Source: Streptosporangium sp. NBC_01495 | GTDB lineage: Bacteria > Actinomycetota > Actinomycetes > Streptosporangiales > Streptosporangiaceae | Assembly: GCF_036250735.1 (NCBI RefSeq) | Contig: NZ_CP109430.1 | Span: 3,968,001-4,032,000 of the forward strand | Length of the DNA stretch: 64,000 bases | Direction: 5' to 3' | Shown here: positions 1-64,000 of the stretch, piece by piece | Layout of the letters: the number at the start of each line of letters is the position of its first letter | Position numbering within the stretch: position 1 is the stretch's first letter | Notes under the pieces: generated by a model | Databases searched by the model: none | What the model was told of the DNA's origin: nothing | What the model saw: the letters and a program-made list of their open reading frames with translations, nothing else | Made by a program: the position numbers and the translations under genes

Positions 1-807
1 AAGCGCCCGCATGTGCACGCCCTGTACGGCTTCGCGCGCTACGCCGACGAGATCGTGGACTCCTTCACGATGACCGGCGACAGGGCGCGGGCGCTCGACG
101 GCCTGACCACCCGGCTGGCCGCCACCCTGGACGGCGGGACCACCGACGACCCGGTGCTCCCGGCGTTCGCGCAGACCGTGCGCTCCTTCGGCATCGACCA
201 CGGCGACATCGACGCGTTCCTGCGCTCGATGCGGACCGATCTGACCGTCACCCGCCACGCGACCTACGACGACCTGCTCGTCTACATGGAGGGTTCGGCC
301 GCGGTGATCGGCACCATGATGCTGCCCGTCCTCGAACCGCTGCCCGGCATGGAGGACAAGGCCCGCGAACCGGCCCGCCAGCTGGGACTGGCCTTCCAGC
401 TGACCAATTTCCTGCGCGACGTCGCCGAGGACCTGGAACGCGGCCGGGTCTACCTGCCGCTGGAGGACCTGGACGGGTTCGGGGTGAAGGTGGCCGACCT
501 GGGACGCGGCGCCCCCACCCCGGCACTGCGCGAGCTGCTGGCCTTCCAGACCCGGCGGGCCAGGGACCACTACGCGCGGGCCGAGGAGGGGTTCGACATG
601 CTGACCCCCTCCTCCCGGCCGTGTATTCGCGCGGCCTTCCAGCTGTACGGAGGCATCCTCGACCGGATCGAGGCCGCCCGCCACGACGTCTTCGGCGCGA
701 GGGCCGTCGTGCCCCGGCGGCGACGGTTGGCGATCTTCGCGCGGCATCTGCTCGCGGCGTCCGCGGCCGACCGCGCCGAGCGTCGCCTGATCGCCGAGAT
801 TCCTTGA
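1..807 (+). CDS. crtB: Phytoene synthase (CrtB family), 5' end outside window
   Basis: Head-to-head condensation of two geranylgeranyl diphosphates to phytoene, the first committed carotenoid step. The frame is open from base 1, so the N-terminus lies upstream; the visible part is 268 codons. Both Asp-rich Mg-diphosphate motifs of the squalene/phytoene synthase fold are present: ADEIVDS near the visible start and NFLRDVAEDLERGRVYLP around visible residues 138-155. The family is usually about 300 residues, so only some tens of residues are missing. The desaturase, glycosyltransferase and CruF-type hydratase within 6 kb support phytoene rather than squalene synthesis. The last part of the protein (RRRRLAIFARHLLAA) is basic and typical of the actinobacterial subgroup. 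Confidence 0.9.
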   Translation, partial: KRPHVHALYGFARYADEIVDSFTMTGDRARALDGLTTRLAATLDGGTTDDPVLPAFAQTVRSFGIDHGDIDAFLRSMRTDLTVTRHATYDDLLVYMEGSAAVIGTMMLPVLEPLPGMEDKAREPARQLGLAFQLTNFLRDVAEDLERGRVYLPLEDLDGFGVKVADLGRGAPTPALRELLAFQTRRARDHYARAEEGFDMLTPSSRPCIRAAFQLYGGILDRIEAARHDVFGARAVVPRRRRLAIFARHLLAASAADRAERRLIAEIP

Positions 808-827
808 ACCGGCCGGGCGGACGTGTC

Positions 828-917
828 GTGAGGCCGTCCGGTGTGAGGCCGTCCGGTGTGAGGCCGTCCGGTGTGAGGCCGTCCGGTGTGAGGCCGCCAC
901 GGGTGAGGTCGTCCGGT
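828..917. repeat. 15-bp tandem repeat between crtB and plsX
   Basis: Four perfect head-to-tail copies of GTGAGGCCGTCCGGT (828-887) are followed by one degenerate copy (888-902) and one near-perfect copy (903-917). The 184-bp gap between crtB and plsX consists largely of this array. The unit is a multiple of three and reads openly in the forward frame (VRPSG repeats), but there is no start context or gene-like composition. It is a minisatellite rather than a CRISPR, since there are no spacers. Confidence 0.9.
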
Positions 918-991
918 GCGGGAGCGCCGGGCGCGGGGGCGTCCGGTGAGAGACCGTTCAACGCTGTCGTAGCCGCCGTCGGGAGGGTGTG

Positions 992-1963
992 ATGTCGGAG
1001 CCTGTGGTCGTCGACGCGATGGGCGGAGACCACGGACCGGTCGAGACGGTCGCCGGGGCGGTGGCGGCCCGGCGCGAGCTGGGGATCCCCGTGGTGCTGG
1101 TGGGCAGGGCGGGGAACATCCGCGCCGAGCTCGACCGCCACGGCGCCGTCGCCGAGGTCGGCGTGGTGCACGCCGAGGACGTCGTCCCGATGGCCGAGCG
1201 GGGCGCGGGAGCGGTCTCCTCCACCACGACCAGCCTGACGGTCGGCTGCGACCTCGTACGGCGGGGAGCGGCGTCGGCCTTCGTGTCGGCCGGATCCACG
1301 GGCGCGGTCGTCTCGTGCGCCATCCGCGGCATCGGCCGCGCCACGGGTGTCCTGCGGCCCGCGCTGGCCATCGCGCTGCCCTCGGTCACCGGCGGCGCCA
1401 CCGTGCTGATCGACGCGGGGGCGACCTCCGACCCCACACCGGAGATGATCGCCCAGTTCGCGCTGCTCGGCGTCTCCTACGCGCAGCTCGTGCTCGGCGT
1501 CGCCGACCCGTCGGTGGGCCTGCTGTCGATCGGCTCGGAACCGGGCAAGGGCAACCGGCTGACCCGCAGGGCCGGAGAGCTGCTTCCCGGGCTGCCGTTC
1601 CGTTTCCACGGCAACGTGGAGGGTCACGACGTGCTCGCGGGCACCGTCGACGTGATCGTCACCGACGGTTTCACCGGCAACGTGGTGCTCAAGAACGTCG
1701 AGGGTTCCGTACGGGCCGCGCTGACGCTGGTGGCGCGTTCGGGGATAGCCGGGGCCGAGGAACTGCGGGAAGTGGCCCGCCGCTACGACCCCGAGACCCA
1801 CGGCGGGGCGGCGCTGCTCGGGCTGAGCGGCACCGTCGTCGTCGCGCACGGCTCCTCGCGGGCGGCGACGATCGCGCGCGCCTGCGCGGTGGCGCACGAC
1901 CTCGCCGAGGGCGGGGTCGTCACCCGCTTCGGGGACCATCTCACCGCGGAACCCGCCCGTTGA
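992..1963 (+). CDS. plsX: PlsX-like phosphate acyltransferase
   Basis: PlsX converts acyl-ACP to acyl-phosphate, the donor used by PlsY. The 323-residue protein has the N-terminal signature VDAMGGDHGP, the glycine-rich STGAVVS segment and the C-terminal GFTGNVVLKNVEG motif, and has full family length. The start is ATG 992, preceded by GGGAGG at 981-986; a GTG directly upstream (989) is less well spaced. The housekeeping plsX normally sits with rpmF, rnc or fab genes. Here it lies in a carotenoid locus with a plsY-like gene 0.9 kb downstream, so it is probably a paralogue. An acyl-phosphate supply for modifying a carotenoid is inference; ordinary phospholipid synthesis is the alternative. Confidence 0.85.
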   Translation: MSEPVVVDAMGGDHGPVETVAGAVAARRELGIPVVLVGRAGNIRAELDRHGAVAEVGVVHAEDVVPMAERGAGAVSSTTTSLTVGCDLVRRGAASAFVSAGSTGAVVSCAIRGIGRATGVLRPALAIALPSVTGGATVLIDAGATSDPTPEMIAQFALLGVSYAQLVLGVADPSVGLLSIGSEPGKGNRLTRRAGELLPGLPFRFHGNVEGHDVLAGTVDVIVTDGFTGNVVLKNVEGSVRAALTLVARSGIAGAEELREVARRYDPETHGGAALLGLSGTVVVAHGSSRAATIARACAVAHDLAEGGVVTRFGDHLTAEPAR

Positions 1964-2196
1964 GCGGGCGCGGGCGGCCGGGGGCTCGCGTTCCCGCGTG
2001 CGCCGGTACCTCACCGGGGAAGGCGTCCGCCGGGAGGGTGGTCGGGGGGTGTCCCCGCCCGTGGTGCTGGCAGCTCACCGCCCAACGCGTCCGTCGAGCG
2101 GTCGTGGGCGGGCCGGGGGTCTTGAGCCTGGTCGCGGAACGCGTCCCTCAGACGGGAGCGGAATCCCGGCCGGGGTGCCGGGCGGATCGGGGCGGG

Positions 2197-2907
2197 TCAG
2201 GCCAGGGGATCGGCGCCGTCCCAGGTGCCCTCGCTGGCGTAGGGGGAGAACCGGGCGAACAGCTCCTCGGAGTACCAGTTCTCCGCGCGCGTCCTGCCGA
2301 TCACCCGCCGGTGTGCCAACCCCTGGTGGGCGAAGGTCCGCATCGCGGCGGCGTCGCGCCACAGCGAGAACGTGCCCTGCCGGGCCAGCGGCCACTCGCC
2401 GACGCCGACCGAGGCCAGGCAGCCGTCCTGCTCCGCCAGCAGGCGGTCCACCCCGGGGACCGAGCGGTAGAACGCCACCAGCCGGGAGGGTCGGATCGAC
2501 GCGCGGGTCAGCACGGCGACGGGGCCGCCGGGATCGATCCCGGGCGCGCCCGAGGGGAGGGGGCCGAACGGGTCCACCCCGTCCCACCTGCCACGCGAGG
2601 CGACGGGAGCCAGCCGCACCTGCCAGGACTCCCGCGCCTCGCTCCGCCAGCGCTCCGCCACCGGGGAGTCGCCCAGGAAGCGGTCCAGGGCCCGCTCGTC
2701 GCGCCACACCGCGAGCAGGGCCCAGCGGTGCAGGTCCGCGCCCATGCTCGTCGACGCGCCGCGGCCGGAGCCGAGCAGCCGCCAGAACACCAGCCCCGGC
2801 GTGCTCCCCAGCACCGGCCGGTCGAATGCCATGTACCGCATGGCCCCCAGATCCGCATATCTCGTGAGATGGAAGGAAACGATGGTTCCTCTGCTCGTCT
2901 CGGTCAT
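2197..2907 (-). CDS. CrtA-like (spheroidene monooxygenase family) protein
   Basis: A 236-residue protein that follows the Rhodobacter CrtA architecture closely from end to end. An N-terminal TIVSFHLTRY strand comes first, then the FDRP and LVFWRLLGSG segments, AERWRSEARESW, TRASIRPSRLVAFYRSVP, and the C-terminal ENWYSEELFARFSPYASEGTW. CrtA oxygenates acyclic carotenoids at C-2, giving a keto group. The ATG at 2907 is needed to retain the conserved first strand, and it places the first 26 bp of the gene antisense to the start of the plsY-like gene. Substrate and regiochemistry cannot be read from sequence. Neighbouring desaturase and CruF-type genes suggest an acyclic, end-hydroxylated carotenoid. 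Confidence 0.8.
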   Translation of the reverse strand: MTETSRGTIVSFHLTRYADLGAMRYMAFDRPVLGSTPGLVFWRLLGSGRGASTSMGADLHRWALLAVWRDERALDRFLGDSPVAERWRSEARESWQVRLAPVASRGRWDGVDPFGPLPSGAPGIDPGGPVAVLTRASIRPSRLVAFYRSVPGVDRLLAEQDGCLASVGVGEWPLARQGTFSLWRDAAAMRTFAHQGLAHRRVIGRTRAENWYSEELFARFSPYASEGTWDGADPLA

Positions 2908-3478
2908 CGGCGGCTACCTTCTCGGATCCGTACCGGTCGCCGTGCCGGTCGCCCGCGCGTACGGGTTCGACCCCCGCGAGGTCGGCGACCGCAACCCCGG
3001 CTTCTGGAACGTCAGGCAGCGGCTCGGCCGGCGGGCCGCCGCGCCGGTCTTCGCGGGTGACATGCTCAAGGGCACGTTGGCGGGGCTGCTCGGCCTGTGG
3101 GCCGGCGGCGCGCACCTCACCTGGCCCGGCGGGGTGGGCGGTGGCGGCGCGGTGCCGGTGTATCTGGCGGTGGCCGCCGCCATGGCCGGGCACGCCTGGC
3201 CGGTCTTCGCCGGGTTCAGGGGCGGCCGGTCGGTCCTCACCTTCGCGGGTGGCTTCGCCGTCATCTGCCCGCCGGCTTTCCTGCTCGGGGTGGCCGCCCT
3301 GGTCGCGGTCGCCGTGGTGACGCGGTCCTTCGCGATCGGGGCGCGCGTCGGTGTCTTCGGCATCCCGCTCTTCCAGCTGCTCTTCGCGCCGGTCGCGTAC
3401 GTGGCCGGGACCGGTCTGCTCATGTGCCTCATCGGGCTGCGCTTCGGTCAGGCGGCGCGGAGTGCCCGCCCGTCGTGA
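2882..3478 (+). CDS. PlsY-like membrane acyltransferase, divergent
   Basis: A 198-residue, multi-pass membrane protein of the PlsY family, which transfers acyl groups from acyl-phosphate to glycerol-3-phosphate. ATG 2882 follows an AAGGAA ribosome site (2871-2876). The family motifs are recognisable but altered: the usual GSGNPGATN is GDRNPGFWN (about residues 37-45), and the usual KFKGGKGVAT is GFRGGRSVLT. The third C-terminal motif with its conserved Asn is missing; the end reads RFGQAARSARPS. Such changes at the substrate loops hint at a different acceptor or lost activity. The gene overlaps crtA-like at its 5' end (2882-2907) and the glycosyltransferase at its 3' end (3429-3478), both antisense. 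Confidence 0.8.
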   Translation: MVPLLVSVIGGYLLGSVPVAVPVARAYGFDPREVGDRNPGFWNVRQRLGRRAAAPVFAGDMLKGTLAGLLGLWAGGAHLTWPGGVGGGGAVPVYLAVAAAMAGHAWPVFAGFRGGRSVLTFAGGFAVICPPAFLLGVAALVAVAVVTRSFAIGARVGVFGIPLFQLLFAPVAYVAGTGLLMCLIGLRFGQAARSARPS

Positions 3479-4598
3479 CCCGGCCCGGCCCCGTGTCCGT
3501 CCCGCCGAAGCCGAGGCGGGAGGCCGTCGTGGCCGCCGGGTAGGCGCGGCCCCGCCAGTCGCGCACCGGACGCAGCGTGGCCTGCGTCAGCCGCAGGGCC
3601 GCCAGCGGGTCCAGCAGCGGGGAGAGCAGCACGCCCGGACCCGGCCGCGTGTAGCTGCCGCGCAGCGCACCGGCCAGCAGCAGCCGTACGGCCAGCAGGC
3701 CCAGGTCGAGCCGGGTGGGACGGCCGGCCGCCAGCCGCAGTACGGGCAGCGCGGCGGCCAGCCAGATCACGGCCAGGTCGGCGGCCTGCCGGCCGGGCCC
3801 GGTGACGTCGCGCAGCGACAGCGACCGCCCCCACTCCCGCCACACCCCGGCGGCCGAATCGTGCATGTCGACCTCCAGCAGGCCCCCGGCGTCCAGGAAC
3901 CCCACGGCCCACCCGTCCGCCGCCAGGGTCCTGGCCAGCGCCACGTCGTCGGCCATGTGCCCGCGTACCCGCGCGAACCCGCGGGCGTCCAGCATCGCCG
4001 TGCGGCGGAAGGCCGTGCACTGGCCGTTGGCCATCGTGCGGTGCGGGGCCGGGGGAGCGGACGGCCCGATCGGGCCGAAGCGGTAGACCAGCGTCGCCAA
4101 AAACGAGGCGTGCAACGCCTGCTCGGCCGTCCCCTCGCACACGAACCTGGGACCCGCGCTCACCAGGTCGTGCTCTCCCAGGGCCGCCGCGAGAGCGCCG
4201 AACAGCCCCGGCGCGGGCCGGGTGTCCGCGTCCAGGGTCACCACGACGTCACCCCCCGCGGCCTCGACCCCCTGCGTCAGCGCCCACTGCTTGCCCACCC
4301 AGCCCTCGGGCAGCGGCGCCCCTGTGACGACCTTCGCGCCGAGCTCGGACGCCAGCCGCGCCGTACCGTCGCGCGACTCGTCGTCGACGACGAGGACCTC
4401 CGCGACGTCCGGATCGGCGAGCACCGCCGACAGGCACGGGCCGATGCGGGCCTCCTCGTCGCGGGCGGGAATCACCACCGAGATGCGCGGCGGCGCCGTC
4501 CCGACGGGGGCCAGCGCGGGCAGGCGGCTCCGCCCCCGGGCCAGCCGCACCACCACGGCCAGCGCGGCGGCGGCCTGCAGCACGGTCAGGAGTCTCAT
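3429..4598 (-). CDS. Family 2 glycosyltransferase, CrtQ/CruC-like
   Basis: A 389-residue membrane-linked GT2 enzyme. It has an N-terminal hydrophobic helix (LLTVLQAAAALAVVV), then the GT-A core: ISVVIPARDEE, VLVVDDESRDGTA, DVVVTLDADTRP (metal-binding DxD-like), then GHMADDVALARTLAADGW as the acceptor-side ED-type motif. Further hydrophobic segments follow near residues 290-340. Staphylococcal CrtQ and cyanobacterial/green-bacterial CruC, which glucosylate carotenoids, have the same layout. ATG 4598 is preceded by GGAGG at good spacing; an upstream ATG at 4658 would add an improbable hydrophilic tail. The gene is transcribed with the desaturase upstream (gap 64 bp), and its 3' end overlaps plsY by 50 bp. 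Confidence 0.8.
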   Translation of the reverse strand: MRLLTVLQAAAALAVVVRLARGRSRLPALAPVGTAPPRISVVIPARDEEARIGPCLSAVLADPDVAEVLVVDDESRDGTARLASELGAKVVTGAPLPEGWVGKQWALTQGVEAAGGDVVVTLDADTRPAPGLFGALAAALGEHDLVSAGPRFVCEGTAEQALHASFLATLVYRFGPIGPSAPPAPHRTMANGQCTAFRRTAMLDARGFARVRGHMADDVALARTLAADGWAVGFLDAGGLLEVDMHDSAAGVWREWGRSLSLRDVTGPGRQAADLAVIWLAAALPVLRLAAGRPTRLDLGLLAVRLLLAGALRGSYTRPGPGVLLSPLLDPLAALRLTQATLRPVRDWRGRAYPAATTASRLGFGGTDTGPGRVTTGGHSAPPDRSAAR

Positions 4599-4662
4599 CG
4601 CCGCGCCTCCACGGTGGGCCGTCTCTTCTGCGGGGCTCTCGTCCCGCGCTCGGGGCACCGGC

Positions 4663-6144
4663 TCACCGGACGGCTCCGGTCCTGCGGCCCCGGCCGCCGG
4701 TCGCGCGGGGGGAAGCGAGGGGGAAGTCCTCCCGTACGAGCGAGGCGACGATGCGGGCGCCCATCGCGACCAGCGGCAGCCCGCCGCCGGGATGCGCCGA
4801 ACCGCCCACCAGGTACAGGCCGTGCCGGGGCCCCCGGTTGCCGGGGCGGCGGAAGGGCGCGAGCCTGCCGGAATAGGCGCCGCCGTAGATCGAGCCGCCC
4901 CACGCGCCGTACCGGTCGCGCAGGTCGGCGGGGGTGAACAGGTCCACGAAGCGCAGCCGCCCCGACAGGTCGTACCCCCTGGAGGCCAGCCGGTCGAGCA
5001 CCAGGTCCCGGTACGCCTCGGGGGACATCGGCCACCGGCCGGGGTCGCGGGCCGGGACGTTGACCAGCATGACCCAGTTCTCCGTGCCCGGCGGAGCCTG
5101 CGACGGGTCGTCCACGGCCGAGCAGCCGATGTAGACGGTCGGGTCCTCCGGTGGCCTGCGCCGCCGGAAGATGTCGCCGAACTCCCGCTCGTAGTCGCCG
5201 GAGAAGACGATCGAGTGGTGCGCCAGTCCCTCGGTCCTGCCCTCCACCCCGGCCAGCAGCAAGAACGCCGAGGAGGAGGTGCCGAGCCCGGCGATGCGCC
5301 GCAGCCGCCGCCGGTCGGGCAGCAGCCGCCCGTACAGCGCCGCCGCGTCGGTGTTGGCGACCACGATGTCGGCGCGCTCGCGCTCCCCGGAGGCGAGCCG
5401 CACCCCCCTGACCCGCTCGCCGTCGGCGAGCACCCGGGCCACCTCCGCGCCCAGGACGACCTCCACCCCGGCCCGCTCCAGCATCAGGGCCAGGGCGTCG
5501 GCGATGCGGGGCAGCCCTCCCGTGACGTACCAGCCGCCCTCACCGTGCTCGATCGCCGGGACGCACCCCAGTGCGGCCGGGGCGCGGTACGGGCTGGAGC
5601 CCGCGTAGGTCGCGTAGCGGCCGACGTACTGGCGAAGGCGCGGGTCGGTGAAGAAGCGGCGGGCCAGGCCGTCGAGGGTCCGGGTCGGCGCCACCGCCAG
5701 CAGGTCCGACAGGCGGGCCTCGGTGGGCGGCCAGGTGAGCGGCCCGGCGAAGAAGGTGCGGCGCGACGCGTCGAGGCAGCCCCGCGCCCAGTCGTGGAAG
5801 GCCAGCCAGGCGCGGCCCTCGCCGGGAGCGAGCCGGTCGATCTCGGCGGCCATCCGGGCCGGGTCGCGGTACGCCGCCAGCGTCGAGCCGTCGGCGAAGC
5901 GGTAGCGGCACAGCTCGTCGAGTTCCACGAGGTCGAGCTCCAGCCCGAGATCGGTGAAGACGCCGGGCAGGGTGAGCAGGGAGGGGCCGACGGAGAAGGT
6001 GAAGCCGTCCCTGGTGTGCTCGGCGAGCTTGCCGCCCAGCCGGGGGAGCCGCTCGTACAGGCGCACCCGATGCCCCTGCCGGGCCAGCAGCAGGGCGGAG
6101 ACCATGCCCCCGACGCCGCCGCCTATCACCGTTACCTCAGGCAT
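4663..6144 (-). CDS. crtI: CrtI-family carotenoid desaturase
   Basis: A 493-residue FAD-dependent desaturase. The dinucleotide fold VTVIGGGVGGMVSALLLARQ opens the protein, followed by YERLPRLGGKLAEH. The C-terminal CrtI signature is present as GLYLVGGSAHPGGGLPLVAMGA (split here: GLYLVGGSAHPGG then GLPLVAMGA). The length matches the family (490-550). ATG 6144 has a strong GGAGGAGG ribosome site. The family includes phytoene desaturase, CrtN, and CrtD-type 3,4-desaturases, and sequence reading alone does not separate these. As the only desaturase in the locus, it would have to act on phytoene unless another copy exists upstream. It is co-directional with the glycosyltransferase and CruF-like gene. 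Confidence 0.87.
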   Translation of the reverse strand: MPEVTVIGGGVGGMVSALLLARQGHRVRLYERLPRLGGKLAEHTRDGFTFSVGPSLLTLPGVFTDLGLELDLVELDELCRYRFADGSTLAAYRDPARMAAEIDRLAPGEGRAWLAFHDWARGCLDASRRTFFAGPLTWPPTEARLSDLLAVAPTRTLDGLARRFFTDPRLRQYVGRYATYAGSSPYRAPAALGCVPAIEHGEGGWYVTGGLPRIADALALMLERAGVEVVLGAEVARVLADGERVRGVRLASGERERADIVVANTDAAALYGRLLPDRRRLRRIAGLGTSSSAFLLLAGVEGRTEGLAHHSIVFSGDYEREFGDIFRRRRPPEDPTVYIGCSAVDDPSQAPPGTENWVMLVNVPARDPGRWPMSPEAYRDLVLDRLASRGYDLSGRLRFVDLFTPADLRDRYGAWGGSIYGGAYSGRLAPFRRPGNRGPRHGLYLVGGSAHPGGGLPLVAMGARIVASLVREDFPLASPRATGGRGRRTGAVR

Positions 6145-6171
6145 CCGCGTCCTCCTCCGGTGAGTGAAGCC

Positions 6172-6315
6172 GTCTCCGTCACGCTCGTCCCGTCTCGGGC
6201 GACGACTGTCTTCGTCATGCTCGTCCCGCCTTGGGCAACGGTCGTAACCGTCACGCCTGTCCCGTCTCGGGCGACGGCCGTAACCGTCACGCTCGTTCTG
6301 GCTCGGGCGATGGGG
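6172..6315. repeat. 36-bp tandem repeat, four copies
   Basis: Four consecutive 36-bp units (6172-6207, 6208-6243, 6244-6279, 6280-6315) with a common plan in which GTCACGCTCGTCCC and CGGGCGACG recur. Copies differ by several substitutions, so the array is old. It fills the gap between the crtI and cruF-like genes, and the last unit contains the stop codon and terminal codons of the cruF-like gene, so the repeat array has grown up to, or into, that gene's 3' end. Confidence 0.85.
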
Positions 6316-7123
6316 GTCTTCCGCGTCTCCAGGCGAGCAGGGTGAACAGTCCCATCGAGAGCCCTCCGGCCGTGGCCACCAGCGGGTCCGGCGGGACGAA
6401 GACGGCCGCGAAGCCGATGGTCTCCATCACCGCCATCACCGTGTAGATCGACACCAGCCCGGCGCTCCACGCCGCGGGCTCGGCCGGCATGCGCTCCAGC
6501 AGGGCCATGACCAGCAGGGAGACGACGAGCCAGCCCGCGAAGTTGCTGAAGGGAACGCCCCGGTAGGGGCCGGGGTCGTGCCAGACCCACAGGCCCAGCC
6601 GGATCATCTGCGGGTCCAGGAACAGGTCCCAGGCGGTGAGGGCCAGCGCCCCCGTGACGATCCGCGCCGCCCGGCTCCCCGGTGCGACGGCGGCGGCCAC
6701 CGCGTGGGCCGCCAGCCCCATGCCGCCCCACGCCAGCGCCACGATCACCGGCACCCCGCCGGGCGCGGGCTGGAGAACGCCGGTGTAGTGGTAGTCGCCG
6801 AACGGCACGCCCGTCCTGATCCCGACCCACTCGGCGGCGTACCCGGTCGCGACCACGGCCGTGAACGCCGCGACGGCCCTGGCGGGGGAGTGGGTCGCGG
6901 AGGCGAAGGCCAGCGCGCTCGCCGCCAGCAGCAGGACGACCACGCTGGTCAGCACGATCGGCCGGGGCTGCGGTCCCGAGGCGACCTGCGCGACGACCAT
7001 CGCGGCCAGCAGTGCCGCGCCGAGCACGCTCGCCACGCGTGCTCGCGGTCTCCCGGGCGAAGGCCGTTCCCGCACCGCGCCGCGCCCGGGTCGTCCGCTG
7101 CTCACCTGATAGCTGTGCCCCAT
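6287..7123 (-). CDS. cruF: CruF-type carotenoid 1',2'-hydratase
   Basis: A 278-residue polytopic membrane protein. Recognisable conserved blocks are AEWVGIRTGVPFGDYHYT, LALTAWDLFLDPQMIRLGLW and YRGVPFSNFAGWLVVSLLVM, all typical of the CruF/bisanhydrobacterioruberin hydratase family that adds water across the psi end group of acyclic or monocyclic carotenoids. Six to seven hydrophobic stretches are visible. The first 30 residues are basic and cytosolic, and the true start may be the GTG nine codons in. Together with the glycosyltransferase, this predicts a tertiary hydroxyl made by CruF and then glycosylated. The reaction is inferred from the family and neighbours. Confidence 0.82.
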   Translation of the reverse strand: MGHSYQVSSGRPGRGAVRERPSPGRPRARVASVLGAALLAAMVVAQVASGPQPRPIVLTSVVVLLLAASALAFASATHSPARAVAAFTAVVATGYAAEWVGIRTGVPFGDYHYTGVLQPAPGGVPVIVALAWGGMGLAAHAVAAAVAPGSRAARIVTGALALTAWDLFLDPQMIRLGLWVWHDPGPYRGVPFSNFAGWLVVSLLVMALLERMPAEPAAWSAGLVSIYTVMAVMETIGFAAVFVPPDPLVATAGGLSMGLFTLLAWRRGRPPSPEPERA

Positions 7124-7305
7124 GCACGGTCATTCGATCGGCCGGGCGCGGTCAGATTCACTTTGACGTCGCGATCTCCGGCGAGTCCGGGCCGGAGCCG
7201 GTGCGAACGAGGGTTCGCCCTCACCCGACAGGGGCCCGTCCTTGAAGTGCTCCTGCGCCATGGCGTCGGCATAGGGGCGGGCGGTGTCTCGCGGCGCGGG
7301 GGCGT

Positions 7306-8067
7306 GTGATTGGCTGTGCCCCCGTGGACGTCGCTGAGGTGCTGGGGCTGCTCGGGGCCGGGACGCTGGCCGGGGTGGTCGGCACGGTGGTGAGCCTGGC
7401 GTCGATCGTCTCCTACCCCGCGCTGCTCGCGTTCGGCCTGCCGCCGCTGACCGCGAACGTCACGAACACGGTGGCGCTGACGTTCCACGGGGTGGGCGCG
7501 GCGTTCGGGTCGCGGCCCGAACTCGCCGGGCAGGGCGGCAGGGTGCTGCGGCTCGGCACGATGACCCTGATCGGCGGGGCGGTGGGGTCGGCGCTGCTGC
7601 TGATGACCCCTTCCGACACGTTCGAGGTGATCGCGCCCTGGCTGATCGTGGTCGCCTCGCTGCTGCTGGTCCGCCCGCCCAGGGCGGCGGGAGGGTTCGG
7701 CGGCGAGGACGGCTGGATGGCACGCGCCGCGCTGTTCGGCGTCGCCGTCTACCTCGGCTACTTCGGGGCCGCGGGCGGGATCCTGATGTTCGCCGTGCTC
7801 TCGGCCGTGCTCGACCAGACGCCGGTCAGGGTCAACGCGATCAAGTCCGTGGTGTCCTCGCTGGCGAACGCGGTGGCCTCGGTCTCCTTCGCGCTCTTCG
7901 GCCCGGTGCAGTGGTCGGCGGTGGCGCCGCTCGCGCTGGGATTCTTCCTGGGCGGCCTGCTCGGGCCGCCGATCGCCCGCCGCCTGCCCGGCCGCGCGCT
8001 CCGGCTCGGCACCGCCGCCTGCGGGCTGCTCGTCGCGGTGAAACTGGGCCTCGACGCCTACGCGTGA
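7306..8067 (+). CDS. TSUP (TauE/SafE) family membrane permease
   Basis: A 253-residue protein with about eight hydrophobic segments in two repeated halves. The first half has VVGTVVSLASIVSYPALLAFGLPPLTANVTNT (in pieces: SIVSYPALLAFGLPPL, TANVTNTVAL). The second has GYFGAAGGILMFAVLSAVL and NAIKSVVSSLANAVAS, the paired glycine-rich TSUP signatures. Family members export sulfite, sulfoacetate or related organosulfur anions. GTG 7306 lacks a clear ribosome site, and GTG 7324 is an equally plausible start that removes six residues. The gene is divergent from the cruF-like gene and does not obviously belong to the carotenoid or betaine pathway. Confidence 0.85.
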   Translation: MIGCAPVDVAEVLGLLGAGTLAGVVGTVVSLASIVSYPALLAFGLPPLTANVTNTVALTFHGVGAAFGSRPELAGQGGRVLRLGTMTLIGGAVGSALLLMTPSDTFEVIAPWLIVVASLLLVRPPRAAGGFGGEDGWMARAALFGVAVYLGYFGAAGGILMFAVLSAVLDQTPVRVNAIKSVVSSLANAVASVSFALFGPVQWSAVAPLALGFFLGGLLGPPIARRLPGRALRLGTAACGLLVAVKLGLDAYA

Positions 8068-8206
8068 GCCGCCCGCGGGGACTCATGCCGTGGAGGTCGC
8101 GTCGGCGGCCGGGCCTCGGAGACGCGCCGATCGCTCGCCGGGAACGTCGGCGGCATTCGGCGGCGGGAACTCTGCGTGACCATGGGAGAGACCCCGATAC
8201 CGACCC

Positions 8207-8249
8207 TTGACATCGGGATTTCCTGGGGTCACGCTGTTGCGTATAGCGC
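8207..8249 (+). promoter_or_regulatory. Promoter and shared GTTGCG operator before the Rieske ferredoxin
   Basis: A perfect -35 hexamer TTGACA at 8207-8212 is followed after about 17 bp by a weak -10 (around 8230-8236), then GTTGCGTATAGCGC at 8236-8249. The 14-mer matches sites before betA (21149), betB (24005) and the dimethylglycine oxidase gene (32163). Its position at the transcription start would suit repression. A further half site, GTTGCGATGAT, lies at 8280-8290 across the start codon. Confidence 0.55.
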
Positions 8250-8285
8250 TGCCTGTTCCGCCCTCCGAAACTGGGGTTTGTTGCG

Positions 8286-8633
8286 ATGATCCCTGCCTGT
8301 CCCCTCGCGGCCCTTCCGCCGGGCGAGGCCCACCGGCTCGACGCCGACCCGCCCATCGCCGTCTTCCACACCGAGGACGGCGAGATCTACGCCGTGGACG
8401 ACACCTGCACCCACCAGGACGCCTCCCTCTCGGACGGGTGGCTGGAGGGCTGTGAGATCGAGTGCCCGCTGCACTCGTCGAGTTTCGACCTGCGGACGGG
8501 ACGGCCGAGCTCTCCTCCCGCCAAACTGCCGCTGCGCACCCACCGGGTGGTGGTCGAGGACGGCACCGTCTACGTCATCCCCTCCGAGGAGCCCCCGAAC
8601 CTGCCGCCCGGCGTCCGCGCGAGCACCGCGTAG
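8286..8633 (+). CDS. Rieske-type [2Fe-2S] ferredoxin
   Basis: A 115-residue soluble electron carrier. The cluster ligands are clear: CTHQDASL (Cys-x-His) near residue 43 and CPLHSSSFDLRTG (Cys-x2-His) near residue 61, in the arrangement of the ferredoxins that serve ring-hydroxylating and N-demethylating oxygenases. It ends 23 bp before the Rieske oxygenase gene and is almost surely co-transcribed with it, so it probably delivers electrons to that enzyme. No ferredoxin reductase is encoded in the window; the electron source must be elsewhere. The start ATG 8286 has no good ribosome site, but it retains the complete fold. Confidence 0.88.
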   Translation: MIPACPLAALPPGEAHRLDADPPIAVFHTEDGEIYAVDDTCTHQDASLSDGWLEGCEIECPLHSSSFDLRTGRPSSPPAKLPLRTHRVVVEDGTVYVIPSEEPPNLPPGVRASTA

Positions 8634-8656
8634 AACCGCGTGAAGAGGAGCAGATC

Positions 8657-9787
8657 GTGACCGCGAGAAGCCTGCCCCCCAGCGTGATCGCCACCCTGCC
8701 CGGCGGCTACTACACCGACGAGAACATCTTCGCCTTGGAGCAGGCCCGCGTCTTCGAGACGATGTGGTTCTGCGTCGCCCGCGCGTCCGACCTCGGCAAG
8801 CCCGGGGCCTTCAGGACCGTACAGGTGGGCCGCGAGAGCGTCCTCGTCACCCGGGCCAGGGACGACTCGATCCGCGCCTTCCTCAACGTGTGCCGCCACC
8901 GGGGCGCCCGGATACGCACCGAGGAGTCCGGCGAGGTCAAGCGGTCCTTCCAGTGCCCGTACCACGCGTGGACCTACGACCTCGACGGCAAACTGATCGC
9001 CGCCCCGAACCTCACCAGGATGCCCGACATCGACCGGGTGGAGTACGGGCTGATCAATGTGCACGTGCGCGAGTGGCTCGGGTACGTATGGGTGTGCCTG
9101 TCCGACGAGCCGCCCTCGTTCGAGGCGGACGTGATCGCCGAGGCGACGCACAGGCTGGGCGACGAGAGGTCCATCGAGAACTACGACATCGCCAATCTCC
9201 GGGTGGGCCGCAGGATCGTCTACGACGTGAAGGCGAACTGGAAGCTCATCGTCGAGAACTTCATGGAGTGCTACCACTGCGCCACCATCCACCCCGAGCT
9301 CACCGAGGTGCTGCCGGAGTTCGCCGACGGGTACGCGGCGCAGTCCTTCGTCGGGCACGGCGCGGAGTTCGGCGAGGAGATCCAGGGGTTCACCGTCGAC
9401 GGCTCCGAGGGAGTGGACCGCATCCCAGGGGTGGGCGAGGACCAGGACCGCCGCTACTACGCGATCACCATCAAGCCGCAGGTCTTCGTCAACCTCGTGC
9501 CCGACCACGTGATCCTGCACCGGATGTTCCCGCTGGCGGCCGACCGGACGATCGTGGAGTGCGACTGGCTCTTCCTCGGCGACGTCGTGGACTCGGGCAG
9601 GGACCTCGGCCCGTCCGTCGAGCTCTTCCACCGTGTCAATGTGCAGGACTTCGAGGCCTGCGAACGCTGCCAGCCCGCGATGAACTCCCGCGCGTACGCC
9701 CAGGGTGGGGTGCTGGTGCCCAGCGAGCACCACATCGGGGCCTTCCACGACTGGGTGCTCGGCAGACTGGAGGCCGGTCCCGCCTGA
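8657..9787 (+). CDS. gbcA: Glycine betaine monooxygenase-like Rieske oxygenase, alpha subunit
   Basis: A 376-residue Rieske non-haem iron oxygenase. The Rieske ligands are NVCRHRGARI (near residue 77) and CPYHAWTYDLDG (near residue 98). The mononuclear iron site reads NFMECYHCATIHPEL with a downstream Asp in NVQDFEACE. The acceptor-side wording (CPYHAWTYDLDGKLIAAPN) matches GbcA-type N-demethylases, which oxidise glycine betaine to dimethylglycine plus formaldehyde. Linked genes for choline, betaine aldehyde, dimethylglycine and sarcosine oxidation, plus a shared promoter motif, favour glycine betaine as substrate; stachydrine or carnitine are the alternatives. GTG 8657 has an AGAGGAG site at 8644-8650. 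In pseudomonads the partner is the reductase GbcB; here it is a Rieske ferredoxin. Confidence 0.8.
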   Translation: MTARSLPPSVIATLPGGYYTDENIFALEQARVFETMWFCVARASDLGKPGAFRTVQVGRESVLVTRARDDSIRAFLNVCRHRGARIRTEESGEVKRSFQCPYHAWTYDLDGKLIAAPNLTRMPDIDRVEYGLINVHVREWLGYVWVCLSDEPPSFEADVIAEATHRLGDERSIENYDIANLRVGRRIVYDVKANWKLIVENFMECYHCATIHPELTEVLPEFADGYAAQSFVGHGAEFGEEIQGFTVDGSEGVDRIPGVGEDQDRRYYAITIKPQVFVNLVPDHVILHRMFPLAADRTIVECDWLFLGDVVDSGRDLGPSVELFHRVNVQDFEACERCQPAMNSRAYAQGGVLVPSEHHIGAFHDWVLGRLEAGPA

Positions 9788-9873
9788 CGCCGACAGGAAC
9801 GCCCGCAGGCCCTCAGTCCATGGTCCCCGGCCGCCTGCACCTCGCGCCCCTTGGCAGCCCTCCCGCGACGGTG

Positions 9874-9911
9874 CCGACATGGTCCGGCGTTTTCCCGCCG
9901 GACCATGTCGG
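9874..9911 (+). terminator. Terminator hairpin after gbcA
   Basis: A perfect 15-bp stem (9874-9888 with 9897-9911) closes an 8-base loop containing TTTT. An outer CCCTCCC (9858-9864) pairs with GGGAGGG (9914-9920). It lies 87 bp after the gbcA stop. There is no run of T after the stem, as is common for actinobacterial terminators. Confidence 0.75.
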
Positions 9912-9997
9912 CAGGGAGGGCTACCCGGGAGCAGATCCAGAAGGCGGGGCCGGCGGTCCGCCCAGAAGATCTGCATCGGTCAGGTGTGCTTGAGTGG

Positions 9998-10402
9998 TCA
10001 GTTGGAAATCTTCCCGCTGGCGCCGCCGCAGCTCCAGTAGACACGGAGGTAGTAAGACCCGTAGAGGCCCCCTACGGTGCCGCTCACCGTCCCCGCGCCG
10101 ATGTGGCGGTGGTAGACGACCGCCTTGTTGGCGGCGTCGATGATCTGGATGTCAGCCTGAGCGCAGAAGAAGCCGCCTTCCGCATAGAAGTTGATCTTGT
10201 GGGCGCTGCTCGCGGGAATGGTGGCGGTGATGCACCCGGAATTTCCGGCGTTTACCACGCAGTTCACCGTGGTGGCCGCCTGGGCGGTACCCGTCCACAG
10301 CGCGCTGGCCGCGAGACCTGCCGCGAGACCGGCCGCGAGGACGCGGGGCGTCTTCCCAAAAGTCATTAGCTTGCTGAGTCTCTGTCGCATTGCTTCATTC
10401 AA
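9998..10402 (-). CDS. Small secreted protein, function unknown
   Basis: A 134-residue protein with a clear Sec signal: a basic N-terminus (MRQRLSKLMTFGKTPR), a hydrophobic core rich in Ala/Leu/Gly, and a cleavage site after TAQA near residue 42. The mature part is about 92 residues with four Cys (in NCVVN, GCITA, FFCAQ and WSCGG), probably forming two disulfides. It is rich in beta-prone and aromatic residues (YHRHIGAGTVSG, GSYYLRVYW), which suggests a small extracellular beta fold. I do not recognise the family. It is transcribed convergently to gbcA, with the hairpin at 9874-9911 between them. An ATG four codons in is an alternative start. Confidence 0.7.
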   Translation of the reverse strand: MNEAMRQRLSKLMTFGKTPRVLAAGLAAGLAASALWTGTAQAATTVNCVVNAGNSGCITATIPASSAHKINFYAEGGFFCAQADIQIIDAANKAVVYHRHIGAGTVSGTVGGLYGSYYLRVYWSCGGASGKISN

Positions 10403-10995
10403 GATCAGAGGGGAAGATCTCGAAACCTGTAAGGTTCCAGGGTGCCCCGCACCTGGGGCTTCAGCCTGCGCTGATCACCCGCCTGTCGGCCTTCGGGGAG
10501 GGCTACAGCCCGACGTACAGGGGCACAGGGCCGGTTTTGGAAACCGTCTCAGCGGCCGCCATTTCGGTGCTCGCCATGACGTTGGAACCGTTCGCGATCG
10601 CCACTTCGGTGCTCGCCGTGACGGTCGACGGCGCTCGACACCACACCGACGACGAAGGAGTCGGCGTGCCGCCGAGCGACGACGTCATCCGGGTGCGCAA
10701 CGACGACGCGAGGCATCCCCGACGGTCCGAGTCGGTCCCGGTGCGAGCTCGGAACCCATCCGTCGCTGCTGTCTTTTTCGGAGCAGGGAGTTGAGGAACA
10801 TCTCTGCGAGATCGTGTGCCAAGCCCCGTCGCGCCCATGGCCCCGGCATCTCGAAGTTTTGACCGGGTTTGATTCCTTGCGTGCGAACGGCTGTGCCTCC
10901 GACGCTGGTAATAACTGATCCATTTTGGACATGGAAACGGGCAGCACGGCTCCCGAAGATCGAGGTTCTCACACCAACCGATCCGGGAGGAAGCC
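10403..10995. other. Gap without a recognisable gene; imperfect 42-bp repeat and hairpin
   Basis: No reading frame here resembles a protein. Two 24-base segments differing at two positions (10558-10581 and 10600-10623, each containing TTCGGTGCTCGCC) form a 42-bp-period duplication. An inverted repeat (10938-10954 with 10985-11002, core GGGCACGGCTTCC) flanks the start of the transposase and could be part of the insertion sequence end or a translation-limiting hairpin. I found no convincing terminal inverted repeats for the element. Confidence 0.5.
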
Positions 10996-12072
10996 GTGCC
11001 CGTGGCCCTATCATCGCTGATCAGCCCGATCGAGAGCGGCAACACAACGGGATCGGTGCCCGATCGGGTGACCCGCGAAGGGTTGCTGGCCCGCTTCCGC
11101 CGGATTTCCGACCACCGCTCCACCCGAAACGTCCGGCATCCGCTGGCCTCGATCCTGGCACTGGCCGCGTGCGGGGTGGCCGTGGTCGGCGGAGACTCGA
11201 TCATCGCGGTCTGGCACTGGGCCTTCGACTCCTGCCCGCAGGAAGTACTGGCCGAACTGAAGGTGTGGCGCGATCCGTTCACCGGACTGCATGTGCCGCC
11301 CAGCGAGCGGACCTTCCGCCCTGACGGCCGCCGTCCCCAACTGCTGTCGCTGTTCTGTCACACCCGCCACACGACGCTCGCCCAGCGGGCCATCGACACC
11401 AAGACCAGCGAGGTGCCCGAACTCAAACCACTGATAGCCGAAGTGGAGCCGGCAGGCACGGTCCTGACCGCCGACGCGCTGCATACCGTCCGCGAGACCG
11501 CCCGACACCTAGCCGAGGACCTTGACGCGTACTATGTCCTGATTTTGAAGCACAATCAGCCCGCGCTCCTGGTCACGACGATGGCCGCACTGGCTGATGG
11601 GACCGACGCCGAGCATGAACGGGCCGGTACCGGGCACACCGAGATCGACCGGGGTCACGGCCGCAGCGAACGCCGCACCATTCGTACCGCCCCCGCAGAC
11701 GGCATCGACTTCCCCTGCGTGGTCCAGGTCATGCGGATCGTGCGGCACGTCGCCGATCTGCACGGCTCGGGCAGTAGCAAAGAGGTGGTCTACGCCATCA
11801 CGAACCTGCCCGTCCACCTGGCCGGACCCGCCCATCTGGGCACCTACGTCCGCGGGCACTGGGGAGTGGAAACCCGTGCGCATTACGTGCGAGACGTCAC
11901 TTTCGGCGAAGATGCCGGCCGGATCCGCACCGGTGCGCCACCCCAGGTGATGGCGACCTGCAGAAATCTCGCCACCGGCGCATTCCGCCACGTCGGACAC
12001 GTCAATATGGCCTACGCCCGGCGACACTACCGAAACGACGCTCGCCGCCTGCTCACCCTGTTCGACCTATGA
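10996..12072 (+). CDS. ISAs1-family transposase with an internal deletion
   Basis: A 358-residue relative of ISAs1-type transposases, usually near 380-440 residues. The N-terminal DDE_Tnp_1-associated part (HPLASILALAACGVAVVGG) and the C-terminal signature HWGVETRAHYVRDVTFGEDA are good. Catalytic Asp 2 (LTADALHT) and the Glu (GVET) are present. Between PSERTFR and PDGRRPQLL, around base 11310, some 45-60 residues that normally carry the xVDGK(T/A) motif with the first catalytic Asp are absent, with the frame preserved. The product is therefore probably inactive. GTG 10996 has GGGAGG at 10985-10990. Low similarity to neighbours and atypical surroundings mark it as acquired DNA. Confidence 0.85.
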   Translation: MPVALSSLISPIESGNTTGSVPDRVTREGLLARFRRISDHRSTRNVRHPLASILALAACGVAVVGGDSIIAVWHWAFDSCPQEVLAELKVWRDPFTGLHVPPSERTFRPDGRRPQLLSLFCHTRHTTLAQRAIDTKTSEVPELKPLIAEVEPAGTVLTADALHTVRETARHLAEDLDAYYVLILKHNQPALLVTTMAALADGTDAEHERAGTGHTEIDRGHGRSERRTIRTAPADGIDFPCVVQVMRIVRHVADLHGSGSSKEVVYAITNLPVHLAGPAHLGTYVRGHWGVETRAHYVRDVTFGEDAGRIRTGAPPQVMATCRNLATGAFRHVGHVNMAYARRHYRNDARRLLTLFDL

Positions 12073-13066
12073 ACTCAAATCACCCACGAGCGAGTACATC
12101 TTCAACATGCCGGGGCCGTGACCCACTGACCAGCAATTTCGTCAGGGCGGAACGGGACGCTGCCCCTTTCTCTCGTACTTGGGCTGGCCCCCAGGAAACC
12201 CCAGAGTTCCCGCGAACCCAAGGGTCGAGTCCAGACTGTTGGGGTGGTCTGGGAGGTTGTGCACCCTTGGGTTCGCGGGAACCCCAGGCCGTCTACGGTC
12301 AGCCGTTCCCGGAGCGGCACCGGGCGGCGCCCAGGACCCGGCGACGCGAGGCCCTCCGGCCCAGCGAGCAGTTGAGGCGCCTGAGCTGGTGTACGGAGCC
12401 AACCCCCGCGTGAGCAGGCGTCCTCTCCAGGGCGGCGCCCAGCACCGGACCGAGTCATCCTCGACTGGGGCCGGCATACGACTCCTCGGCTTCATCACCA
12501 CTACAAAAACCTCAACGAAGAGGAAGAAGCTTCACCGATCCCGAGATCCCTTCAACCGCAGGAGCGGCGTGCTCTGTACGGAGAACGCCCAGGTCCTGGA
12601 GCTATGGCGACGACGGAGGGCTCAGGGAACTGTGGGGTTATTCCTTAAAACCACTGCCGCGCCGCCACTTCGGCCCGTATCCCCTGATGGAGGCGTGGAA
12701 TGGTCGACCGAGGAGTAGGCAAGGATGTACGGCCTCATTTCACGGCGCCACGCCCACTACCTGGGGAAACTCGTACACCACCTCCGTGGACACAACCCCG
12801 GCCACCGGGACCGGCACCTCAACCGGGAACCATGGAGCCTCGGGACCGGATACAGCCGGGCCCGCGACGGCGGGGCGTCGGCCCGGGCCCGGGGCTGCCG
12901 GCACCGGAACACGATCACCCGGAGTCACCTCGCGGCCGATGGCGCCGACCAACACTGACCGACACCGCCCGGCCGGCACCGCCCGGCACCGCGATTCGAA
13001 CGGAGGGCCTATAGTGTGCGCGGCCCGCCTTCTGAGAGGGTCGGGGTGAGCGGAAGGAGGCGCGAG
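12073..13066. other. About 1 kb without an assignable gene
   Basis: The stretch contains the perfect inverted repeat at 12206-12282. Short open stretches exist, for example 12602-12720 with the translation fragment WSYGDDGGLRELWGYSLKP, and ATG 12725 with a modest ribosome site, but none has a recognisable family, continuous gene-like length or consistent codon bias. It may hold a decayed gene or the degraded flank of the upstream insertion sequence. Directly before 13067, GGAAGGAGG belongs to the molybdoenzyme gene. Confidence 0.5.
12206..12282. repeat. 20-bp perfect inverted repeat (large hairpin)
   Basis: Arm 12206-12225 reads GTTCCCGCGAACCCAAGGGT, and 12263-12282 is its exact reverse complement. 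Inner bases add a CCAGAC/GTCTGG stem. The 37-base interior and 20-bp stem suggest a strong cruciform or RNA hairpin, located 134 bp after the transposase stop. It could be a terminator, a REP-like element or a mobile-element end. Confidence 0.8.
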
Positions 13067-15373
13067 ATGGCCAGGAAGGCTCCGCGCGACGACGTCAACG
13101 AGGACGGCCTCGAGGTCGGCCCGCCCAAGGAGTGGGCCGCCGGCATCCCGGGGGTGACCCGGTCGCTGCTGGCCGCGAACGCCCAGATGGGCGTCGGCCG
13201 CACCCTGCGCACCCTGGCCGTGGTCAACCAGAAGGAGGGCTTCGACTGCCCCGGTTGCGCCTGGCCCGAGGGCGGGCACCGCAGCCCGGCCGAGTTCTGT
13301 GAGAACGGCGCCAAGGCGGTGGCAGAGGAGGCCACCGTCCGCAGGGTCACCCGCGACTTCTTCGCCGGGCACACCGTGGACGACCTGGCACGGCACACCG
13401 ACTACTGGCTCGGTCAGCAGGGACGCCTCACCGAGCCGATGCACCGGCCAGAGGGGTCCGACCACTACGTGCCGGTGACCTGGGACGACGCGTTCGCCAT
13501 CATCGCCCGTGAGCTGCGCGCCCTCGACAGCCCCGACGAGGCGCTGTTCTACACCTCCGGCCGCACCTCCAACGAGGCCGCGTTCGCGTACCAGCTCCTG
13601 GTGCGCAGGTTCGGCACCAACAACCTGCCCGACTGCTCCAACATGTGCCACGAGTCCAGCGGCTCGGCGCTCAACGAGACCCTCGGCATCGGCAAGGGCA
13701 CCGTCTCGCTGGAGGACCTGCAGCGGGCCGACCTCATCTTCGTGGTCGGCCAGAACCCCGGCACCAACCACCCGCGCATGCTGTCGGCGCTGGAGCGGGC
13801 CAAGCGCGGCGGCGCCAGGATCATCGCGGTCAACCCGCTGCCCGAGGCCGGGCTGCTCCGCTTCAAGAACCCGCAGCGGGCCTCCGGGCTGGTGGGGAAG
13901 GGCACCACGCTGGCCGACCGGTTCCTGCAGATCCGCCTCAACGGTGACCTCGCGCTCTTCCAGGCCATGTCGCTGCTCCTGCTCGAGGCCGAGGACGCCG
14001 CCCCCGGCACCGTGATCGACCGCGACTTCGTCGAGACCCACACCCACGGTTTCGACAAGTGGGCCGAGGACCTGCGCTCCCTGGACTGGGCGGAGGTCGA
14101 GGAGGCGACCGGGCTGGACCGCCCGGCCGTCGAGGACGCCGTACGGGAGGTGCTGGGCGCGAAGTCGGTCATCGTGTGCTGGGCGATGGGGCTCACCCAG
14201 CACAAGAACTCCGTCGCCACCATCAGGGAGGTCGTCAACTTCCTGCTGCTGCGCGGCAACGTGGGTCGCCCGGGGGCGGGGGTGTGCCCGGTCCGTGGCC
14301 ACTCCAACGTCCAGGGCGACCGCACCATGGGCATCTACGAGAGACCGCCGACCTGGTTCCTCGACGCGCTGCGCGCCGAGTTCGGTTTCGAGCCGCCCCG
14401 CCACCACGGCTTCGACACCGTGGAGGCGATCCGTGCGCTGCGGTCGGAGCGGGCGAAGGTCTTCGTCGCGATGGGCGGCAACTTCGTGGCCGCGACCCCC
14501 GACACGGCGGTGACCGAGAAGGCGATGCGCCGGGCCAGGCTGACGGTGCAGGTGTCGACCAAGCTCAACCGCTCCCACGCGGTGTGCGGCCGGGAGGCGC
14601 TCATCCTTCCCACGCTGGGACGCACCGAACGCGACGTCGCGCGCGGTGGCCGCGCGGGCCGCTTCGTCACGGTCGAGGACTCCATGGGCCTGGTCCACGC
14701 CTCGCGGGGCAACCTGCCCCCCGCCTCCGACGACCTGCTCTCCGAGGTGGACATCGTCTGCCGCCTGGCGACAGAGCTGTTCGGCGCCGACCCGCACGTG
14801 CCCTGGGAGCAGTTCTCGGCTGACTACGACGTGATCCGCCACCGCATCTCCCGGGTGATCCCCGGGTTCGAGGACTTCAACGTGCGGGTCCGTCTCCCGG
14901 ACGGCTTCGCGCTGCCCAACGCGCCCCGCGACGAGCGCCGCTTCCCGACCGCGACGGGAAAGGCCAACTTCACCGTCAACCACCTGGAGGTGCTGCGGGT
15001 CCCGCCGGGGCGGCTGCTGCTGCAGACGGTCCGCAGCCATGACCAGTACAACACCACGATCTACGGCATGGACGACCGCTACCGGGGCGTGCGCAACGGC
15101 CGCCGGGTGGTTTTCGTGCACGCCGACGACCTGGCCGAGCGAGGTCTGGCCGACGGCGACATGGTGGATCTGGTCAGCGAGTGGCCCGACGGTGAGCGCC
15201 GGGCGGAGTCCTTCCGCGCCATCGCCTACCCGACCGCCCGCGGCTGCTGCGCCGCCTACTTCCCCGAGACGAACGTGCTCGTGCCACTCGACTCGGTCGC
15301 GGAGACCTCCAACACCCCCACCTCCAAGAGCGTCGTGGTCAGACTCGTCAAGCGTGCCGCGGACGGTGCCTGA
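13067..15373 (+). CDS. FdhF/YdeP-family molybdopterin oxidoreductase
   Basis: A 768-residue molybdoenzyme of the FdhF/YdeP type. An N-terminal GFDCPGCAWPEG segment replaces the four-Cys iron-sulfur motif of true formate dehydrogenases. The Mo ligand Cys is probably that in CSNMCHESSG near residue 200. Cofactor-binding blocks VVGQNPGTNHPRM, GNVGRPGAGVCPVRGHSNVQGDR (as GRPGAGVCPVRGHSN) and FPTATGKANF follow. ATG 13067 has GGAAGGAGG at 13052-13060. Substrates of this family are mostly unproven; formate oxidation is possible, and formaldehyde from betaine demethylation would feed formate, but that link is inference. E. coli YdeP is linked to acid resistance. The gene stands alone. Confidence 0.85.
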   Translation: MARKAPRDDVNEDGLEVGPPKEWAAGIPGVTRSLLAANAQMGVGRTLRTLAVVNQKEGFDCPGCAWPEGGHRSPAEFCENGAKAVAEEATVRRVTRDFFAGHTVDDLARHTDYWLGQQGRLTEPMHRPEGSDHYVPVTWDDAFAIIARELRALDSPDEALFYTSGRTSNEAAFAYQLLVRRFGTNNLPDCSNMCHESSGSALNETLGIGKGTVSLEDLQRADLIFVVGQNPGTNHPRMLSALERAKRGGARIIAVNPLPEAGLLRFKNPQRASGLVGKGTTLADRFLQIRLNGDLALFQAMSLLLLEAEDAAPGTVIDRDFVETHTHGFDKWAEDLRSLDWAEVEEATGLDRPAVEDAVREVLGAKSVIVCWAMGLTQHKNSVATIREVVNFLLLRGNVGRPGAGVCPVRGHSNVQGDRTMGIYERPPTWFLDALRAEFGFEPPRHHGFDTVEAIRALRSERAKVFVAMGGNFVAATPDTAVTEKAMRRARLTVQVSTKLNRSHAVCGREALILPTLGRTERDVARGGRAGRFVTVEDSMGLVHASRGNLPPASDDLLSEVDIVCRLATELFGADPHVPWEQFSADYDVIRHRISRVIPGFEDFNVRVRLPDGFALPNAPRDERRFPTATGKANFTVNHLEVLRVPPGRLLLQTVRSHDQYNTTIYGMDDRYRGVRNGRRVVFVHADDLAERGLADGDMVDLVSEWPDGERRAESFRAIAYPTARGCCAAYFPETNVLVPLDSVAETSNTPTSKSVVVRLVKRAADGA

Positions 15374-15382
15374 GGCGCGACC

Positions 15383-15598
15383 TCAGCCGCCGAACTCGTC
15401 GGCCTTCACGCCGTTGAGGAAGGCGTTCCACTTGGTGGGGGTGAAGAGGAGTTTGGGGCCTTCGGGGTCCTTGGAGTCGCGTACGGCGATCAGGCCGGGG
15501 TGGTCGGCGGTGTCCCTGAGGTTCGCGACCTCGACACAGTTTCCGCCGTTGTCTCCGGAGAAACTTGACTTGACCCATGTGGCGTTGCTCAGGTCCAT
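15383..15598 (-). CDS. DUF397 small protein
   Basis: A 71-residue protein with the DUF397 pattern: ATWVKSSFSGDNGGNCVEVA at the start, IAVRDSKDPEGPKLLFTP in the middle, and WNAFLNGVKADEF at the end. In actinomycetes DUF397 genes follow HTH/DUF5753 regulators, as here, where the two overlap by 10 bp. Such pairs (WhiJ-like systems) influence development and antibiotic production in Streptomyces, and the small protein is thought to antagonise or assist the DNA-binding partner. It ends 9 bp from the convergent molybdoenzyme gene. Confidence 0.9.
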   Translation of the reverse strand: MDLSNATWVKSSFSGDNGGNCVEVANLRDTADHPGLIAVRDSKDPEGPKLLFTPTKWNAFLNGVKADEFGG

Positions 15599-16395
15599 TT
15601 TTCTGATACCGCTTTCTGGATGAGATCGATGGACATGCTTATCGGCAGCGCTTCGGTCCGGATTGCCTCGAAACGCTCCACGGCCGCCGTGACGTCTTCC
15701 GGATCGCTCGTGGTGATGCCGCGAACGGCCGTCTCCGCATACAGTACGTTGCCTCCTCCGTCCAGTGTGGCGATTGCGAATCCGCCCATCAAACCCGAGT
15801 GCATTCCATGAGGGATCACCTGAAAGCTCAGTCGTGGATTGACCGCCGAGATGAGGTGCTCCAGTTGCTCTTTCATCACTTTGGGGCCGCCGATCGGGCG
15901 GTGAAGAACCGCTTCGTCCACCACGCAGCGGAGTGTCGGGGGCTGGGGGTCCTTCCGGGTGAGGATGCTTTGACGGTCCAGACGAGCTTCCACTGCCGTC
16001 TCGTTTCCGCGCAGCAGCACCCGAGCGTACGCCTCGGTCTGGAGCAGGCCGGGAAAGACGAGCGGTTCATAGGCGCGTAGCGCGGTCGCCTCCTGTTCCT
16101 TGTCCCTCCACCTCCCGAACCAGGCGGGGAAGACCTGCCCCTTGCGCCAGTCGAGCAGCCGAGACAGCGCGCTGTCGGTGCCGAGGACCGCGTCGCAGGT
16201 CTCGGCGAACTCCGGGCTGGCCGGGAGTTGTCCCGTCTCCACCCCGCTGATCAGGGACTCACTGAAGTGGATCCGCTCGGCAAGCTGGCCCTGGGTGAGG
16301 CCCGCCGCCCTCCGGTAGTGGCGCAGCTCCCTGCCCCAGATCGCCTGGGGTGTATAGAGATTGGAGATGATGCCCTCCTTGTCGGAGTTCAACAA
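15589..16395 (-). CDS. HTH (XRE) regulator with DUF5753 domain
   Basis: A 268-residue regulator. The helix-turn-helix lies near residues 20-75 (LRHYRRAAGLTQGQLAERIH, SESLISGVETGQ). The C-terminal DUF5753 domain includes AWFGRWRDKEQEATALRAYE, PLVFPGLLQTEAYARVLL and FQVIPHG, probably a ligand or partner-binding module. The best start is TTG 16395 (a second TTG follows at 16392); no ATG or GTG lies between it and the HTH, and an AAGGAGG farther in has no start behind it. It is the first gene of the HTH/DUF397 pair. Confidence 0.88.
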   Translation of the reverse strand: MLNSDKEGIISNLYTPQAIWGRELRHYRRAAGLTQGQLAERIHFSESLISGVETGQLPASPEFAETCDAVLGTDSALSRLLDWRKGQVFPAWFGRWRDKEQEATALRAYEPLVFPGLLQTEAYARVLLRGNETAVEARLDRQSILTRKDPQPPTLRCVVDEAVLHRPIGGPKVMKEQLEHLISAVNPRLSFQVIPHGMHSGLMGGFAIATLDGGGNVLYAETAVRGITTSDPEDVTAAVERFEAIRTEALPISMSIDLIQKAVSEKWT

Positions 16396-16500
16396 AAGAC
16401 CCGCGAACTCCAGCTCGTATCTTTCGTAACCATTCGGCTACCAAGAGTAGTCGCGTCTCGGCACGCTGAACATACGAAATCCGAGGCGAAGAGAGAAAAC

Positions 16501-16644
16501 ATGGAAGAGGCACTCAAGGCGAGCGTGGCCCTGGCCGAATATCGCTACACGATGAATCTCGAGCTTTTCCTGCTGGGGAAGAAGTGGATACCGTGCGAAC
16601 CGAGAAGTGTCGCGTCCGCCCTGAGGTGTGGATTACAGCCGTGA
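16501..16644 (+). CDS. Possible 47-residue peptide, divergent from the HTH regulator
   Basis: ATG 16501 with GAAGAGAG at 16488-16495 opens a 47-codon frame beginning MEEALKASVALAEYRY. It ends within the 3' end of the convergent TetR gene. WhiJ-type loci often carry an additional small gene beside the HTH/DUF397 pair, which fits the position. Composition is plausible, but no family is recognisable, so it may be noncoding. Confidence 0.35.
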   Translation: MEEALKASVALAEYRYTMNLELFLLGKKWIPCEPRSVASALRCGLQP

Positions 16645-17247
16645 ACCGTCGATCGCCGATTGGCCGGTCCCGGTGTCGATGCTGCCGACGATCAGGTCGG
16701 TGAGCGCGGTGACCGCGTCGGCGACGGTGGTCCGCCCCCGGTTCAGCTCCGCGGCGATCGCCTCGGCCGCGCCCAGCGCGCCGACGCAGCGCAGTCGAAG
16801 GGCTTCCGGTGTGAGGCCGGAGTGCGGCAGCAGCGCCGCGGCCATCAGGTCCGTGTAGCCGTCGAGCATCTCGTGCTCGATCGCCTCCATCTCCGGATTT
16901 CCCTTCAGCGCGGCGGAGACGGCGTTCCACTCCGGCATGTCGGTGGCGCACACGAAGTACGCGGTGCTCAGGACGCGGGCTATCTCGTCGGGGGTGGGTG
17001 CGGCCTCCCGCAACGCCTGTGCCGACGCGGTCCGGTGTCGTTCGTCGAGTCGCTGGTAGAGCGCGAGCAGCAGGCCGGGACGGGTGCCGAAGTGGTCGTA
17101 GACGATCGGCCTGCTCACCCCGGCGGCCTCCGCGAGGGTGAGCAGGGTGAGGCCGTCGGCGCCCTGGGCGCGCACGATCGTCAGGGCGGTGTCGAGCAGT
17201 TGCTCCCGCCTGGCCTGCCTGGACAGGCGGGTCGTCGCGGTGGTCAT
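16633..17247 (-). CDS. TetR-family repressor
   Basis: A 204-residue regulator with the canonical TetR HTH at residues 10-55 (REQLLDTALTIVRAQG, TLAEAAGVSRPIVYDHFGTR) and an all-helical ligand domain afterwards. It is divergent from a saccharopine-dehydrogenase-like gene, and the 86-bp gap carries two CTACA/TGTAG operators. It therefore probably represses that gene and itself and is released by a substrate-like small molecule. The ligand is unknown. Confidence 0.9.
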   Translation of the reverse strand: MTTATTRLSRQARREQLLDTALTIVRAQGADGLTLLTLAEAAGVSRPIVYDHFGTRPGLLLALYQRLDERHRTASAQALREAAPTPDEIARVLSTAYFVCATDMPEWNAVSAALKGNPEMEAIEHEMLDGYTDLMAAALLPHSGLTPEALRLRCVGALGAAEAIAAELNRGRTTVADAVTALTDLIVGSIDTGTGQSAIDGSRL

Positions 17248-17278
17248 CGCCCTCCCTTGCGTTACCGTCCAGCCTAGG

Positions 17279-17305
17279 CTACAAAGTGTAGGTTACAAAA
17301 TGTAG
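17279..17305. promoter_or_regulatory. Tandem TetR operators
   Basis: Two palindromes lie back to back: CTACAAAGTGTAG (17279-17291) and TTACAAAATGTAG (17293-17305). Both have the 5-3-5 layout (N)TACA-NNN-TGTA(G), and the 14-bp period suits two repressor dimers. The AT-rich block is conspicuous in this GC-rich DNA and sits between the two divergent start codons. Confidence 0.7.
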
Positions 17306-17333
17306 CTTAACGGGGACGTGAGAGGAAAACACG

Positions 17334-18347
17334 ATGGAACACTCGAAACCGGTACTGATCATGGGCGGTTCGGGCCAGGCGGGCGCGGAGGCCGCCGCCG
17401 TCCTGCGCCGGTGGTACCCGACGTTGCCGCTGACGATCGCCGGCCGCGATCTCGACCGCGCGCGGCGTGTCGCCGACGAGCTCGGCGCCGCGACGGCGGT
17501 GACCATCGATCTGCGGCGCGGCGATCTCGGCCTCCCGGCAGGCCATGACCACTCGGCGGTCGTGGCGGCACTGTGGGACAGCCACCTGCACGGACTGCGC
17601 TACGCGCAGGACCGCGGGCTGCCGTACCTCAGCCTCTCCAGCGGTCTGACGGATATCGCCCCCGAGGTCGTCGCGGGCGGCCAGCGGGCCGGCGCCGCGC
17701 CGATCCTGCTGGCCAGCCACTGGTACGCCGGTGTCATCGTCCTCGCGACACTGGACCTCGCCAGGGAGTTCGGCCGGATCGATACCATCCGGGTCGGCGC
17801 CGTACTGGACGAGTCGGACGTCGGCGGGCCCGCGGCGACAGCGGACATGGAACGCCTGATGGCCGCCACCTCGGCGGGGCTTGTCCGCCGCGACGGCGTC
17901 TTCAGCTGGGTCGGCGACCCCGGCACGCAGGTGGAGGTCTCCAGCGTCGACGGCACCGTCCTGCCCGGCCGGCTCATCCCCACCCTCGACGTTCCGAGCC
18001 TGGCCGTCGCGACGGGAGCGCCGAACGTCCGCTTCGCGTTCGCGGTCGGTGAGTCCGCGGGCAGGCGCCGCGGCGGGCCCGCCTCCACCGAGGTCGGGAT
18101 CGACCTCGAAGGAGAGGATCACACGGGCGCACCGCTCAGCAGGAGCCGCCGTCTCATCCACCCGGCGGGGCAGAATCCCCTGACCGCGCTCGGCGTCGCC
18201 CTCGGTGTCGAACGACTGCTCGGCCTGCGCGGCGAAGCCGTGGCGCCGGGCATCCACACCCCCGAGGCGTTGATCGACCCCGCCTACGCGGTCGAGCGGA
18301 TGGTGGAGATCGGCGCCACGTTCGCCGACGCCCCGGGCGATCGCTGA
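17334..18347 (+). CDS. Saccharopine dehydrogenase-like NAD(P)-binding protein
   Basis: A 337-residue protein opening with a Rossmann motif (VLIMGGSGQAGAEAAAVL), then an NADP-type ADP-ribose loop (TIAGRDLDRARRVADELG). The C-terminal region resembles saccharopine-dehydrogenase-like or trans-acting enoyl reductase-like proteins rather than true lysine enzymes. ATG 17334 follows GAGAGGAAA. It is divergent from the TetR gene with shared operators, so expression is likely induced by its substrate or a related compound. Substrate and reaction cannot be stated; a role in detoxification or secondary metabolism is only inferred from the regulator. Confidence 0.75.
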   Translation: MEHSKPVLIMGGSGQAGAEAAAVLRRWYPTLPLTIAGRDLDRARRVADELGAATAVTIDLRRGDLGLPAGHDHSAVVAALWDSHLHGLRYAQDRGLPYLSLSSGLTDIAPEVVAGGQRAGAAPILLASHWYAGVIVLATLDLAREFGRIDTIRVGAVLDESDVGGPAATADMERLMAATSAGLVRRDGVFSWVGDPGTQVEVSSVDGTVLPGRLIPTLDVPSLAVATGAPNVRFAFAVGESAGRRRGGPASTEVGIDLEGEDHTGAPLSRSRRLIHPAGQNPLTALGVALGVERLLGLRGEAVAPGIHTPEALIDPAYAVERMVEIGATFADAPGDR

Positions 18348-18494
18348 ACCGCCCCCGCGCGCCCCGACCTGTCGGGGGCCGGGGCGCCACGGGCCGCCGG
18401 ATCCGGTCCCGTCCCGTGTCGGCGGGCCACGGAACGACGGCGGGTTTCCCGCGAGGGAACGACAACGTTTCCCGCGAAGGCGCCCTCGGCCGGT

Positions 18495-18551
18495 GTCGGA
18501 TCCGCCGGTCTTCACGCCGTTGACGAAGGCGTCCCGCTCGCGGCCGGGCAA
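18495..18551 (-). pseudogene. DUF397 remnant
   Basis: On the minus strand this segment translates as RERDAFVNGVKTGGSD, matching the C-terminal DUF397 motif (compare WNAFLNGVKADEF in the intact copy at 15383-15598). Nothing upstream continues the domain. It is a short relic of a second DUF397 gene, perhaps left by a deletion. Confidence 0.6.
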
Positions 18552-18557
18552 CGGCGA

Positions 18558-18587
18558 AGCCCCTCCACCGGAACGGGTGGAGGGGCT
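18558..18587 (-). terminator. Terminator hairpin after the four-repeat secreted protein
   Basis: A perfect 12-bp stem AGCCCCTCCACC (18558-18569) pairs with 18576-18587 across a 6-base loop. It lies 42 bp beyond the stop codon of the gene ending at 18629. A short direct repeat (TCCGTATCAGGG, near 18587-18615) follows. Confidence 0.75.
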
Positions 18588-18628
18588 CCGTATCAGGGGT
18601 TCCGTATCAGGGACTCCGGGTCAGGGGA

Positions 18629-19528
18629 TCAGCCCGGGGGGAAGTTGCCGTTCTTGGCGACCGGCAGGGCCAGCTGGCTGGCGCCGCTGAGGACGGCCGG
18701 CTCGGGCGGGAGACCGGCGAGGACGGGGTTGATGTGACGCAGGCTCAGCGAGACCGCGGGCAGGGCCGGGGTGACGATGTCGAACTTCTCCAGGTCGATC
18801 CACCGGACGATTTTGAGCACCTCTTCCGGGATGTTGTCGCCGGCCTTCTGCACCGGGACGCACAGCTGGCGGGCGTTGAGGACCTGCGCGCCGTGCGTGG
18901 GGATGATCGGGGTCAGGACGGGGTTGAGCTGGCGCAGGGACAGCTGCTGGTTCAGCGAGGTGTTGGGGGTGATGCCGTAGCACTTGAGGTCGATGTGGCG
19001 GACGAGCGACAGCACCTCGTCGGGTGGGAACACGTTGTTCTTGACGACCGGCACGCACAGCTGCTGCGGGGTGTTCATGGAGATCTGCGTGCGCGGCAGG
19101 CTCTGGAACAGCGGGTTGAGGTGGCTGAGCACAAGCCCTGTGGTCACCGTGGTGCCGGAGATCTTGTAGCAGGCCAGGTCGATGAACCTGATGAAGTTGA
19201 GCACGGTCGACGGCGGTGTCTGGTTGTTCTTGGCGACCGGGACGCACAGCTGCTGACGCTCGCCGAGGATGACGGTCTCGGTCGGCAGGGTGCTGAGCAC
19301 GGGGTTGAGGTGCCGCAGGGTGAGCGTGGCGGCGGGCGGCTGGTACGGGCTGGTCTTGAAGCATTCGAGGTCGAGGTAGGCGGTCAGATCCTTTGGCGTC
19401 GGCAGCGCGAGGGCGCTGGCGGGCGGCACGCACAGGAATGCCACGGCGAGGATCGCGACGGCGGCGGAGGTGAGGCGCCGGAGCATCGTTTTTCTACGCC
19501 CGCGAATTCCGGTTACGGATCGGTCCAT
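18629..19528 (-). CDS. Secreted protein with four internal repeats, function unknown
   Basis: A 299-residue exported protein. The N-terminus has RGRRKTMLRRL and a hydrophobic stretch ending PPASA near residue 38. The mature part consists of four repeats of about 60-65 residues. Each runs from a (Y/F)IDL-x-C(F/Y)-type start (YLDLECF, FIDLACY, HIDLKCY, WIDLEKF), through L-x-HLNP or L-x-QLNP, to QQLCVPVxKN near the end. Each of the first three repeats has two Cys; the fourth has lost both (EKFDI, SQLALPVAKN). This suggests stacked disulfide-closed modules on the cell surface. ATG 19528 has a GGAG site; ATG 19486 is the alternative. I cannot name the family with confidence. Confidence 0.75.
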   Translation of the reverse strand: MDRSVTGIRGRRKTMLRRLTSAAVAILAVAFLCVPPASALALPTPKDLTAYLDLECFKTSPYQPPAATLTLRHLNPVLSTLPTETVILGERQQLCVPVAKNNQTPPSTVLNFIRFIDLACYKISGTTVTTGLVLSHLNPLFQSLPRTQISMNTPQQLCVPVVKNNVFPPDEVLSLVRHIDLKCYGITPNTSLNQQLSLRQLNPVLTPIIPTHGAQVLNARQLCVPVQKAGDNIPEEVLKIVRWIDLEKFDIVTPALPAVSLSLRHINPVLAGLPPEPAVLSGASQLALPVAKNGNFPPG

Positions 19529-20295
19529 TGAGGCTCCAAAAGCTGGGGGGTGGGCCTTCTCAACGCCGAGTGTGTGCCGCCGCGACCGGACTTTCAATAT
19601 AACTGCCACTTTTTGTTATATGCAGAATTCGGGCCGACGGTCCAGGGATTTAACACCGGGTATAAAAGCGTTGTTAGCTCGCCGCTAATCGGAACGCGGT
19701 GGCTTTGTTGAGGCTCTGCCGACCTGATGGCGCGGATCGAGACGGATACACATGGGATGGGTTGACCTGGGGGCGAGATCCCGGTAAGGCGGCAGTGGGC
19801 CAAGATCTGAAGCCCTGGCCGGAGAGCATCGGTGCCACCTCGCCCCGCCGTCGAATAGCCGAAGTCGAGGGGGCGTGGGGGACCATGGACCCTCCTTTCC
19901 GGCATGAAATACTTCCCGATGGAAGTTCGCGGGCCGAGGCCGGTTCGAACAATCCGAACGTCGCCGGTTCTTTCTCGAGCAGAACCGAGATTTACGTCAG
20001 GTTGGAACTTCGGGACGGCGCGCCGGAGCCTCCCCGTCAGTGGGGACGGATATGGCAGGGGATCCGCGTATCGATTCCGGCCTCATATCCATTGCCCCTT
20101 CCCGAGGGGCGAATCGTTCGACCTGGGAAGGAGAGGGCCTTCACGGTCCTGTCGCCTTCGGGGTGGGAAGCCGGAGAACGTGGAGGAGCCGGGCTCTCCC
20201 GTCGACGCGTACGGAGTCGACGCGAACGCGAGTCGACGGGAACGCGACTCCGGCCTCGGTGGGCCGCGGGTTCGTCCGGTGTGGCCGCCGGGAGG
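19529..20295. other. Gap without a recognisable gene; AT-rich promoter-like segment
   Basis: Near the divergent side of the repeat-protein gene, the AT-rich inverted repeat ATATAAC (19597-19603) and GTTATAT (19615-19621) is the lowest-GC spot around and probably belongs to its promoter. From 19690 to 20295 the open frames lack recognisable motifs, start context or consistent bias. I see no gene there. Confidence 0.5.
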
Positions 20296-21096
20296 TCAGG
20301 CCCGTCCGGTGTGGCCCAGGCGGTGGCTGATGTCCAGGGCTCCGGCGATCATGACCGGGGCCAGCTCGTGCAGCCGCTCCTCGCTGAAGCGGTAGGCCGG
20401 GCCGGAGGCGCTGACCGCGGCGACGATCTCACCGTCGTGGGAGCGGATGGGGGCGGCGACGGCGTTCAGCCCGATCTCGTACTCCTCGACGGTGACGGCG
20501 TAGCCCCGCTCGCGGGCCTGGAGAAGCTGCTTGTCCAGCGCGTCGGCCGAGGTGATCGTGTTCGGGGTGTACGGCTCCAGCCCGCCCGCGGCGACCAGCC
20601 GGGCCCGGTGCACCTCGTCCAGGTGGGCCAGCAGGACCTTGCCGCTGGAGGTGGCGTGCAGCGGGGTGAGCTCCCCGACCCAGTTGTGGGTGGTGACCGC
20701 CGCCGGGCCGCGTACCTGGTCCAGGTTGACCGCGTAGTGGGAGCGCAGGACGGCGACGTTGACCGTCTCGCCGATCTCCTCGGCGAGGCGGCGGCAGACG
20801 GGGCGGCTCTGCTGGGTGAGGTCGAGCCGGGAGGCCACCCCGCCCGCGAGGCGGATGATCCCGAAGCTGAGGCGGTACTTTCCCCGTTCCTCGGCCTGCT
20901 CGACCAGGCCGCGCGACTCCAGCGCGCCCAGCAGCCGGAACGCCGTCGACTTGTGGACCGATATCTCCTGGGCTATCTCGCTCACCCCGGCCTCGCGGCG
21001 CTCGGAGAGGATCTCCAGGATGGTGATGGCCCGGTCGACGGACTGGACTCCGCCACTGCTGTCGGCGGTACGGCCGCCGAGGGGATCGTTGCCCAT
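20296..21096 (-). CDS. IclR-family regulator (betA side)
   Basis: A 266-residue IclR regulator. The winged helix is at residues 18-75 (VQSVDRAITILEILSE, VSEIAQEISVHKSTAFRLL) and the C-terminal effector domain includes ETVNVAVLRSHYAVNLDQV, LHATSSGKVLLAHL and EIGLNAVAAPI. ATG 21096 is chosen because it begins just before the conserved domain; an upstream ATG at 21147 would overlap the operator region. It is divergent from choline dehydrogenase, which it probably controls. It is clearly paralogous to the regulator at 23161-23964 (shared VQSVDRA, HATSxGKVLLAH and EIGL blocks). Confidence 0.87.
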   Translation of the reverse strand: MGNDPLGGRTADSSGGVQSVDRAITILEILSERREAGVSEIAQEISVHKSTAFRLLGALESRGLVEQAEERGKYRLSFGIIRLAGGVASRLDLTQQSRPVCRRLAEEIGETVNVAVLRSHYAVNLDQVRGPAAVTTHNWVGELTPLHATSSGKVLLAHLDEVHRARLVAAGGLEPYTPNTITSADALDKQLLQARERGYAVTVEEYEIGLNAVAAPIRSHDGEIVAAVSASGPAYRFSEERLHELAPVMIAGALDISHRLGHTGRA

Positions 21097-21148
21097 AGCG
21101 GGACTGTAGGCGCTCAGAGCAACGAACGCCATCGAGGCAACAATCATC

Positions 21149-21181
21149 GTTGCGAATGGTGCAGCGCATTGCGCTATTCGC
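21149..21181. promoter_or_regulatory. IclR-type operator between iclR and betA
   Basis: GTTGCGAATGGTGC (21149-21162) matches the motif before gbcA, betB and dmgO. It also forms the left half of a longer imperfect palindrome, GCGAATGGTGCA (21152-21163) with TGCGCTATTCGC (21170-21181), pairing at 10 of 12 positions. The site lies in the 130-bp divergent region, 46 bp before the betA start. Confidence 0.65.
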
Positions 21182-21226
21182 TACAATTTCGGGCATTACC
21201 TCCTGCTTGAACGAGGCGAGGCAGAC

Positions 21227-22867
21227 ATGTACGACTTCGTCATCGTCGGGGGCGGTTCGGCGGGAAGCGCCCTCGCGAACCGGCTGTCCGCCGATCCCGC
21301 CCACCGGGTGCTGGTGCTGGAGGCGGGCCGCCCGGACTACCCGTGGGACGTCTTCATCCACATGCCCGCCGCGCTGCCCTTCCCCATCGGGAGCCGTTTC
21401 TACGACTGGAAGTACGAGTCCGAGCCCGAGCCGCACATGAACGGCCGCCGGATCTACCACGCCAGGGGCAAGGTGCTGGGCGGCTCCAGCAGCATCAATG
21501 GGATGATCTTCCAGCGCGGCAACCCGATGGACTACGAGCGCTGGGGCGCCGACGAGGGCATGGGGACCTGGGACTTCGCGCACTGCCTGCCCTACTTCAA
21601 GCGCATGGAGAACTGCCTGGCCGCCGACCCCGCCGACTCCTGGCGGGGGAGGGGCGGCCCCCTGGTGCTGGAGCGCGGGCCGGTGCGCAACCCGCTGTTC
21701 GGCGCCTTCTTCGAGGCGGTGCGGCAGGCCGGGTACCCGCTGACCGACGACGTCAACGGCTACCGCCAGGAGGGCTTCGCCCGCTTCGACCGCAACATCA
21801 GCAGGGGACGCCGCCTGTCGGCCGCCCGCGCCTACCTGCACCCCGTCATGAACCGTCCCAACCTGGAGGTCAGGACGCGGGCGCACGTCACCAAGGTCCT
21901 CTTCGAGGGAAAGCGTGCCGTCGGCGTCGAGTACGACGGCCGGACGGTCCGCGCGGGCGAGGTGATCCTGTGCGGCGGCGCGATCAACTCCCCGCAGCTG
22001 CTCCAGCTCTCCGGGGTGGGCAACGCCGCGGAGCTGAGTGCCCTCGGCGTCGACGTCGTGCACGACCTGCCGGGCGTCGGCGAGAACCTCCAGGACCACC
22101 TGGAGGTCTACATCCAGTACGGCTGCAAGCAGCCGGTGTCGATGCAGCCCGCGATGAGGTGGCGCAACCGGCCGCTGATCGGCGCGCGGTGGCTGTTCCT
22201 GCGCAGCGGCCCCGGCGCGACCAACCACTTCGAGGCGGGCGGCTTCACCCGGAGCAACGACGACGTCGACTACCCCAACCTGATGTTCCACTTCCTGCCC
22301 ATCGCGGTCCGCTACGACGGCTCCGCGCCCGCGGGCGGGCACGGCTACCAGGTGCACATCGGGCCGATGTACTCCGACTCGCGCGGCTCGGTGAAGATCA
22401 AGAGCACCGACCCCAAGGTCCACCCGGCACTGCGCTTCAACTACCTGTCCACCGACCAGGACCGGCGCGAGTGGGTGGAGGCCGTCCGGGTCGCCCGCGA
22501 CATCCTGAACCAGCCCGCCATGGACGCGTTCAACGCGGGGGAGCTGTCGCCGGGCCCCGGGGTCGAGACCGACGAGGAGATCCTCGACTGGGTGGCCAGG
22601 GATGGCGAGACCGCGCTGCACCCCTCGTGCACCGCCAGGATGGGCGTCGATCCCCTGTCCGTGGTGGACCCGCTGTCCATGCGGGTCCACGGCCTCGACG
22701 GGTTGCGCGTGGTGGACGCCTCGGTGATGCCGTACGTGACCAACGGCAATATCTACGCGCCGGTCATGATGGTGGCGGAGAAGGCGGCCGACCTGATCCT
22801 GGGCAACACCCCGCTCGCCGCCGAGCACGCCGACTTCTACCGGCACCGCGACGGCTCCCCCCGCTGA
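21227..22867 (+). CDS. betA: Choline dehydrogenase (GMC oxidoreductase)
   Basis: A 546-residue flavoenzyme that oxidises choline to betaine aldehyde. The FAD-binding fold ([20 protein letters not shown]) opens the protein. The GMC signatures [19 protein letters not shown] and [15 protein letters not shown] are present. The active-site region [10 protein letters not shown] holds the catalytic His, and [19 protein letters not shown] closes the protein. The length equals that of BetA enzymes. Gene context (betB 1.2 kb downstream, betaine importer, later demethylation enzymes) supports choline as substrate. It is probably controlled by the adjacent IclR regulator through the site at 21149-21181. 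Confidence 0.93.
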
Positions 22868-23019
22868 CCGCGTCTCGCGCGGCCTCGAAGGCTCGCTCCG
22901 GCGGTGACCCCGGCGAAGGTCGCCGGCTGAACCGGCCGCCTTCCGTGATGGAACGATCCATCTGCGAGTCTCACCGAAGGGTGCGAGCCTCGTCGGACGA
23001 CCCCGGAAGGTGGGATGAC

Positions 23020-23142
23020 GTGAGTGAGGCCACGGTTCGGCCGAACGAGACGACGGTGCCGTTGATGCCGTGCGCGTCGGTGGAGGAGACCCTGGAGTTC
23101 TACGAGGCGCCGGGGCGTCTCGGAGGCCGAGCTTGTGCGTAA
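23020..23142 (+). pseudogene. Truncated VOC/glyoxalase-like gene
   Basis: GTG 23020, with GGAAGG at 23005-23010, opens a 40-codon frame reading TTVPLMPCASVEETLEFYEA, the typical N-terminus of a vicinal-oxygen-chelate protein of the bleomycin-resistance type. The match ends after the first beta-alpha unit, and a TAA follows at 23140. The remaining 90 or so residues are absent, so this is a 3' deletion relic next to the second IclR gene. Confidence 0.6.
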
Positions 23143-23160
23143 CCCGCTTAAAGTTGTGTC

Positions 23161-23964
23161 ATGAGCAACGAGCTGGAGAGAGATGGCGCTGCGGTGCAGT
23201 CCGTCGACCGTGCGCTGTCCGTCCTGCGGCTGCTCGCCCGGCACGGCGACCTGGGCGTCAGCGAGATCGCCGCGGAGCTGGGGGTGCACCGCTCCACGGC
23301 GTTCCGCCTCGTCATGACGCTGGAGCTGCACGAGCTCGTCGAGCAGACCGCCGACCGGGGGAAGTACCGGCTGGGAGTGGGGATCGTCCGGCTCGCGGGC
23401 GCCGCGACCGTCAGGCTCGACGTGGTGCGGGAGAGCCGCGCCAGTGGTGAGCGGCTCGCGGCGGCGGTCGGCGAGACCGTCAACGTGGCCATCCTCGATC
23501 GGGACGAGGCCCTGTACGTCGACCAGATGGCGGGTCCCTCGGCCCTGCAGGCCTACAACTGGGCGGGGCGGCGGGTGGCGCTGCACGCGACGTCCAACGG
23601 CAAGGTGCTGCTCGCCCACGCCCCGGAAGAGCGGTTCGAGCAGCTGGCCGCCGGGCCGCTGCGCCCGTTCACCGACCTGACCGTCACCGACGCCGGGCTG
23701 CTGCGCGAGGAACTCGACGCCGTCAGGAGGCGCGGGTACGCCACCGCCGCGGACGAGCTGGAGATCGGCCTGACCGCGGTGGCGGCGCCGATCTTCAACG
23801 TCGAGGGCGCCGTCGTCGCCTCGATGAGCGTGTCCGGGCCGACCTTCCGGCTGCCGCCCGAGCGACTCCCCAAGGTGGCCGAGCAGGTGATGGCGGCCGC
23901 GGATGAGGTTTCCTCACGATTGGGCTGGCACGGTAATGAAGACCGCAAAGCCTTGACTGCATGA
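23161..23964 (+). CDS. IclR-family regulator (betB side)
   Basis: A 267-residue IclR regulator. The winged helix lies at residues 10-70 (VQSVDRALSVLRLLAR, VSEIAAELGVHRSTAFRLV); the effector domain contains ETVNVAILDRDEALYVDQM, LHATSNGKVLLAHAP and EIGLTAVAAPIF. It lies directly upstream of the betaine aldehyde dehydrogenase gene in the same direction, with a 23-bp palindrome in between. It is a paralogue of the regulator at 20296. Which of the two binds the shared motif, and whether glycine betaine, choline or dimethylglycine is the effector, is not visible. Confidence 0.9.
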   Translation: MSNELERDGAAVQSVDRALSVLRLLARHGDLGVSEIAAELGVHRSTAFRLVMTLELHELVEQTADRGKYRLGVGIVRLAGAATVRLDVVRESRASGERLAAAVGETVNVAILDRDEALYVDQMAGPSALQAYNWAGRRVALHATSNGKVLLAHAPEERFEQLAAGPLRPFTDLTVTDAGLLREELDAVRRRGYATAADELEIGLTAVAAPIFNVEGAVVASMSVSGPTFRLPPERLPKVAEQVMAAADEVSSRLGWHGNEDRKALTA

Positions 23965-23998
23965 ACAAAAAGGGTCGATTCTGTTCCTCGTTAAGCAT

Positions 23999-24021
23999 TC
24001 CGATGCGTCATACGCAACGGA
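23999..24021. promoter_or_regulatory. Palindromic operator before betB
   Basis: The 23-bp segment has perfect half sites TGCGT and ACGCA around CAT, extended by TCCGA and ACGGA (one mismatch). On the minus strand its core is GTTGCGTATGACGC, the same 14-mer family as at 8236, 21149 and 32163. It ends 29 bp before the GTG start of betB. Confidence 0.7.
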
Positions 24022-24050
24022 TCATGCGGTAGCCGGAAGGACGGCCGTTC

Positions 24051-25508
24051 GTGTCAGATCTCTACCTCGGTGGCACCTGGAGGGATCCCGTCGCGGGCGG
24101 CCACCGGGAGATCCGCTCACCGGCCGACGGCGGGCTCGTGGCGACCGTGTCGGAGGCCACCCGGGCCGACACCGAGATCGCGATCGCCGAGGCCCGCGCG
24201 GCGTTCGACGAGGGCAGCTGGGCGTCCACCCCCGAACGCGAGCGCGGCGCGCTGCTGCTGAGGGTCGCCGACCTGCTCGAACGAGACGTCAAGAACGTGG
24301 CCAGGGCCGAGTCGCTCGACACCGGCAAGCGGCTCGTCGAGAGCGAGTACGACGTCGCCGACGTGGTGGCCTGCCTGCGCTACTTCGGCGGCATCGCCGG
24401 GACCGACGCGGGCCGCGTGATCGACACCGGCCGCGACGACGCGATCAGCCGCGTCGTCCACGAACCGGTCGGGGTGTGCGGCCTCATCACCCCCTGGAAC
24501 TACCCGCTGCTGCAGGCCTCGTGGAAGGTCGCCCCCGCGCTGGTCGCGGGGAACACCTTCGTCCTCAAGCCCAGCGAGCTCACCCCGTCCACCGCGATCA
24601 TGTTCATGCGCCTGCTGGAGGAGGCCGGGCTGCCCCCGGGCGTCGGCAACCTCGTCCTCGGAGCGGGCGCCGAGGTCGGCGCCCCGCTGGCCGAGCACCC
24701 CGACGTGGACATGGTCTCGTTCACCGGCGGCCTCGCGACCGGCCGTACGATCATGGCGTCGGCGGCGGCCACGGTGAAGAGGGTCGCGCTGGAGCTCGGC
24801 GGCAAGAACCCCAACATCGTCTTCGCCGACGCCGACGTCGAGACCGCCCTCGACTTCGCCCTCACCGCGGTGTTCCTCCACTCCGGGCAGGTCTGCTCGG
24901 CCGGTGCCCGCCTGCTGGTCGAGGACTCCCTGCACGACACCTTCGTCGACGAGCTCGTACGCCGTGCCGCCCGCATCCGCCTCGGCGGCCCCTTCGATCC
25001 CGAGGCCGAGACCGGTCCGCTCATCTCCGCCGCGCACCTGGCCAAGGTCGAGGCGTATGTCGCGTCCGGCGTCGCGGAGGGCGCGGTGCTGCGCTGCGGC
25101 GGGGAGAGACTCCCCGGCGAGGGGCATTTCTACCCGCCGACCATCCTCGACGAATGTCACCGGGGCATGCGGGTGGTCCGCGAGGAGTCCTTCGGGCCCG
25201 TCCTCACCGTCGAGCGCTTCGGCGACGAGGACGAGGCGGTCCGCCTCGGCAACGACACCGATTACGGCCTGGCCGGGGCGGTGTGGACGCAGGACGCGGG
25301 GAAAGCCCAGCAGGTCGCCGGGCGGCTCCGGCACGGCACCGTCTGGATCAACGACTACCACCCCTACGTCCCGCAGGCGGAGTGGGGCGGTTTCAAGCAG
25401 TCGGGGATCGGCCGCGAGCTGGGCCCGGCGGGTCTGGCCGAATATCGGGAGACCAAACACGTGTGGCAGAACGTCCGCCCCCGCCCGCAGCGGTGGTTCC
25501 GCAGCTGA
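24051..25508 (+). CDS. betB: Betaine aldehyde dehydrogenase
   Basis: A 485-residue NAD(P)-dependent aldehyde dehydrogenase producing glycine betaine. The conserved stretches are LITPWNYPLLQASWKVAPAL, FTGGLATGR, the catalytic Glu in ELGGKNPNIVF and the nucleophile Cys in SGQVCSAGARLL, followed by EESFGPVLTVERF. GTG 24051 has GGAAGGA at 24035-24041. It is probably first in an operon with the betaine importer (45-bp gap to the ATPase gene) and follows an IclR gene. Confidence 0.92.
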   Translation: MSDLYLGGTWRDPVAGGHREIRSPADGGLVATVSEATRADTEIAIAEARAAFDEGSWASTPERERGALLLRVADLLERDVKNVARAESLDTGKRLVESEYDVADVVACLRYFGGIAGTDAGRVIDTGRDDAISRVVHEPVGVCGLITPWNYPLLQASWKVAPALVAGNTFVLKPSELTPSTAIMFMRLLEEAGLPPGVGNLVLGAGAEVGAPLAEHPDVDMVSFTGGLATGRTIMASAAATVKRVALELGGKNPNIVFADADVETALDFALTAVFLHSGQVCSAGARLLVEDSLHDTFVDELVRRAARIRLGGPFDPEAETGPLISAAHLAKVEAYVASGVAEGAVLRCGGERLPGEGHFYPPTILDECHRGMRVVREESFGPVLTVERFGDEDEAVRLGNDTDYGLAGAVWTQDAGKAQQVAGRLRHGTVWINDYHPYVPQAEWGGFKQSGIGRELGPAGLAEYRETKHVWQNVRPRPQRWFRS

Positions 25509-25553
25509 CGGACCAACCCCCGTCACCAGACGACCCGTGAGGTGGTCACCACC

Positions 25554-26678
25554 ATGACGTCACCGACCCAGCAGGTGCGGCCGGGAGCCGCCGCGCGGAG
25601 CGAGGACCGGGCCGTCCTCGACGTGCGAGGTCTCTGGAAGGTCTTCGGCCCGCGTCCGGACCGGATCGTCGGGACCCCGCTCGCGGAGCTCTCGCGGAGT
25701 GAGCTGAGGGCGAGGACGGGCTGCGTGACCGCCGTCCGCGACGTCTCCTTCAGCGTGCGGCCCCAGGAGGTCTTCGTCGTCATGGGCCTGTCCGGCTCCG
25801 GCAAGTCCACCCTCGTACGCTGCCTGACGCGGCTCGTCGAGCCGACGGCCGGAGAGGTGCTGTTCGACGGCGAGGACATCCGCAAGGCGGGAGACAGGCA
25901 GCTGCGCGAGCTGCGCCGCCACCGCTTCGCCATGGTCTTCCAGAACTTCGGGCTGCTGCCGCACCGGCGGGTCCTGGACAACGTGGCCTACGGGCTGGAG
26001 ATCCGCGGCACGGGGAAGGCGGCCCGCTACGAGCGGGCCAGGGAGATGGTCGAGCTCGTCGGCCTGTCGGGCTCCGAGGACTCCTACCCCGACCAGCTGT
26101 CGGGCGGCATGCAGCAGCGCGTCGGGCTGGCCAGGGCCCTCGCGGTGGACCCGGACGTGCTCTTCTTCGACGAGCCGTTCTCCGCGCTCGACCCGCTGAT
26201 CAGGCGGGACATGCAGAACGAGGTCATCCGCCTGCACCGCGAGGTCGGCAAGACGATGATCTTCATCACGCACGACCTGAGCGAGGCGCTCAAGCTCGGC
26301 GACCGCATCCTCATCATGCGCGACGGCGAGCTCGTCCAGATGGGCACGCCGGACGAGGTCGTCGGGGCGCCCGTGGACGACTACGTGCGCGAGTTCGTCA
26401 GGGACGTGCCCCGCTCGAACGTGCTCACCACCCGCTGGATCATGCGCCCGCCCCGGCCGGACGAACCGCTGGACGGTCCGGAGGTCGGGCCGGACGTCGT
26501 CGTACGCGACGTCGTGCACACGGTTCTGCGCGCGACGCGCCCGGTCAAGGTCGTCGAGGGCGGTGAGCTGCTGGGGGTCGTCACCGCCGAGGAGGTCCTC
26601 GGGGTGCTCGCCGAGCCGGCTCCCGAGGGAACCCCCGGCAAGCCCGCCGGGCCCGTCAGGTCCGGGGAGCAGGGGTGA
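25554..26678 (+). CDS. opuAA: Glycine betaine/proline ABC importer ATPase
   Basis: A 374-residue ProV/OpuAA-type ATPase. Walker A is GLSGSGKST (about residue 80), the Q-loop [10 protein letters not shown], the signature [15 protein letters not shown] and Walker [14 protein letters not shown], followed by the switch ITHD. After residue 290 there is a short C-terminal extension related to the CBS region of OpuAA but without two complete CBS domains, so osmotic gating by CBS pairs is doubtful. ATG 25554 has GTGAGGTGG upstream. Its stop overlaps the permease ATG by one base. Confidence 0.92.
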
Positions 26679-28672
26679 TGGCCACCCAGGCCACCCCGGC
26701 CGGTGGCCTGCGGCGCCTGCCCGCCTGGCCCCGCCGCTACCTGCTGGCCGCCGTCGTCGCGGCATGGGTGCTGATCTGGGTGTTCGTCCAGGGCCGCGAC
26801 ACCTTCCAGCTCGGCGGCGCGGAACTGACCCCGCTGCACGTACGGATCAACGAGGGCAGCGAGGTCATCGACAACAGCAGGAACGACAACCCGTTCTTCC
26901 TGTACTTCATCAACTACATCCGCCTCTTCCTCGACGAGTCCGTCACGTTCGTCCAGGCGCTGATCAGCCGGCCGTCCTTCGGGCGCCCGCTGCCGGTCGT
27001 CGGCTGGCTGGGCGTGGTCGCCTTCGCCACGGCGATCGCGCTGCTGTGGGGCAACCTGCGGGTCGCCCTGCTGACCGCGATCGGCTTCGCCTCCTTCGGC
27101 CTGCTGGGCCTGTGGGAGGAGAGCATGGACACCCTCGCCCTCACCCTGGCCGCCGTCGCGCTCTCGCTGCTGATCGGCATCCCGCTCGGCGTCTGGGCCG
27201 GGGTGAACGACCGGTTCAACCGCCTGGTCACCCCGCTGCTCGACTTCATGCAGACGATGCCGACGTTCGTCTACCTCGCGCCGCTCACCCTGTTCTTCCT
27301 CATCGGCCCCGCGAGCGCCACCGTGGCGACCGTCATCTACGCCGTCCCGCCCGCGATCCGCATCACCGCGCACGGCATCCGCGAGGTGCGGCCCGCCACC
27401 CTGGAGGCCAGCGCCTCCCTCGGCTCGACCGCCTGGCAGTCACTGAGGAAGGTACGGCTCCCGCTGGCCAAGCGGACCATCATCGTCGGCGTCAACCAGA
27501 CCATCATGGCCGCGCTGTGCATGGTCACCATCGCCGCGCTGATCGACGCCCCCGGCCTGGGCAAGACCGTCGTCAAGGCGCTGGAGACCCTCGACGTCGG
27601 CAGTGCCTTCAACGCGGGCCTGGCCATCGTCGTCATGGCCATCGTGCTCGACCGGGTCACCTCCGCCGCGGGGCGCCGCGTCGAGATCCGGCACCGGGCC
27701 GGACGCTCGCGCGGACCCGGCCGCCGCCGCGCGGAGATCGGCGCGGTCCTGGCGGTCACCGGCGTGCTGGCCTACCTCTCCCACGTCTACGTGTGGGCCG
27801 CGGAGTTCCCGAGCGAGGCGAACATAGGACGGTACGTCCGTCAGGGGGTCGACGCGGCCACCCTGTGGGCGCAGGACAACCTCGCCGTCTACACCGGCGC
27901 GTTCAGGAACGCCGTCTCCTACGGCCTGCTCAACCCGTTCGAGGCGCTGCTCACCGGCTCGCCGTGGTGGCTGGTCGGCGCCGTGCTGATCGCGTTCGCC
28001 GCGATCCTGTCGAACGTCAGGGTCGTGCTCGTCACCGCGGTCTGCGTCGCCCTGCTCGTCGGGCTCGGCCTGTGGCAGGACAGCATGGTGACGCTCGCCT
28101 CGACGCTCGTGGCCACCGTCCTGGTGATGGTCCTCGGAGTGGTGGTCGGCGTCTGGATGGGGCGCAGCGACCGCGTCGACCAAGTGGTGCGGCCCGTCCT
28201 CGACGCCGGGCAGACCATGCCGCCGTTCGTCTACCTGGTGCCGATCCTCGGCCTGTTCGGCGCCACCCGGATCACCGCGATCATCGCCGCGGTCGTCTAC
28301 GCCGCCCCGGTGGCGGTCAAACTCACCGCGGACGGCATCCGCGGCGTGGCGCCGAGCGCGGTGGAGGCCGCCACGGCCGCGGGTTCCAGCACCTGGCAGC
28401 TCATCACCAAGGTGCAGCTGCCGATGGCGCGCAGCGCGCTCACCCTCGCCGCGAGCCAGGGGCTCATCTACGTGCTCGCCATGGTCGTCGTCGGCGGCCT
28501 GGTCGGCGCGGGCGCGCTCGGCTACGACGTGGTGGCGGGCTTCTCCCAGCTGCAGCTGCGGGGCAAGGGACTCGCCGCGGGCGTGGCGATCGTCGTACTC
28601 GGGATCATGCTGGAGCGCATCACCAGGACGGCGGCACGGCGGGCCGACGCCGAGGCGCACGGCGCCCGTTGA
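26678..28672 (+). CDS. Betaine ABC permease with two fused ProW-type domains
   Basis: A 664-residue membrane protein made of two homologous permease units, about residues 110-340 and 440-664. Each has a betaine-type permease loop: LDFMQTMPTFVYLAP with ATLEASASLGSTAWQ, then LDAGQTMPPFVYLVP with SAVEAATAAGSSTWQ, followed by the coupling segments KVRLPLAKR and KVQLPMARS. Usual ProW or OpuAB proteins have one such unit and dimerise, so one chain here probably forms the full transmembrane channel. ATG 26678 overlaps the ATPase stop (TGATG); a GTG one codon earlier is possible. Confidence 0.9.
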   Translation: MATQATPAGGLRRLPAWPRRYLLAAVVAAWVLIWVFVQGRDTFQLGGAELTPLHVRINEGSEVIDNSRNDNPFFLYFINYIRLFLDESVTFVQALISRPSFGRPLPVVGWLGVVAFATAIALLWGNLRVALLTAIGFASFGLLGLWEESMDTLALTLAAVALSLLIGIPLGVWAGVNDRFNRLVTPLLDFMQTMPTFVYLAPLTLFFLIGPASATVATVIYAVPPAIRITAHGIREVRPATLEASASLGSTAWQSLRKVRLPLAKRTIIVGVNQTIMAALCMVTIAALIDAPGLGKTVVKALETLDVGSAFNAGLAIVVMAIVLDRVTSAAGRRVEIRHRAGRSRGPGRRRAEIGAVLAVTGVLAYLSHVYVWAAEFPSEANIGRYVRQGVDAATLWAQDNLAVYTGAFRNAVSYGLLNPFEALLTGSPWWLVGAVLIAFAAILSNVRVVLVTAVCVALLVGLGLWQDSMVTLASTLVATVLVMVLGVVVGVWMGRSDRVDQVVRPVLDAGQTMPPFVYLVPILGLFGATRITAIIAAVVYAAPVAVKLTADGIRGVAPSAVEAATAAGSSTWQLITKVQLPMARSALTLAASQGLIYVLAMVVVGGLVGAGALGYDVVAGFSQLQLRGKGLAAGVAIVVLGIMLERITRTAARRADAEAHGAR

Positions 28673-28783
28673 GAACTTGAAAGCAGCGAGAAGCAGGGAG
28701 AGACGTACCGAGAAACCGGGCGCGGCCGGACACCCGCCGGGCGGAACCGAACACGGCACACGACACCAATACAGGAGGACCTG

Positions 28784-29779
28784 GTGACAGTTTCGAGGAT
28801 CGGGCGACCGCGGGCGATGGCGCTCCTGGTCGCGACCGGCCTCCTCGTCTCCGCGTGCGGCGGGGCGAAGGTCGGCGAGAGCGACGGAGGGGCCGCCCCG
28901 GCAGCCTCGAGCGCGGACGGCAAGAAGGAGTGCGGCACGGTCAACATCGCCATCAACCCGTGGGTCGGGTACGAGGCGACCGCGGCGGTCATCGCCCACG
29001 TGGCCGAGAAGGACCTCGGCTGCTCGGTCACCAAGAAGGACCTCAAGGAGGAGATCGCCTGGCAGGGCTTCGCCACCGGCGAGGTCGACGCGATCGTGGA
29101 GAACTGGGCCCACGACGACCTGAAGAAGAAGTACATCGAGGACCAGAAGGTCGCCGTCTCGGCCGGATCGACGGGCAACAAGGGCGTCATCGGCTGGTAC
29201 GTGCCGCCGTGGATGGCCGAGAAGTACCCCGACATCACCGACTGGAAGAACCTCAACAAGTACGCCGACCTGTTCAAGACCTCCGAGTCCGGGGGCAAGG
29301 GGCAGCTGCTCGACGGCGACCCCTCCTTCGTGACCAACGACGCGGCCCTGGTGAAGAACCTGAAGCTGGACTACAAGGTCGTCTACGCGGGCAGCGAGGC
29401 GGCGCTCATCACCGGGTTCAGGCAGGCCGAGAAGCAGAAGACCCCGATGCTCGGCTACTTCTACGAGCCGCAGTGGTTCCTGTCGGAGGTCAAGCTCGTC
29501 AAGGTCAAGCTGCCCGAGTACACCGAGGGCTGCGACGCCGACGCGGAGAAGGTGGCCTGCGACTACCCGCTCTACGACCTCGACAAGATCGTGAGCAAGA
29601 AGTTCGCCGACTCCGGCAGCCCGGCGTACGACCTGGTCAAGAACTTCACCTGGACGAACGAGGACCAGAACCTCGTGGCCAAGTACATCTCCGAGGACAA
29701 GATGACGGCCGAGGAGGCCGCCGAGAAGTGGGTCGGCGACAACCCCGACAAGGTGAAAGCCTGGCTCCCCACCTCCTGA
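28784..29779 (+). CDS. Betaine-binding lipoprotein (OpuAC-type)
   Basis: A 331-residue substrate-binding lipoprotein. The signal peptide ends at the lipobox LVSAC (about residue 24). The mature domain begins CGTVNIAINPWVGYEATAAV and keeps the aromatic-cage style residues typical of betaine binders, with WVGYEA, ENWAHDDL, YVPPWMAE and YFYEPQWFL placed across two lobes. GTG 28784 has AGGAGG at 28772-28777. The gap to the permease gene is 111 bp. It is the last gene before the tRNA fragment at 29784, so the operon ends directly against the mobile-element scar. Confidence 0.92.
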   Translation: MTVSRIGRPRAMALLVATGLLVSACGGAKVGESDGGAAPAASSADGKKECGTVNIAINPWVGYEATAAVIAHVAEKDLGCSVTKKDLKEEIAWQGFATGEVDAIVENWAHDDLKKKYIEDQKVAVSAGSTGNKGVIGWYVPPWMAEKYPDITDWKNLNKYADLFKTSESGGKGQLLDGDPSFVTNDAALVKNLKLDYKVVYAGSEAALITGFRQAEKQKTPMLGYFYEPQWFLSEVKLVKVKLPEYTEGCDADAEKVACDYPLYDLDKIVSKKFADSGSPAYDLVKNFTWTNEDQNLVAKYISEDKMTAEEAAEKWVGDNPDKVKAWLPTS

Positions 29780-29783
29780 GCGC

Positions 29784-29834
29784 GCTCGCCTTACAAGCGA
29801 GATGTCACTGGTTCGAACCCAGTAGTGCCCACCA
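29784..29834 (+). other. tRNA-Val(UAC) 3' fragment, candidate attachment site
   Basis: The segment folds as the 3' part of a tRNA: anticodon stem CTCGC/GCGAG around loop CTTACAA (anticodon TAC), 5-base variable loop, T arm ACTGG-TTCGAAC-CCAGT, the acceptor strand AGTGCCC, then A and CCA. The D arm and the 5' acceptor strand (expected GGGCACT) are absent, so it is no functional tRNA. Such fragments are left by tyrosine recombinases that integrate into tRNA 3' ends; an integrase relic starts 45 bp downstream. It lies five bases after the stop of the betaine-binding protein gene. Confidence 0.8.
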
Positions 29835-29840
29835 GCCAAA

Positions 29841-29872
29841 ACGCCCCGTTCCTGATCTTCGGAACGGGGCGT
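29841..29872. terminator. Bidirectional terminator between importer and integrase relic
   Basis: A perfect 12-bp stem ACGCCCCGTTCC (29841-29852) and GGAACGGGGCGT (29861-29872) with an 8-base loop; AAAA precedes it, giving a U-run for the minus strand. It could end both the importer transcript and the convergent integrase transcript. Confidence 0.8.
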
Positions 29873-29878
29873 GAGTGA

Positions 29879-30016
29879 CTAACTCTCGAAGATGTCATCC
29901 ATGGCCTTCACGCCCTGTATGAGCACCGGCCGGATTTACTTTCGATAGACGGCCTCCGTGACCACCGTGTTCCGATGGCCGGCCAGCCGTGAAATGCCCT
30001 CGATCTTGTTATCGAT
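29879..30016 (-). pseudogene. Tyrosine recombinase (integrase) C-terminal relic
   Basis: The minus strand encodes IEGISRLAGHRNTVVTEAVY followed by RK, a stop (TAA, 29936-29938), and in the same frame IRPVLIQGVKAMDDIFES. This is the C-terminal motif block of actinobacterial phage or ICE integrases: the GH-x-xxxTxxxY box with the nucleophile Tyr in AVYRK, then the RPV tail. The stop sits where a Gln codon is usual (CAA to TAA is one change). The upstream Arg-x-x-Arg catalytic half is not recognisable, so the gene is dead. It lies directly beside the tRNA fragment, as integrase genes do beside their att site. Confidence 0.75.
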
Positions 30017-30082
30017 TGATCTGCTTCCTTTGGGAGGCGTGGCGACATGGGTCCCTCCAGATCCCACGCCGCCACGCCCGTC

Positions 30083-30370
30083 TTACCGGGCTCTTCCGGA
30101 TAGCAACGCCGTCCATATCGCCCGAGCTTCGCCGATCGGCCAGGTGGAGGTCTCATAGACCTGATGGCCGTCATCAAGCTGCAGGGTTCGCCGGACGAAC
30201 GCTCGGCCGCCGCCCTCGCACAGTTCGTAGACCGTGGCGCGGCACCAGCAGGTCCAGGCCACCGAGCGTGCCCGTTCAAGCGTCGGGTACGGCTCTCGCC
30301 AATCCAGACGGATGTGATCTCGCTGCGGCATCACCACATGCGGACTCAGGCAGTCGTCGAGCAGAATCAC
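30083..30370 (-). CDS. Unknown small protein 3 of a coupled trio
   Basis: A 95-residue protein starting at GTG 30370, whose first bases overlap the stop of the preceding gene (GTGA). It begins MILLDDCLSPHVVMPQRDHI and ends GEARAIWTALLSGRAR. Acidic and aromatic residues are spread evenly, and there is no signal peptide or membrane segment, so the product is probably cytosolic. I do not recognise the family. Translational coupling suggests it acts with its two neighbours. Confidence 0.6.
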   Translation of the reverse strand: MILLDDCLSPHVVMPQRDHIRLDWREPYPTLERARSVAWTCWCRATVYELCEGGGRAFVRRTLQLDDGHQVYETSTWPIGEARAIWTALLSGRAR

Positions 30371-30705
30371 GACGTGCGCTCCGCGACACCCTTGGACCAG
30401 TGGGAAGCCTTGCGGAGTTCTTCGTACCGCTGGGCGATGCAGTGGGCGACGGTGATCGGGTTGTCCACGCCGTAGACCCGGTACAAGCGGCGGCCCGTCT
30501 TCGCTGAGATCTTCCCTGTCCACCAGCGGTAGGCAAGCCCGTCCGTCCAGACCACGAGGTTGGTCCAGACGGAGAGCAGGGAGACGCCGTGGCCTTGGTG
30601 GACGTCGGCTGAGACGCCGCAGTGTTCGAGGCCGATCCGCAGGCGCTCGGCAGCCAGGGCGGCCGGGCATCGTTGAGCCGGCTCTTTCCTGTCGAGGGTG
30701 CTCAT
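30367..30705 (-). CDS. Unknown small protein 2 of a coupled trio
   Basis: A 112-residue protein starting at ATG 30705, overlapping the previous stop by ATGA. It has a helical N-terminal part (AALAAERLRIGLEHCGV) and a Trp/Tyr-rich middle (VWTDGLAYRWWTGKIS) followed by KTGRRLYRVYGVDNP. It has no signal peptide or transmembrane helix. The family is unknown. It overlaps its downstream neighbour by 4 bp, so all three genes should be made together. Confidence 0.65.
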   Translation of the reverse strand: MSTLDRKEPAQRCPAALAAERLRIGLEHCGVSADVHQGHGVSLLSVWTNLVVWTDGLAYRWWTGKISAKTGRRLYRVYGVDNPITVAHCIAQRYEELRKASHWSKGVAERTS

Positions 30706-30911
30706 GACTCCAGCCCCTCCTGGTCGCGGAGCTGCTGGGCGAGTTCGGCAACGTCGTCGGCGTCGATTGTCCGATAGAGGCCACGGTTCACCTCTTCGTC
30801 GGTAAGGTGCCGACCGTTCCGGGTGGCCCACAAACGACCCGCAGAACTACGCCAAATACACCATCCGGGAAAAGCCGCCTGGAGATCCTCCAGAATCACG
30901 GGGATTGACAT
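30702..30911 (-). CDS. Unknown small protein 1 of a coupled trio
   Basis: A 69-residue protein (ATG 30911) beginning MSIPVILEDLQAAFPGWCIW and containing the basic turn RSSAGRLWATRNGRHLTDEE before an acidic helical end (DADDVAELAQQLRDQEG). No ribosome site is obvious, and a longer reading frame to 31010 would run through the palindromic operator, which is why the internal ATG is chosen. It is first of the trio and divergent from the HTH gene at 31026. No family is recognised. Confidence 0.55.
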   Translation of the reverse strand: MSIPVILEDLQAAFPGWCIWRSSAGRLWATRNGRHLTDEEVNRGLYRTIDADDVAELAQQLRDQEGLES

Positions 30912-30958
30912 GGAGTAAGCGTCATTCCATTTGAGTGACGAACCCACCGCGTTCCAGA

Positions 30959-31005
30959 GACGTCCAGGACGTTTCAAAGTTAGAGTCGAAAACGTCCCTG
31001 ACGTC
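30959..31005. promoter_or_regulatory. 16-bp inverted repeat between the trio and its divergent regulator
   Basis: GACGTCCAGGACGTTT (30959-30974) and AAACGTCCCTGACGTC (30990-31005) pair at 14 of 16 positions around a 15-base spacer. Each arm also contains two GACGT-type half sites. It lies 21 bp before the GTG start of the HTH regulator, a typical place for autoregulation and for control of the divergent trio. Confidence 0.65.
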
Positions 31006-31025
31006 CTCACTCCACGAGGTGCACC

Positions 31026-31808
31026 GTGGCCAACGTCCCCCTACGTCGCGCCATGCTCGAGGCGAAGCTGAGCAACCAGAACCTGGCGGACCGCTGCGAG
31101 GTGGATGTTAAGACGGTGGAACGCTGGTTACAGGATGAGGCACGAGTTCCGCACCTCCGGCACCAGTTGGCCGCCGCCGAGGCATTAGGAGTTGATACGT
31201 CCGTGTTGTGGCCAGAAGCTATCCGTAACACCGTGAAGACCGGTCCGGATCGAGAGGTTCTGACCGTTTACCCCTATCGGTCGGCTTGCCCCAAGTCGAT
31301 CTGGCGCAACCTGATCACCTCGGCCCGCAACGAGATCGTCTTCGCCGGGTACACCAACTACTTCCTGTGGCTGGAACACCCCAACCTCGCCAAGGTCCTC
31401 AAGCGCAAGGCCGAGCAAGGGTGCAAGATCCGATTCCTGATCGGCGACCCGGACAGCGAGGTCACCCGCCGCAGGGAGGAGGTGGAGAACGTCCCGTTGA
31501 CGGTCTCCACCCGCATCCGGATCACCCTCTCGGAGATCGAGCAGGTTCGGAACGTACCCGGCATCGAAGCGCGCTTCGGAGACGAGCACATCGCGATGAG
31601 CGTCTTCCGCTTCGACTCCGAGATGCTCGTGACGCCGCACCTGGCCAAGCTCGTCGGCCACGACTCGCCGATGATGCACCTGCGCCGCTACCAGGACGAC
31701 GGACTGTTCGACCGGTTCGGCTATCACGCCTCCGAGCTGTGGAGCAACGGCCGGGACGTCTGGGCGGAGGAGCCGCGAAAGCCTGCGGAGAGCGCCAGTT
31801 CTGGGTGA
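31026..31808 (+). CDS. HTH regulator with C-terminal PLD-like domain
   Basis: A 260-residue protein. Residues 1-55 form an XRE-type HTH (LEAKLSNQNLADRCEVDVKT, VERWLQDEARVP). Residues 75-250 form a domain resembling phospholipase-D-like folds (YPYRSACPKSIWRNLITSA, LKRKAEQGCKIRFLIGDPDS), annotated in actinobacteria as a DUF5919-type sensor region. The HKD catalytic motifs are not seen, so it is likely a ligand- or nucleotide-sensing module. GTG 31026 has GAGGT at 31016-31020. It is divergent from the coupled trio with a strong inverted repeat between, so it is the probable regulator of that operon. Confidence 0.8.
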   Translation: MANVPLRRAMLEAKLSNQNLADRCEVDVKTVERWLQDEARVPHLRHQLAAAEALGVDTSVLWPEAIRNTVKTGPDREVLTVYPYRSACPKSIWRNLITSARNEIVFAGYTNYFLWLEHPNLAKVLKRKAEQGCKIRFLIGDPDSEVTRRREEVENVPLTVSTRIRITLSEIEQVRNVPGIEARFGDEHIAMSVFRFDSEMLVTPHLAKLVGHDSPMMHLRRYQDDGLFDRFGYHASELWSNGRDVWAEEPRKPAESASSG

Positions 31809-31866
31809 CCAACTGGGTGACAACGACCCCGGACGGGGGCGGACAACGGTGGACGGGCGTGGACCG

Positions 31867-31965
31867 TACGCCCAGGTCACGGGCCACGTCGGTGACCTTG
31901 CGGCCCGCCTCAACGAGATCTGGCACCTTACGCCGGAACTCCGACGGGTAGCCACGCCGTCCCAT
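31867..31965 (-). pseudogene. IS3-family transposase OrfA N-terminal relic
   Basis: Read from ATG 31965 the minus strand gives MGRRGYPSEFRRKV, then LVEAGRKVTDVARDLGV, the start and first HTH helices of IS3-type OrfA proteins. Similarity stops at Val 33, after which the frame runs into unrelated sequence. The remainder of OrfA and all of OrfB are absent here. Confidence 0.8.
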
Positions 31966-32162
31966 GCCACTCTCCTCTCAACGAGTGGCACAAGAATCCA
32001 AGAACCCGCCTCTACAAGACCAGGGGCACATCAGAGCCTCCATCAGACCTGGAGCGATTCAGAACGCGAGGGGACGGAGCGGGCCCGGCTGTTCCCGTTC
32101 GCCGTTTCCCGAGGACGACCGTCGGCCCGTTCTTGACAGCGTTATCGACGGGAGGACAATCT

Positions 32163-32198
32163 GTTGCGGGAAGCGCACTTCGTTTCGGAATGCGCAAC
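32163..32198. promoter_or_regulatory. Shared GTTGCG operators before dimethylglycine oxidase
   Basis: GTTGCGGGAAGCGC (32163-32176) matches the gbcA site at 11 of 14 positions. A second, inverted copy, GTTGCGCATTCC on the minus strand, occupies 32187-32198. Both lie within 50 bp of the ATG at 32212. The sequence left of it (31966-32160) is derived from the mobile-element remnant and shows nothing else. Confidence 0.6.
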
Positions 32199-32211
32199 GA
32201 TGGAGGTGGGT

Positions 32212-34638
32212 ATGGCGGGCCGGCGCGTCGTCATCATCGGAGCCGGGGTCGTCGGGGCGGCCCTGGCCGACGAGCTCTCGGCCAGGGGCCGGGACGACAT
32301 CATCGTCGTCGACCAGGGCGCCGTGCCCGCCACCGGGGGATCGTCCTCCCACGCGCCGGGCCTGGTCTTCCAGACCAACCCGTCCAAGACCATGACGGAA
32401 CTGGCCCGCTACACCGTCGAGAAGCTCGTCGACCTCGACTGCTTCCTCCAGGTGGGCGGCCTGGAGGTGGCCACCACGCCCGAGCGGCTCACCGAGCTGC
32501 ACCGCCGCCACGGCTGGGCCGTCGCCTGGGGGATCGAGGCGCGCCTGCTCACCCCCCAGGAGTGCGTGGAGCGCCACTCCCTGCTCGACCGGGCCAGGGT
32601 CCTCGGAGGGCTGTTCGTCCCCACCGACGGCCTGGCGAAAGCCGTGCGCGCCGTCGAGGTCCAGCTCGCGCGCGCACGGGAACGGGGCGTCCGCGTCCTC
32701 GACTGGCACGAGGTGCTGGACATCCGCGTCGAGGACGACCGGGTCGCGGCCGTCGTCACCGACCGGGGCGAGATCCCCGCCGACCTCGTGGTCTGCTGCG
32801 CCGGGATCTGGGGCCCCAAGGTCGCGGGCATGGTCGGCATGGCACTGCCGCTCACCCCCCTCGCCCACCAGCTCGCCTGGACCGGTCCCCTCCCCGCGCT
32901 CGCCGGGCAGGCCGAGGAGGCCGTCCGGCCGATCCTGCGCCACCAGGACGCCGACCTGTACTACCGGGAGCGGTTCGAGCGGCTCGGCATCGGCTACTAC
33001 GGCCACCGCCCGATGCCGATCACGGCCGAGGAGATCCTCCCGATCGCCGACGCCGAGGTCATGCCGTCGGTGCTGCCGTTCACCGACGACGACTTCGCCC
33101 CCGCCTGGGCCGAGACGAGGTCGCTGCTGCCCGCCACCGGGGAGGCCAGGCTCGAACCGGGCATCAACGGCCTCTTCTCCTTCACCACCGACAACATGCC
33201 GCTGCTCGGGCAGTCGCGCGACGTGCGGGGCTTCTGGGTGGCCGAGGCCGTGTGGGTCACCCACTCGGCCGGAGTGGGCCGCGCCATGGCCGAGTGGCTG
33301 GCCGACGGCCATTGCTCGTCCTTCGACCTGCACGAGTGCGACGTCAACCGGTTCGAGGCCCACCAGCTGGCCCCCGAGTACGTCCGCACCCGCGACTGCC
33401 AGAACTTCGTCGAGGTCTACGACATCATCCACCCGCTCCAACCGGCCGAGAACCTGCGCCCGCTGCGCACCAGCCCCTTCCACACCCGCCAGCGCGAGCT
33501 GGACGCGTACTTCCTGGAGGCCACCGGCTGGGAACGCCCCCAGTGGTACGGCGCCAACGCGCCCCTGCTCGACGGCCGCGACATCCCCCGTCCCAACGAC
33601 TGGGCCGCCCGCCACTGGTCGCCGATCGTCGGTGCCGAGGCCCAGGCCTCGCGCGAGACCGTGGCCCTCTACGACATGAGCGCGCTCAAGCGGATCGAGG
33701 TCGCGGGCCGAGGGGCCGCCGCCTTCCTCCAGCGGATGTCCACGGGCGACGTCGACAAGTCCGTCGGCTCGGTCACGTACTGCCTGCTGCTCGACCACGA
33801 CGGCGGCATCCGCAGCGACATCACCGTGGCCCGGCTGGGCCGCGACCTGTTCCAGGTCGGCGCCAACGGCAACCTGGACCTCGACTGGTTCCACCGCCAT
33901 CTGCCCGCCGACGGGTCGGTCACCGTCACCGACATCACGTCCGGAACCTGCTGCGTCGGCGTCTGGGGCCCCCGGGCCAGAGAGGTCGTGGCCCCGCTCG
34001 CCGGTCCCGCCTTCGGCCCCGGCGGGTTCCGCTACTTCCGGGGCACGCGCGCGTACGTCGGCACCGTGCCCGTCACCGCGCTGCGGCTCTCCTACATCGG
34101 GGAGCTGGGCTGGGAGCTCTACACGACGGCCGACATGGGCGCGAAGCTGTGGGACACCCTCTGGGAGGCGGGACAGGAGCACGGGATCATCGCGGGGGGC
34201 CGCGGCGCCTTCAACAGCCTGCGCCTGGAGAAGGGTTACCGCTCCTTCGGCACCGACATGACCTACGAGCACGACCCGTACGAGGCAGGTCTCGGCTTCG
34301 CCGTGCGCAAGGCCGACAGGGGCGACTTCATCGGCCGCGCGGCCGTGGCCGAGCGCGGCGCGGCCACCCGGCGCAGGCTGACCTGCCTCACCGTCGACGA
34401 CCCGGCCGCCGTCGTCATGGGCAAGGAGCCGGTGTACGACGGCGCGTCCCCCGTCGGATACGTCACCAGCGCCGCCTACGGCTACACGATAGGCAGGGGT
34501 ATCGCCTACGCCTGGCTGCCCGCCGCGCTGTCCGTGCCGGGGCGGGAGCTGCACATCGGCTACTTCGACCGGCGGGTGGCCGCCGTCGTCGCCGAGGAGC
34601 CGCTGTACGACCCGGCGATGGAGCGCCTGCGTGGCTAG
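32212..34638 (+). CDS. dmgO: Dimethylglycine oxidase/dehydrogenase (FAD plus GcvT-type domains)
   Basis: An 808-residue bifunctional enzyme that demethylates dimethylglycine to sarcosine and passes the one-carbon unit to tetrahydrofolate. The N-terminal half is a DAO-type flavoprotein (VVIIGAGVVGAALADELSA). The block SSSHAPGLVFQTNPSKTM is nearly the Arthrobacter globiformis dimethylglycine oxidase sequence around its covalent FAD His. The C-terminal half (from about residue 430) is an aminomethyltransferase fold (LYDMSALKRIEVAGRGAAAF, LSYIGELGWELYT, FNSLRLEKGYRSFGTDMT). ATG 32212 follows GGAGGTGGG; ATG 32200 is a weaker alternative. Sarcosine dehydrogenase is the closest alternative, but soxBDAG downstream makes dimethylglycine more likely. 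Confidence 0.88.
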   Translation: MAGRRVVIIGAGVVGAALADELSARGRDDIIVVDQGAVPATGGSSSHAPGLVFQTNPSKTMTELARYTVEKLVDLDCFLQVGGLEVATTPERLTELHRRHGWAVAWGIEARLLTPQECVERHSLLDRARVLGGLFVPTDGLAKAVRAVEVQLARARERGVRVLDWHEVLDIRVEDDRVAAVVTDRGEIPADLVVCCAGIWGPKVAGMVGMALPLTPLAHQLAWTGPLPALAGQAEEAVRPILRHQDADLYYRERFERLGIGYYGHRPMPITAEEILPIADAEVMPSVLPFTDDDFAPAWAETRSLLPATGEARLEPGINGLFSFTTDNMPLLGQSRDVRGFWVAEAVWVTHSAGVGRAMAEWLADGHCSSFDLHECDVNRFEAHQLAPEYVRTRDCQNFVEVYDIIHPLQPAENLRPLRTSPFHTRQRELDAYFLEATGWERPQWYGANAPLLDGRDIPRPNDWAARHWSPIVGAEAQASRETVALYDMSALKRIEVAGRGAAAFLQRMSTGDVDKSVGSVTYCLLLDHDGGIRSDITVARLGRDLFQVGANGNLDLDWFHRHLPADGSVTVTDITSGTCCVGVWGPRAREVVAPLAGPAFGPGGFRYFRGTRAYVGTVPVTALRLSYIGELGWELYTTADMGAKLWDTLWEAGQEHGIIAGGRGAFNSLRLEKGYRSFGTDMTYEHDPYEAGLGFAVRKADRGDFIGRAAVAERGAATRRRLTCLTVDDPAAVVMGKEPVYDGASPVGYVTSAAYGYTIGRGIAYAWLPAALSVPGRELHIGYFDRRVAAVVAEEPLYDPAMERLRG

Positions 34639-34671
34639 CGGGCCGCCGGGACGGAGGGACACGCCCATGCG

Positions 34672-34707
34672 CCCGGTGAACCCGGTGAACCCGGTGAACC
34701 CGGCGGA
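34672..34707. repeat. 9-bp tandem repeat before soxB
   Basis: Three perfect copies of CCCGGTGAA (34672-34698) and one variant (34699-34707) lie in the 165-bp gap between dmgO and soxB. No promoter or operator motif is visible in this gap, so soxBDAG is probably read through from dmgO. Confidence 0.8.
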
Positions 34708-34803
34708 CCCGATGTCCGTGACGCCGGGTTTCTTGACGCAGGCACCCATCACGTCGGAACCCACCACGCCGGGGCCCGTCGGCGGGACCGAGAAAGGACG
34801 ACG

Positions 34804-36024
34804 ATGAGCACCGAGGAGCTGCCCGAGCACCCCGACTGGCTTTGGAGCGGCCCCGAGCCGAAGGCCTCCTACGACGTGGTGATCGTCGGCGGCGGAGGTC
34901 ACGGCCTGGCCACCGCCTACTACCTGGCCAAAAATCACGGGATCACCAACGTGGCCGTGCTGGAGAAGGGCTGGCTGGCGGGCGGCAACATGGCCCGCAA
35001 CACCACCATCATCCGCTCCAACTACCTCCTGGACGAGAGCGCGGGCATCTACGAGCACTCGCTCAAGCTGTGGGAGGGGCTGGAGGAGGATCTCGGCTAC
35101 CCGCTCCTGTTCAGCCAGCGCGGCGTGCTCAACCTCGCGCACAGCCTGCAGGACGTCAGGGAGGGCGTCCGCCGGGTCAACGCCAACCGCCTCAACGGCG
35201 TCGACGCCGAATGGCTCGGCCCCGAGGAGGTGAAGGAGGTCTGCCCGATCATCAACGTCTCGCCCGACACGCGCTACCCGGTCCTCGGCGCCACCTACCA
35301 GCCGCGCGCAGGGATCGCCAAGCACGACTACGTGGCCTGGGGATTCGCCCGCGCCGCCGCCGCGATGGGCGTCGACCTGATCGAGCACTGCGAGGTCACC
35401 GGCATCGACGTCGTGGACGGGCGGGTGGAGGCCGTACGCACCAGCAGGGGTCGCATCGCCGCGGGCAGGGTCGCGATGTGCGCGGCCGGGCACTCCTCGG
35501 TCGTCGGCCGGATGGCGGGGGTGGAACTGCCGGTGCAGAGCCACCCGCTGCAGGCCCTCGTCTCGGAGCTGCTGGAGCCCGTACACCCCACGGTGGTCAT
35601 GTCCAACGCGGTGCACGTCTACGTCAGCCAGGCTCACAAGGGCGAGCTGGTCATGGGGGCGGGCATCGACGCGTACAACTCCTACCGGCAGCGCGGCGCG
35701 TTCCACATCATCGAGCGGCAGATGGCGGCGGCGCTGGAGCTGTTCCCCGTCTTCGCGCGGGCCCACGTGCTGCGTACCTGGGGCGGGGTGGTCGACGTCA
35801 CCCCCGACGCCTCGCCCGTCGTCGGGCTCACCCCCGTCGACCGCCTCTACGTCAACTGCGGATGGGGGACCGGCGGCTTCAAGGCCACCCCGGGCGTCGG
35901 GTGGTGCTACGCGCACACGATCGCCCACGGCGAGCCGCATCCCCTCAACGCCGCCTTCACGCTCGAACGATTCACCACCGGGGCGCTCGTGGACGAGCAC
36001 GGCGCCGCCGCGGTGGCCCACTGA
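34804..36024 (+). CDS. soxB: Heterotetrameric sarcosine oxidase, beta subunit
   Basis: The 406-residue flavoprotein subunit that oxidises sarcosine to glycine with release of the methyl carbon. The FAD fold is [20 protein letters not shown]. The region [20 protein letters not shown] and the His in [10 protein letters not shown] belong to the area that binds the covalent FMN at the alpha-beta interface. The C-terminal [20 protein letters not shown] block is family-typical. The length equals that of corynebacterial SoxB. ATG 34804 has GAAAGGA upstream. It is followed by soxD after 13 bp. Confidence 0.94.
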
Positions 36025-36037
36025 AGGAGCCCGACCG

Positions 36038-36316
36038 ATGTTGCTGATTCCCTGTCCGTGGTGCGGGCCACGGGACGAGGCCGAGTTCCACTACGGCGGG
36101 CAGGCCCACGTCGCCTACCCCGGCGACCCCGCCGCGCTCTCCGACGAGGAGTGGGCCCGGTACCTGTTCTTCCGCGACAACCCGAAGGGGCCGTTCGCCG
36201 AGCGCTGGCACCACGCGGCCGGATGCCGCCGCTGGTTCAACGCGGTCCGCGACACCGCCACCAACGAGTTCCACGCCGTCTACCGCGCGGGCGAGCCAAG
36301 GCCGGTGGGCCGGTGA
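36038..36316 (+). CDS. soxD: Sarcosine oxidase, delta subunit
   Basis: The 92-residue zinc-binding subunit of the tetrameric sarcosine oxidase. Ligands are visible in LLIPCPWCGPRDEAEF (two Cys) and in WHHAAGCRRWF (His and Cys). The ending DTATNEFHAVYRAGEP is family-typical. The stop overlaps the GTG start of soxA by 4 bp (GTGA), showing translational coupling. Confidence 0.93.
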   Translation: MLLIPCPWCGPRDEAEFHYGGQAHVAYPGDPAALSDEEWARYLFFRDNPKGPFAERWHHAAGCRRWFNAVRDTATNEFHAVYRAGEPRPVGR

Positions 36317-39300
36317 GCGGGCAGCCGTTCCGCCGGGCGGGCCATCGCGGGGAGGCGCTGCCGTTCCGGTTCGACGGCCGCGACTACGAGGGGTACCGGG
36401 GCGACACGCTCGCCTCCGCGCTGCTCGCCAACGGTGTTCGCACGGTCGCGACGAGCGTCGCGCTGGGCCGCCCCCGCGGGATCTTCGCCGCCTGGACCGA
36501 GGAGCCCAACGCCGTCGTCCAGATCGAGCACCCCTTCCCCGAGCCGATGCTCCAGGCCACCGTCGTCGAGCTGTACGCCGGACTGGTGGCCACCGGCCTG
36601 CCGGGCAGGGGCAGGCTCGCCGCCGAGCCCGACCCGGCGCGCTACGACGGCGTGTACGCGCACTGCGACGTCCTGGTGGTCGGCGCGGGCCCGGCGGGCC
36701 TGGCGGCGGCGACCGCGGCGGCCGGGTCGGGCGCCCGGGTGATCCTCGCCGACGACCGTCCCTCGCCCGGCGGCAGCCTGCCCGACACCGGCGAGACCGT
36801 CGACGGCGTCCCGGGCACGACATGGGCCGCCACCGCGCTGGCCGCGCTGGAGATCCACCCGGAGACGCGGGTACTCACCCGTACCAGCGTGTTCGGCTAC
36901 TACGACGACAACTACCTGGTCGCCGTGGAACGCAGGGGAGAGAACGCCTCCTCCCGCGAGCGCGTCTGGCGCATCCGGGCCCGCCGCGTCGTGCTCGCCA
37001 CGGGCGCACACGAACGCTCGATCGCCTTCGCGGGCAACGATCTGCCGGGGGTCATGCTCGCCGGTTCGGCACGCGCTTACGTGAACCGGTACGGGGTCCT
37101 GCCCGGCCGCCGCGCGGTGGTGTTCACCACCGGGGACAGTGCCTACGCCGCGGCCCGCGACCTGGCCGCCGCGGGCGTCGAGATCGCCGCCGTCGTGGAC
37201 ACGCGCGCCGCCGCCGTCGCCCAGGGCCTGGGCAGCCTGGACGGCTTGAGTGGTTTGAGCGGTCTGGACGGCTTGAGCGGTCCGGGCGGCTTGGGTGGCT
37301 TGGGCGGTGCCGAGGTGCTCACCGGTCACTTCGTCACCCGCGTGAACGGCGAGCACGGGGTCACCTCCGTGACCGTCTCGGAAAGACCCGCCGAGGACGG
37401 CACACCTTCCGGACCGGCCGTTTCCGGACCGGCCGCTTCTGGGCTGGCCGCTTCAGGGAGGGCCATTTCGGAGATGGCTGTTTCCAGGATGGTCGCTTCC
37501 GGAACGGACACTTCTGAGATGGCCGTTTCCAGGGCGGTCGCTTCCACCGGGCGCGTGATCGAGGCCGACCTGCTGCTCGTCTCGGGCGGCTGGAACCCTG
37601 CCGTCCACCTGTTCGGCCAGGCCGGGGGGACGCTCCGCTACGACGAGGTGCTCGGCTCCTTCGTCCCCGGGAGCAGCCGCCAGGCCGTCGAGGTCGCCGG
37701 GGCCGCCAGAGGGCTCCTCACCCTGGCAGCCTGTCTGGAGGACGGCGCCGCCGCCGGGGCGCGAGCCGCCGAGGCGACCGGTTTCCGAGCGCCCTCGACC
37801 GCCCCCCGCTCATCCGTCCAGGGAACAGGGGAAACTTCCCCGGACACAGAGGCCTCGAGGGCGGGGGAGACACCCCAGGACACGGGGGCTCCGAGGGCAG
37901 GGGAGGGGTCTCCGGACACGGAGGGCCCGCAGGCCGGGGGAGCGCGGGACACGGAGGGCCCGCAGGCCGGGGGAGCGCGGGACACGGAGGTGGTCCCGAA
38001 CACCGGAGGGGCACCCGGGGCCACCCCCGCCGAGCACGTGTGGCTCGTCCCCGCCGACGACTACCGGACCCACTTCGTCGACCTGCAGCGCGACGTCACC
38101 GTCGCCGATGTCATGCGCGCCACCGGGGCCGGGCTCCGTTCGGTCGAGCACGTCAAGCGTTACACCACCGCGGGGACCGCGCACGATCAGGGCAAGACCT
38201 CCGGGGTGCTCACCAGCGGTGTCGTCGCCCACGTCCTCGGCGTGGACGTCTCGGAGCTCGGCACCACCACCTTCCGCGCCCCCTACGTGCCGGTCTCCTT
38301 CGCGACCCTCGCCGGGCGCGACAGGGGAGCGCTGCACGACCCCGTCCGGGTCACCGCGCTGCACGAGTGGCACGTGGCGTACGGGGCGCCGTTCGAGAAC
38401 GTCGGCCAGTGGCGGCGGCCCTGGTACTACCCCCGCGAGGGCGAGGACATGGAGGCCGCCGTCCTGCGCGAGTGCCGGGCCGTGCGGGAGGCCGCCGGAG
38501 CCATGGACGCCTCCACGCTCGGCAAGATCGACATCCAGGGGCCGGACGCCGCGGAACTGCTCGACCGGCTCTACACCAACATGATGAGCACCCTCAAGGT
38601 CGGCTCGATCCGCTACGGCGTGATGTGCCGCCCGGACGGGATGGTCTTCGACGACGGTACGGTGATCCGCCTGGCCGAGGACCGTTTCCTGGTGACCACC
38701 ACCACCGGCAACGCCGCCGCCGTTCTCGACTGGATGGAGGAGTGGCTGCAGACCGAGTGGCCCTCGCTACGGGTCTACTGCACCTCCGTCACCGAGCAGT
38801 GGGCGACGGTCGCGCTCGCCGGGCCGCGCTCCCGCGAGGTGCTGGCCGGACTCGCCCCCGACCTGGCCGTGGACAACGCGAGCTTCCCGTTCATGACGTG
38901 GCGCGACACCCGGGTGGCCGGCCTCGACGCGCGGGTGTGCCGGATCAGCTTCTCCGGCGAGCTGGCGTACGAGATCAACGTCAGTGCCTGGGACGGGCTC
39001 GCCCTGTGGGAGGCCCTCCAGGCCACCGGCGCGGTCACCCCGTACGGGACCGAGACCATGCACGTGCTGCGGGCCGAGAAGGGCTACCCCATCGTGGGCC
39101 AGGACACCGACGGCACGGTCACCCCCGCCGACCTCGGCATGGAGTGGGTGGTGTCCAAGAAGAAGGCCGACTTCATCGGGAAGCGCTCCTTCGCCCGCGC
39201 CGACACCGCCAGGCCCGACCGCAAACACCTGGTCGGCCTGCTGCCGCTCGACCCGGACGTCCTGCTGCCCGAGGGCTCCCACCTGGTGGCCGTCGACCGG

Positions 39301-39510
39301 CTGCCCGAGCCGCCGGTCCCCATGCTCGGCCACGTCACCTCCAGCTACCGCAGCGCCGCGCTCGGCAGGACCTTCGCCCTCGCCCTCGTCAGCGGCGGGC
39401 GCGAACGCGTCGGCGAGCGGCTGTACGTACCCGTCGGACGGGAACTGCTGCCCGTCACCGTCACCCACCACGTCCTCTACGACCCCGAGGGAGCGCGCCG
39501 CGATGGCTGA
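36313..39510 (+). CDS. soxA: Sarcosine oxidase, alpha subunit, with repeat insertions
   Basis: A 1065-residue alpha subunit; family members are typically near 965. It contains an N-terminal SoxA domain (FRFDGRDYEGYRGDTLASAL), an NAD-binding fold (CDVLVVGAGPAGLAAATAAA) and a second dinucleotide region (FAGNDLPGVMLAGSARAYVN). From about residue 670 comes the folate-binding aminomethyltransferase half (GAMDASTLGKIDIQGPDAAE, RISFSGELAYEINVSAWDG). Three low-complexity insertions, near residues 306-333, 364-412 and 501-570, are in frame and rich in Gly/Leu/Ser, Ala/Ser, and Gly/Asp/Thr/Pro. All lie in the linker part between the two halves or in loops of the NAD domain, so activity may survive. GTG 36313 overlaps soxD; the 3' end overlaps soxG by 8 bp. 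Confidence 0.92.
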   Translation: MSGQPFRRAGHRGEALPFRFDGRDYEGYRGDTLASALLANGVRTVATSVALGRPRGIFAAWTEEPNAVVQIEHPFPEPMLQATVVELYAGLVATGLPGRGRLAAEPDPARYDGVYAHCDVLVVGAGPAGLAAATAAAGSGARVILADDRPSPGGSLPDTGETVDGVPGTTWAATALAALEIHPETRVLTRTSVFGYYDDNYLVAVERRGENASSRERVWRIRARRVVLATGAHERSIAFAGNDLPGVMLAGSARAYVNRYGVLPGRRAVVFTTGDSAYAAARDLAAAGVEIAAVVDTRAAAVAQGLGSLDGLSGLSGLDGLSGPGGLGGLGGAEVLTGHFVTRVNGEHGVTSVTVSERPAEDGTPSGPAVSGPAASGLAASGRAISEMAVSRMVASGTDTSEMAVSRAVASTGRVIEADLLLVSGGWNPAVHLFGQAGGTLRYDEVLGSFVPGSSRQAVEVAGAARGLLTLAACLEDGAAAGARAAEATGFRAPSTAPRSSVQGTGETSPDTEASRAGETPQDTGAPRAGEGSPDTEGPQAGGARDTEGPQAGGARDTEVVPNTGGAPGATPAEHVWLVPADDYRTHFVDLQRDVTVADVMRATGAGLRSVEHVKRYTTAGTAHDQGKTSGVLTSGVVAHVLGVDVSELGTTTFRAPYVPVSFATLAGRDRGALHDPVRVTALHEWHVAYGAPFENVGQWRRPWYYPREGEDMEAAVLRECRAVREAAGAMDASTLGKIDIQGPDAAELLDRLYTNMMSTLKVGSIRYGVMCRPDGMVFDDGTVIRLAEDRFLVTTTTGNAAAVLDWMEEWLQTEWPSLRVYCTSVTEQWATVALAGPRSREVLAGLAPDLAVDNASFPFMTWRDTRVAGLDARVCRISFSGELAYEINVSAWDGLALWEALQATGAVTPYGTETMHVLRAEKGYPIVGQDTDGTVTPADLGMEWVVSKKKADFIGKRSFARADTARPDRKHLVGLLPLDPDVLLPEGSHLVAVDRLPEPPVPMLGHVTSSYRSAALGRTFALALVSGGRERVGERLYVPVGRELLPVTVTHHVLYDPEGARRDG
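37228..38019. repeat. Three in-frame minisatellites inside soxA
   Basis: Block 1 (about 37228-37311) repeats GGCTTGAGCGGT-like 12-mers (GLSG units). Block 2 (37405-37549) has a 45-bp period, seen as GAGATGGCTGTTTCCAGG at 37471 and its near copy at 37516. Block 3 (37813-38019) includes a perfect 33-bp tandem duplication (37915-37947 and 37948-37980) and a third partial copy at 37981. All preserve the reading frame. The remainder of the gene has normal complexity. Confidence 0.88.
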
Positions 39511-40192
39511 GCCACCGACCGGGCCACGACCGAGCCCGCCGTACGGAGCGGGGTGGTCCGTAACGGAGCCCTCGGCAGCGGAACCGCCGGGAACGGAGCC
39601 GTCCGGGCGGCTGAGCCCGCTCGCCCGGTTGCGACCGGTGTCGAGCCCGGACCTCCGCATCGCGGAGCTGCCGTTCCTCACCCAGGTCGACCTGCGGGTG
39701 GAGCCCGGAAGCGGTACCGCCGCCGACATCGCCCGCGCCCTCGGCGTCCCGCTCCCCGCCGAACCCGGTACCTCCGCGAGTATCGGTGGCGAGGTGCCAC
39801 CGTCCGGTGCGGCCATGAGCGGCACCCGAGTGCTGTGGCTCGGCCCCGACGAGTGGCTGGTCGTCGCTCCTCCGGGCGACACCGGTCTGGAGGCCCGCCT
39901 GCGAGCCGCCGCGGGAACCGGTCACGCCGCCGTCACCGACGTCTCCGCCCAGCGGACCGTACTGCTCGTGACCGGACCCAGGACCCGCGACCTGCTCTCC
40001 CACGGCTGCGCCCTCGACCTGCACCCCCGCGCGTTCGGCCCCGGCCGCTGCGCCCAGACCACGCTCGCCCGTGCCCAGGTCGTCCTCGCGCGTGGCGAGG
40101 GCGACGAGTTCCACATCTTCGTACGCTCGTCCTTCGCGGGTTACCTCGCGGCCTGGCTCCTCGACGCGGCGGGGGAGTATCTGGGCGGTTGA
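39503..40192 (+). CDS. soxG: Sarcosine oxidase, gamma subunit
   Basis: A 229-residue subunit of the tetrameric enzyme, related to the folate-binding GcvT fold. A Pro/Glu-rich N-terminal extension of about 50 residues (many PPG and EPS groups) precedes the family core, which begins RIAELPFLTQVDLRVEPGS. It includes VLWLGPDEWLVVAPPG and the typical C-terminal GRCAQTTLARAQVVLARGEG, then FHIFVRSSFAGYLAAWL. ATG 39503 overlaps the soxA stop by 8 bp. A terminator hairpin follows at 40217. No glyA (serine hydroxymethyltransferase), often found with sox genes, is present here. Confidence 0.9.
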   Translation: MAEPPTGPRPSPPYGAGWSVTEPSAAEPPGTEPSGRLSPLARLRPVSSPDLRIAELPFLTQVDLRVEPGSGTAADIARALGVPLPAEPGTSASIGGEVPPSGAAMSGTRVLWLGPDEWLVVAPPGDTGLEARLRAAAGTGHAAVTDVSAQRTVLLVTGPRTRDLLSHGCALDLHPRAFGPGRCAQTTLARAQVVLARGEGDEFHIFVRSSFAGYLAAWLLDAAGEYLGG

Positions 40193-40216
40193 TGCGATCC
40201 GCGGACTAACGGCGAA

Positions 40217-40248
40217 GGGCCGGTCCCGGCGGGTGCCGGGACCGGCCC
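40217..40248. terminator. Terminator after soxBDAG
   Basis: A perfect 14-bp stem, GGGCCGGTCCCGGC (40217-40230) with 40235-40248, around GGGT. It lies 25 bp after the soxG stop and also faces the end of the MFS relic on the other strand. Confidence 0.85.
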
Positions 40249-40264
40249 TCGAACGTGCGGAGAC

Positions 40265-40552
40265 CTACGCGCCGGCCACGGAGGCGGACTTGGCCTCAGG
40301 GACGGAAGCGGCCGGAGCGGCGGGAGCCGGTGTGCGCACCGTCGGCAGCACGGTCGCGGAGATGATCACGATCACCACGGAAAGCGCGGTGGAGAGCCAG
40401 AACGCCGTCTGGATCCCGCCGATGGAGATCCCCTGTCCGGACCCGGCGGCCAGTGACGCCACCGCCACCGCGACGCCGAGGCACAGGCCGACCCCGAGCC
40501 GGCGGTTCGAGTTGTAGAGACCCGACGCCAGCCCCATCTGGTTGTCGGCCAC
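40265..40552 (-). pseudogene. MFS transporter C-terminal relic
   Basis: On the minus strand, DNQMGLASGLYNSNRRLGVG and LCLGVAVAVASLAAG, then IQTAFWLSTALSVVIVIISA, match the last transmembrane helices of DHA2/EmrB-type drug exporters (the G-L-A-S-G-L-x-N-x-x-R motif). Upstream of residue DN the frame breaks into unrelated sequence, so about 80-85% of the gene is missing. Confidence 0.75.
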
Positions 40553-40901
40553 CCCTGGGCCCGGAGGAGCTCGGATCGGCGGATCGAGAGGGTGAGGACC
40601 GCGTTCACCTCGGCCCGGGTGAGGGCGCCGTCCGGGGCCGAGTCGTCGGCTCCGTCGAAGCGGGAGCCGGTCGCCTGGACGCGGGCCGGGATCTCGGCGG
40701 TCTGCCGGTCGTGGCCGAGTCGCCGGAACAGCTGTGGCCACGGTGCCGGGCCGGGGTGACCTCGGTGACGTCGGTGGAGGCCGAGGTCGTCACCGGCTCG
40801 TGGACGCGGCCGTTCGCGTTGTCGTCGGTGTTGACGCGGGGCGTGTCGAAGACGATGCCGTCCCCGGCAGGGGGCGGCGTCCCGCCGGGGTGATCACCCG
40901 G
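40553..40901. other. Gap with possible decayed coding sequence
   Basis: No intact gene. The minus strand around 40560-40670 reads FDGADDSAPDGALTRAEVN, resembling an EF-hand loop (D-x-[DN]-x-D-G...E), so a piece of a calcium-binding protein gene may lie here next to the MFS relic. There is no start codon or continuation. The region looks like a deletion scar. Confidence 0.35.
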
Positions 40902-41717
40902 TCAGGGGAGCGTGACGAACTTCTTGAGGAAACTCCGGGCCTGAGGGGTGTCCAGGCGGTAGTCGTAGTTGGTCTTCTTGCACGCGTCGTCGTCTCCGCT
41001 GATCGTGGTGGCCACGAGCAGGTCCGAGGTGGGGCCTCCCAGGAAGTTCGGGCCGCCCGAGTCGCCGAAGCAGGTGCTGCCGTCGTCCTTGGCGGGATCC
41101 AGCGACAGTTTGAGCCATCCGCGGGTGAGATCCTCGAAGGAGATGGACGTCTGGTGACGGGTGTCGTTGTAGGTCAGCCGCGTCTTACGCTTCCCCTTGG
41201 CCGTTGCCATGGCGCCGTACCCGACCGGGGTGAAGCGCATCGTCTTCAGGGTCTTGTCGGCCTCGAGGCGGTCCAGCAGGCCCTCGGCGGGCAGTCTGGC
41301 GGGCTCGATGTCCGAGATCGCCGTGCCGAAGACGACAACGGCCATGTCATGAAGATCGGACTCGTCCTTGTACCGCGAGTCGGGGATGTAGCGGCCGGTG
41401 TAGACCTTGTCCCCGGGCTGGTAGCGGCTGGAGAACGAGACCCGGGCGGTCTTCTGCCCCGGCTCCGAGCAGTGGGCGGCGGTGAGGAAGACGGTCGGCG
41501 AGATGAGCGTGCCGGTGCAGTAGGACCAGGTGCCATCACCGTTCGGCTTGTCGCCGATGATGGCTCCCACCTGCGGGTGAACGGTCAGGTCGGGCGAGCC
41601 GTTCGTGATGGCCCGCGCGGGGGAGGCGGGGGACACGGCGGTCGCGGTGAGCGCAACGGAAATCATGACAAAAGGGATGAAACGCACGCGGGAACTGTAA
41701 CTGCCCGAGAGGTGCAT
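40902..41717 (-). CDS. Secreted trypsin-like serine protease
   Basis: A 271-residue chymotrypsin-fold protease with a signal peptide (FIPFVMISVALTATAVS, cleavage after PARA). The catalytic triad is visible: His in FLTAAHCSE, Asp in DLHDMAVVVF and Ser in CFGDSGGPNFLG. Cys are paired as in the family (SYCTGT with AAHC; STCFGDSGG with DACKKT). The mature part begins ITNGSPDLTVHPQVG, resembling an activated N-terminus (I-x-N-G), which suggests little or no propeptide. ATG 41717 lacks a ribosome site; GTG 41690 is a possible start. Extracellular protein digestion is inferred. Confidence 0.85.
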   Translation of the reverse strand: MHLSGSYSSRVRFIPFVMISVALTATAVSPASPARAITNGSPDLTVHPQVGAIIGDKPNGDGTWSYCTGTLISPTVFLTAAHCSEPGQKTARVSFSSRYQPGDKVYTGRYIPDSRYKDESDLHDMAVVVFGTAISDIEPARLPAEGLLDRLEADKTLKTMRFTPVGYGAMATAKGKRKTRLTYNDTRHQTSISFEDLTRGWLKLSLDPAKDDGSTCFGDSGGPNFLGGPTSDLLVATTISGDDDACKKTNYDYRLDTPQARSFLKKFVTLP

Positions 41718-41975
41718 TTGATACAGGGCGCAGAAAGATCTACTCGCTGCTTGCCGAGCCGCCTCCGGCGGTCCGCGGTCCGCGGCCGGTACCACGCCCG
41801 CTCCGGCTGTCGATGATCTCGGCACTCGGCGTGGAATCGCGCCCCCGTTCGCAAGGCCCCGACGATCAACCGGGTAGCGGCTTGCCGTAGCCATGGAGAC
41901 CGTGACGCCAAGGAGACCGTGACGCGCAACCGGCGTGCGACACGGGCTGACGGCTGACGTGCTCCGCTGAGACGG

Positions 41976-42010
41976 GACCGGCGCGGGACCACGAGGGCCC
42001 CGCGCCGGTC
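41976..42010 (-). terminator. Terminator after the RHS gene
   Basis: A perfect 12-bp stem GACCGGCGCGGG (41976-41987) with CCCGCGCCGGTC (41999-42010), 33 bp beyond the RHS stop codon on the minus strand. The rest of the 326-bp gap to the protease gene shows nothing recognisable, in particular no small immunity-like gene. Confidence 0.75.
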
Positions 42011-42043
42011 AGTGTTCAGCGGAAGAAAGCGCTGTCAGCTCAT

Positions 42044-45000
42044 TTAACCGAACCAGGTGTCGAACAGATCGATGATGTTGTCCGCGATCTTCTGGCCTCG
42101 GGCGCCGAGTTCGGCGGTCGCGCCTCCCCTCCGGTTCGCCTCGATCTCGTACTTCTCCGGCTTGAAGATCTGCTTCTCACCCTGGCCGGAGCCGTTCCGC
42201 GGCAGGCTCGACGGTGGCCTCCCCTGTGGATACATCCGGCCGTTGCCGTAGACGGTGTAGGACTGGGTCGGTTGAGCGGAGCCGTCGTTCCGGTAGACCT
42301 GGCTCGGCCGTGGCCGCGCCGGCTGCCGGTTCGCCTTGGGCGGTGACTGCCGCCGCGCCGCCCTGTGGCTGGTCGGCCGCCTCGCCGCGCGTGAGCGCGC
42401 CTCCTGGATTCCCCTGGGGAGCCTGCCGGCCTGGCGGTTCCGCCTCTGAGCCGCCTGCGCCATCTTTCTCTTGGCGACCGCCTCGCGAGCCGCCCTCCTC
42501 GCCTCTCTCTTAGCCGCGGCCGCGGCCCTTCGTTTCGCCGCGGCCTCCTTCGCCTTCCTGGCCACCTCGGCCATCTTCTTCCTGGCCGCCGCCAGCCGCT
42601 TCCTCTTCTCCTCGGCGGCGGCCCGTTTCTTGGCCTCCGCCAGGGCCTTCTTCCTGGCATCCTCCAGGGCCTTCTTCCTGGCCTCAGCCAGGGCACGCTT
42701 CCTGGCCGCCTCCCGGATGCGCTGGAGCATCTTCCGCCTGATGGCGCGCTCGGCCGCCTTCTTCATGAGGTAGCGGGCCCCGAACCGGACGCCGATGGCG
42801 ACCGGGATCCAGACCCACTGCCCGTCGGGGTCGCTCATGGTGACGGGGCTGTTGTTGGCGTAGGCGTAGGCGTTGAGCTGCTGCGGATCCACATCGTCGA
42901 TGATCGGGTCCACCGACAGGAAGCGGCCGTTCTTGGGGTCGTACTCGCGGGCGCCGAGGTGGACGAGCCCGGTCGTCGAATCCTGCGTGCCTCCGACGAA
43001 TCCGCGTTCCCCGGGCCACCACGGAGGTGGCGCGCCCCGGTTCTCGCCGAACGGGGTCATCCTCCGTACGGCCAGGTCGCCGTTGCCGGCGTTCACCGCG
43101 GCCTGCGCGGTGCCCTGGTGGTCGTTGGCCAGGAGGTAGACCTTGTTGTCCGGCGTGCGCACCGCGATGGGCTGGTCGTTGATGGTGTAGTAGCGGGTCT
43201 GCTCGACGGCGTCCTTGGCGAAGTCGAAGCGCAGCTCCATGTCGTCGACGTAGAGCGTGGCGTCGGTCGGGGTCTTGCGGATCAGCCGGTCGCCTTCCGC
43301 GTCGTACACGAACGACGTGGTCTTGCCCGCCTCCGTCACCGACTCCAGGTTGCCTTCGGCGTCCCAGACCAGGGCCTGGTCCACGGCGCCGACCTTGCGC
43401 CTGGTGGTGTTGCCCGCGGCGTCGTACTCGAAGAGGTCCGTGCCGACGGACTGCAGCGCGTGCGGCCGCTTGCCGCCCGCCTGCGGGTAGGTGGAGTTGC
43501 GGACCGTCTCGCCCATGCCGCCCCAGGCGTGCTTGGTCTCCTTGGTCCGGTTGCCGATGGAGTCGTAGGCGTAGCTGGTCGCGTACGGCGCCACGCCGCC
43601 GATCTTGCCGGCTGTGGGTGTCTGGCTCGCGCAGTCGTCGGTGCCCGTCCAGGCCGAGGTCAGGCGGCGCATCTGGTCATAGTCGAAGCACTGCGTGTCC
43701 TGGCCGCTCGCCCCCCTATCAGCGATCTTGGTGACGTTGCCGACCGCGTCGTAGGTGTAGTTGAGGTCCAGGTCGGTCGCGGTTGTGCCCTCCCTGTCCA
43801 GTCGCATGCTGGTCAGCCTGCGGGTGGACTCGTCATGGGTATAGGTGAGCCAGGTCTTCTTGTCTCCGGTGCCCAGCTCGTACTGCAGGGTCTCGCCCAG
43901 CTTGGAGTAGCGGGTCGCGCTCACGTACGGCGACAGGCCGGTGACCTTGGTCGGCTGGCTCAGCTCGTCGTAGGTGTAGGCGACCGACTCCTCCGCCAGC
44001 CCGCCCGCGGCGGGGAAGGTGACGGACTGGACCTGGTCGTCGAGCGTGTAGCGGGTGTTGAGCACGTACGAGCCCGCCAGCTTGCCCTCCCGCTCGGGGA
44101 TGGTGACGGTCTCGCGCAGCGGGCGGTAGTCGGCGTCGATCGCGTTGATCTCCGCCTTGTACGCCTGCCCGCCCACGTACCGGATGCTGGCGTTCATGTG
44201 GCCCTTGGCCAGCGCGTCGTACTTCCACTCGGCGAGCAGCGGACCGGTCGCGGAGCCCTCACGCTGCTCCTTCTTGCGGCCCAGCTCGTCGTAGACGTAC
44301 CACATGGTCTTGCCGCGGGCGTCGGTGGTGCTGATCAGCTCGTCGGCGTCGTTGTAGGTCATCGTGGTGACGCCCTTGTCGGGGTCCTCGGTCTTGATCT
44401 CCCTGCCGCGCACGTCGTAGTGGTGGCGCCACACGTTGCCCGCCGGGTCGGTCACCGTGGACAGCCGTCCGGCGTGGTCGTAGGTGTACTTGGTCGCCTC
44501 GTACTCGCCGGTCGGGGTCTCGCCCTTGTACTGGCGCAGTTCGAGCAGGCGGTCCTCGGCGTCACCGATGCGGGTGGTCGCCGTGCCGCCCGGAGGCGGC
44601 GTGACGTGAACCCTGTCGCCCTCCTCCTCGGAGAAGACCCGGTACTTCTCCACGCCCTTCGCCTTGAGGATCTGGACGTTGACGTCACCCGTCCCGTCGA
44701 AGACGGACACGACCTGCGTGGGCACGTCGGTGTCGGCCACCGCCAGCAGGGTGGTGGAGGGCGCCCCGGTGGCGAAGTAGCCGGTGTTGGCCTTGGACTG
44801 CTCGCCCAGCGAGTTGTAGAAGGTGTCGGTGATCGTGCGGCCGTCACGCAGCGCGGGATCCTGCGTCTGGTCGTTCCTGGGCGCGGGTTCCTGGGTCTGG
44901 CGCTCGCGCGTCAGGCCGTCGTACAGCTCGTGGCTGGCGGTGTAGCCGCCGTCGGCGCGCAGCGTCTTCGTGGTGACGACGCTGGGGCCGTCGGCGCGCA

Positions 45001-48000
45001 TGACGTAGGAGTACTCGGTGCTGGGCGACTGCTCGCCCGCCTTGCTGCGGTCGGGCTGCCAGACCTTGGTCAGGCGGCCGAGCGCGTCGTACTCGATGTC
45101 GACGCGGCGGTTGTTCACGTCGACCTCGGCGACGGGCTCGCCCCAGGCCGGTTCGAGGATCGTGCGGTTGACGTGGCCGAGCTCGTTGGTCTCGGTCACC
45201 TCGTTGGGAAGGGCGCCCGTGGCCGGGCTGTAGGCGGTCACGGACTGGGTGCCGATCGCGTCGGTCTCGCTGGTCTCGCGACCGTACACGTCGTAGGTGT
45301 GGGTGCTGTCGGTGATCGTCGCGCCGTCCCCGGAGACGAGCTGCTGGACCAGGGTCACATCACCCTTGCTCGGCGCCTGGCCGTACGCCTTGCCGTCGTA
45401 CTGGACCTTCTCGTCGGAGATCAGCGTGGACGTGGTGGTGCCGCAGCTCGCGGCGACCTTCTGGACGCGGCTGGGGTAGTCGAGCATCCAGCTCGCGTCG
45501 TTGCGGGCGTAGGTGTAGTTGACGCACCTGTCGTCGTTGGTCGAGGCCAGGTCGCCCTTCTCCTCGACCTGGGTGAGCAGGCCCTTGGTGTCGTACGAGC
45601 GCTCTTCGCCGGTACGCCGCCATTTACCGCCGGGCATCGCGGTACGGGTCACCATGGATTTGGCCTCGACCACGTACGCGGTCTTGGTGACGCCGCCCTG
45701 CGTGGACTCCGCGGTCTTCACCGACCACGGCTGCTCGACGGCCGCCTTCAGGATGGCCCCGCCGTCGCCGTCGTACAGGATCTCCTCGCGCTCGAGACTG
45801 GCGTACTGGTCGAGGTCGTCCACCTTGACGCCCTCGGAGTCCTCGACCTGCGCGCTGCGCTTGGAGCCGTCGGCCTGCTTGTCGCCGTGCATGCCGCGGA
45901 AGTACCGGAACTCGGTAAGCGTGCGCTTGGTGTCCTGCCCGTCGCCCTCGCGTACCCGTACCCGGCCGAATCCGCGGAAGTCCGACCACGTGCGGTGCTC
46001 GGGCTTGACGAGGATGTTGTCGGCGTAGTGCCAGGCGGCGCCGTCCAGGTACTCGTAGCTGGTGACCGCGTTGGGCGAGGCCGCGACGCGGTCCACCTCG
46101 ACCGTCTGTGACACCACGTACTTGTGGAACCAGTCGGTCACCTCGGTCTCGTTCTGCGGCGCCCAGCGCTGCGGGAAGCACCGCTTGGTGTTCTTGTCGG
46201 CCGCCGGCAGTTCGCCCGGCTTGCACTCGGCGGGGGCGTAGTTGATCCGTAGCTCGCCGCCGGTCCCGTTGTCGACCGACTGGACGCGCCACTTGACCAG
46301 CGGGGCACGGCCCTCGTTCGCGTCCACCCTGTTGGGGAGCTGGATGCCGGCGAACGTGGTCTTGGGCAGCGCGATCGTGCCGCCCACGTGACCGGTCTGC
46401 TGGATCGAGGCCAGCCACAGCGACGGGCTGAGGCCGTCACCCGTGGCGGGGAACTGGTGGGTCAGCGCCCAGGAGTCCACCGCGTAGTACTGGCCGGAGC
46501 GGTTGAGGACCTGGGTGGTGACCTTGGTCAGCCGCTTGCGGGTGAAGAACGTCGGCGCCAGGCGGTCGGTGCACTTCACACCGGAGTCGCAGATCTGGTC
46601 GAACGGGACGTCCGGCCAGTGACTGGCGGTCTCCTTCTTGAGCTGGTCGGAGGCGCAGGTGACGGTGCCGCTGGGCAGGCAGCGCTCGGCCACCTCGAAC
46701 AGCACGCGGGCCGCCGGGGACTTGGTGAACAGCTCGTTCTGCAGGTAGCCGTAGTCGATACGGGTGAGGTAGGCGCCCCGGACGTACTGGGTGCCCAGCT
46801 CGGGCTTGGAGTTGCGGCCGTAGTAGTTGGTCTCGCGCTCGTACCAGTACGTGGTCGCGTTCCCGTGGGTGTCCAGGGCGTAGTCGAGGTTCCACCGGTA
46901 GGCCTGCTGACACCAGGCGTTGGCCGGGGTGCTGGAGTAGCAGGGCTCGCCGCTGTTGTTGCCGAACACCGGCACCGTCTGGACCGACTTGGTCTCCGGC
47001 TTGCCGGTCACCCAGCCGGGCAGGCGGTTGAGGCCGAAGGTGTACTGGGTGCCGTCGGCGCTGGTGATGCGCCAGTACTCCCCGTTGTTGTCACCGTTGG
47101 TGGCCCCGGTGAGGTACTCGATGCGGGTGCCGTCGTCGCGCTTGGGCCGCCACTGCTTGGTCGTGGCGTCCTTGACCAGCTCGACGGCGGAGCCGCCGAG
47201 GGCCAGCGTGGCGTTGTCCTGGTCCCAGCACAGGTCGCCGGTCTTCTTACCGTCGATCATGCAGGACTTGTGGCGGCGCTCGATGTAGCCGCCGGGGCTC
47301 AGCTCGAAGCCGTCACCGGCCCATGACGCCTGGTTGTTGGTGGAGGCGGTGCGGCCGTCCAGGCTCTGCGAGGAGTAGGCCAGTGAGATCTCCGGCTCGT
47401 CGCCACCCAGCGCGGGCGGCGTGCGCATCTCGTGCCCCCAGGTGAAGTCGCCGGTCTGGGCGCCGATGCTCCAGTCGGCGGAGGGGGACAGCGAGGTGGC
47501 CGAGTGGTCACCGGACTGGCCGGAGGCGGCGGCCGTGAGCGCGTACACGGCGCCGGTCTCGACCTCGGCGGTCAGGGTGCCCGCCTTGGCGTCGTTCTCG
47601 CTCTTCACCGTCTGCGGCTGCGGGCACTTCGTCGCAGCGGTGTTGAGCGCGCATTCGTCCAGCTTGACCATTCGAAGCCGGGCACCGTAGTCGCCCCCGT
47701 AGGCGTAACGGAAGCCCGAGTAGTCGACCTGCAGGCGAGTCTTCTTCGCCGCCCTGGCCGTCGCGACGCCCTGGCCGGGGGAGACGCGCATCGTCAGGCC
47801 AAGCCGGTCGGTGTCGAGCAGTTCCACGCTCACCGGCTCGGCGGCCGCGGCCGCTCTGGCCTCCCCTTCGCGGGGGGCCAGCTTCACCGGGAAGTCGGCC
47901 GCCAGGGTGGTGGCGCCGCCGCCCAGCTCAGCCTTCTGAGGTTTGGGCCAGGTGACGTTCGGTGGCGTCTTCCATGCCTGTTTCTGCACGGGGTCGGCCA

Positions 48001-48271
48001 TCGCCGGCAGGACCGGGACCGCTTTGCCCTTGACCGGCGTCTCCTGCTGGACGGTCGGGGCCGGGCGGGCGGCGGCCGAGGCGGGCATGGCGTGCACCAG
48101 CGGCACGACCATGAGGACGGAGAACACGGTCGCGAGCCTGCGTGGCCAGGAAGACTCGAGCTTGGAGCCCTGGAAAAGGTTCCAGGAGGAGTCGGGAAGA
48201 TCAGGGATTTCGGGTGGTGGAACACGATGCCAGCGGGATTCGGGCAGCTCTAACTCATCCGGCAGATCCAT
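42044..48271 (-). CDS. Giant exported RHS/YD-repeat protein with basic C-terminal region
   Basis: A 2075-residue protein. An N-terminal leader (MDLPDELELPESRWHRVPPP) precedes a signal-type hydrophobic stretch (RLATVFSVLMVVPLVHAMPA) near residue 45. Many YD repeats follow (TYDVYGRETS, EYDALGRLTKVW, HYDVRGREIKTEDPDKG, VYDELGRKKEQ, TYDAVGNVTKIA), then the RHS core ending REYDPKNGRFLSVDP and YAYANNSPVTMSDPDGQ near residue 1812. The last 260 residues are variable: a short hydrophobic segment, about 110 residues of Lys/Arg/Ala-rich coiled coil, a Pro/Arg-rich part, and an acidic amphipathic end (KIADNIIDLFDTWFG). The RHS shell usually encloses a C-terminal toxin, but none is recognised here. ATG 48271 has GGGAGAGG. 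Confidence 0.88.
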   Translation of the reverse strand: MDLPDELELPESRWHRVPPPEIPDLPDSSWNLFQGSKLESSWPRRLATVFSVLMVVPLVHAMPASAAARPAPTVQQETPVKGKAVPVLPAMADPVQKQAWKTPPNVTWPKPQKAELGGGATTLAADFPVKLAPREGEARAAAAAEPVSVELLDTDRLGLTMRVSPGQGVATARAAKKTRLQVDYSGFRYAYGGDYGARLRMVKLDECALNTAATKCPQPQTVKSENDAKAGTLTAEVETGAVYALTAAASGQSGDHSATSLSPSADWSIGAQTGDFTWGHEMRTPPALGGDEPEISLAYSSQSLDGRTASTNNQASWAGDGFELSPGGYIERRHKSCMIDGKKTGDLCWDQDNATLALGGSAVELVKDATTKQWRPKRDDGTRIEYLTGATNGDNNGEYWRITSADGTQYTFGLNRLPGWVTGKPETKSVQTVPVFGNNSGEPCYSSTPANAWCQQAYRWNLDYALDTHGNATTYWYERETNYYGRNSKPELGTQYVRGAYLTRIDYGYLQNELFTKSPAARVLFEVAERCLPSGTVTCASDQLKKETASHWPDVPFDQICDSGVKCTDRLAPTFFTRKRLTKVTTQVLNRSGQYYAVDSWALTHQFPATGDGLSPSLWLASIQQTGHVGGTIALPKTTFAGIQLPNRVDANEGRAPLVKWRVQSVDNGTGGELRINYAPAECKPGELPAADKNTKRCFPQRWAPQNETEVTDWFHKYVVSQTVEVDRVAASPNAVTSYEYLDGAAWHYADNILVKPEHRTWSDFRGFGRVRVREGDGQDTKRTLTEFRYFRGMHGDKQADGSKRSAQVEDSEGVKVDDLDQYASLEREEILYDGDGGAILKAAVEQPWSVKTAESTQGGVTKTAYVVEAKSMVTRTAMPGGKWRRTGEERSYDTKGLLTQVEEKGDLASTNDDRCVNYTYARNDASWMLDYPSRVQKVAASCGTTTSTLISDEKVQYDGKAYGQAPSKGDVTLVQQLVSGDGATITDSTHTYDVYGRETSETDAIGTQSVTAYSPATGALPNEVTETNELGHVNRTILEPAWGEPVAEVDVNNRRVDIEYDALGRLTKVWQPDRSKAGEQSPSTEYSYVMRADGPSVVTTKTLRADGGYTASHELYDGLTRERQTQEPAPRNDQTQDPALRDGRTITDTFYNSLGEQSKANTGYFATGAPSTTLLAVADTDVPTQVVSVFDGTGDVNVQILKAKGVEKYRVFSEEEGDRVHVTPPPGGTATTRIGDAEDRLLELRQYKGETPTGEYEATKYTYDHAGRLSTVTDPAGNVWRHHYDVRGREIKTEDPDKGVTTMTYNDADELISTTDARGKTMWYVYDELGRKKEQREGSATGPLLAEWKYDALAKGHMNASIRYVGGQAYKAEINAIDADYRPLRETVTIPEREGKLAGSYVLNTRYTLDDQVQSVTFPAAGGLAEESVAYTYDELSQPTKVTGLSPYVSATRYSKLGETLQYELGTGDKKTWLTYTHDESTRRLTSMRLDREGTTATDLDLNYTYDAVGNVTKIADRGASGQDTQCFDYDQMRRLTSAWTGTDDCASQTPTAGKIGGVAPYATSYAYDSIGNRTKETKHAWGGMGETVRNSTYPQAGGKRPHALQSVGTDLFEYDAAGNTTRRKVGAVDQALVWDAEGNLESVTEAGKTTSFVYDAEGDRLIRKTPTDATLYVDDMELRFDFAKDAVEQTRYYTINDQPIAVRTPDNKVYLLANDHQGTAQAAVNAGNGDLAVRRMTPFGENRGAPPPWWPGERGFVGGTQDSTTGLVHLGAREYDPKNGRFLSVDPIIDDVDPQQLNAYAYANNSPVTMSDPDGQWVWIPVAIGVRFGARYLMKKAAERAIRRKMLQRIREAARKRALAEARKKALEDARKKALAEAKKRAAAEEKRKRLAAARKKMAEVARKAKEAAAKRRAAAAAKREARRAAREAVAKRKMAQAAQRRNRQAGRLPRGIQEARSRAARRPTSHRAARRQSPPKANRQPARPRPSQVYRNDGSAQPTQSYTVYGNGRMYPQGRPPSSLPRNGSGQGEKQIFKPEKYEIEANRRGGATAELGARGQKIADNIIDLFDTWFG

Positions 48272-48320
48272 GAACCTCTCCCAGTTTGGGGGGTGTGGTG
48301 CGGGAGTTGTGGTGCGGGAA

Positions 48321-51300
48321 TTACTGGGCGGCTAGTTGGGCGATCTGTTCGGCGCTCAACACACCGTCATATGCGCGGACGTCGTCCACCGTCCCCGGCC
48401 AGAAGCCGGTGAAGACGCCCGCGGTCTTGGTCCGGCCCAATTGGAGAGGGCCGGCGGCGTTCCATGCGCTCAGATGGTTGGTAACGGTGGTGGTGGACAG
48501 GCGTCCGTTGACGTAGACGCGGAGCTGACCGGCCAGCGGGTCGTACACGCCGGCGATGTGGGTCCATTCCAACGGGTTGGGGATGTCGTCGGAGCGGGTG
48601 CGGACGAGGGCGGCGGTGTCGGTGTCGGCGGTGGCCATACCGAGGGTCCACCGCCCCTGCTCCTTGTCGAAGCCGAGCTGGAACCCGGCGGCCCTGCTGC
48701 CGGGCTGTGCCACGGCCGTCGTGTCACGGGTGGGCAGGTAGTCGAGCTGGGTCCAGGCGGCCACGGTGAACCCGTTCCTGGTGTTGACCACGGGCGCGGT
48801 CGTCTGGGCGTAACCGTTGACGCCGTCGAGCGCGAGCGCGCCGTCCAGCCAGCCCGACGTCCACGAGGCGGCTCCGGACAGCGTCGCGGCCGTCGCCCGG
48901 CCCGAGGCGTCGGCCGCCGACAAGCCGGACTCCTCGTCCAGTTCCCAGTGGCCGACCAGCGTGGCGGCGCTGTTGACCAGGTCGGTGATCTCGTCGGCGA
49001 ACAGGGCGCGGCCGTAGACCCGCACCTCGTCGACGTCCCCGGACCAGTGGTCGGAAGCCGCCCCGTTGACCTTCCCGCGGCCGATAGTCAGGGGGCCCGT
49101 GGCGTTCCACGGCGGCGTGACGGCGACCGTGGACTCCAGTTTGCCGTTCACGTAGAGCGAGATCTGGCCCGCCGCCGAGTCGTAGACGCCGGTCAGGTGG
49201 GTCCACTCGTTCAGCCTCGGCGCGGCCGAGGACAGGGCGCGCACCGCCGGCGCGCCGTCCGTGTCCGAGCCCGCCACGGTCAGCGCCCAGCGGTCGTTGG
49301 CCTTGACGTACTGCAGCGAGAACGCGCCCGTCCTGCCGCCCTCCTGGGTGACGGCGGTGGCGGAGGCGGCCGTGCCGGTCAGGCGGGCCCAGGCGCTGAC
49401 GGTGAAGTTGCGACCGGTGTCGACGACGGGACCGGAGGTCTGGGCGTAGGTGCCGGCCAGCTTGAGCGCCGTGCCGGTCCTGCCGGAGGTCCAGGTCGCC
49501 CCGTACAACGTCGCTGGGTGAGCCGCCACGCTGTCGGCCGCCACGGTGCCCTGGCCCTCGTCCAGCTTCCAGTGGCCGCTGGGGCCCTTGCCCGCGTTGA
49601 CGTTGAAGACGTAGGTGCGGATCGGGCCGAGCTGGCCCGCGCGGTCCTTGCTGCGTACCGAAAGCACGTTGGGGCCGTCGTGGCGCGGCGTCACCGCGAT
49701 GGTGGCATTGCCGTCCTGGCCGGGCGCGACCTCCGCCTTGGGCGCGGAGTCGAGGCCCCAGACGTAGGCGGCGACGTCGGGGACGCCGTTCGGGGCGAAC
49801 GTGAACGTGCCGGGGAGGCCGACCCCGTCGCTCCAGGTGTTCTCCGCGTACTGGGGCGAGGAGATCTCCGGTTCCCTGCCGGGGGCCGTGGCGTCCACGG
49901 TGGCCTCGCACCACGGGCTCCACGCGCTGTTGGCCTTGCCGTCCTCGGCGCGGGCCCGCCAGCGGATCAGCGCGCCGTCGGAGTACAGGCTCAGCGGGAT
50001 CGTCGCGTAGAAGGCGGTGCCCGTCGAGCCCGTCGCGGTGAGGTACTCGCCCGTCTTGACCCCGGCGGCGTTGTACCACTCGAACCGGCCCCGGACCGAG
50101 TTGTCGACGTCCTTCAGCTTGGCCCACAGCTTCGGCGTGGCGGTGCTGATGATCGGCCGGGCATCCCCGGAGACGCAGGGGCCGCCCGGGTCCGACCAGG
50201 CGTCGGCGGCCACCGGGTTCGCGGGCAGCGAGTTGTACTCGATGACCAGGCTCGGGTTGTTCTTGAACTTCTTCCAGGCGTACACGTCGGTCTCGCTGGT
50301 GGCGCGCAGGCCGATGGTGAGGTTGGGCCACTTCTTGGCGGCGGCGTCCACGACCTGCGAGGTGACGTCGAACTCGACGCCGCCGGGCATGCACGACGGA
50401 CCCCAGCCCTTGGCCACGTTCACCGTGGACAGCAGCCTGACCCACGTGGGCTGCTTGTTCCAGGTGGTGCTCTTGCTGATGGGGTTGGTCGCCCAGGCCT
50501 CGACCTTGCGGGCGCTGCACGAGTACGACCACGTCTCGTACGTGCGCAGCGTCCCCTTGATGATCTGCTTGTCGTGGATGGTCGAGCCGGTGTTCATCTG
50601 GAAGAACGAGCGGTTCTTCTGCGAGTCGACGTGGCCCGTCCTGGCGACGTCGCTGGAGTTGAGGTAGTTGGAACCGGGCCAGTTGCTCCAGACCGCGGTC
50701 CAGGCGTTGCGCGCGGCGGAGAAGTACGGGTCCAGGTAGACGGGGAACCGGGTCTTCGGGTCCGTCATCATCTTCCTGTCGGGCTTGAGCCGCAGCTGCC
50801 TGCCCGTCAGCTCCACGCCCATCGTGGCCTCGCGGGCCTCGGGGGAGCGGCCCTCCTTGAGCGCCTGCGGGCTCGTGATCCCCTCGGAGTCCCACATCTT
50901 CGGAGTGGGCGCGGTGAAGATCGTGCCCTCGTTCCTGTCGACGGCCTCGATGTTGCCTGCCTTGTCCGACTCCACCGACAGGCCGGAGACGGACAGCGGG
51001 AACGTCAGCTCCGTCATGCTCGCCGCGGCGGCTCGCGACTTGACCACCAGGACGTGGGAGAAGCCATCCACGTCCGCGGTGACCTGGAGGTCCACGCCCG
51101 GCATGACCTCGGCGTAGGTGGCGGTGTCGCCCTTCAGCGTGGGCTTGGGCAGGGTGCCCTGCCAGCCGAGTTCCAGGGACTTGGCGCCGCGTGACAGCTT
51201 GGCCAGCGGGACGCCGCCGCCGCCGGAGAACGTCAGCCCGACCGCCGCCGCCGCCGGGCTGACCGTGCCGTCGGGGTTGAGGCGGAGGGTGGTGTCGACG

Positions 51301-51581
51301 GGGACCCAGCCGCCGGACTGGCGTACGCGTACCGGGCGTACGTTCTGCTCCAGGGTGAGGGTGCCGTCCGGCTTGGCGAAGACCTGGCGGGTCTCCGTAC
51401 GCATCGACTCGATCTCGACCGGCTGCCCGGTGCGGAGGGCCGCCGCGACCGCGGAACTCTCGGTCGCCGGTTGCTCCTGGACGGTCTTTGGCGGCTCTGG
51501 CACATCGTCCGCCCGGGCGGATGTCATCGGAGAGAGTGCTATGATCAACATCGTTGTGAGCAGCCCAGGCAGTACCCGCAT
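48321..51581 (-). CDS. Exported LamG-domain protein
   Basis: A 1086-residue secreted protein. The signal peptide (MRVLPGLLTTMLIIALSPMT, cleavage after ARA) is followed by a region typical of actinobacterial wall-associated proteins (VFAKPDGTLTLEQNVRPVRV, VMPGVDLQVTADVDGFSHVL) and a DNRLRE-like part (FFQMNTGSTIHDKQIIKGTL). Two LamG/concanavalin-like jelly rolls end the protein, starting at GHWKLDEGQGTVAADSV and GHWELDEESGLSAADASG, each with a WTHLTGVYD or WTHIAGVYD core and a GDVDEVRVYGR or GTVDDVRAYDG end. ATG 51581 has GCGAGGA. The RHS gene begins 49 bp downstream, so the two are probably an operon and may act together at the surface. Confidence 0.88.
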   Translation of the reverse strand: MRVLPGLLTTMLIIALSPMTSARADDVPEPPKTVQEQPATESSAVAAALRTGQPVEIESMRTETRQVFAKPDGTLTLEQNVRPVRVRQSGGWVPVDTTLRLNPDGTVSPAAAAVGLTFSGGGGVPLAKLSRGAKSLELGWQGTLPKPTLKGDTATYAEVMPGVDLQVTADVDGFSHVLVVKSRAAAASMTELTFPLSVSGLSVESDKAGNIEAVDRNEGTIFTAPTPKMWDSEGITSPQALKEGRSPEAREATMGVELTGRQLRLKPDRKMMTDPKTRFPVYLDPYFSAARNAWTAVWSNWPGSNYLNSSDVARTGHVDSQKNRSFFQMNTGSTIHDKQIIKGTLRTYETWSYSCSARKVEAWATNPISKSTTWNKQPTWVRLLSTVNVAKGWGPSCMPGGVEFDVTSQVVDAAAKKWPNLTIGLRATSETDVYAWKKFKNNPSLVIEYNSLPANPVAADAWSDPGGPCVSGDARPIISTATPKLWAKLKDVDNSVRGRFEWYNAAGVKTGEYLTATGSTGTAFYATIPLSLYSDGALIRWRARAEDGKANSAWSPWCEATVDATAPGREPEISSPQYAENTWSDGVGLPGTFTFAPNGVPDVAAYVWGLDSAPKAEVAPGQDGNATIAVTPRHDGPNVLSVRSKDRAGQLGPIRTYVFNVNAGKGPSGHWKLDEGQGTVAADSVAAHPATLYGATWTSGRTGTALKLAGTYAQTSGPVVDTGRNFTVSAWARLTGTAASATAVTQEGGRTGAFSLQYVKANDRWALTVAGSDTDGAPAVRALSSAAPRLNEWTHLTGVYDSAAGQISLYVNGKLESTVAVTPPWNATGPLTIGRGKVNGAASDHWSGDVDEVRVYGRALFADEITDLVNSAATLVGHWELDEESGLSAADASGRATAATLSGAASWTSGWLDGALALDGVNGYAQTTAPVVNTRNGFTVAAWTQLDYLPTRDTTAVAQPGSRAAGFQLGFDKEQGRWTLGMATADTDTAALVRTRSDDIPNPLEWTHIAGVYDPLAGQLRVYVNGRLSTTTVTNHLSAWNAAGPLQLGRTKTAGVFTGFWPGTVDDVRAYDGVLSAEQIAQLAAQ

Positions 51582-51951
51582 ACGTCCTCGCCCAAGGTAA
51601 GCAGGAGTTACGCGCGGGACGGACCACCTGCCCGGCGTCTCCACGATCTCCGAGTGATGATCGAATCTTCACTCGACCCCAACCGTTCGTCCAGAGTTTT
51701 GGTCATTCTTCTTAAAGATTTCTTCAGGGATCTGAGTGGTGTGAAGATATCCGCCAGATGAGCGATGTCTCCGTCACTCCCTGCTCATGCCCACATCCGA
51801 TCAAGGAGACTGAGCGGCGGCACAGTAACCAGCCGACGAACGCGAACGTATCGGACGCGAACATGAGCGCGAAAATCATGCCCGGACGACCTGATCCGCG
51901 AATCTTCGATCAAGGGACTCCTCTTTCGCGACATCCCCGACCTGGTGCGGC
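51582..51951. other. Upstream region of the LamG gene, no gene seen
   Basis: About 370 bp with lower GC than the surroundings (for example 51700-51760 with TTTTGGTCATTCTTCTTAAAG). It should hold the promoter of the LamG-RHS operon, but I cannot point to hexamers. No frame on either strand looks like a protein. The right end abuts an IS3 relic. Confidence 0.4.
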
Positions 51952-52044
51952 GTGACTTCCGAGGCCGAACGGGCGGTGTTCGCCTGTATCGAGGGGTTCT
52001 ACAATCCCCACAGCCACTCCGCCAACGGCCACCTCGGGGGTTGA
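51952..52044 (+). pseudogene. IS3-family transposase OrfB C-terminal relic
   Basis: The plus strand reads AERAVFACIEGFYNPHSHSA followed by NGHLG and a stop, the characteristic end of IS3 integrase-type transposases (usually IEGFYNxxRRHSALGYLSP). Everything upstream of the last 27 residues, including the DDE catalytic core, is gone. Confidence 0.8.
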
Positions 52045-52081
52045 TCCGAGGGCGAGTGGCCCCGAAGCATGGTGCCATCCG

Positions 52082-52119
52082 CCTGTCTCTGGCAGACGAT
52101 CTCCATCGCCAGAGACAGG
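52082..52119 (-). terminator. Terminator-like hairpin after the ligase gene
   Basis: A perfect 12-bp stem CCTGTCTCTGGC (52082-52093) with GCCAGAGACAGG (52108-52119), 14-base loop, 30 bp beyond the ligase stop on the minus strand. It may instead be part of the adjacent IS3 remnant. Confidence 0.65.
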
Positions 52120-52148
52120 ACATGAGTGAGCTCGGATGCACGCCCTGG

Positions 52149-54242
52149 TCAGATGAACGGGCCGATGAGGCCGGCGAACTCCTCCGGGCCGACGATCCGC
52201 AGACCCAGGCTCTCGGCCTTGGCACGCTTGGAGCCCGCCTTCTCCCCGGCCACCAGCAGTGACGTCTTCGCCGAGACGCTGGAGGAGGATTTGCCTCCGG
52301 CGCGTTCGATCAGCTCGTTCATCTGGTTGCGGGTCAGCGCCTCCAGCGCCCCGCTCATCGCGCCGGTGACCACGATGGACATCCCGGCCAGCGGCAGTTC
52401 GGACGCGCCGCCCGGCTCGGCACCGGCATCGGCGGTGCCGGTGTCAGGGGCGGCGGGTGGCGTCCAGCCGGGCTCGGTCATGGTGACCCCGGCCGCGACC
52501 AGCCTGTCGATGAGCGGCGCGAGCTCGGCCAGCTCGGCCACCACCGACGGCGACTTCTTCGGGCCGATGCCCTCGACCGCCTCGATCGCCTCGGCGTCGG
52601 CCGCGCGGATGGCGTCCATGCTGCCGAAGTGGCGGGCGATGCGGCGGCTCATGGAGCGGCCGGTGCCGCGCACGCCCAGCGCGCAGAACACTCTGCTGAG
52701 CGGTTGGGCCTTGGCCCGCTCGATGGCGGCGAGCAGGTTGTCGGTGCTGGTCTCGCCCATTCGCTCCAGGCCCAGCACCTGCTCGCGGGTCAGGTAGAAC
52801 AGGTCGGCGAAGTCGGCGATCAGCCCGGCGTCCAGCATCTGCTGGATGCGGTTCTCGGCCAGGCCCTCGATGTCGAGCTGGTCGCGGCCGGCGGCGTAGC
52901 CGATGGAGGCGATCACCCGGCAGGCGCGCCCGCGCACGCACCGCCACCGCTCCTGCGAGGCGTCGATCTCGTCACCGCACAGCGGGCAGACCTGCGGGAT
53001 CGGGATCGGCCGCTCGTCGCCGGTGCGCAGGTGCACGACCGGCGCCTCGACCCGGGGGATCACGTCGCCGGCCTTGTAGACGACCACGGAATCGCCGAGC
53101 ATCAGGCCCCGGCGGGTGATGTCGGCGACGTTGTGCAGAGTGGCGTAGGTGACGGTGCTGCCGTCGAGCACAACCGGCTCCAGCACGGCGCGCGGGGCGA
53201 TGATGCCGCTGCGGCCGACGTTCCACTCGACGTCGAGCAGTTTGGTGATCTTCTCGGTGGCGGGCAGCTTGTAGGCGATCGCCCACCGGGGCGCGCGGGT
53301 GCCGAAGCCGGCCTGTGCCTGATCGGCGGCGAGATCACACTTGATCACGATGCCGTCGATGCCGAAGGGCAGCTCGGCCCGCTTGGCGGCGATCTGCTCG
53401 ACCCGCTCCTGGATCTGCTCCAGGGTGGTGGCGACGATCCCGCCGACGTCGGTGACGGCCGGGGTCTGCGCCCCCTGCGCGGCGACCCACGCCATGACCT
53501 CGCTGTGCGGCGACTCGCGCAGCCGCACCGCCGGCTCGGAGACGTCGTCGGGGTACGGCAGCGCGCCGTAGCCGAAGAACGTCAGCTCGCACACATACGG
53601 CCGGTCCTGGGCGCGCAGCGTGCCGGCGGCTGCGCTGCGCGGGTTGGCGAACGTGGTGCCGTCGTGTGCCTGGCGCTTGGCGCACGCCTGCTCGAACTGC
53701 GACGCGGTCATCATCACCTCGCCGCGCAGCTCCACCGTGACCGGCTCGGCCAGCCGGTCGGGCAGTCCCACGATGGTGCCGATCGCGTGGCTCACGTCCT
53801 CACCCTTGGTGCCGTCACCCCGGGTGACCAACTGCACCAGCCGCCCGCCGCGGTATCGCGCGGCGATCGCCAGCCCATCAAGCTTCGGCTCCACGCTCCA
53901 CTCCGTGACCGGCCTGCCCAGCCTGCGTTCCAGCGACGCGGCCCAGTCGGCCAGTTGCTCGGCGCTGAAGACGTTGTCCAGGCTCAGCATCGGCACCGTG
54001 TGCGGCACGTCGCCGACCACCGCGCCACCGGCCACCTTGCCCGTCGGCGAGGACGGCAGCACCTCGTCGGGATGCTCGGCCTCATACGCCTGAATGCCCC
54101 GGACCAGCCGGTCGTAGGCGTCGTCGTCCAGAGTGGACGTGCCGTCTCCGTAATAAGCGGCGGCGGCGTCCAGGGCGAGCTGAACGGCTTCGGTGTAGGC
54201 AGTCTGATCAGCAAAGAGAGTGCTGGGGGGCGCGTCGGTCAT
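52149..54242 (-). CDS. ligA: NAD-dependent DNA ligase
   Basis: A 697-residue ligase with all family modules: the N-terminal Ia domain, the adenylation motif [10 protein letters not shown] (Lys about residue 120), [33 protein letters not shown], then the oligonucleotide-binding fold and a four-Cys zinc finger (CPLCGDEI to RGRAC). HhH motifs ([27 protein letters not shown]) and a C-terminal BRCT domain ([30 protein letters not shown]) follow. It is complete and probably functional. Actinomycetes already carry a chromosomal ligA, and this copy sits among accessory genes, so it may be a second ligase; the window alone cannot show this. Confidence 0.93.
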
Positions 54243-54366
54243 GATCCCATCATCGCGTCAGGCACCGACAATTTTCGGCTCGCGGAACGCGACCCCGAAT
54301 CGGAGCATCCCTCCCGAGCGCGGCCGCGGACGAGGGCCGCACCGGCCGGTTCGTCGCCTCAGCCGA

Positions 54367-55401
54367 TCAGCAGGATCTGGTCGGCGGCGCGACCGACTCC
54401 CGGTGTCTCACCGGCATGGTGACCCGGTGCACCTGGCCGGGTTCGGTCTCTTCGCCCATCTGGGCGAACAACACCTCCACCGCCTTGCGTCCCAGTTCGT
54501 AGTGCGGCAATGCCACGGTTGTCAGCTTGGGCCGCATCCACGACGCGATGGGGTGGTCGTCGAACGACACCACTGACACATCCTCGGGAACCGAGAGCCC
54601 GGCGTCGCTCAACGCCTGGTAGGCGCCCAGAGCCAGCCGGTCGTTGAGGCAGATCAGCGCCCGGGGCCGGTGGTCGGCGAGCAGGGACCGGGTCGCTGCC
54701 AGGCCTTCTTCGGGTTGCCAGTCGGCGCAGACGCGGGCTCCGGCGATCCTCAGGTCGGCCTCCTCGATGCCGGTCAGGCGTTCCACCGCCGCGACGCTGG
54801 TGGCGGGCACGTCGCGCGACCTCGGTCCGGCCCCGATCAGGTAGACGTCCTCGTGGTGGCCCGCCTCCAGGAGCACCCGGGCCGCCGAGCGACCGGCTTC
54901 GACCTCGTCGGGCACGATCGACGGCAGGGCGGAGGCCGGCTTGGGCAGTGCGTTGAGCAGCACGGCGGGGCCGATGTCCTTCGGGACCTTGATCGTCCGG
55001 GTGTACATGGCGGCCAGGATGATGCCGTCGACCTGGCGGTCCTGCATGGCGTGCAGCAGGCCGCGCTCCAGCTCGGGATCGCCCTCGGTCTCACCGATGA
55101 ACAACATCACGCCGCGTTCGCGGGCGGCCTCCAGAGCGCCCTTGATCATGTCTCCGGCGAGGCGGGATGTCGCGACGGTGTCGGAGACGAAGCCGATCGT
55201 CCGGCTCGTTCCGGTCCGCAATCCGACGGAGACCGCGTTCGGGCGATAGCCCAACTCGTCCGCCGCACGCAGTACCCTCTGCTCGACGTCGTGGGAAATG
55301 CGCAGCTCACGGCCCCTGCCCGTCATCACGAGCGAGGCGGTGGTACGGGACACTCCGGCCGCCTGGGCCAGATCGGCCAAGGTGACCCGACGTCGACTCA
55401 C
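54367..55401 (-). CDS. LacI-family repressor of the fructoside operon
   Basis: A 344-residue regulator: an N-terminal LacI HTH (VTLADLAQAAGVSRTTASLV) followed by the periplasmic-binding-like sensor (TIGFVSDTVATSRLAGDMIK, IILAAMYTRTIKVPKD, DVSVVSFDDHPIASWMRPKL). GTG 55401 has TTGGAGG seven bases upstream, which makes it a better start than the ATG at 55419. It is divergent from the transport operon, and a LacI-like palindrome lies at 55478-55493. The effector is probably an imported fructoside or its phosphate. Confidence 0.9.
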   Translation of the reverse strand: MSRRRVTLADLAQAAGVSRTTASLVMTGRGRELRISHDVEQRVLRAADELGYRPNAVSVGLRTGTSRTIGFVSDTVATSRLAGDMIKGALEAARERGVMLFIGETEGDPELERGLLHAMQDRQVDGIILAAMYTRTIKVPKDIGPAVLLNALPKPASALPSIVPDEVEAGRSAARVLLEAGHHEDVYLIGAGPRSRDVPATSVAAVERLTGIEEADLRIAGARVCADWQPEEGLAATRSLLADHRPRALICLNDRLALGAYQALSDAGLSVPEDVSVVSFDDHPIASWMRPKLTTVALPHYELGRKAVEVLFAQMGEETEPGQVHRVTMPVRHRESVAPPTRSC

Positions 55402-55439
55402 GGCAGAGACCTCCAACATTCCAACCGAGTTACGGGGCC

Positions 55440-55493
55440 TTGACACCGTCGGATGCGTGCGGTGAGACTATCGCATCGCTAATCCGATTTAGC
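55440..55493 (+). promoter_or_regulatory. Promoter with LacI operator before the fructoside operon
   Basis: The -35 TTGACA (55440-55445) is followed after 18 bp by GAGACT (55464-55469). Then comes the LacI-type palindrome GCTAATCCGATTTAGC (55478-55493), which matches at 6 of 8 half-site positions. The operator covers the expected transcription start and lies 15 bp before the ATG at 55509. Confidence 0.65.
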
Positions 55494-55508
55494 AAAGGGA
55501 GACGCACT

Positions 55509-56870
55509 ATGTCTCATCGAGTTCACTCCCGCCGGAGCCGCGTGGCGATGGTGGTCATCCTGGGGGGAAGCCTGGCCGCCGCCTGCGCGGCGCCGGGAAG
55601 CGGCACCGCGCAGCCGACGGCCGCCGCGTCGTCGTTGTCGGCCGCGCCTACCTGCGGCACCGCGCCGGTGACGTTGAAGGGCTACTTCGAAACGGGATTC
55701 CCCCTGCCCAAGGCGCTCACCACGGAGTTCACCAAGCAACATCCGAACGTCACCTGGGACATCCGCGAGGACCAGTTCGCGGTGATCACCCAGAACGCCC
55801 CGCGCGTGCTGGCCGACGACCCGCCGGACCTCATGCGCCTGCCCCAGGTCTCCGAACTGGTCAAGAACAACCTGCTCAAGAACCTCGACGGGTACGCCAA
55901 GGTCTACGGCTGGGACAAGTGGCCCGCCTCCCAGCTCGAACAGATGCGCCTGGCGCCCGGCGGCGCCGTGCGGGGTGAGGGCTCCCTCTACGCCATGGGC
56001 CTGAACTTCTCCATGACCGGCGTGTTCTACAACAAGAAGCTGGCCGAGCGGATCGGCATGACCGCTCCGCCGGAGACCCTCGCCGACCTCGACGCCGCCC
56101 TGGCCAAGGCCAAGGACGCGGGCCTGGTCCCGATCGCCCAGTTCAACGGCGGTGCGACCGGCGGCCTGGCCTTCCCGCTCCAGGACCTGATGGCCTCCTA
56201 CGGCCCGTCGGCGCCGATCAACGACTGGATCTACCAGAAGTCCGGCGCGACCATCGACACCCCGGCCAACCTCCAGGCGACCCAGCACCTGGAGAAGTGG
56301 ATCAAGGCCGGATACTTCTGGAAGGACGTCAACGCCGTCGACTACGCCACGATGATGAGCCGCTTCATCGACGGCGACGGCCTGTTCATGTTCAACGGCG
56401 ACTGGGAGTCGGGCAACCTCGACAAGAAGATGGCGGGCGACATCGGCTTCTTCCTGATGCCACCGGCCCAGGCCGGCGGCAAGCGGGCCACCATGTCGGC
56501 CCCGCTGGCGTTCGGCATCGGGGCGAACGCCAAGAACGCCGACTGCGCCGCCGAGTTCCTCGACTGGGTCGCCACCGACACGCAGGCGCGCACGATCGGC
56601 GTCGAGGTCGGCGGTTCCCACCCGATGGGCCCGGCCGACGGGTCGATGCCGCCGGTGGCGGAGGGCAGCGTCACCCAGAGCACCCTGGCGGCGGGCGCGC
56701 AGATCGCGAAGGACAACGGCGCGATGGACTTCATCGCCAACGCCACCGGCGCGATCTACGCCAAGAGCTGGACCCCCAACCTGCAGAAGCTGGTGGGCGG
56801 GGAGCAGACCCCCGAAGGCCTGCTCAAGAGCGTGCAGGCCGACTACCAGAGCCAGGTCAAGGGAGGCTGA
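55509..56870 (+). CDS. Sugar-binding lipoprotein of an ABC importer
   Basis: A 453-residue extracellular solute-binding protein, carbohydrate uptake-1 type. The signal peptide ends at the lipobox SLAAACA near residue 24. The mature part has PVTLKGYFETGFPLPKAL, LADDPPDLMRLPQVSELVKN, GLNFSMTGVFYNKKL and FIDGDGLFMFNGDW, typical of class B sugar-binding proteins. ATG 55509 has AAAGGGA at 55495-55501. First gene of a five-gene run with both permeases, a fructokinase and a GH68 enzyme, so fructosides, sucrose or short fructans are the likely cargo. No ATPase is encoded here; a shared MsiK-type ATPase elsewhere is presumably used. Confidence 0.88.
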   Translation: MSHRVHSRRSRVAMVVILGGSLAAACAAPGSGTAQPTAAASSLSAAPTCGTAPVTLKGYFETGFPLPKALTTEFTKQHPNVTWDIREDQFAVITQNAPRVLADDPPDLMRLPQVSELVKNNLLKNLDGYAKVYGWDKWPASQLEQMRLAPGGAVRGEGSLYAMGLNFSMTGVFYNKKLAERIGMTAPPETLADLDAALAKAKDAGLVPIAQFNGGATGGLAFPLQDLMASYGPSAPINDWIYQKSGATIDTPANLQATQHLEKWIKAGYFWKDVNAVDYATMMSRFIDGDGLFMFNGDWESGNLDKKMAGDIGFFLMPPAQAGGKRATMSAPLAFGIGANAKNADCAAEFLDWVATDTQARTIGVEVGGSHPMGPADGSMPPVAEGSVTQSTLAAGAQIAKDNGAMDFIANATGAIYAKSWTPNLQKLVGGEQTPEGLLKSVQADYQSQVKGG

Positions 56871-56871
56871 G

Positions 56872-57762
56872 GTGAAGGCGGCCGTGAAACGGCGGAGCGG
56901 GTCGAGATGGGTCGGCTGGTTGTTCGTGCTGCCCGCGGCCGCGTTCTACGTCGTGTTCGTGATCCAGCCGCTGGCCATGACGGTGCAGTACTCCCTCTAC
57001 AGGTGGGACGGCATCGGCGTGGCCACCTGGACCGGGGTGCAGAACTACCTGCGGGTCTTCACCGACCCCGACCTGTTCGCCTCGATCCTCAACGCGGTGA
57101 AGCTGATCGTGTTCTTCAGCGCGGTCCCGGTCGTGCTCGGGCTGGTCATCGCGGCGACGATCCGTCGCATCGCCACCAGCCGCCTGGCTCTGGTGGCCCG
57201 CACGGTCATCTTCCTGCCGCAGGTCATCCCGCTGGTCGCGGCCGGGATCACCTGGAGCTGGCTGTTGTCCTCGACCGGGCTGGTGAATCAGATCCTCACG
57301 TCCATCGGACTGGAGAAGATCACCCGTGCCTGGCTGGGCGACTTCTCGACGGCCCTGCCGGCAGTTGGGGTGATCGGCGCCTGGGTGCTCCTGGGACTGT
57401 GCACGCTCCTGATGCTGGCCGGGATGAGCAAGATCGACCCAGCCCTGTACGAGGCCGCGCGCCTCGACGGCGCCGGCCCGTTCCGGGAGTTCTTCTCGAT
57501 CACCCTGCCCAGCCTGCGGCAGGAGATCGGGGTCTGCGTCACCGTCACGGTCGTGGCCGCGCTGGCCAGCTTCGACATCGTCTACATCTCGACCCAGGGC
57601 GGGCCCGGCAACGCCAGCATGGTGCCCGGCCTGGAGATCTACTACCTGGCCTTCTCCGAACGCCAGGTCGGCCTCGCCTCGGCCCTCGCGGTGGTCCTCA
57701 CCGTGCTGGTGATCGCGTGCGCCCTGCCGATCCAGTGGCTCACCAGGGAACGTAAATCATGA
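56872..57762 (+). CDS. Sugar ABC permease, MalF-like
   Basis: A 296-residue permease with six hydrophobic segments (first WVGWLFVLPAAAFYVVFVI). The EAA loop reads YEAARLDGAGPFREFFSITL, the coupling signature of carbohydrate importers. GTG 56872 has GGGAGG at 56861-56866, inside the end of the preceding gene. Its stop overlaps the next ATG (ATGA). It forms a heterodimer with the next permease. Confidence 0.92.
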   Translation: MKAAVKRRSGSRWVGWLFVLPAAAFYVVFVIQPLAMTVQYSLYRWDGIGVATWTGVQNYLRVFTDPDLFASILNAVKLIVFFSAVPVVLGLVIAATIRRIATSRLALVARTVIFLPQVIPLVAAGITWSWLLSSTGLVNQILTSIGLEKITRAWLGDFSTALPAVGVIGAWVLLGLCTLLMLAGMSKIDPALYEAARLDGAGPFREFFSITLPSLRQEIGVCVTVTVVAALASFDIVYISTQGGPGNASMVPGLEIYYLAFSERQVGLASALAVVLTVLVIACALPIQWLTRERKS

Positions 57763-58583
57763 TCTTCGATCGTCGTGAGGCCTGGACCGGCCGGGTGCTG
57801 CTGCTGGTGCTGATGGCGGCCACGCTGATGCCGTTCGTCAGTCTCCTCGTCACCGCGCTCCACCCCTCGGGCAGCTACCCGCTGGGTCTCGAATGGCCCG
57901 ACGACCCGCAGTGGGGCAACTTCGTCACCGCGTTCACCGCCGCCCGGATGACCGAGCTGCTCAAGTCCAGCGTGCTGATCGTGCTCGGGGTGGTGCCGAT
58001 CTCGCTGGTCGTGGCCACCATGGCCGGATTCGCCATCGGGCACCTGCGCATGCCCGGGCGGCGGTTCGTCTTCGTGGCGTTCCTGCTGGGGCTGACGTTG
58101 CCGTTCGAGGGCATCATCACACCGCTCTACTACCTCGTGCGCGACATGGGCGTGCTGAACACCCGGTGGGCGATCATCCTGCCGCTGATCGGGCTGTTCA
58201 TGCCGTTCTCGGTGTTCTGGATGCGGGCCCACTTCGTGAACATGCCCGAGGAACTGTCCGAAAGCGCCCGCATCGACGGCGCCGGGACCTGGCAGCTCTT
58301 CTGGCGGGTGCACGTGCCGCTGGCCGCCCCGGCGACCTCGTCGCTGGCGATCCTGCTGTTCCTGTGGACCTGGAACCAGTTCCTGCTGGCCATCGTGCTG
58401 GTCGACGACCCGCTGCAACGCACCATGTCCGGGGCTCTGGGGGCCTTCCAGGGACAGTGGGGCACCGACATCCCGCTGCTGTGCGCGGGCTCGCTGCTCA
58501 TCCTGACACCCACGCTCGCGGTGTTCCTGATCTTCCAGCGGCGTTTCGTCACGGCCCTGCTTCAGGGTTCACTGAAGGGATGA
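57759..58583 (+). CDS. Sugar ABC permease, MalG-like
   Basis: A 274-residue permease with six membrane segments and the EAA loop ESARIDGAGTWQLFWRVHVP. It is overlapped by 4 bp with the MalF-like gene and by 3 bp (ATGACC) with the start region of the kinase gene, so all are translationally coupled. It is the second membrane half of the importer. Confidence 0.92.
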   Translation: MIFDRREAWTGRVLLLVLMAATLMPFVSLLVTALHPSGSYPLGLEWPDDPQWGNFVTAFTAARMTELLKSSVLIVLGVVPISLVVATMAGFAIGHLRMPGRRFVFVAFLLGLTLPFEGIITPLYYLVRDMGVLNTRWAIILPLIGLFMPFSVFWMRAHFVNMPEELSESARIDGAGTWQLFWRVHVPLAAPATSSLAILLFLWTWNQFLLAIVLVDDPLQRTMSGALGAFQGQWGTDIPLLCAGSLLILTPTLAVFLIFQRRFVTALLQGSLKG

Positions 58584-58585
58584 CC

Positions 58586-59434
58586 ATGTACGGAGCGGTC
58601 GAGGCCGGCGGCACGAAATGGGTGTGCGCGCTCGCCGACACCGACGGAAGGATCGTGGCCACCGAGGTGGTCCCGACGACGACCCCCGACGAGACCATCC
58701 CGGCCGCCGTCGGCTTCTTCCGCCGCCATCCCGCCCCGGCGGCGGTCGGCGTCGCCACCTTCGGGCCGGTCGACCTGGCGGCCGGGCGCATCACCACCAC
58801 CCCCAAACCCGGCTGGTCGGGCACCGACATGGTGACGCCCTTCCGGGAGGGGCTCGGGGTGCCGGTCGGCCTCGACACCGACGTCAACGGTGCCGCCATC
58901 GGTGAGCTGCGCCACGGCGCCGGGCGGGGGCTGCACACGCTCGCCTACATGACCGTCGGCACCGGCATCGGGGTCGGCGTGATCGTCGGCGGGCGCCCGC
59001 TGCACGGGCGCACCCACCCCGAGGCCGGGCACATGCGGGTGCCCCACGACACCACGCGCGATCCCTTCCCCGGCGTGTGCCCCTTCCACGGCGACTGCCT
59101 CGAAGGGCTGGCCTCGGGGACGTCGATGCGGCGGCGCTGGGGGCGGCCCGCGCAGGAACTGGAGGATGGCGAACCCTGGGAACTGGAGGCGGAGTATCTG
59201 GCGCTGGCCGTGCACAACCTGGCCGCCGTCGTGTCCCCGCAGGCGGTGATCATCGGCGGCGGGGTCGGCGGCCGGCCCGGCCTGCTCGGCCTGGTCCGGG
59301 CCCGCGCCACCGAACTGGCCGGCGGCTATCCCCTGGACACCGTCATCACCGCGCCGGGGCTCGGAAATCTGTCCGGGATCACCGGCGCGGTGGAACTGGC
59401 CCGAGCGGCCCTGAGCGGAAACGAGAACGAGTGA
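58586..59434 (+). CDS. ROK-family fructokinase
   Basis: A 282-residue sugar kinase. The phosphate-binding start GAVEAGGTKWVCALAD, the core VGTGIGVGVIVGGRPLHG and the zinc-site segment HPEAGHMRVPHD ... CPFHGDCLEGLASG match bacterial ROK fructokinases, which have this Cys/His arrangement, rather than glucokinases. ATG 58586 has GAAGGGA at good spacing; ATG 58580 overlaps the preceding stop. It probably phosphorylates fructose released by the GH68 enzyme. The stop overlaps the next GTG (GTGA). Confidence 0.88.
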   Translation: MYGAVEAGGTKWVCALADTDGRIVATEVVPTTTPDETIPAAVGFFRRHPAPAAVGVATFGPVDLAAGRITTTPKPGWSGTDMVTPFREGLGVPVGLDTDVNGAAIGELRHGAGRGLHTLAYMTVGTGIGVGVIVGGRPLHGRTHPEAGHMRVPHDTTRDPFPGVCPFHGDCLEGLASGTSMRRRWGRPAQELEDGEPWELEAEYLALAVHNLAAVVSPQAVIIGGGVGGRPGLLGLVRARATELAGGYPLDTVITAPGLGNLSGITGAVELARAALSGNENE

Positions 59435-60495
59435 GCACGACGACCCGGTGGACGCGGCGCCACCTCGACCTGATCACCGAGGACCCGGCGATGACCGCAC
59501 CGCCCATCCTCGGCCCCGTCGAGGCGGCGCTGCCCGGTCTGGACCTGTGGGACATGTGGCCGATCCAGGAAGAGAGCGGTGCCACCGCCCTCTTCGACGG
59601 CCGCGAACTCTGGATGGGCCTGACCGCCCCGGCGGCCGGCCATCCGGAGGGCCGCCACGACGTCGCCCGCATCCGCCTGCTCGGCCTGGACGAAGGGAAG
59701 TGGATCGACCTCGGAAACCTCTTCCCCGACGGCGAATCACCGGGCAGCCGCGAGTGGTCCGGCACGGCGATCCGGCGTACGGACGGCACGGTCTCGGTCT
59801 TCTACACGGTGACCGGGCACCGCGACGAGAAGCGGCCCACCTTCGTCCAGCGGGTGTTCGAGGCACGTCTGCCGCTCGACGGGGAGCCCGGGCAGCCGAG
59901 ATCGGCCGAGCATCGGGAGATCGTACGTTCCGGCGGCGAGTTCTACCTCCCGGCCGACGAACGCGAAGGCGGGCCGGGGAGGATCCGGGCCTTCCGCGAC
60001 CCGGCCTGGTTCCGGGGCCACCTGCTGATCGCCGCCTCCGTCCCGTGGGGCGACCACCACATGGGCGCCGTCGCGCTGGCCGGCCCGGAGGCCGAGGGCC
60101 GGCCGCTGCGCCCGCCGCTCCTGGTCGCCGACGGGATCAACCGCGAGATCGAACGCCCGCACATCGTGGTCCACGGCGGCCTGCACTACCTGTTCTTCTG
60201 CACCCACCGCCAGTCGTTCGAACCGGAGGGCGCCGCCCCGACAGGTCTGTACGGCTTCGTCTCCACGACGCTGGAGGGCCCCTACGAACCCCTGAACGGC
60301 TCCGGCCTGGTCATCGGGAACCCGCAAACCCAGCCCGACCAGGCCTACGCCTGGATGGTGCTCGACGACCTGCGCGTGGTCAGCTTCCTCGACTACCGGG
60401 GCCCGGTCGAGCGGGCCCACTTCGGCGGGACACCCGCCCCGATGTTGAGACTGCGCCTGGAAGGCCCCCGTACCCGGCTCGAACCGCTCGGCTGA
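59431..60495 (+). CDS. Intracellular GH68 (levansucrase-family) enzyme
   Basis: A 354-residue five-blade beta-propeller enzyme of GH68. The nucleophile Asp is in LDLWDMWPIQEESG (about residue 41). The stabilising Asp is in RAFRDPAWF, and the acid/base Glu in INREIERPHIVV. No signal peptide is visible, unlike secreted levansucrases, and the length is shorter than the usual 450+. With an ABC importer and fructokinase in the same coupled operon, it likely hydrolyses imported sucrose or short fructosides rather than making levan outside the cell. GTG 59431 overlaps the kinase stop by 4 bp. Confidence 0.85.
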   Translation: MSTTTRWTRRHLDLITEDPAMTAPPILGPVEAALPGLDLWDMWPIQEESGATALFDGRELWMGLTAPAAGHPEGRHDVARIRLLGLDEGKWIDLGNLFPDGESPGSREWSGTAIRRTDGTVSVFYTVTGHRDEKRPTFVQRVFEARLPLDGEPGQPRSAEHREIVRSGGEFYLPADEREGGPGRIRAFRDPAWFRGHLLIAASVPWGDHHMGAVALAGPEAEGRPLRPPLLVADGINREIERPHIVVHGGLHYLFFCTHRQSFEPEGAAPTGLYGFVSTTLEGPYEPLNGSGLVIGNPQTQPDQAYAWMVLDDLRVVSFLDYRGPVERAHFGGTPAPMLRLRLEGPRTRLEPLG

Positions 60496-60544
60496 GGACG
60501 GGGAACCCGCTCACGGCGCCGGCGGCGACATGCGGACGAGAAGA

Positions 60545-62200
<1,656 letters not shown>

Positions 62201-62539
62201 TCAGTGGATGGGGGTGGAGCCTGCGGGGTTACCGCCCCGTGGGCCCGACGGGTTGCTCGGCCGGAGAACGTGCCGGGATCGCAGGCCGGCGCAGGTGGCC
62301 ACCGGGGTGGCCGGTGCGCCGTTGGCGAGGAAGCCGAAGGTCGTGCTCGCGCCGGTGCCGAGCGAACCGTTCCAGGTCTCGTTGCGAACGGTCACGTTGG
62401 CACCCGAACCCGAGCGCATGTCGCCCCAGCTCTGGGTGATGGTCTGCGAACCGGGCCAGGACCAGCCGACGGTCCAGCCGTTGACCGCGGAGGTGCCCGC
62501 GCGCACGGTGACCTCCCCCTGGAATCGGTGTCCTGGCAT
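62201..62539 (-). pseudogene. CBM2 (cellulose-binding) domain fragment
   Basis: A 112-residue frame whose residues 5-85 match the second half of a family 2 carbohydrate-binding module (FQGEVTVRAGTSAVNGWTV, WSWPGSQTITQSWGDMRSGS, NETWNGSLGTGASTTFGFLA, ending TPVATC). The first strands, including the initial Cys and Trp, are missing, and no catalytic domain is attached. An AGGAGT before the ATG means it could be translated. It lies 12 bp after the GH43 gene and may be the detached end of that or another secreted hydrolase. Confidence 0.65.
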
Positions 62540-62551
62540 GTACGACTCCTG

Positions 62552-64000
62552 TCACTGGAAGGAGGCGTCGTCGACGTAGAGGCCGTCGATGCCCGCGGCC
62601 GTCTCGACGTAGAGGGAGGCATTGGTCAGCGTCCCGGTCCACGAGACCGTCGCGGTGCCGGTGAGCTGGGTCCACCCGTTGGCGTTGACCGTCTGCGCCG
62701 GGGTGAGCTGGACGTAGTTCGTCGTGCCGTTCGCGGTGAGTGTCAGGGTCGCCTTCGCGCTGGGAGTGCCGCCCTGCGAGCGGACCCAGACGCTCGTGGT
62801 GTAGCTCCTGCCGTTGGTGAGTTGCGCGGTCACGTTCTGGTGGGGGCCCTGCCAGGCGGCCGTACGGCCGGAGTTGAGCAGGGACCGGCTGCCACCGTGA
62901 GCCACGTCGGCGGCGGAGGACAGGGTGCCACCGGAACCGGTCCAGCCCGTCGTGCCGTCCTCCATCGTGCCGTTGGTCAGCAGGTTCCCGCCGCTGCCGC
63001 CGCTCGGGGTGAACTGCCACCAGTCGAGGTTGAGCAGGTAGCCGCCGCCCCCGGCGAACCGGAGGTAGAGGTCGCGCGTGCCGGTGACGCCCGACACCGG
63101 GCAGGTGACCGAGGTCCAGTTCTGCCAGCCACCGGTGCCGGGGACGGTGCAGGTGCCGACGAGGGTGCCGGTGGCACTGCCGAGCCGGACCTCGATCCGG
63201 CCGCCGCCGGTGCCCGAGGCCACGCGGGCGGTGAAGGAGGAGGCTCCGGTGCCGAAGGCGACGCCCTTGACCTTGATGTGGTCGCCGTTCTCGATGAAGC
63301 CGACGTTCATGCCGCCCTCGCCGGAGGCTTCGGTCTCCACCCCGGATGCCCAGGCGATGGTCTCGGCCTCCTGGCGGACGAACGGGTCGAGGGTGCCGAC
63401 CTGCGGTGGTCCGGCGGTGGTCATGTTGATGGTCGGGATGGTGCCGTCGGCGTTGTAGGTGAACTTCTCCACGGCCACTGACCTGGTGTAACCGCCCCCG
63501 CCGGGGAGGGCGCCATTGTGGTAGAAGAAGTACGATCCTCCGGCGAAGTCGATGATCCCGGCGTGGTTGGTGAAGCTGCCGCCCTGGCGGGGCATGATCG
63601 TTCCCCGGTAGGTCCACGGCCCGGTGGCACTGGGGGCTGTTGAGTAGCCGATGAACTCCGAGCAGCATTCGGCGGCGAACACGTTGTAGTAGAGATTGTT
63701 GCGCTTGAAGATCCAGGGCCCCTCCTCATAGAGGGTGGGACGGCTGGCGTTGCCGCTGCGCGCGCCGAAGCCCGCGGCCGTGAGGGGGATCTGGGTCGGG
63801 CTGCCGGAGAAGGAGATCATGTCGGTGTTGAGCCGGACATACCACAGGCGGGGGTTGCCCCAATACAGGTAGGCCTGGCCGTTGTCGTCGATGAACGCGT
63901 GCGGATCGATCTCGCCGTTCTCGACCAGCGGGCGGCCCAGCGCGTCCCGGAAGGGCCCGGTGGGGCTGTCGCCGACCGCGACGCCGATGGCCATTCCGCC
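62552..64000 (-). CDS. GH43-type glycosidase with two carbohydrate-binding modules, 5' end outside window
   Basis: The visible 482 codons are the C-terminal part of a secreted GH43 enzyme. Family blocks are GEIDPHAFIDDNGQAYLYWG, the likely acid Glu in LYEEGPWIFKRNNLYY, and HAGIIDFAGGSYFFYHNG. A CBM6 follows from about EAETIAWASGVETEASGEGG to LNLDWWQFTPSGG, and then a CBM4/22-type jelly roll beginning NLLTNGTMEDGTTGWTGSGG and ending GIDGLYVDDASFQ. GH43 members act on arabinoxylan or arabinan; the specificity is not readable. The first catalytic Asp is beyond the window edge. It is co-directional with the GH27 gene. Confidence 0.87.
   Translation of the reverse strand, partial: GGMAIGVAVGDSPTGPFRDALGRPLVENGEIDPHAFIDDNGQAYLYWGNPRLWYVRLNTDMISFSGSPTQIPLTAAGFGARSGNASRPTLYEEGPWIFKRNNLYYNVFAAECCSEFIGYSTAPSATGPWTYRGTIMPRQGGSFTNHAGIIDFAGGSYFFYHNGALPGGGGYTRSVAVEKFTYNADGTIPTINMTTAGPPQVGTLDPFVRQEAETIAWASGVETEASGEGGMNVGFIENGDHIKVKGVAFGTGASSFTARVASGTGGGRIEVRLGSATGTLVGTCTVPGTGGWQNWTSVTCPVSGVTGTRDLYLRFAGGGGYLLNLDWWQFTPSGGSGGNLLTNGTMEDGTTGWTGSGGTLSSAADVAHGGSRSLLNSGRTAAWQGPHQNVTAQLTNGRSYTTSVWVRSQGGTPSAKATLTLTANGTTNYVQLTPAQTVNANGWTQLTGTATVSWTGTLTNASLYVETAAGIDGLYVDDASFQ

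What the first reader, a model, noticed from the sequence alone, without database searches (positions are those of the whole stretch)
8236..32198. One palindromic motif shared by four betaine-pathway promoters
GTTGCGTATAGCGC (8236), GTTGCGAATGGTGC (21149), GTTGCGTATGACGC (24018-24005, minus) and GTTGCGGGAAGCGC (32163), plus an inverted GTTGCGCATTCC at 32187, lie directly before gbcA, betA, betB and dmgO. Genes for separate steps of choline-to-glycine breakdown are therefore likely controlled by one regulator although spread over 24 kb. Two paralogous IclR genes flank the betA and betB sites and are the natural candidates.
Basis: partly seen in the sequence, partly recalled or inferred. Interest (0 to 1): 0.75.

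Follow-up and report, generated by a model that had tools for sequence, protein, structure and literature searches.

The report
One repressor switch for choline breakdown
Four scattered promoters of a soil bacterium's choline-to-glycine pathway carry the same double DNA docking site, which most likely lets one sensor protein of the IclR family switch the whole pathway on and off together.

Summary
The single 14-mer is not rare (5 in the window, 2.8 expected). What is rare is the full element: two 17-bp palindromes, GTTnCG-N5-CGnAAC, centres 19 bp apart, at 8236-8271, 21149-21184, 23983-24018 and 32163-32198. A model built from other species' sites ranks these four first in the 11.1-Mb genome (E 3e-6 to 3e-4); the next distinct hit is E 0.29, inside a coding frame. 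This is the published tandem operator layout of IclR regulators (PMC8222616). In 80 related loci the element precedes 63 of 63 gbc ferredoxin, 26 of 32 dmgO, 44 of 59 betA and 34 of 50 betB genes, and none of 42 proX or 20 soxB. At gbc, betB and dmgO it follows a -35 box at a near-fixed distance (125 of 126 sites), so it should cover the transcription start: a repressor site. Of 14 full-length IclR proteins here, only the two flanking ones share the recognition helix. IclR1 is the main candidate: seven relatives without IclR2 keep sites. Binding and effector are untested; I found no published IclR regulator of this pathway.

The parts
8236..8271 (+). tandem operator of the gbc (Rieske ferredoxin-gbcA) promoter: palindromes 8236-8252 and 8255-8271
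   Evidence: model R1 26.6 bits, E 5.1e-5 in the whole genome; a pair of 15 or more before 63 of 63 Fdx genes in related loci
21149..21184 (+). tandem operator between the divergent genes iclR1 and betA: palindromes 21149-21165 and 21168-21184
   Evidence: R1 24.1 bits, E 3.3e-4 genome-wide; before 44 of 59 betA genes in related loci
23983..24018 (+). tandem operator of betB-proVWX: palindromes 23983-23999 (weak, 6 of 10 positions) and 24002-24018
   Evidence: R1 25.5 bits, E 1.1e-4 genome-wide; before 34 of 50 betB genes in related loci
32163..32198 (+). tandem operator of dmgO-sox: palindromes 32163-32179 and 32182-32198
   Evidence: R1 30.7 bits, E 2.7e-6 genome-wide; before 26 of 32 dmgO genes in related loci
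23136..23171 (+). weak candidate operator over the start of iclR2 (possible self-control)
   Evidence: R1 13 bits, E 1.15 genome-wide, E 0.0066 in the window; sequence
8207..8235 (+). promoter-like TTGACA-17-CACGCT ending directly at the gbc operator (poor -10)
   Evidence: TTGAC in the -40..-25 stretch before the operator in 65 of 65 gbc-proximal sites of relatives; the sigma-70 scan found none over its threshold
23953..23982 (+). promoter-like TTGACT-18-GATTCT ending directly at the betB operator
   Evidence: TTGAC in 34 of 35 proximal betB/proV sites of relatives
32133..32160 (+). promoter-like TTGACA-16-GACAAT directly before the dmgO operator
   Evidence: 10 of 12 matches; TTGAC in 26 of 26 dmgO sites of relatives
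20296..21147 (-). iclR1, IclR-family regulator, main candidate (true start probably somewhat inside this frame)
   Evidence: PF01614 4.7e-45, PF09339 1.5e-15; many relatives align only from residue 9-15 on
23161..23964 (+). iclR2, paralogous IclR-family regulator
   Evidence: PF01614 1.1e-44; 51% identical to IclR1; separate clade
8286..8633 (+). Rieske ferredoxin, taken as partner of the betaine monooxygenase by neighbourhood
   Evidence: PF00355 2.7e-17; its NCBIfam match over cut-off is a phenylpropionate dioxygenase ferredoxin model, NF007422
8657..9787 (+). gbcA-like Rieske oxygenase, probable glycine betaine monooxygenase
   Evidence: NF058607 best hit, 225 bits, far below its cut-off 670; PF00848 2.3e-48; start chosen by eye
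21227..22867 (+). betA choline dehydrogenase
   Evidence: TIGR01810 832 bits, over cut-off
24051..25508 (+). betB betaine aldehyde dehydrogenase
   Evidence: TIGR01804 589 bits, best hit but below cut-off 668.6
25542..29779 (+). proV-proW-proX type choline/betaine ABC transporter (three genes)
   Evidence: TIGR01186, TIGR03416 over cut-off; OpuAC PF04069
32212..34638 (+). dmgO dimethylglycine oxidase-like (DAO, FAO_M, GCV_T, GCV_T_C), named from its domains; start at ATG 32212 after GGAGGTGG
   Evidence: PF01266, PF16350, PF01571, PF08669; no NCBIfam model over cut-off for the longer frame; start by eye
34804..36316 (+). soxB and soxD of heterotetrameric sarcosine oxidase
   Evidence: TIGR01373, TIGR01374 over cut-off
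13016..15373 (+). FdhF/YdeP-type molybdopterin oxidoreductase, part of the cluster in many relatives; no operator of its own
   Evidence: TIGR01701 941.6 bits; next to gbcA or iclR1 in relatives; 0 of 19 in related loci have a pair of 15 or more before them
10996..12072 (+). ISAs1-type transposase, one of the insertions that spread the cluster
   Evidence: NF033564 122 bits over cut-off; PF01609

Best explanation
The four promoters share one operator, a tandem pair of 17-bp palindromes 19 bp apart. It most likely binds a tetramer (two dimers on one face of the DNA) of the IclR-family protein IclR1, and probably of its paralogue IclR2 too. At gbc, betB and dmgO the operator begins right after the -10 region, so the bound protein should block the transcription start: repression in the absence of inducer. 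A betaine-pathway metabolite, most likely glycine betaine or choline, would release it and switch on uptake and all demethylation steps at once. The betA/iclR1 site lies in a divergent promoter, so IclR1 would also control itself. Shown by computation: the element, its genome-wide specificity, its conservation, its position after -35 boxes, and its tie to IclR1. Inferred: binding, repression, tetramer, identity of the inducer.
For: R1, built from 75 sites of other species, ranks exactly the four promoters first in the 11.1-Mb genome (E 2.7e-6, 5.1e-5, 1.1e-4, 3.3e-4); after reverse-strand matches of two of them the next hit is E 0.29, inside a GntR coding frame. In 80 related loci (1.54 Mb) there are 212 pairs scoring 16 or more at 19 bp and 0-27 at every other spacing from 9 to 44. 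A pair of 15 or more lies at -260..+20 of 63/63 Fdx, 26/32 DmgO, 44/59 BetA, 34/50 BetB starts, but 0/42 ProX, 0/42 ProW, 0/20 SoxB, 0/17 SoxD, 0/19 FdhF, and 203 of 4000 random stretches of the same loci, true sites included. TTGAC lies at -40..-25 from the operator in 125 of 126 proximal gbc, betB/proV and dmgO sites, against 3 of 126 at -60..-41; the -35 box was not used to choose the sites. The form matches IclR GTT-11-AAC tandem operators (PMC8222616). Of 41 genomes all 19 with an IclR1-like protein (E<=1e-60) have an R1 hit (E<=0.05), against 3 of 22 without (Fisher 8e-9). G004 has betA but no iclR1 hit, and its betA site is decayed. Only IclR1 and IclR2 of 14 full-length IclR proteins carry the VH[K/R]STAFRL helix and the Asn-Trp pocket motif.
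Against: No binding or expression data. The relatives' sites were picked with the consensus seen in this window, so their likeness is partly by construction. Genomes are related, so the Fisher values overstate independence; about 2 chance hits are expected at E<=0.05 over 41 genomes, and some hits (G017, G022, G026, G030) are weak. Misses are real: 16 of 50 betB, 15 of 59 betA and 6 of 32 dmgO starts lack a pair of 15 or more. The betA site has no TTGAC box before it (1 of 47), and the limits of the 'proximal' classes were set after I had seen the positions. BhcR, the nearest named NCBIfam model (below its cut-off), activates its main operon (PMC11323563). The whole-genome scan scored 150 of 1716 first-look candidates, so weak sites may be missed.
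Confidence: 0.85

Rival explanations
1. Divided labour: IclR2 controls betB-proVWX and itself, IclR1 controls betA, gbc and dmgO, each with its own effector, like the two BetI proteins of Ruegeria pomeroyi.
For: IclR2 sits directly before betB and a weak site overlaps its own start. In Ruegeria two BetIs share out the choline genes (PMC12442346 abstract). IclR2 is an old separate clade.
Against: The recognition helices are nearly identical. In related loci 33 of 48 betB genes without an IclR2 gene in the locus have a pair of 15 or more before them, and G016 has one without any IclR2 in its genome search.
Confidence: 0.15
2. The regulator is an activator: bound IclR1 recruits RNA polymerase when inducer is present.
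For: Some IclR proteins activate; BhcR is required for its operon (PMC11323563). The betA site has no standard -35 box before it, and in relatives with betaine-synthesis genes the site lies far upstream.
Against: At gbc, betB and dmgO the site starts just after the -10 position, where a bound tetramer should block initiation.
Confidence: 0.12
3. Another factor, such as the TetR gene at 16633-17247 or a BetI-type repressor, binds these sites.
For: A TetR gene lies in the cluster region, and BetI, a TetR protein, is the usual bet repressor (PMC12442346 passages).
Against: In the 16 relatives' regions the TetR gene was not found at 1e-15, while the sites are conserved; the site form is that of IclR, and the sites follow IclR1 across genomes.
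Confidence: 0.03
4. The likeness comes only from chance or from copied promoter DNA, with no bound protein.
For: The single motif is at chance frequency, and with free spacing the count of pairs of 15 or more in the window is not extreme.
Against: Fixed 19-bp spacing in 80 loci, genome-wide specificity, conservation with diverged flanks and different central bases, absence before genes inside the operons, and a decayed site where the regulator is missing.
Confidence: 0.02

Closest known systems
IclR-family tandem operators, subgroup GTT-11-AAC (Suvorova and Gelfand 2021, PMC8222616)
   Same: 17-bp palindrome with GTT..C...G..AAC edges; tandem sites with centres 18-22 nt apart, read as a tetramer
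   Different: The inner bases here prefer GTTGCG...CGCAAC where the published consensus is GTTYCRYW3RYGRAAC; betaine and choline are not named in the main text. Its supplementary regulon tables could not be read.
BetI regulons (TetR family) for choline to betaine; two-BetI variant in Ruegeria pomeroyi (PMC12442346, abstract and passages)
   Same: Repressor-type control of betA/betB; two paralogous regulators in one case, with a cluster split by inserted genes
   Different: Regulator of another family; the sites here also cover betaine demethylation and the dmgO-sox promoter
BhcR of Paracoccus denitrificans (IclR family, glyoxylate; PMC11323563, passages)
   Same: Best NCBIfam model for both IclR1 and IclR2 (197 and 206.5 bits against cut-off 350); regulator divergent from its target gene
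   Different: Below the cut-off. BhcR keeps the Asp212 and Gly160 glyoxylate contacts (Table 1 of the paper), while at these places IclR1 has Thr and Ser and IclR2 Ala and Ser (counted by hand). BhcR activates its operon.
GbdR regulator of choline/betaine response in Pseudomonas aeruginosa (start of the abstract of PMC3572970 in the listing; AraC family recalled)
   Same: One regulator linked to betaine and choline use
   Different: Another protein family (recalled); this window has the IclR type

Membership tests
IclR-family transcription factor (IclR1, IclR2) | N-terminal HTH_IclR plus IclR_C effector domain | tested here: met
   PF09339 and PF01614 over the gathering score in both
IclR-family transcription factor (IclR1, IclR2) | binds DNA as dimer or tetramer and answers a small effector | not testable with these tools
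   needs purified protein
GTT-11-AAC tandem IclR operator | 17-bp palindrome with GTT/AAC ends and C and G inside | tested here: met
   consensus GTTGCG-N5-CGCAAC; in this window the best halves fit 10 of 10 (gbc, dmgO), the others depart at 1-4 of 10 positions
GTT-11-AAC tandem IclR operator | tandem, centres 18-22 nt apart | tested here: met
   19 bp: 212 pairs against 0-27 at other spacings in 80 loci
GTT-11-AAC tandem IclR operator | protein bound in vitro or in vivo | not testable with these tools
   no footprint data
BetI (TetR) regulon | TetR-type repressor encoded in the bet cluster | tested here: not met
   conserved cluster regulators are IclR; a TetR gene at 16633 exists here but was not found in the 16 relatives' regions and matches no BetI model
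BhcR equivalog | NF045644 score over the curated cut-off 350 | tested here: not met
   197 and 206.5 bits
Repressor-type promoter layout | operator overlaps the transcription start | tested here: inconclusive
   position after -35/-10-like boxes fits at gbc, betB, dmgO, not shown at betA; starts not mapped

The most novel reading that the evidence does not exclude
One IclR switch senses a trimethylammonium compound (betaine or choline) and, beyond breakdown, also steers the making of betaine. In four relatives (G020, G021, G022, G024) the same tandem operator lies 263-301 bp upstream of the methyltransferase domain of the glycine-to-betaine synthesis enzyme, an upstream position unlike the blocking position at the breakdown genes, so the same protein could act in opposite senses on making and breaking betaine and on the disposal of the released one-carbon units. 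The invariant pocket tryptophan in IclR1 and IclR2 would form part of an aromatic cage for the methylated nitrogen.
Probability: 0.2. Interest if true: 0.68.

Novelty: new member of a known kind. Interest (0 to 1): 0.45.

Why it matters
Choline and betaine are abundant in soil and plant matter. The switches for their use that I know of are BetI (TetR family) and GbdR in Proteobacteria (the latter's family recalled). This gives actinobacteria (Streptosporangiaceae, Streptomyces) a concrete, testable IclR regulon that ties uptake, choline oxidation and the demethylation steps to one operator, with named binding sites, a named regulator and a candidate sensing residue. In relatives it reaches one-carbon disposal genes and even betaine synthesis, which bears on how a cell avoids making and destroying an osmoprotectant at the same time.

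Tried and rejected
Rejected: the single 14-mer as the unit (chance frequency). Rejected: a wider regulon in this genome; the next hit after the four (C1:4051108, E 0.29) lies inside a GntR-type coding frame, and the E 0.71 hit (C1:3823148) inside a response-regulator frame (L147:1152-1820). The E 1.35 hit (C1:5361104) lies where the two frames I scanned had no Pfam family; C1:1883875 (E 1.47) was not looked at further. Rejected: the TetR gene at 16633 as regulator (not in relatives' regions). Rejected: glyoxylate as likely effector, because the Asp contact listed for E. coli IclR is replaced (alignment counted by hand). Led nowhere or against: the sigma-70 scan at gbc found no promoter over its threshold and one short terminator-like hairpin at 8263-8276 overlapping the operator, which I take as chance; GSMT-SDMT in this genome has no hit over the cut-off. 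Not done: structure prediction of IclR1. Not readable: supplements of PMC8222616, so whether this regulon is listed there is unknown.
Full report
What was checked. The five stated sequences are present at the stated places. As single 14-mers they are not unusual in this 70% GC window: 5 matches against 2.8 expected, and 217 against 221 for a similar pattern with two mismatches. Reading the flanks showed a larger element at every promoter: two 17-bp palindromes, GTTnCG-N5-CGnAAC, whose centres are 19 bp apart. They lie at 8236-8271, 21149-21184, 23983-24018 and 32163-32198, and they are the four best 19-bp pairs in the window (18, 16, 15 and 18 of 20 positions). In 300 dinucleotide shuffles no pair scored above 16, and pairs of 16 or more averaged 0.023 per shuffle against 3 observed. 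With spacing left free, 31 of 300 shuffles gave four or more pairs of 15 or more at some spacing, and the window has five at spacing 12, so I did not rest the case on the window.

Where it is. The window lies in an 11.1-Mb genome held in two contigs. The nearest named relatives of iclR1 are in Streptosporangium. Genes: Rieske ferredoxin and a gbcA-like oxygenase; iclR1 divergent from betA; iclR2; betB with a proV-proW-proX type transporter; dmgO; soxB and soxD. NCBIfam cut-offs are met for betA, soxB, soxD and two transporter genes. betB is a best hit below the cut-off, gbcA a best hit far below it (225 of 670 bits), the ferredoxin passes the cut-off of a phenylpropionate dioxygenase ferredoxin model, and dmgO is named from its domains, so these labels lean on the neighbourhood. 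In relatives the same genes sit closer together: in G010 Fdx to DmgO, with betB and the transporter between, span about 12.5 kb. Here an ISAs1-type transposase (10996-12072) and other DNA not seen in the relatives' regions lie between them, which accounts for much of the 24-kb spread.

Whole-genome test. The exact single palindrome occurs 14 times (3 for the reversed control), two of them here. The full tandem pattern with up to 3 mismatches occurs at the gbc and dmgO promoters and nowhere else, reversed control 0. I then built a sequence-only model, R1, from 75 sites of other species. They are 75 of 90 dereplicated sites; I left out 15 by eye as offset duplicates or sites not close to a pathway start. 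In the own genome R1 ranks the four promoters first (E 2.7e-6 dmgO, 5.1e-5 gbc, 1.1e-4 betB, 3.3e-4 betA); reverse-strand matches of the dmgO and betA sites follow; then E 0.29. That hit lies inside the coding frame of a GntR-type regulator. A weak match, E 1.15 genome-wide, overlaps the start of iclR2. Two cautions: the relatives' sites were chosen with the consensus seen here, so some likeness is built in, and the tool scored 150 of 1716 first-look candidates.

Conservation. The scan for IclR1 relatives gave 264 loci, of which the best 80 were kept (Streptosporangiaceae including Nonomuraea, and Streptomyces). In these 80 loci pairs scoring 16 or more number 212 at 19 bp and 0 to 27 at any other spacing from 9 to 44. 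Counting genes with their misses, a pair of 15 or more lies at -260..+20 of the start of 63 of 63 Fdx, 26 of 32 DmgO, 44 of 59 BetA, 44 of 81 IclR1, 34 of 50 BetB, 5 of 44 ProV, 4 of 63 GbcA and 3 of 8 IclR2 genes, but of 0 of 42 ProX, 0 of 42 ProW, 0 of 20 SoxB, 0 of 17 SoxD and 0 of 19 FdhF; random stretches of the same length in the same loci, true sites included, gave 203 of 4000. Many BetB and BetA misses are Microbispora and Planotetraspora loci. Of the 212 strong pairs, 168 lie at -260..+20 from a start of Fdx, GbcA, BetA, IclR1, BetB or DmgO; 44 do not. I looked at the neighbours of 9 of those 44 and named genes at 5: a mycothiol-dependent formaldehyde dehydrogenase (L096), zinc-type dehydrogenases (L083, L110), an MFS transporter beside formyltetrahydrofolate deformylase (L139) and a ferredoxin reductase (L107). 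Several of the rest lie near locus ends where dmgO is expected but cut off (inferred).

Promoter position. A TTGAC -35 box starts 27 to 37 bp before the operator in 26 of 26 dmgO, 34 of 35 proximal betB/proV and 65 of 65 proximal gbc sites; in the stretch just further upstream it occurs in 3 of these 126 (which used all 218 sites; the limits of the 'proximal' classes were set). With a usual 16-18 bp spacer the -10 box ends at the operator, so the start of transcription should fall inside it. This is the layout of a repressor site. The betA site does not follow this rule (1 of 47), nor do the distal betB (0 of 26), distal gbc (2 of 14) and IclR2 (0 of 3) sites.

Which protein. The form is that published for IclR regulators: GTT-11-AAC palindromes, tandem, 18-22 nt apart, read as two dimers on one face (PMC8222616: abstract, passages and first part of the Results read). 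Among 41 genomes, 19 have an IclR1-like protein at E<=1e-60 and all 19 have an R1 hit at E<=0.05; of the 22 without, 3 have a hit (Fisher 8e-9; at E<=0.003, 15 of 19 and 1 of 22). About two chance hits are expected at E<=0.05, some hits are weak (G017, G022, G026, G030), three of the genomes (G008, G009, G010) seem to be records that also gave sites to R1, and cluster genes travel together, so these values overstate the case. Three facts go beyond that: sites in some genomes lie on other contigs than the regulator; G004 has betA but no IclR1 or IclR2 hit, and its betA site is decayed (E 0.0155); G005 has betA, no such regulator and no hit. IclR2 at 85-100% identity occurs in 3 of 16 genomes searched; seven others that keep sites (G002, G003, G008, G009, G011, G012, G016) give only IclR1 at E<=1e-50. 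In the 80 loci 33 of 48 betB genes without IclR2 nearby still have the site. The tree puts IclR2 in its own clade, so the duplication is old. The own genome has 17 IclR_C matches; of the 14 full-length ones only these two have the VH[K/R]STAFRL recognition helix and an Asn-Trp in the pocket strand (one other, L211, has a partly similar helix). The Trp is invariant in 114 of 114 IclR1/IclR2-type sequences, own two and repeated genomes included; the helix is near-invariant in sequences of 65% identity or more and varies a little in the 9 more distant IclR1-like ones.

Effector. Glyoxylate-type contacts are not kept: where E. coli IclR has Asp212 and Gly160 (Table 1 of PMC11323563, passages read), IclR1 has Thr and Ser and IclR2 Ala and Ser (counted by hand). 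The two Ser contacts are kept in most. An invariant Trp near the published pocket positions suggests a methylated amine, since betaine- and choline-binding proteins use aromatic cages (recalled, not tested). I rate betaine first, choline second.

Extension seen in relatives. In G020, G021, G022 and G024, which carry a 57-61% IclR1-like protein, the same tandem site lies 263-301 bp upstream of the methyltransferase domain of the glycine-to-betaine synthesis fusion; 4 of the 6 genomes with this enzyme over its cut-off have it (R1 E 2.3e-5 to 0.0095), while G026 and G027 do not. It is one of a few conserved blocks in otherwise diverged upstream DNA. This genome has no such enzyme over the cut-off. 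One regulator touching both making and breaking of betaine is the most novel reading.

Known or not. I found no paper on an IclR regulator of betaine or choline breakdown in these searches, judged from their listings: (open-licence PMC library only; some searches listed only part of the papers found). The supplementary tables of PMC8222616 could not be read, and that work may list this regulon. I therefore file it as a new member of a known kind: an IclR tandem-operator regulon, with an unusually complete pathway under one site.

Noticed in passing
L182, L184, L188, L192 (G020, G021, G024, G022): The same tandem operator lies upstream of a glycine/sarcosine plus sarcosine/dimethylglycine methyltransferase fusion, i.e. 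betaine synthesis, in 4 of 6 relatives that have it over cut-off.
   Followed up: partly
L171:8558-9790; similar 27-30% DmgO-like genes with a pair before them in L172, L173, L177: In L171 a GcvT-like protein close to DMSP demethylase (338 bits, cut-off 410) with its own tandem operator stands before dmgO, and no gbcA was found in the fetched stretch; it could be another betaine demethylase. The other three were not scanned.
   Followed up: no
L186:7532-9229 (G020), L139:8965-9915, L096:14403-15494: Formate-tetrahydrofolate ligase, formyltetrahydrofolate deformylase and mycothiol-dependent formaldehyde dehydrogenase have the operator nearby in some relatives: the regulon may extend to one-carbon disposal.
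   Followed up: partly
window 13016-15373: An FdhF/YdeP-type molybdopterin oxidoreductase is kept inside the betaine cluster in many relatives without an operator of its own; perhaps it oxidises formate from the released methyl groups.
   Followed up: no
L041/L042 (G004), just upstream of betA: Decayed operator before a betA gene in a genome without an IclR1 or IclR2 hit: a natural case of a site fading when its regulator is gone.
   Followed up: yes
L093, L105, L109 (Streptomyces), L098, L132 (Nonomuraea), L102; about -153 to -203 from betB, and -131 to -133 from Fdx in several Streptomyces: A second, distal tandem site without a TTGAC box before it, suggesting DNA looping, a second promoter or another gene start.
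   Followed up: no
window 42044-51644 minus strand: Two very long neighbouring frames (2075 and 1107 codons) next to the cluster, not examined.
   Followed up: no
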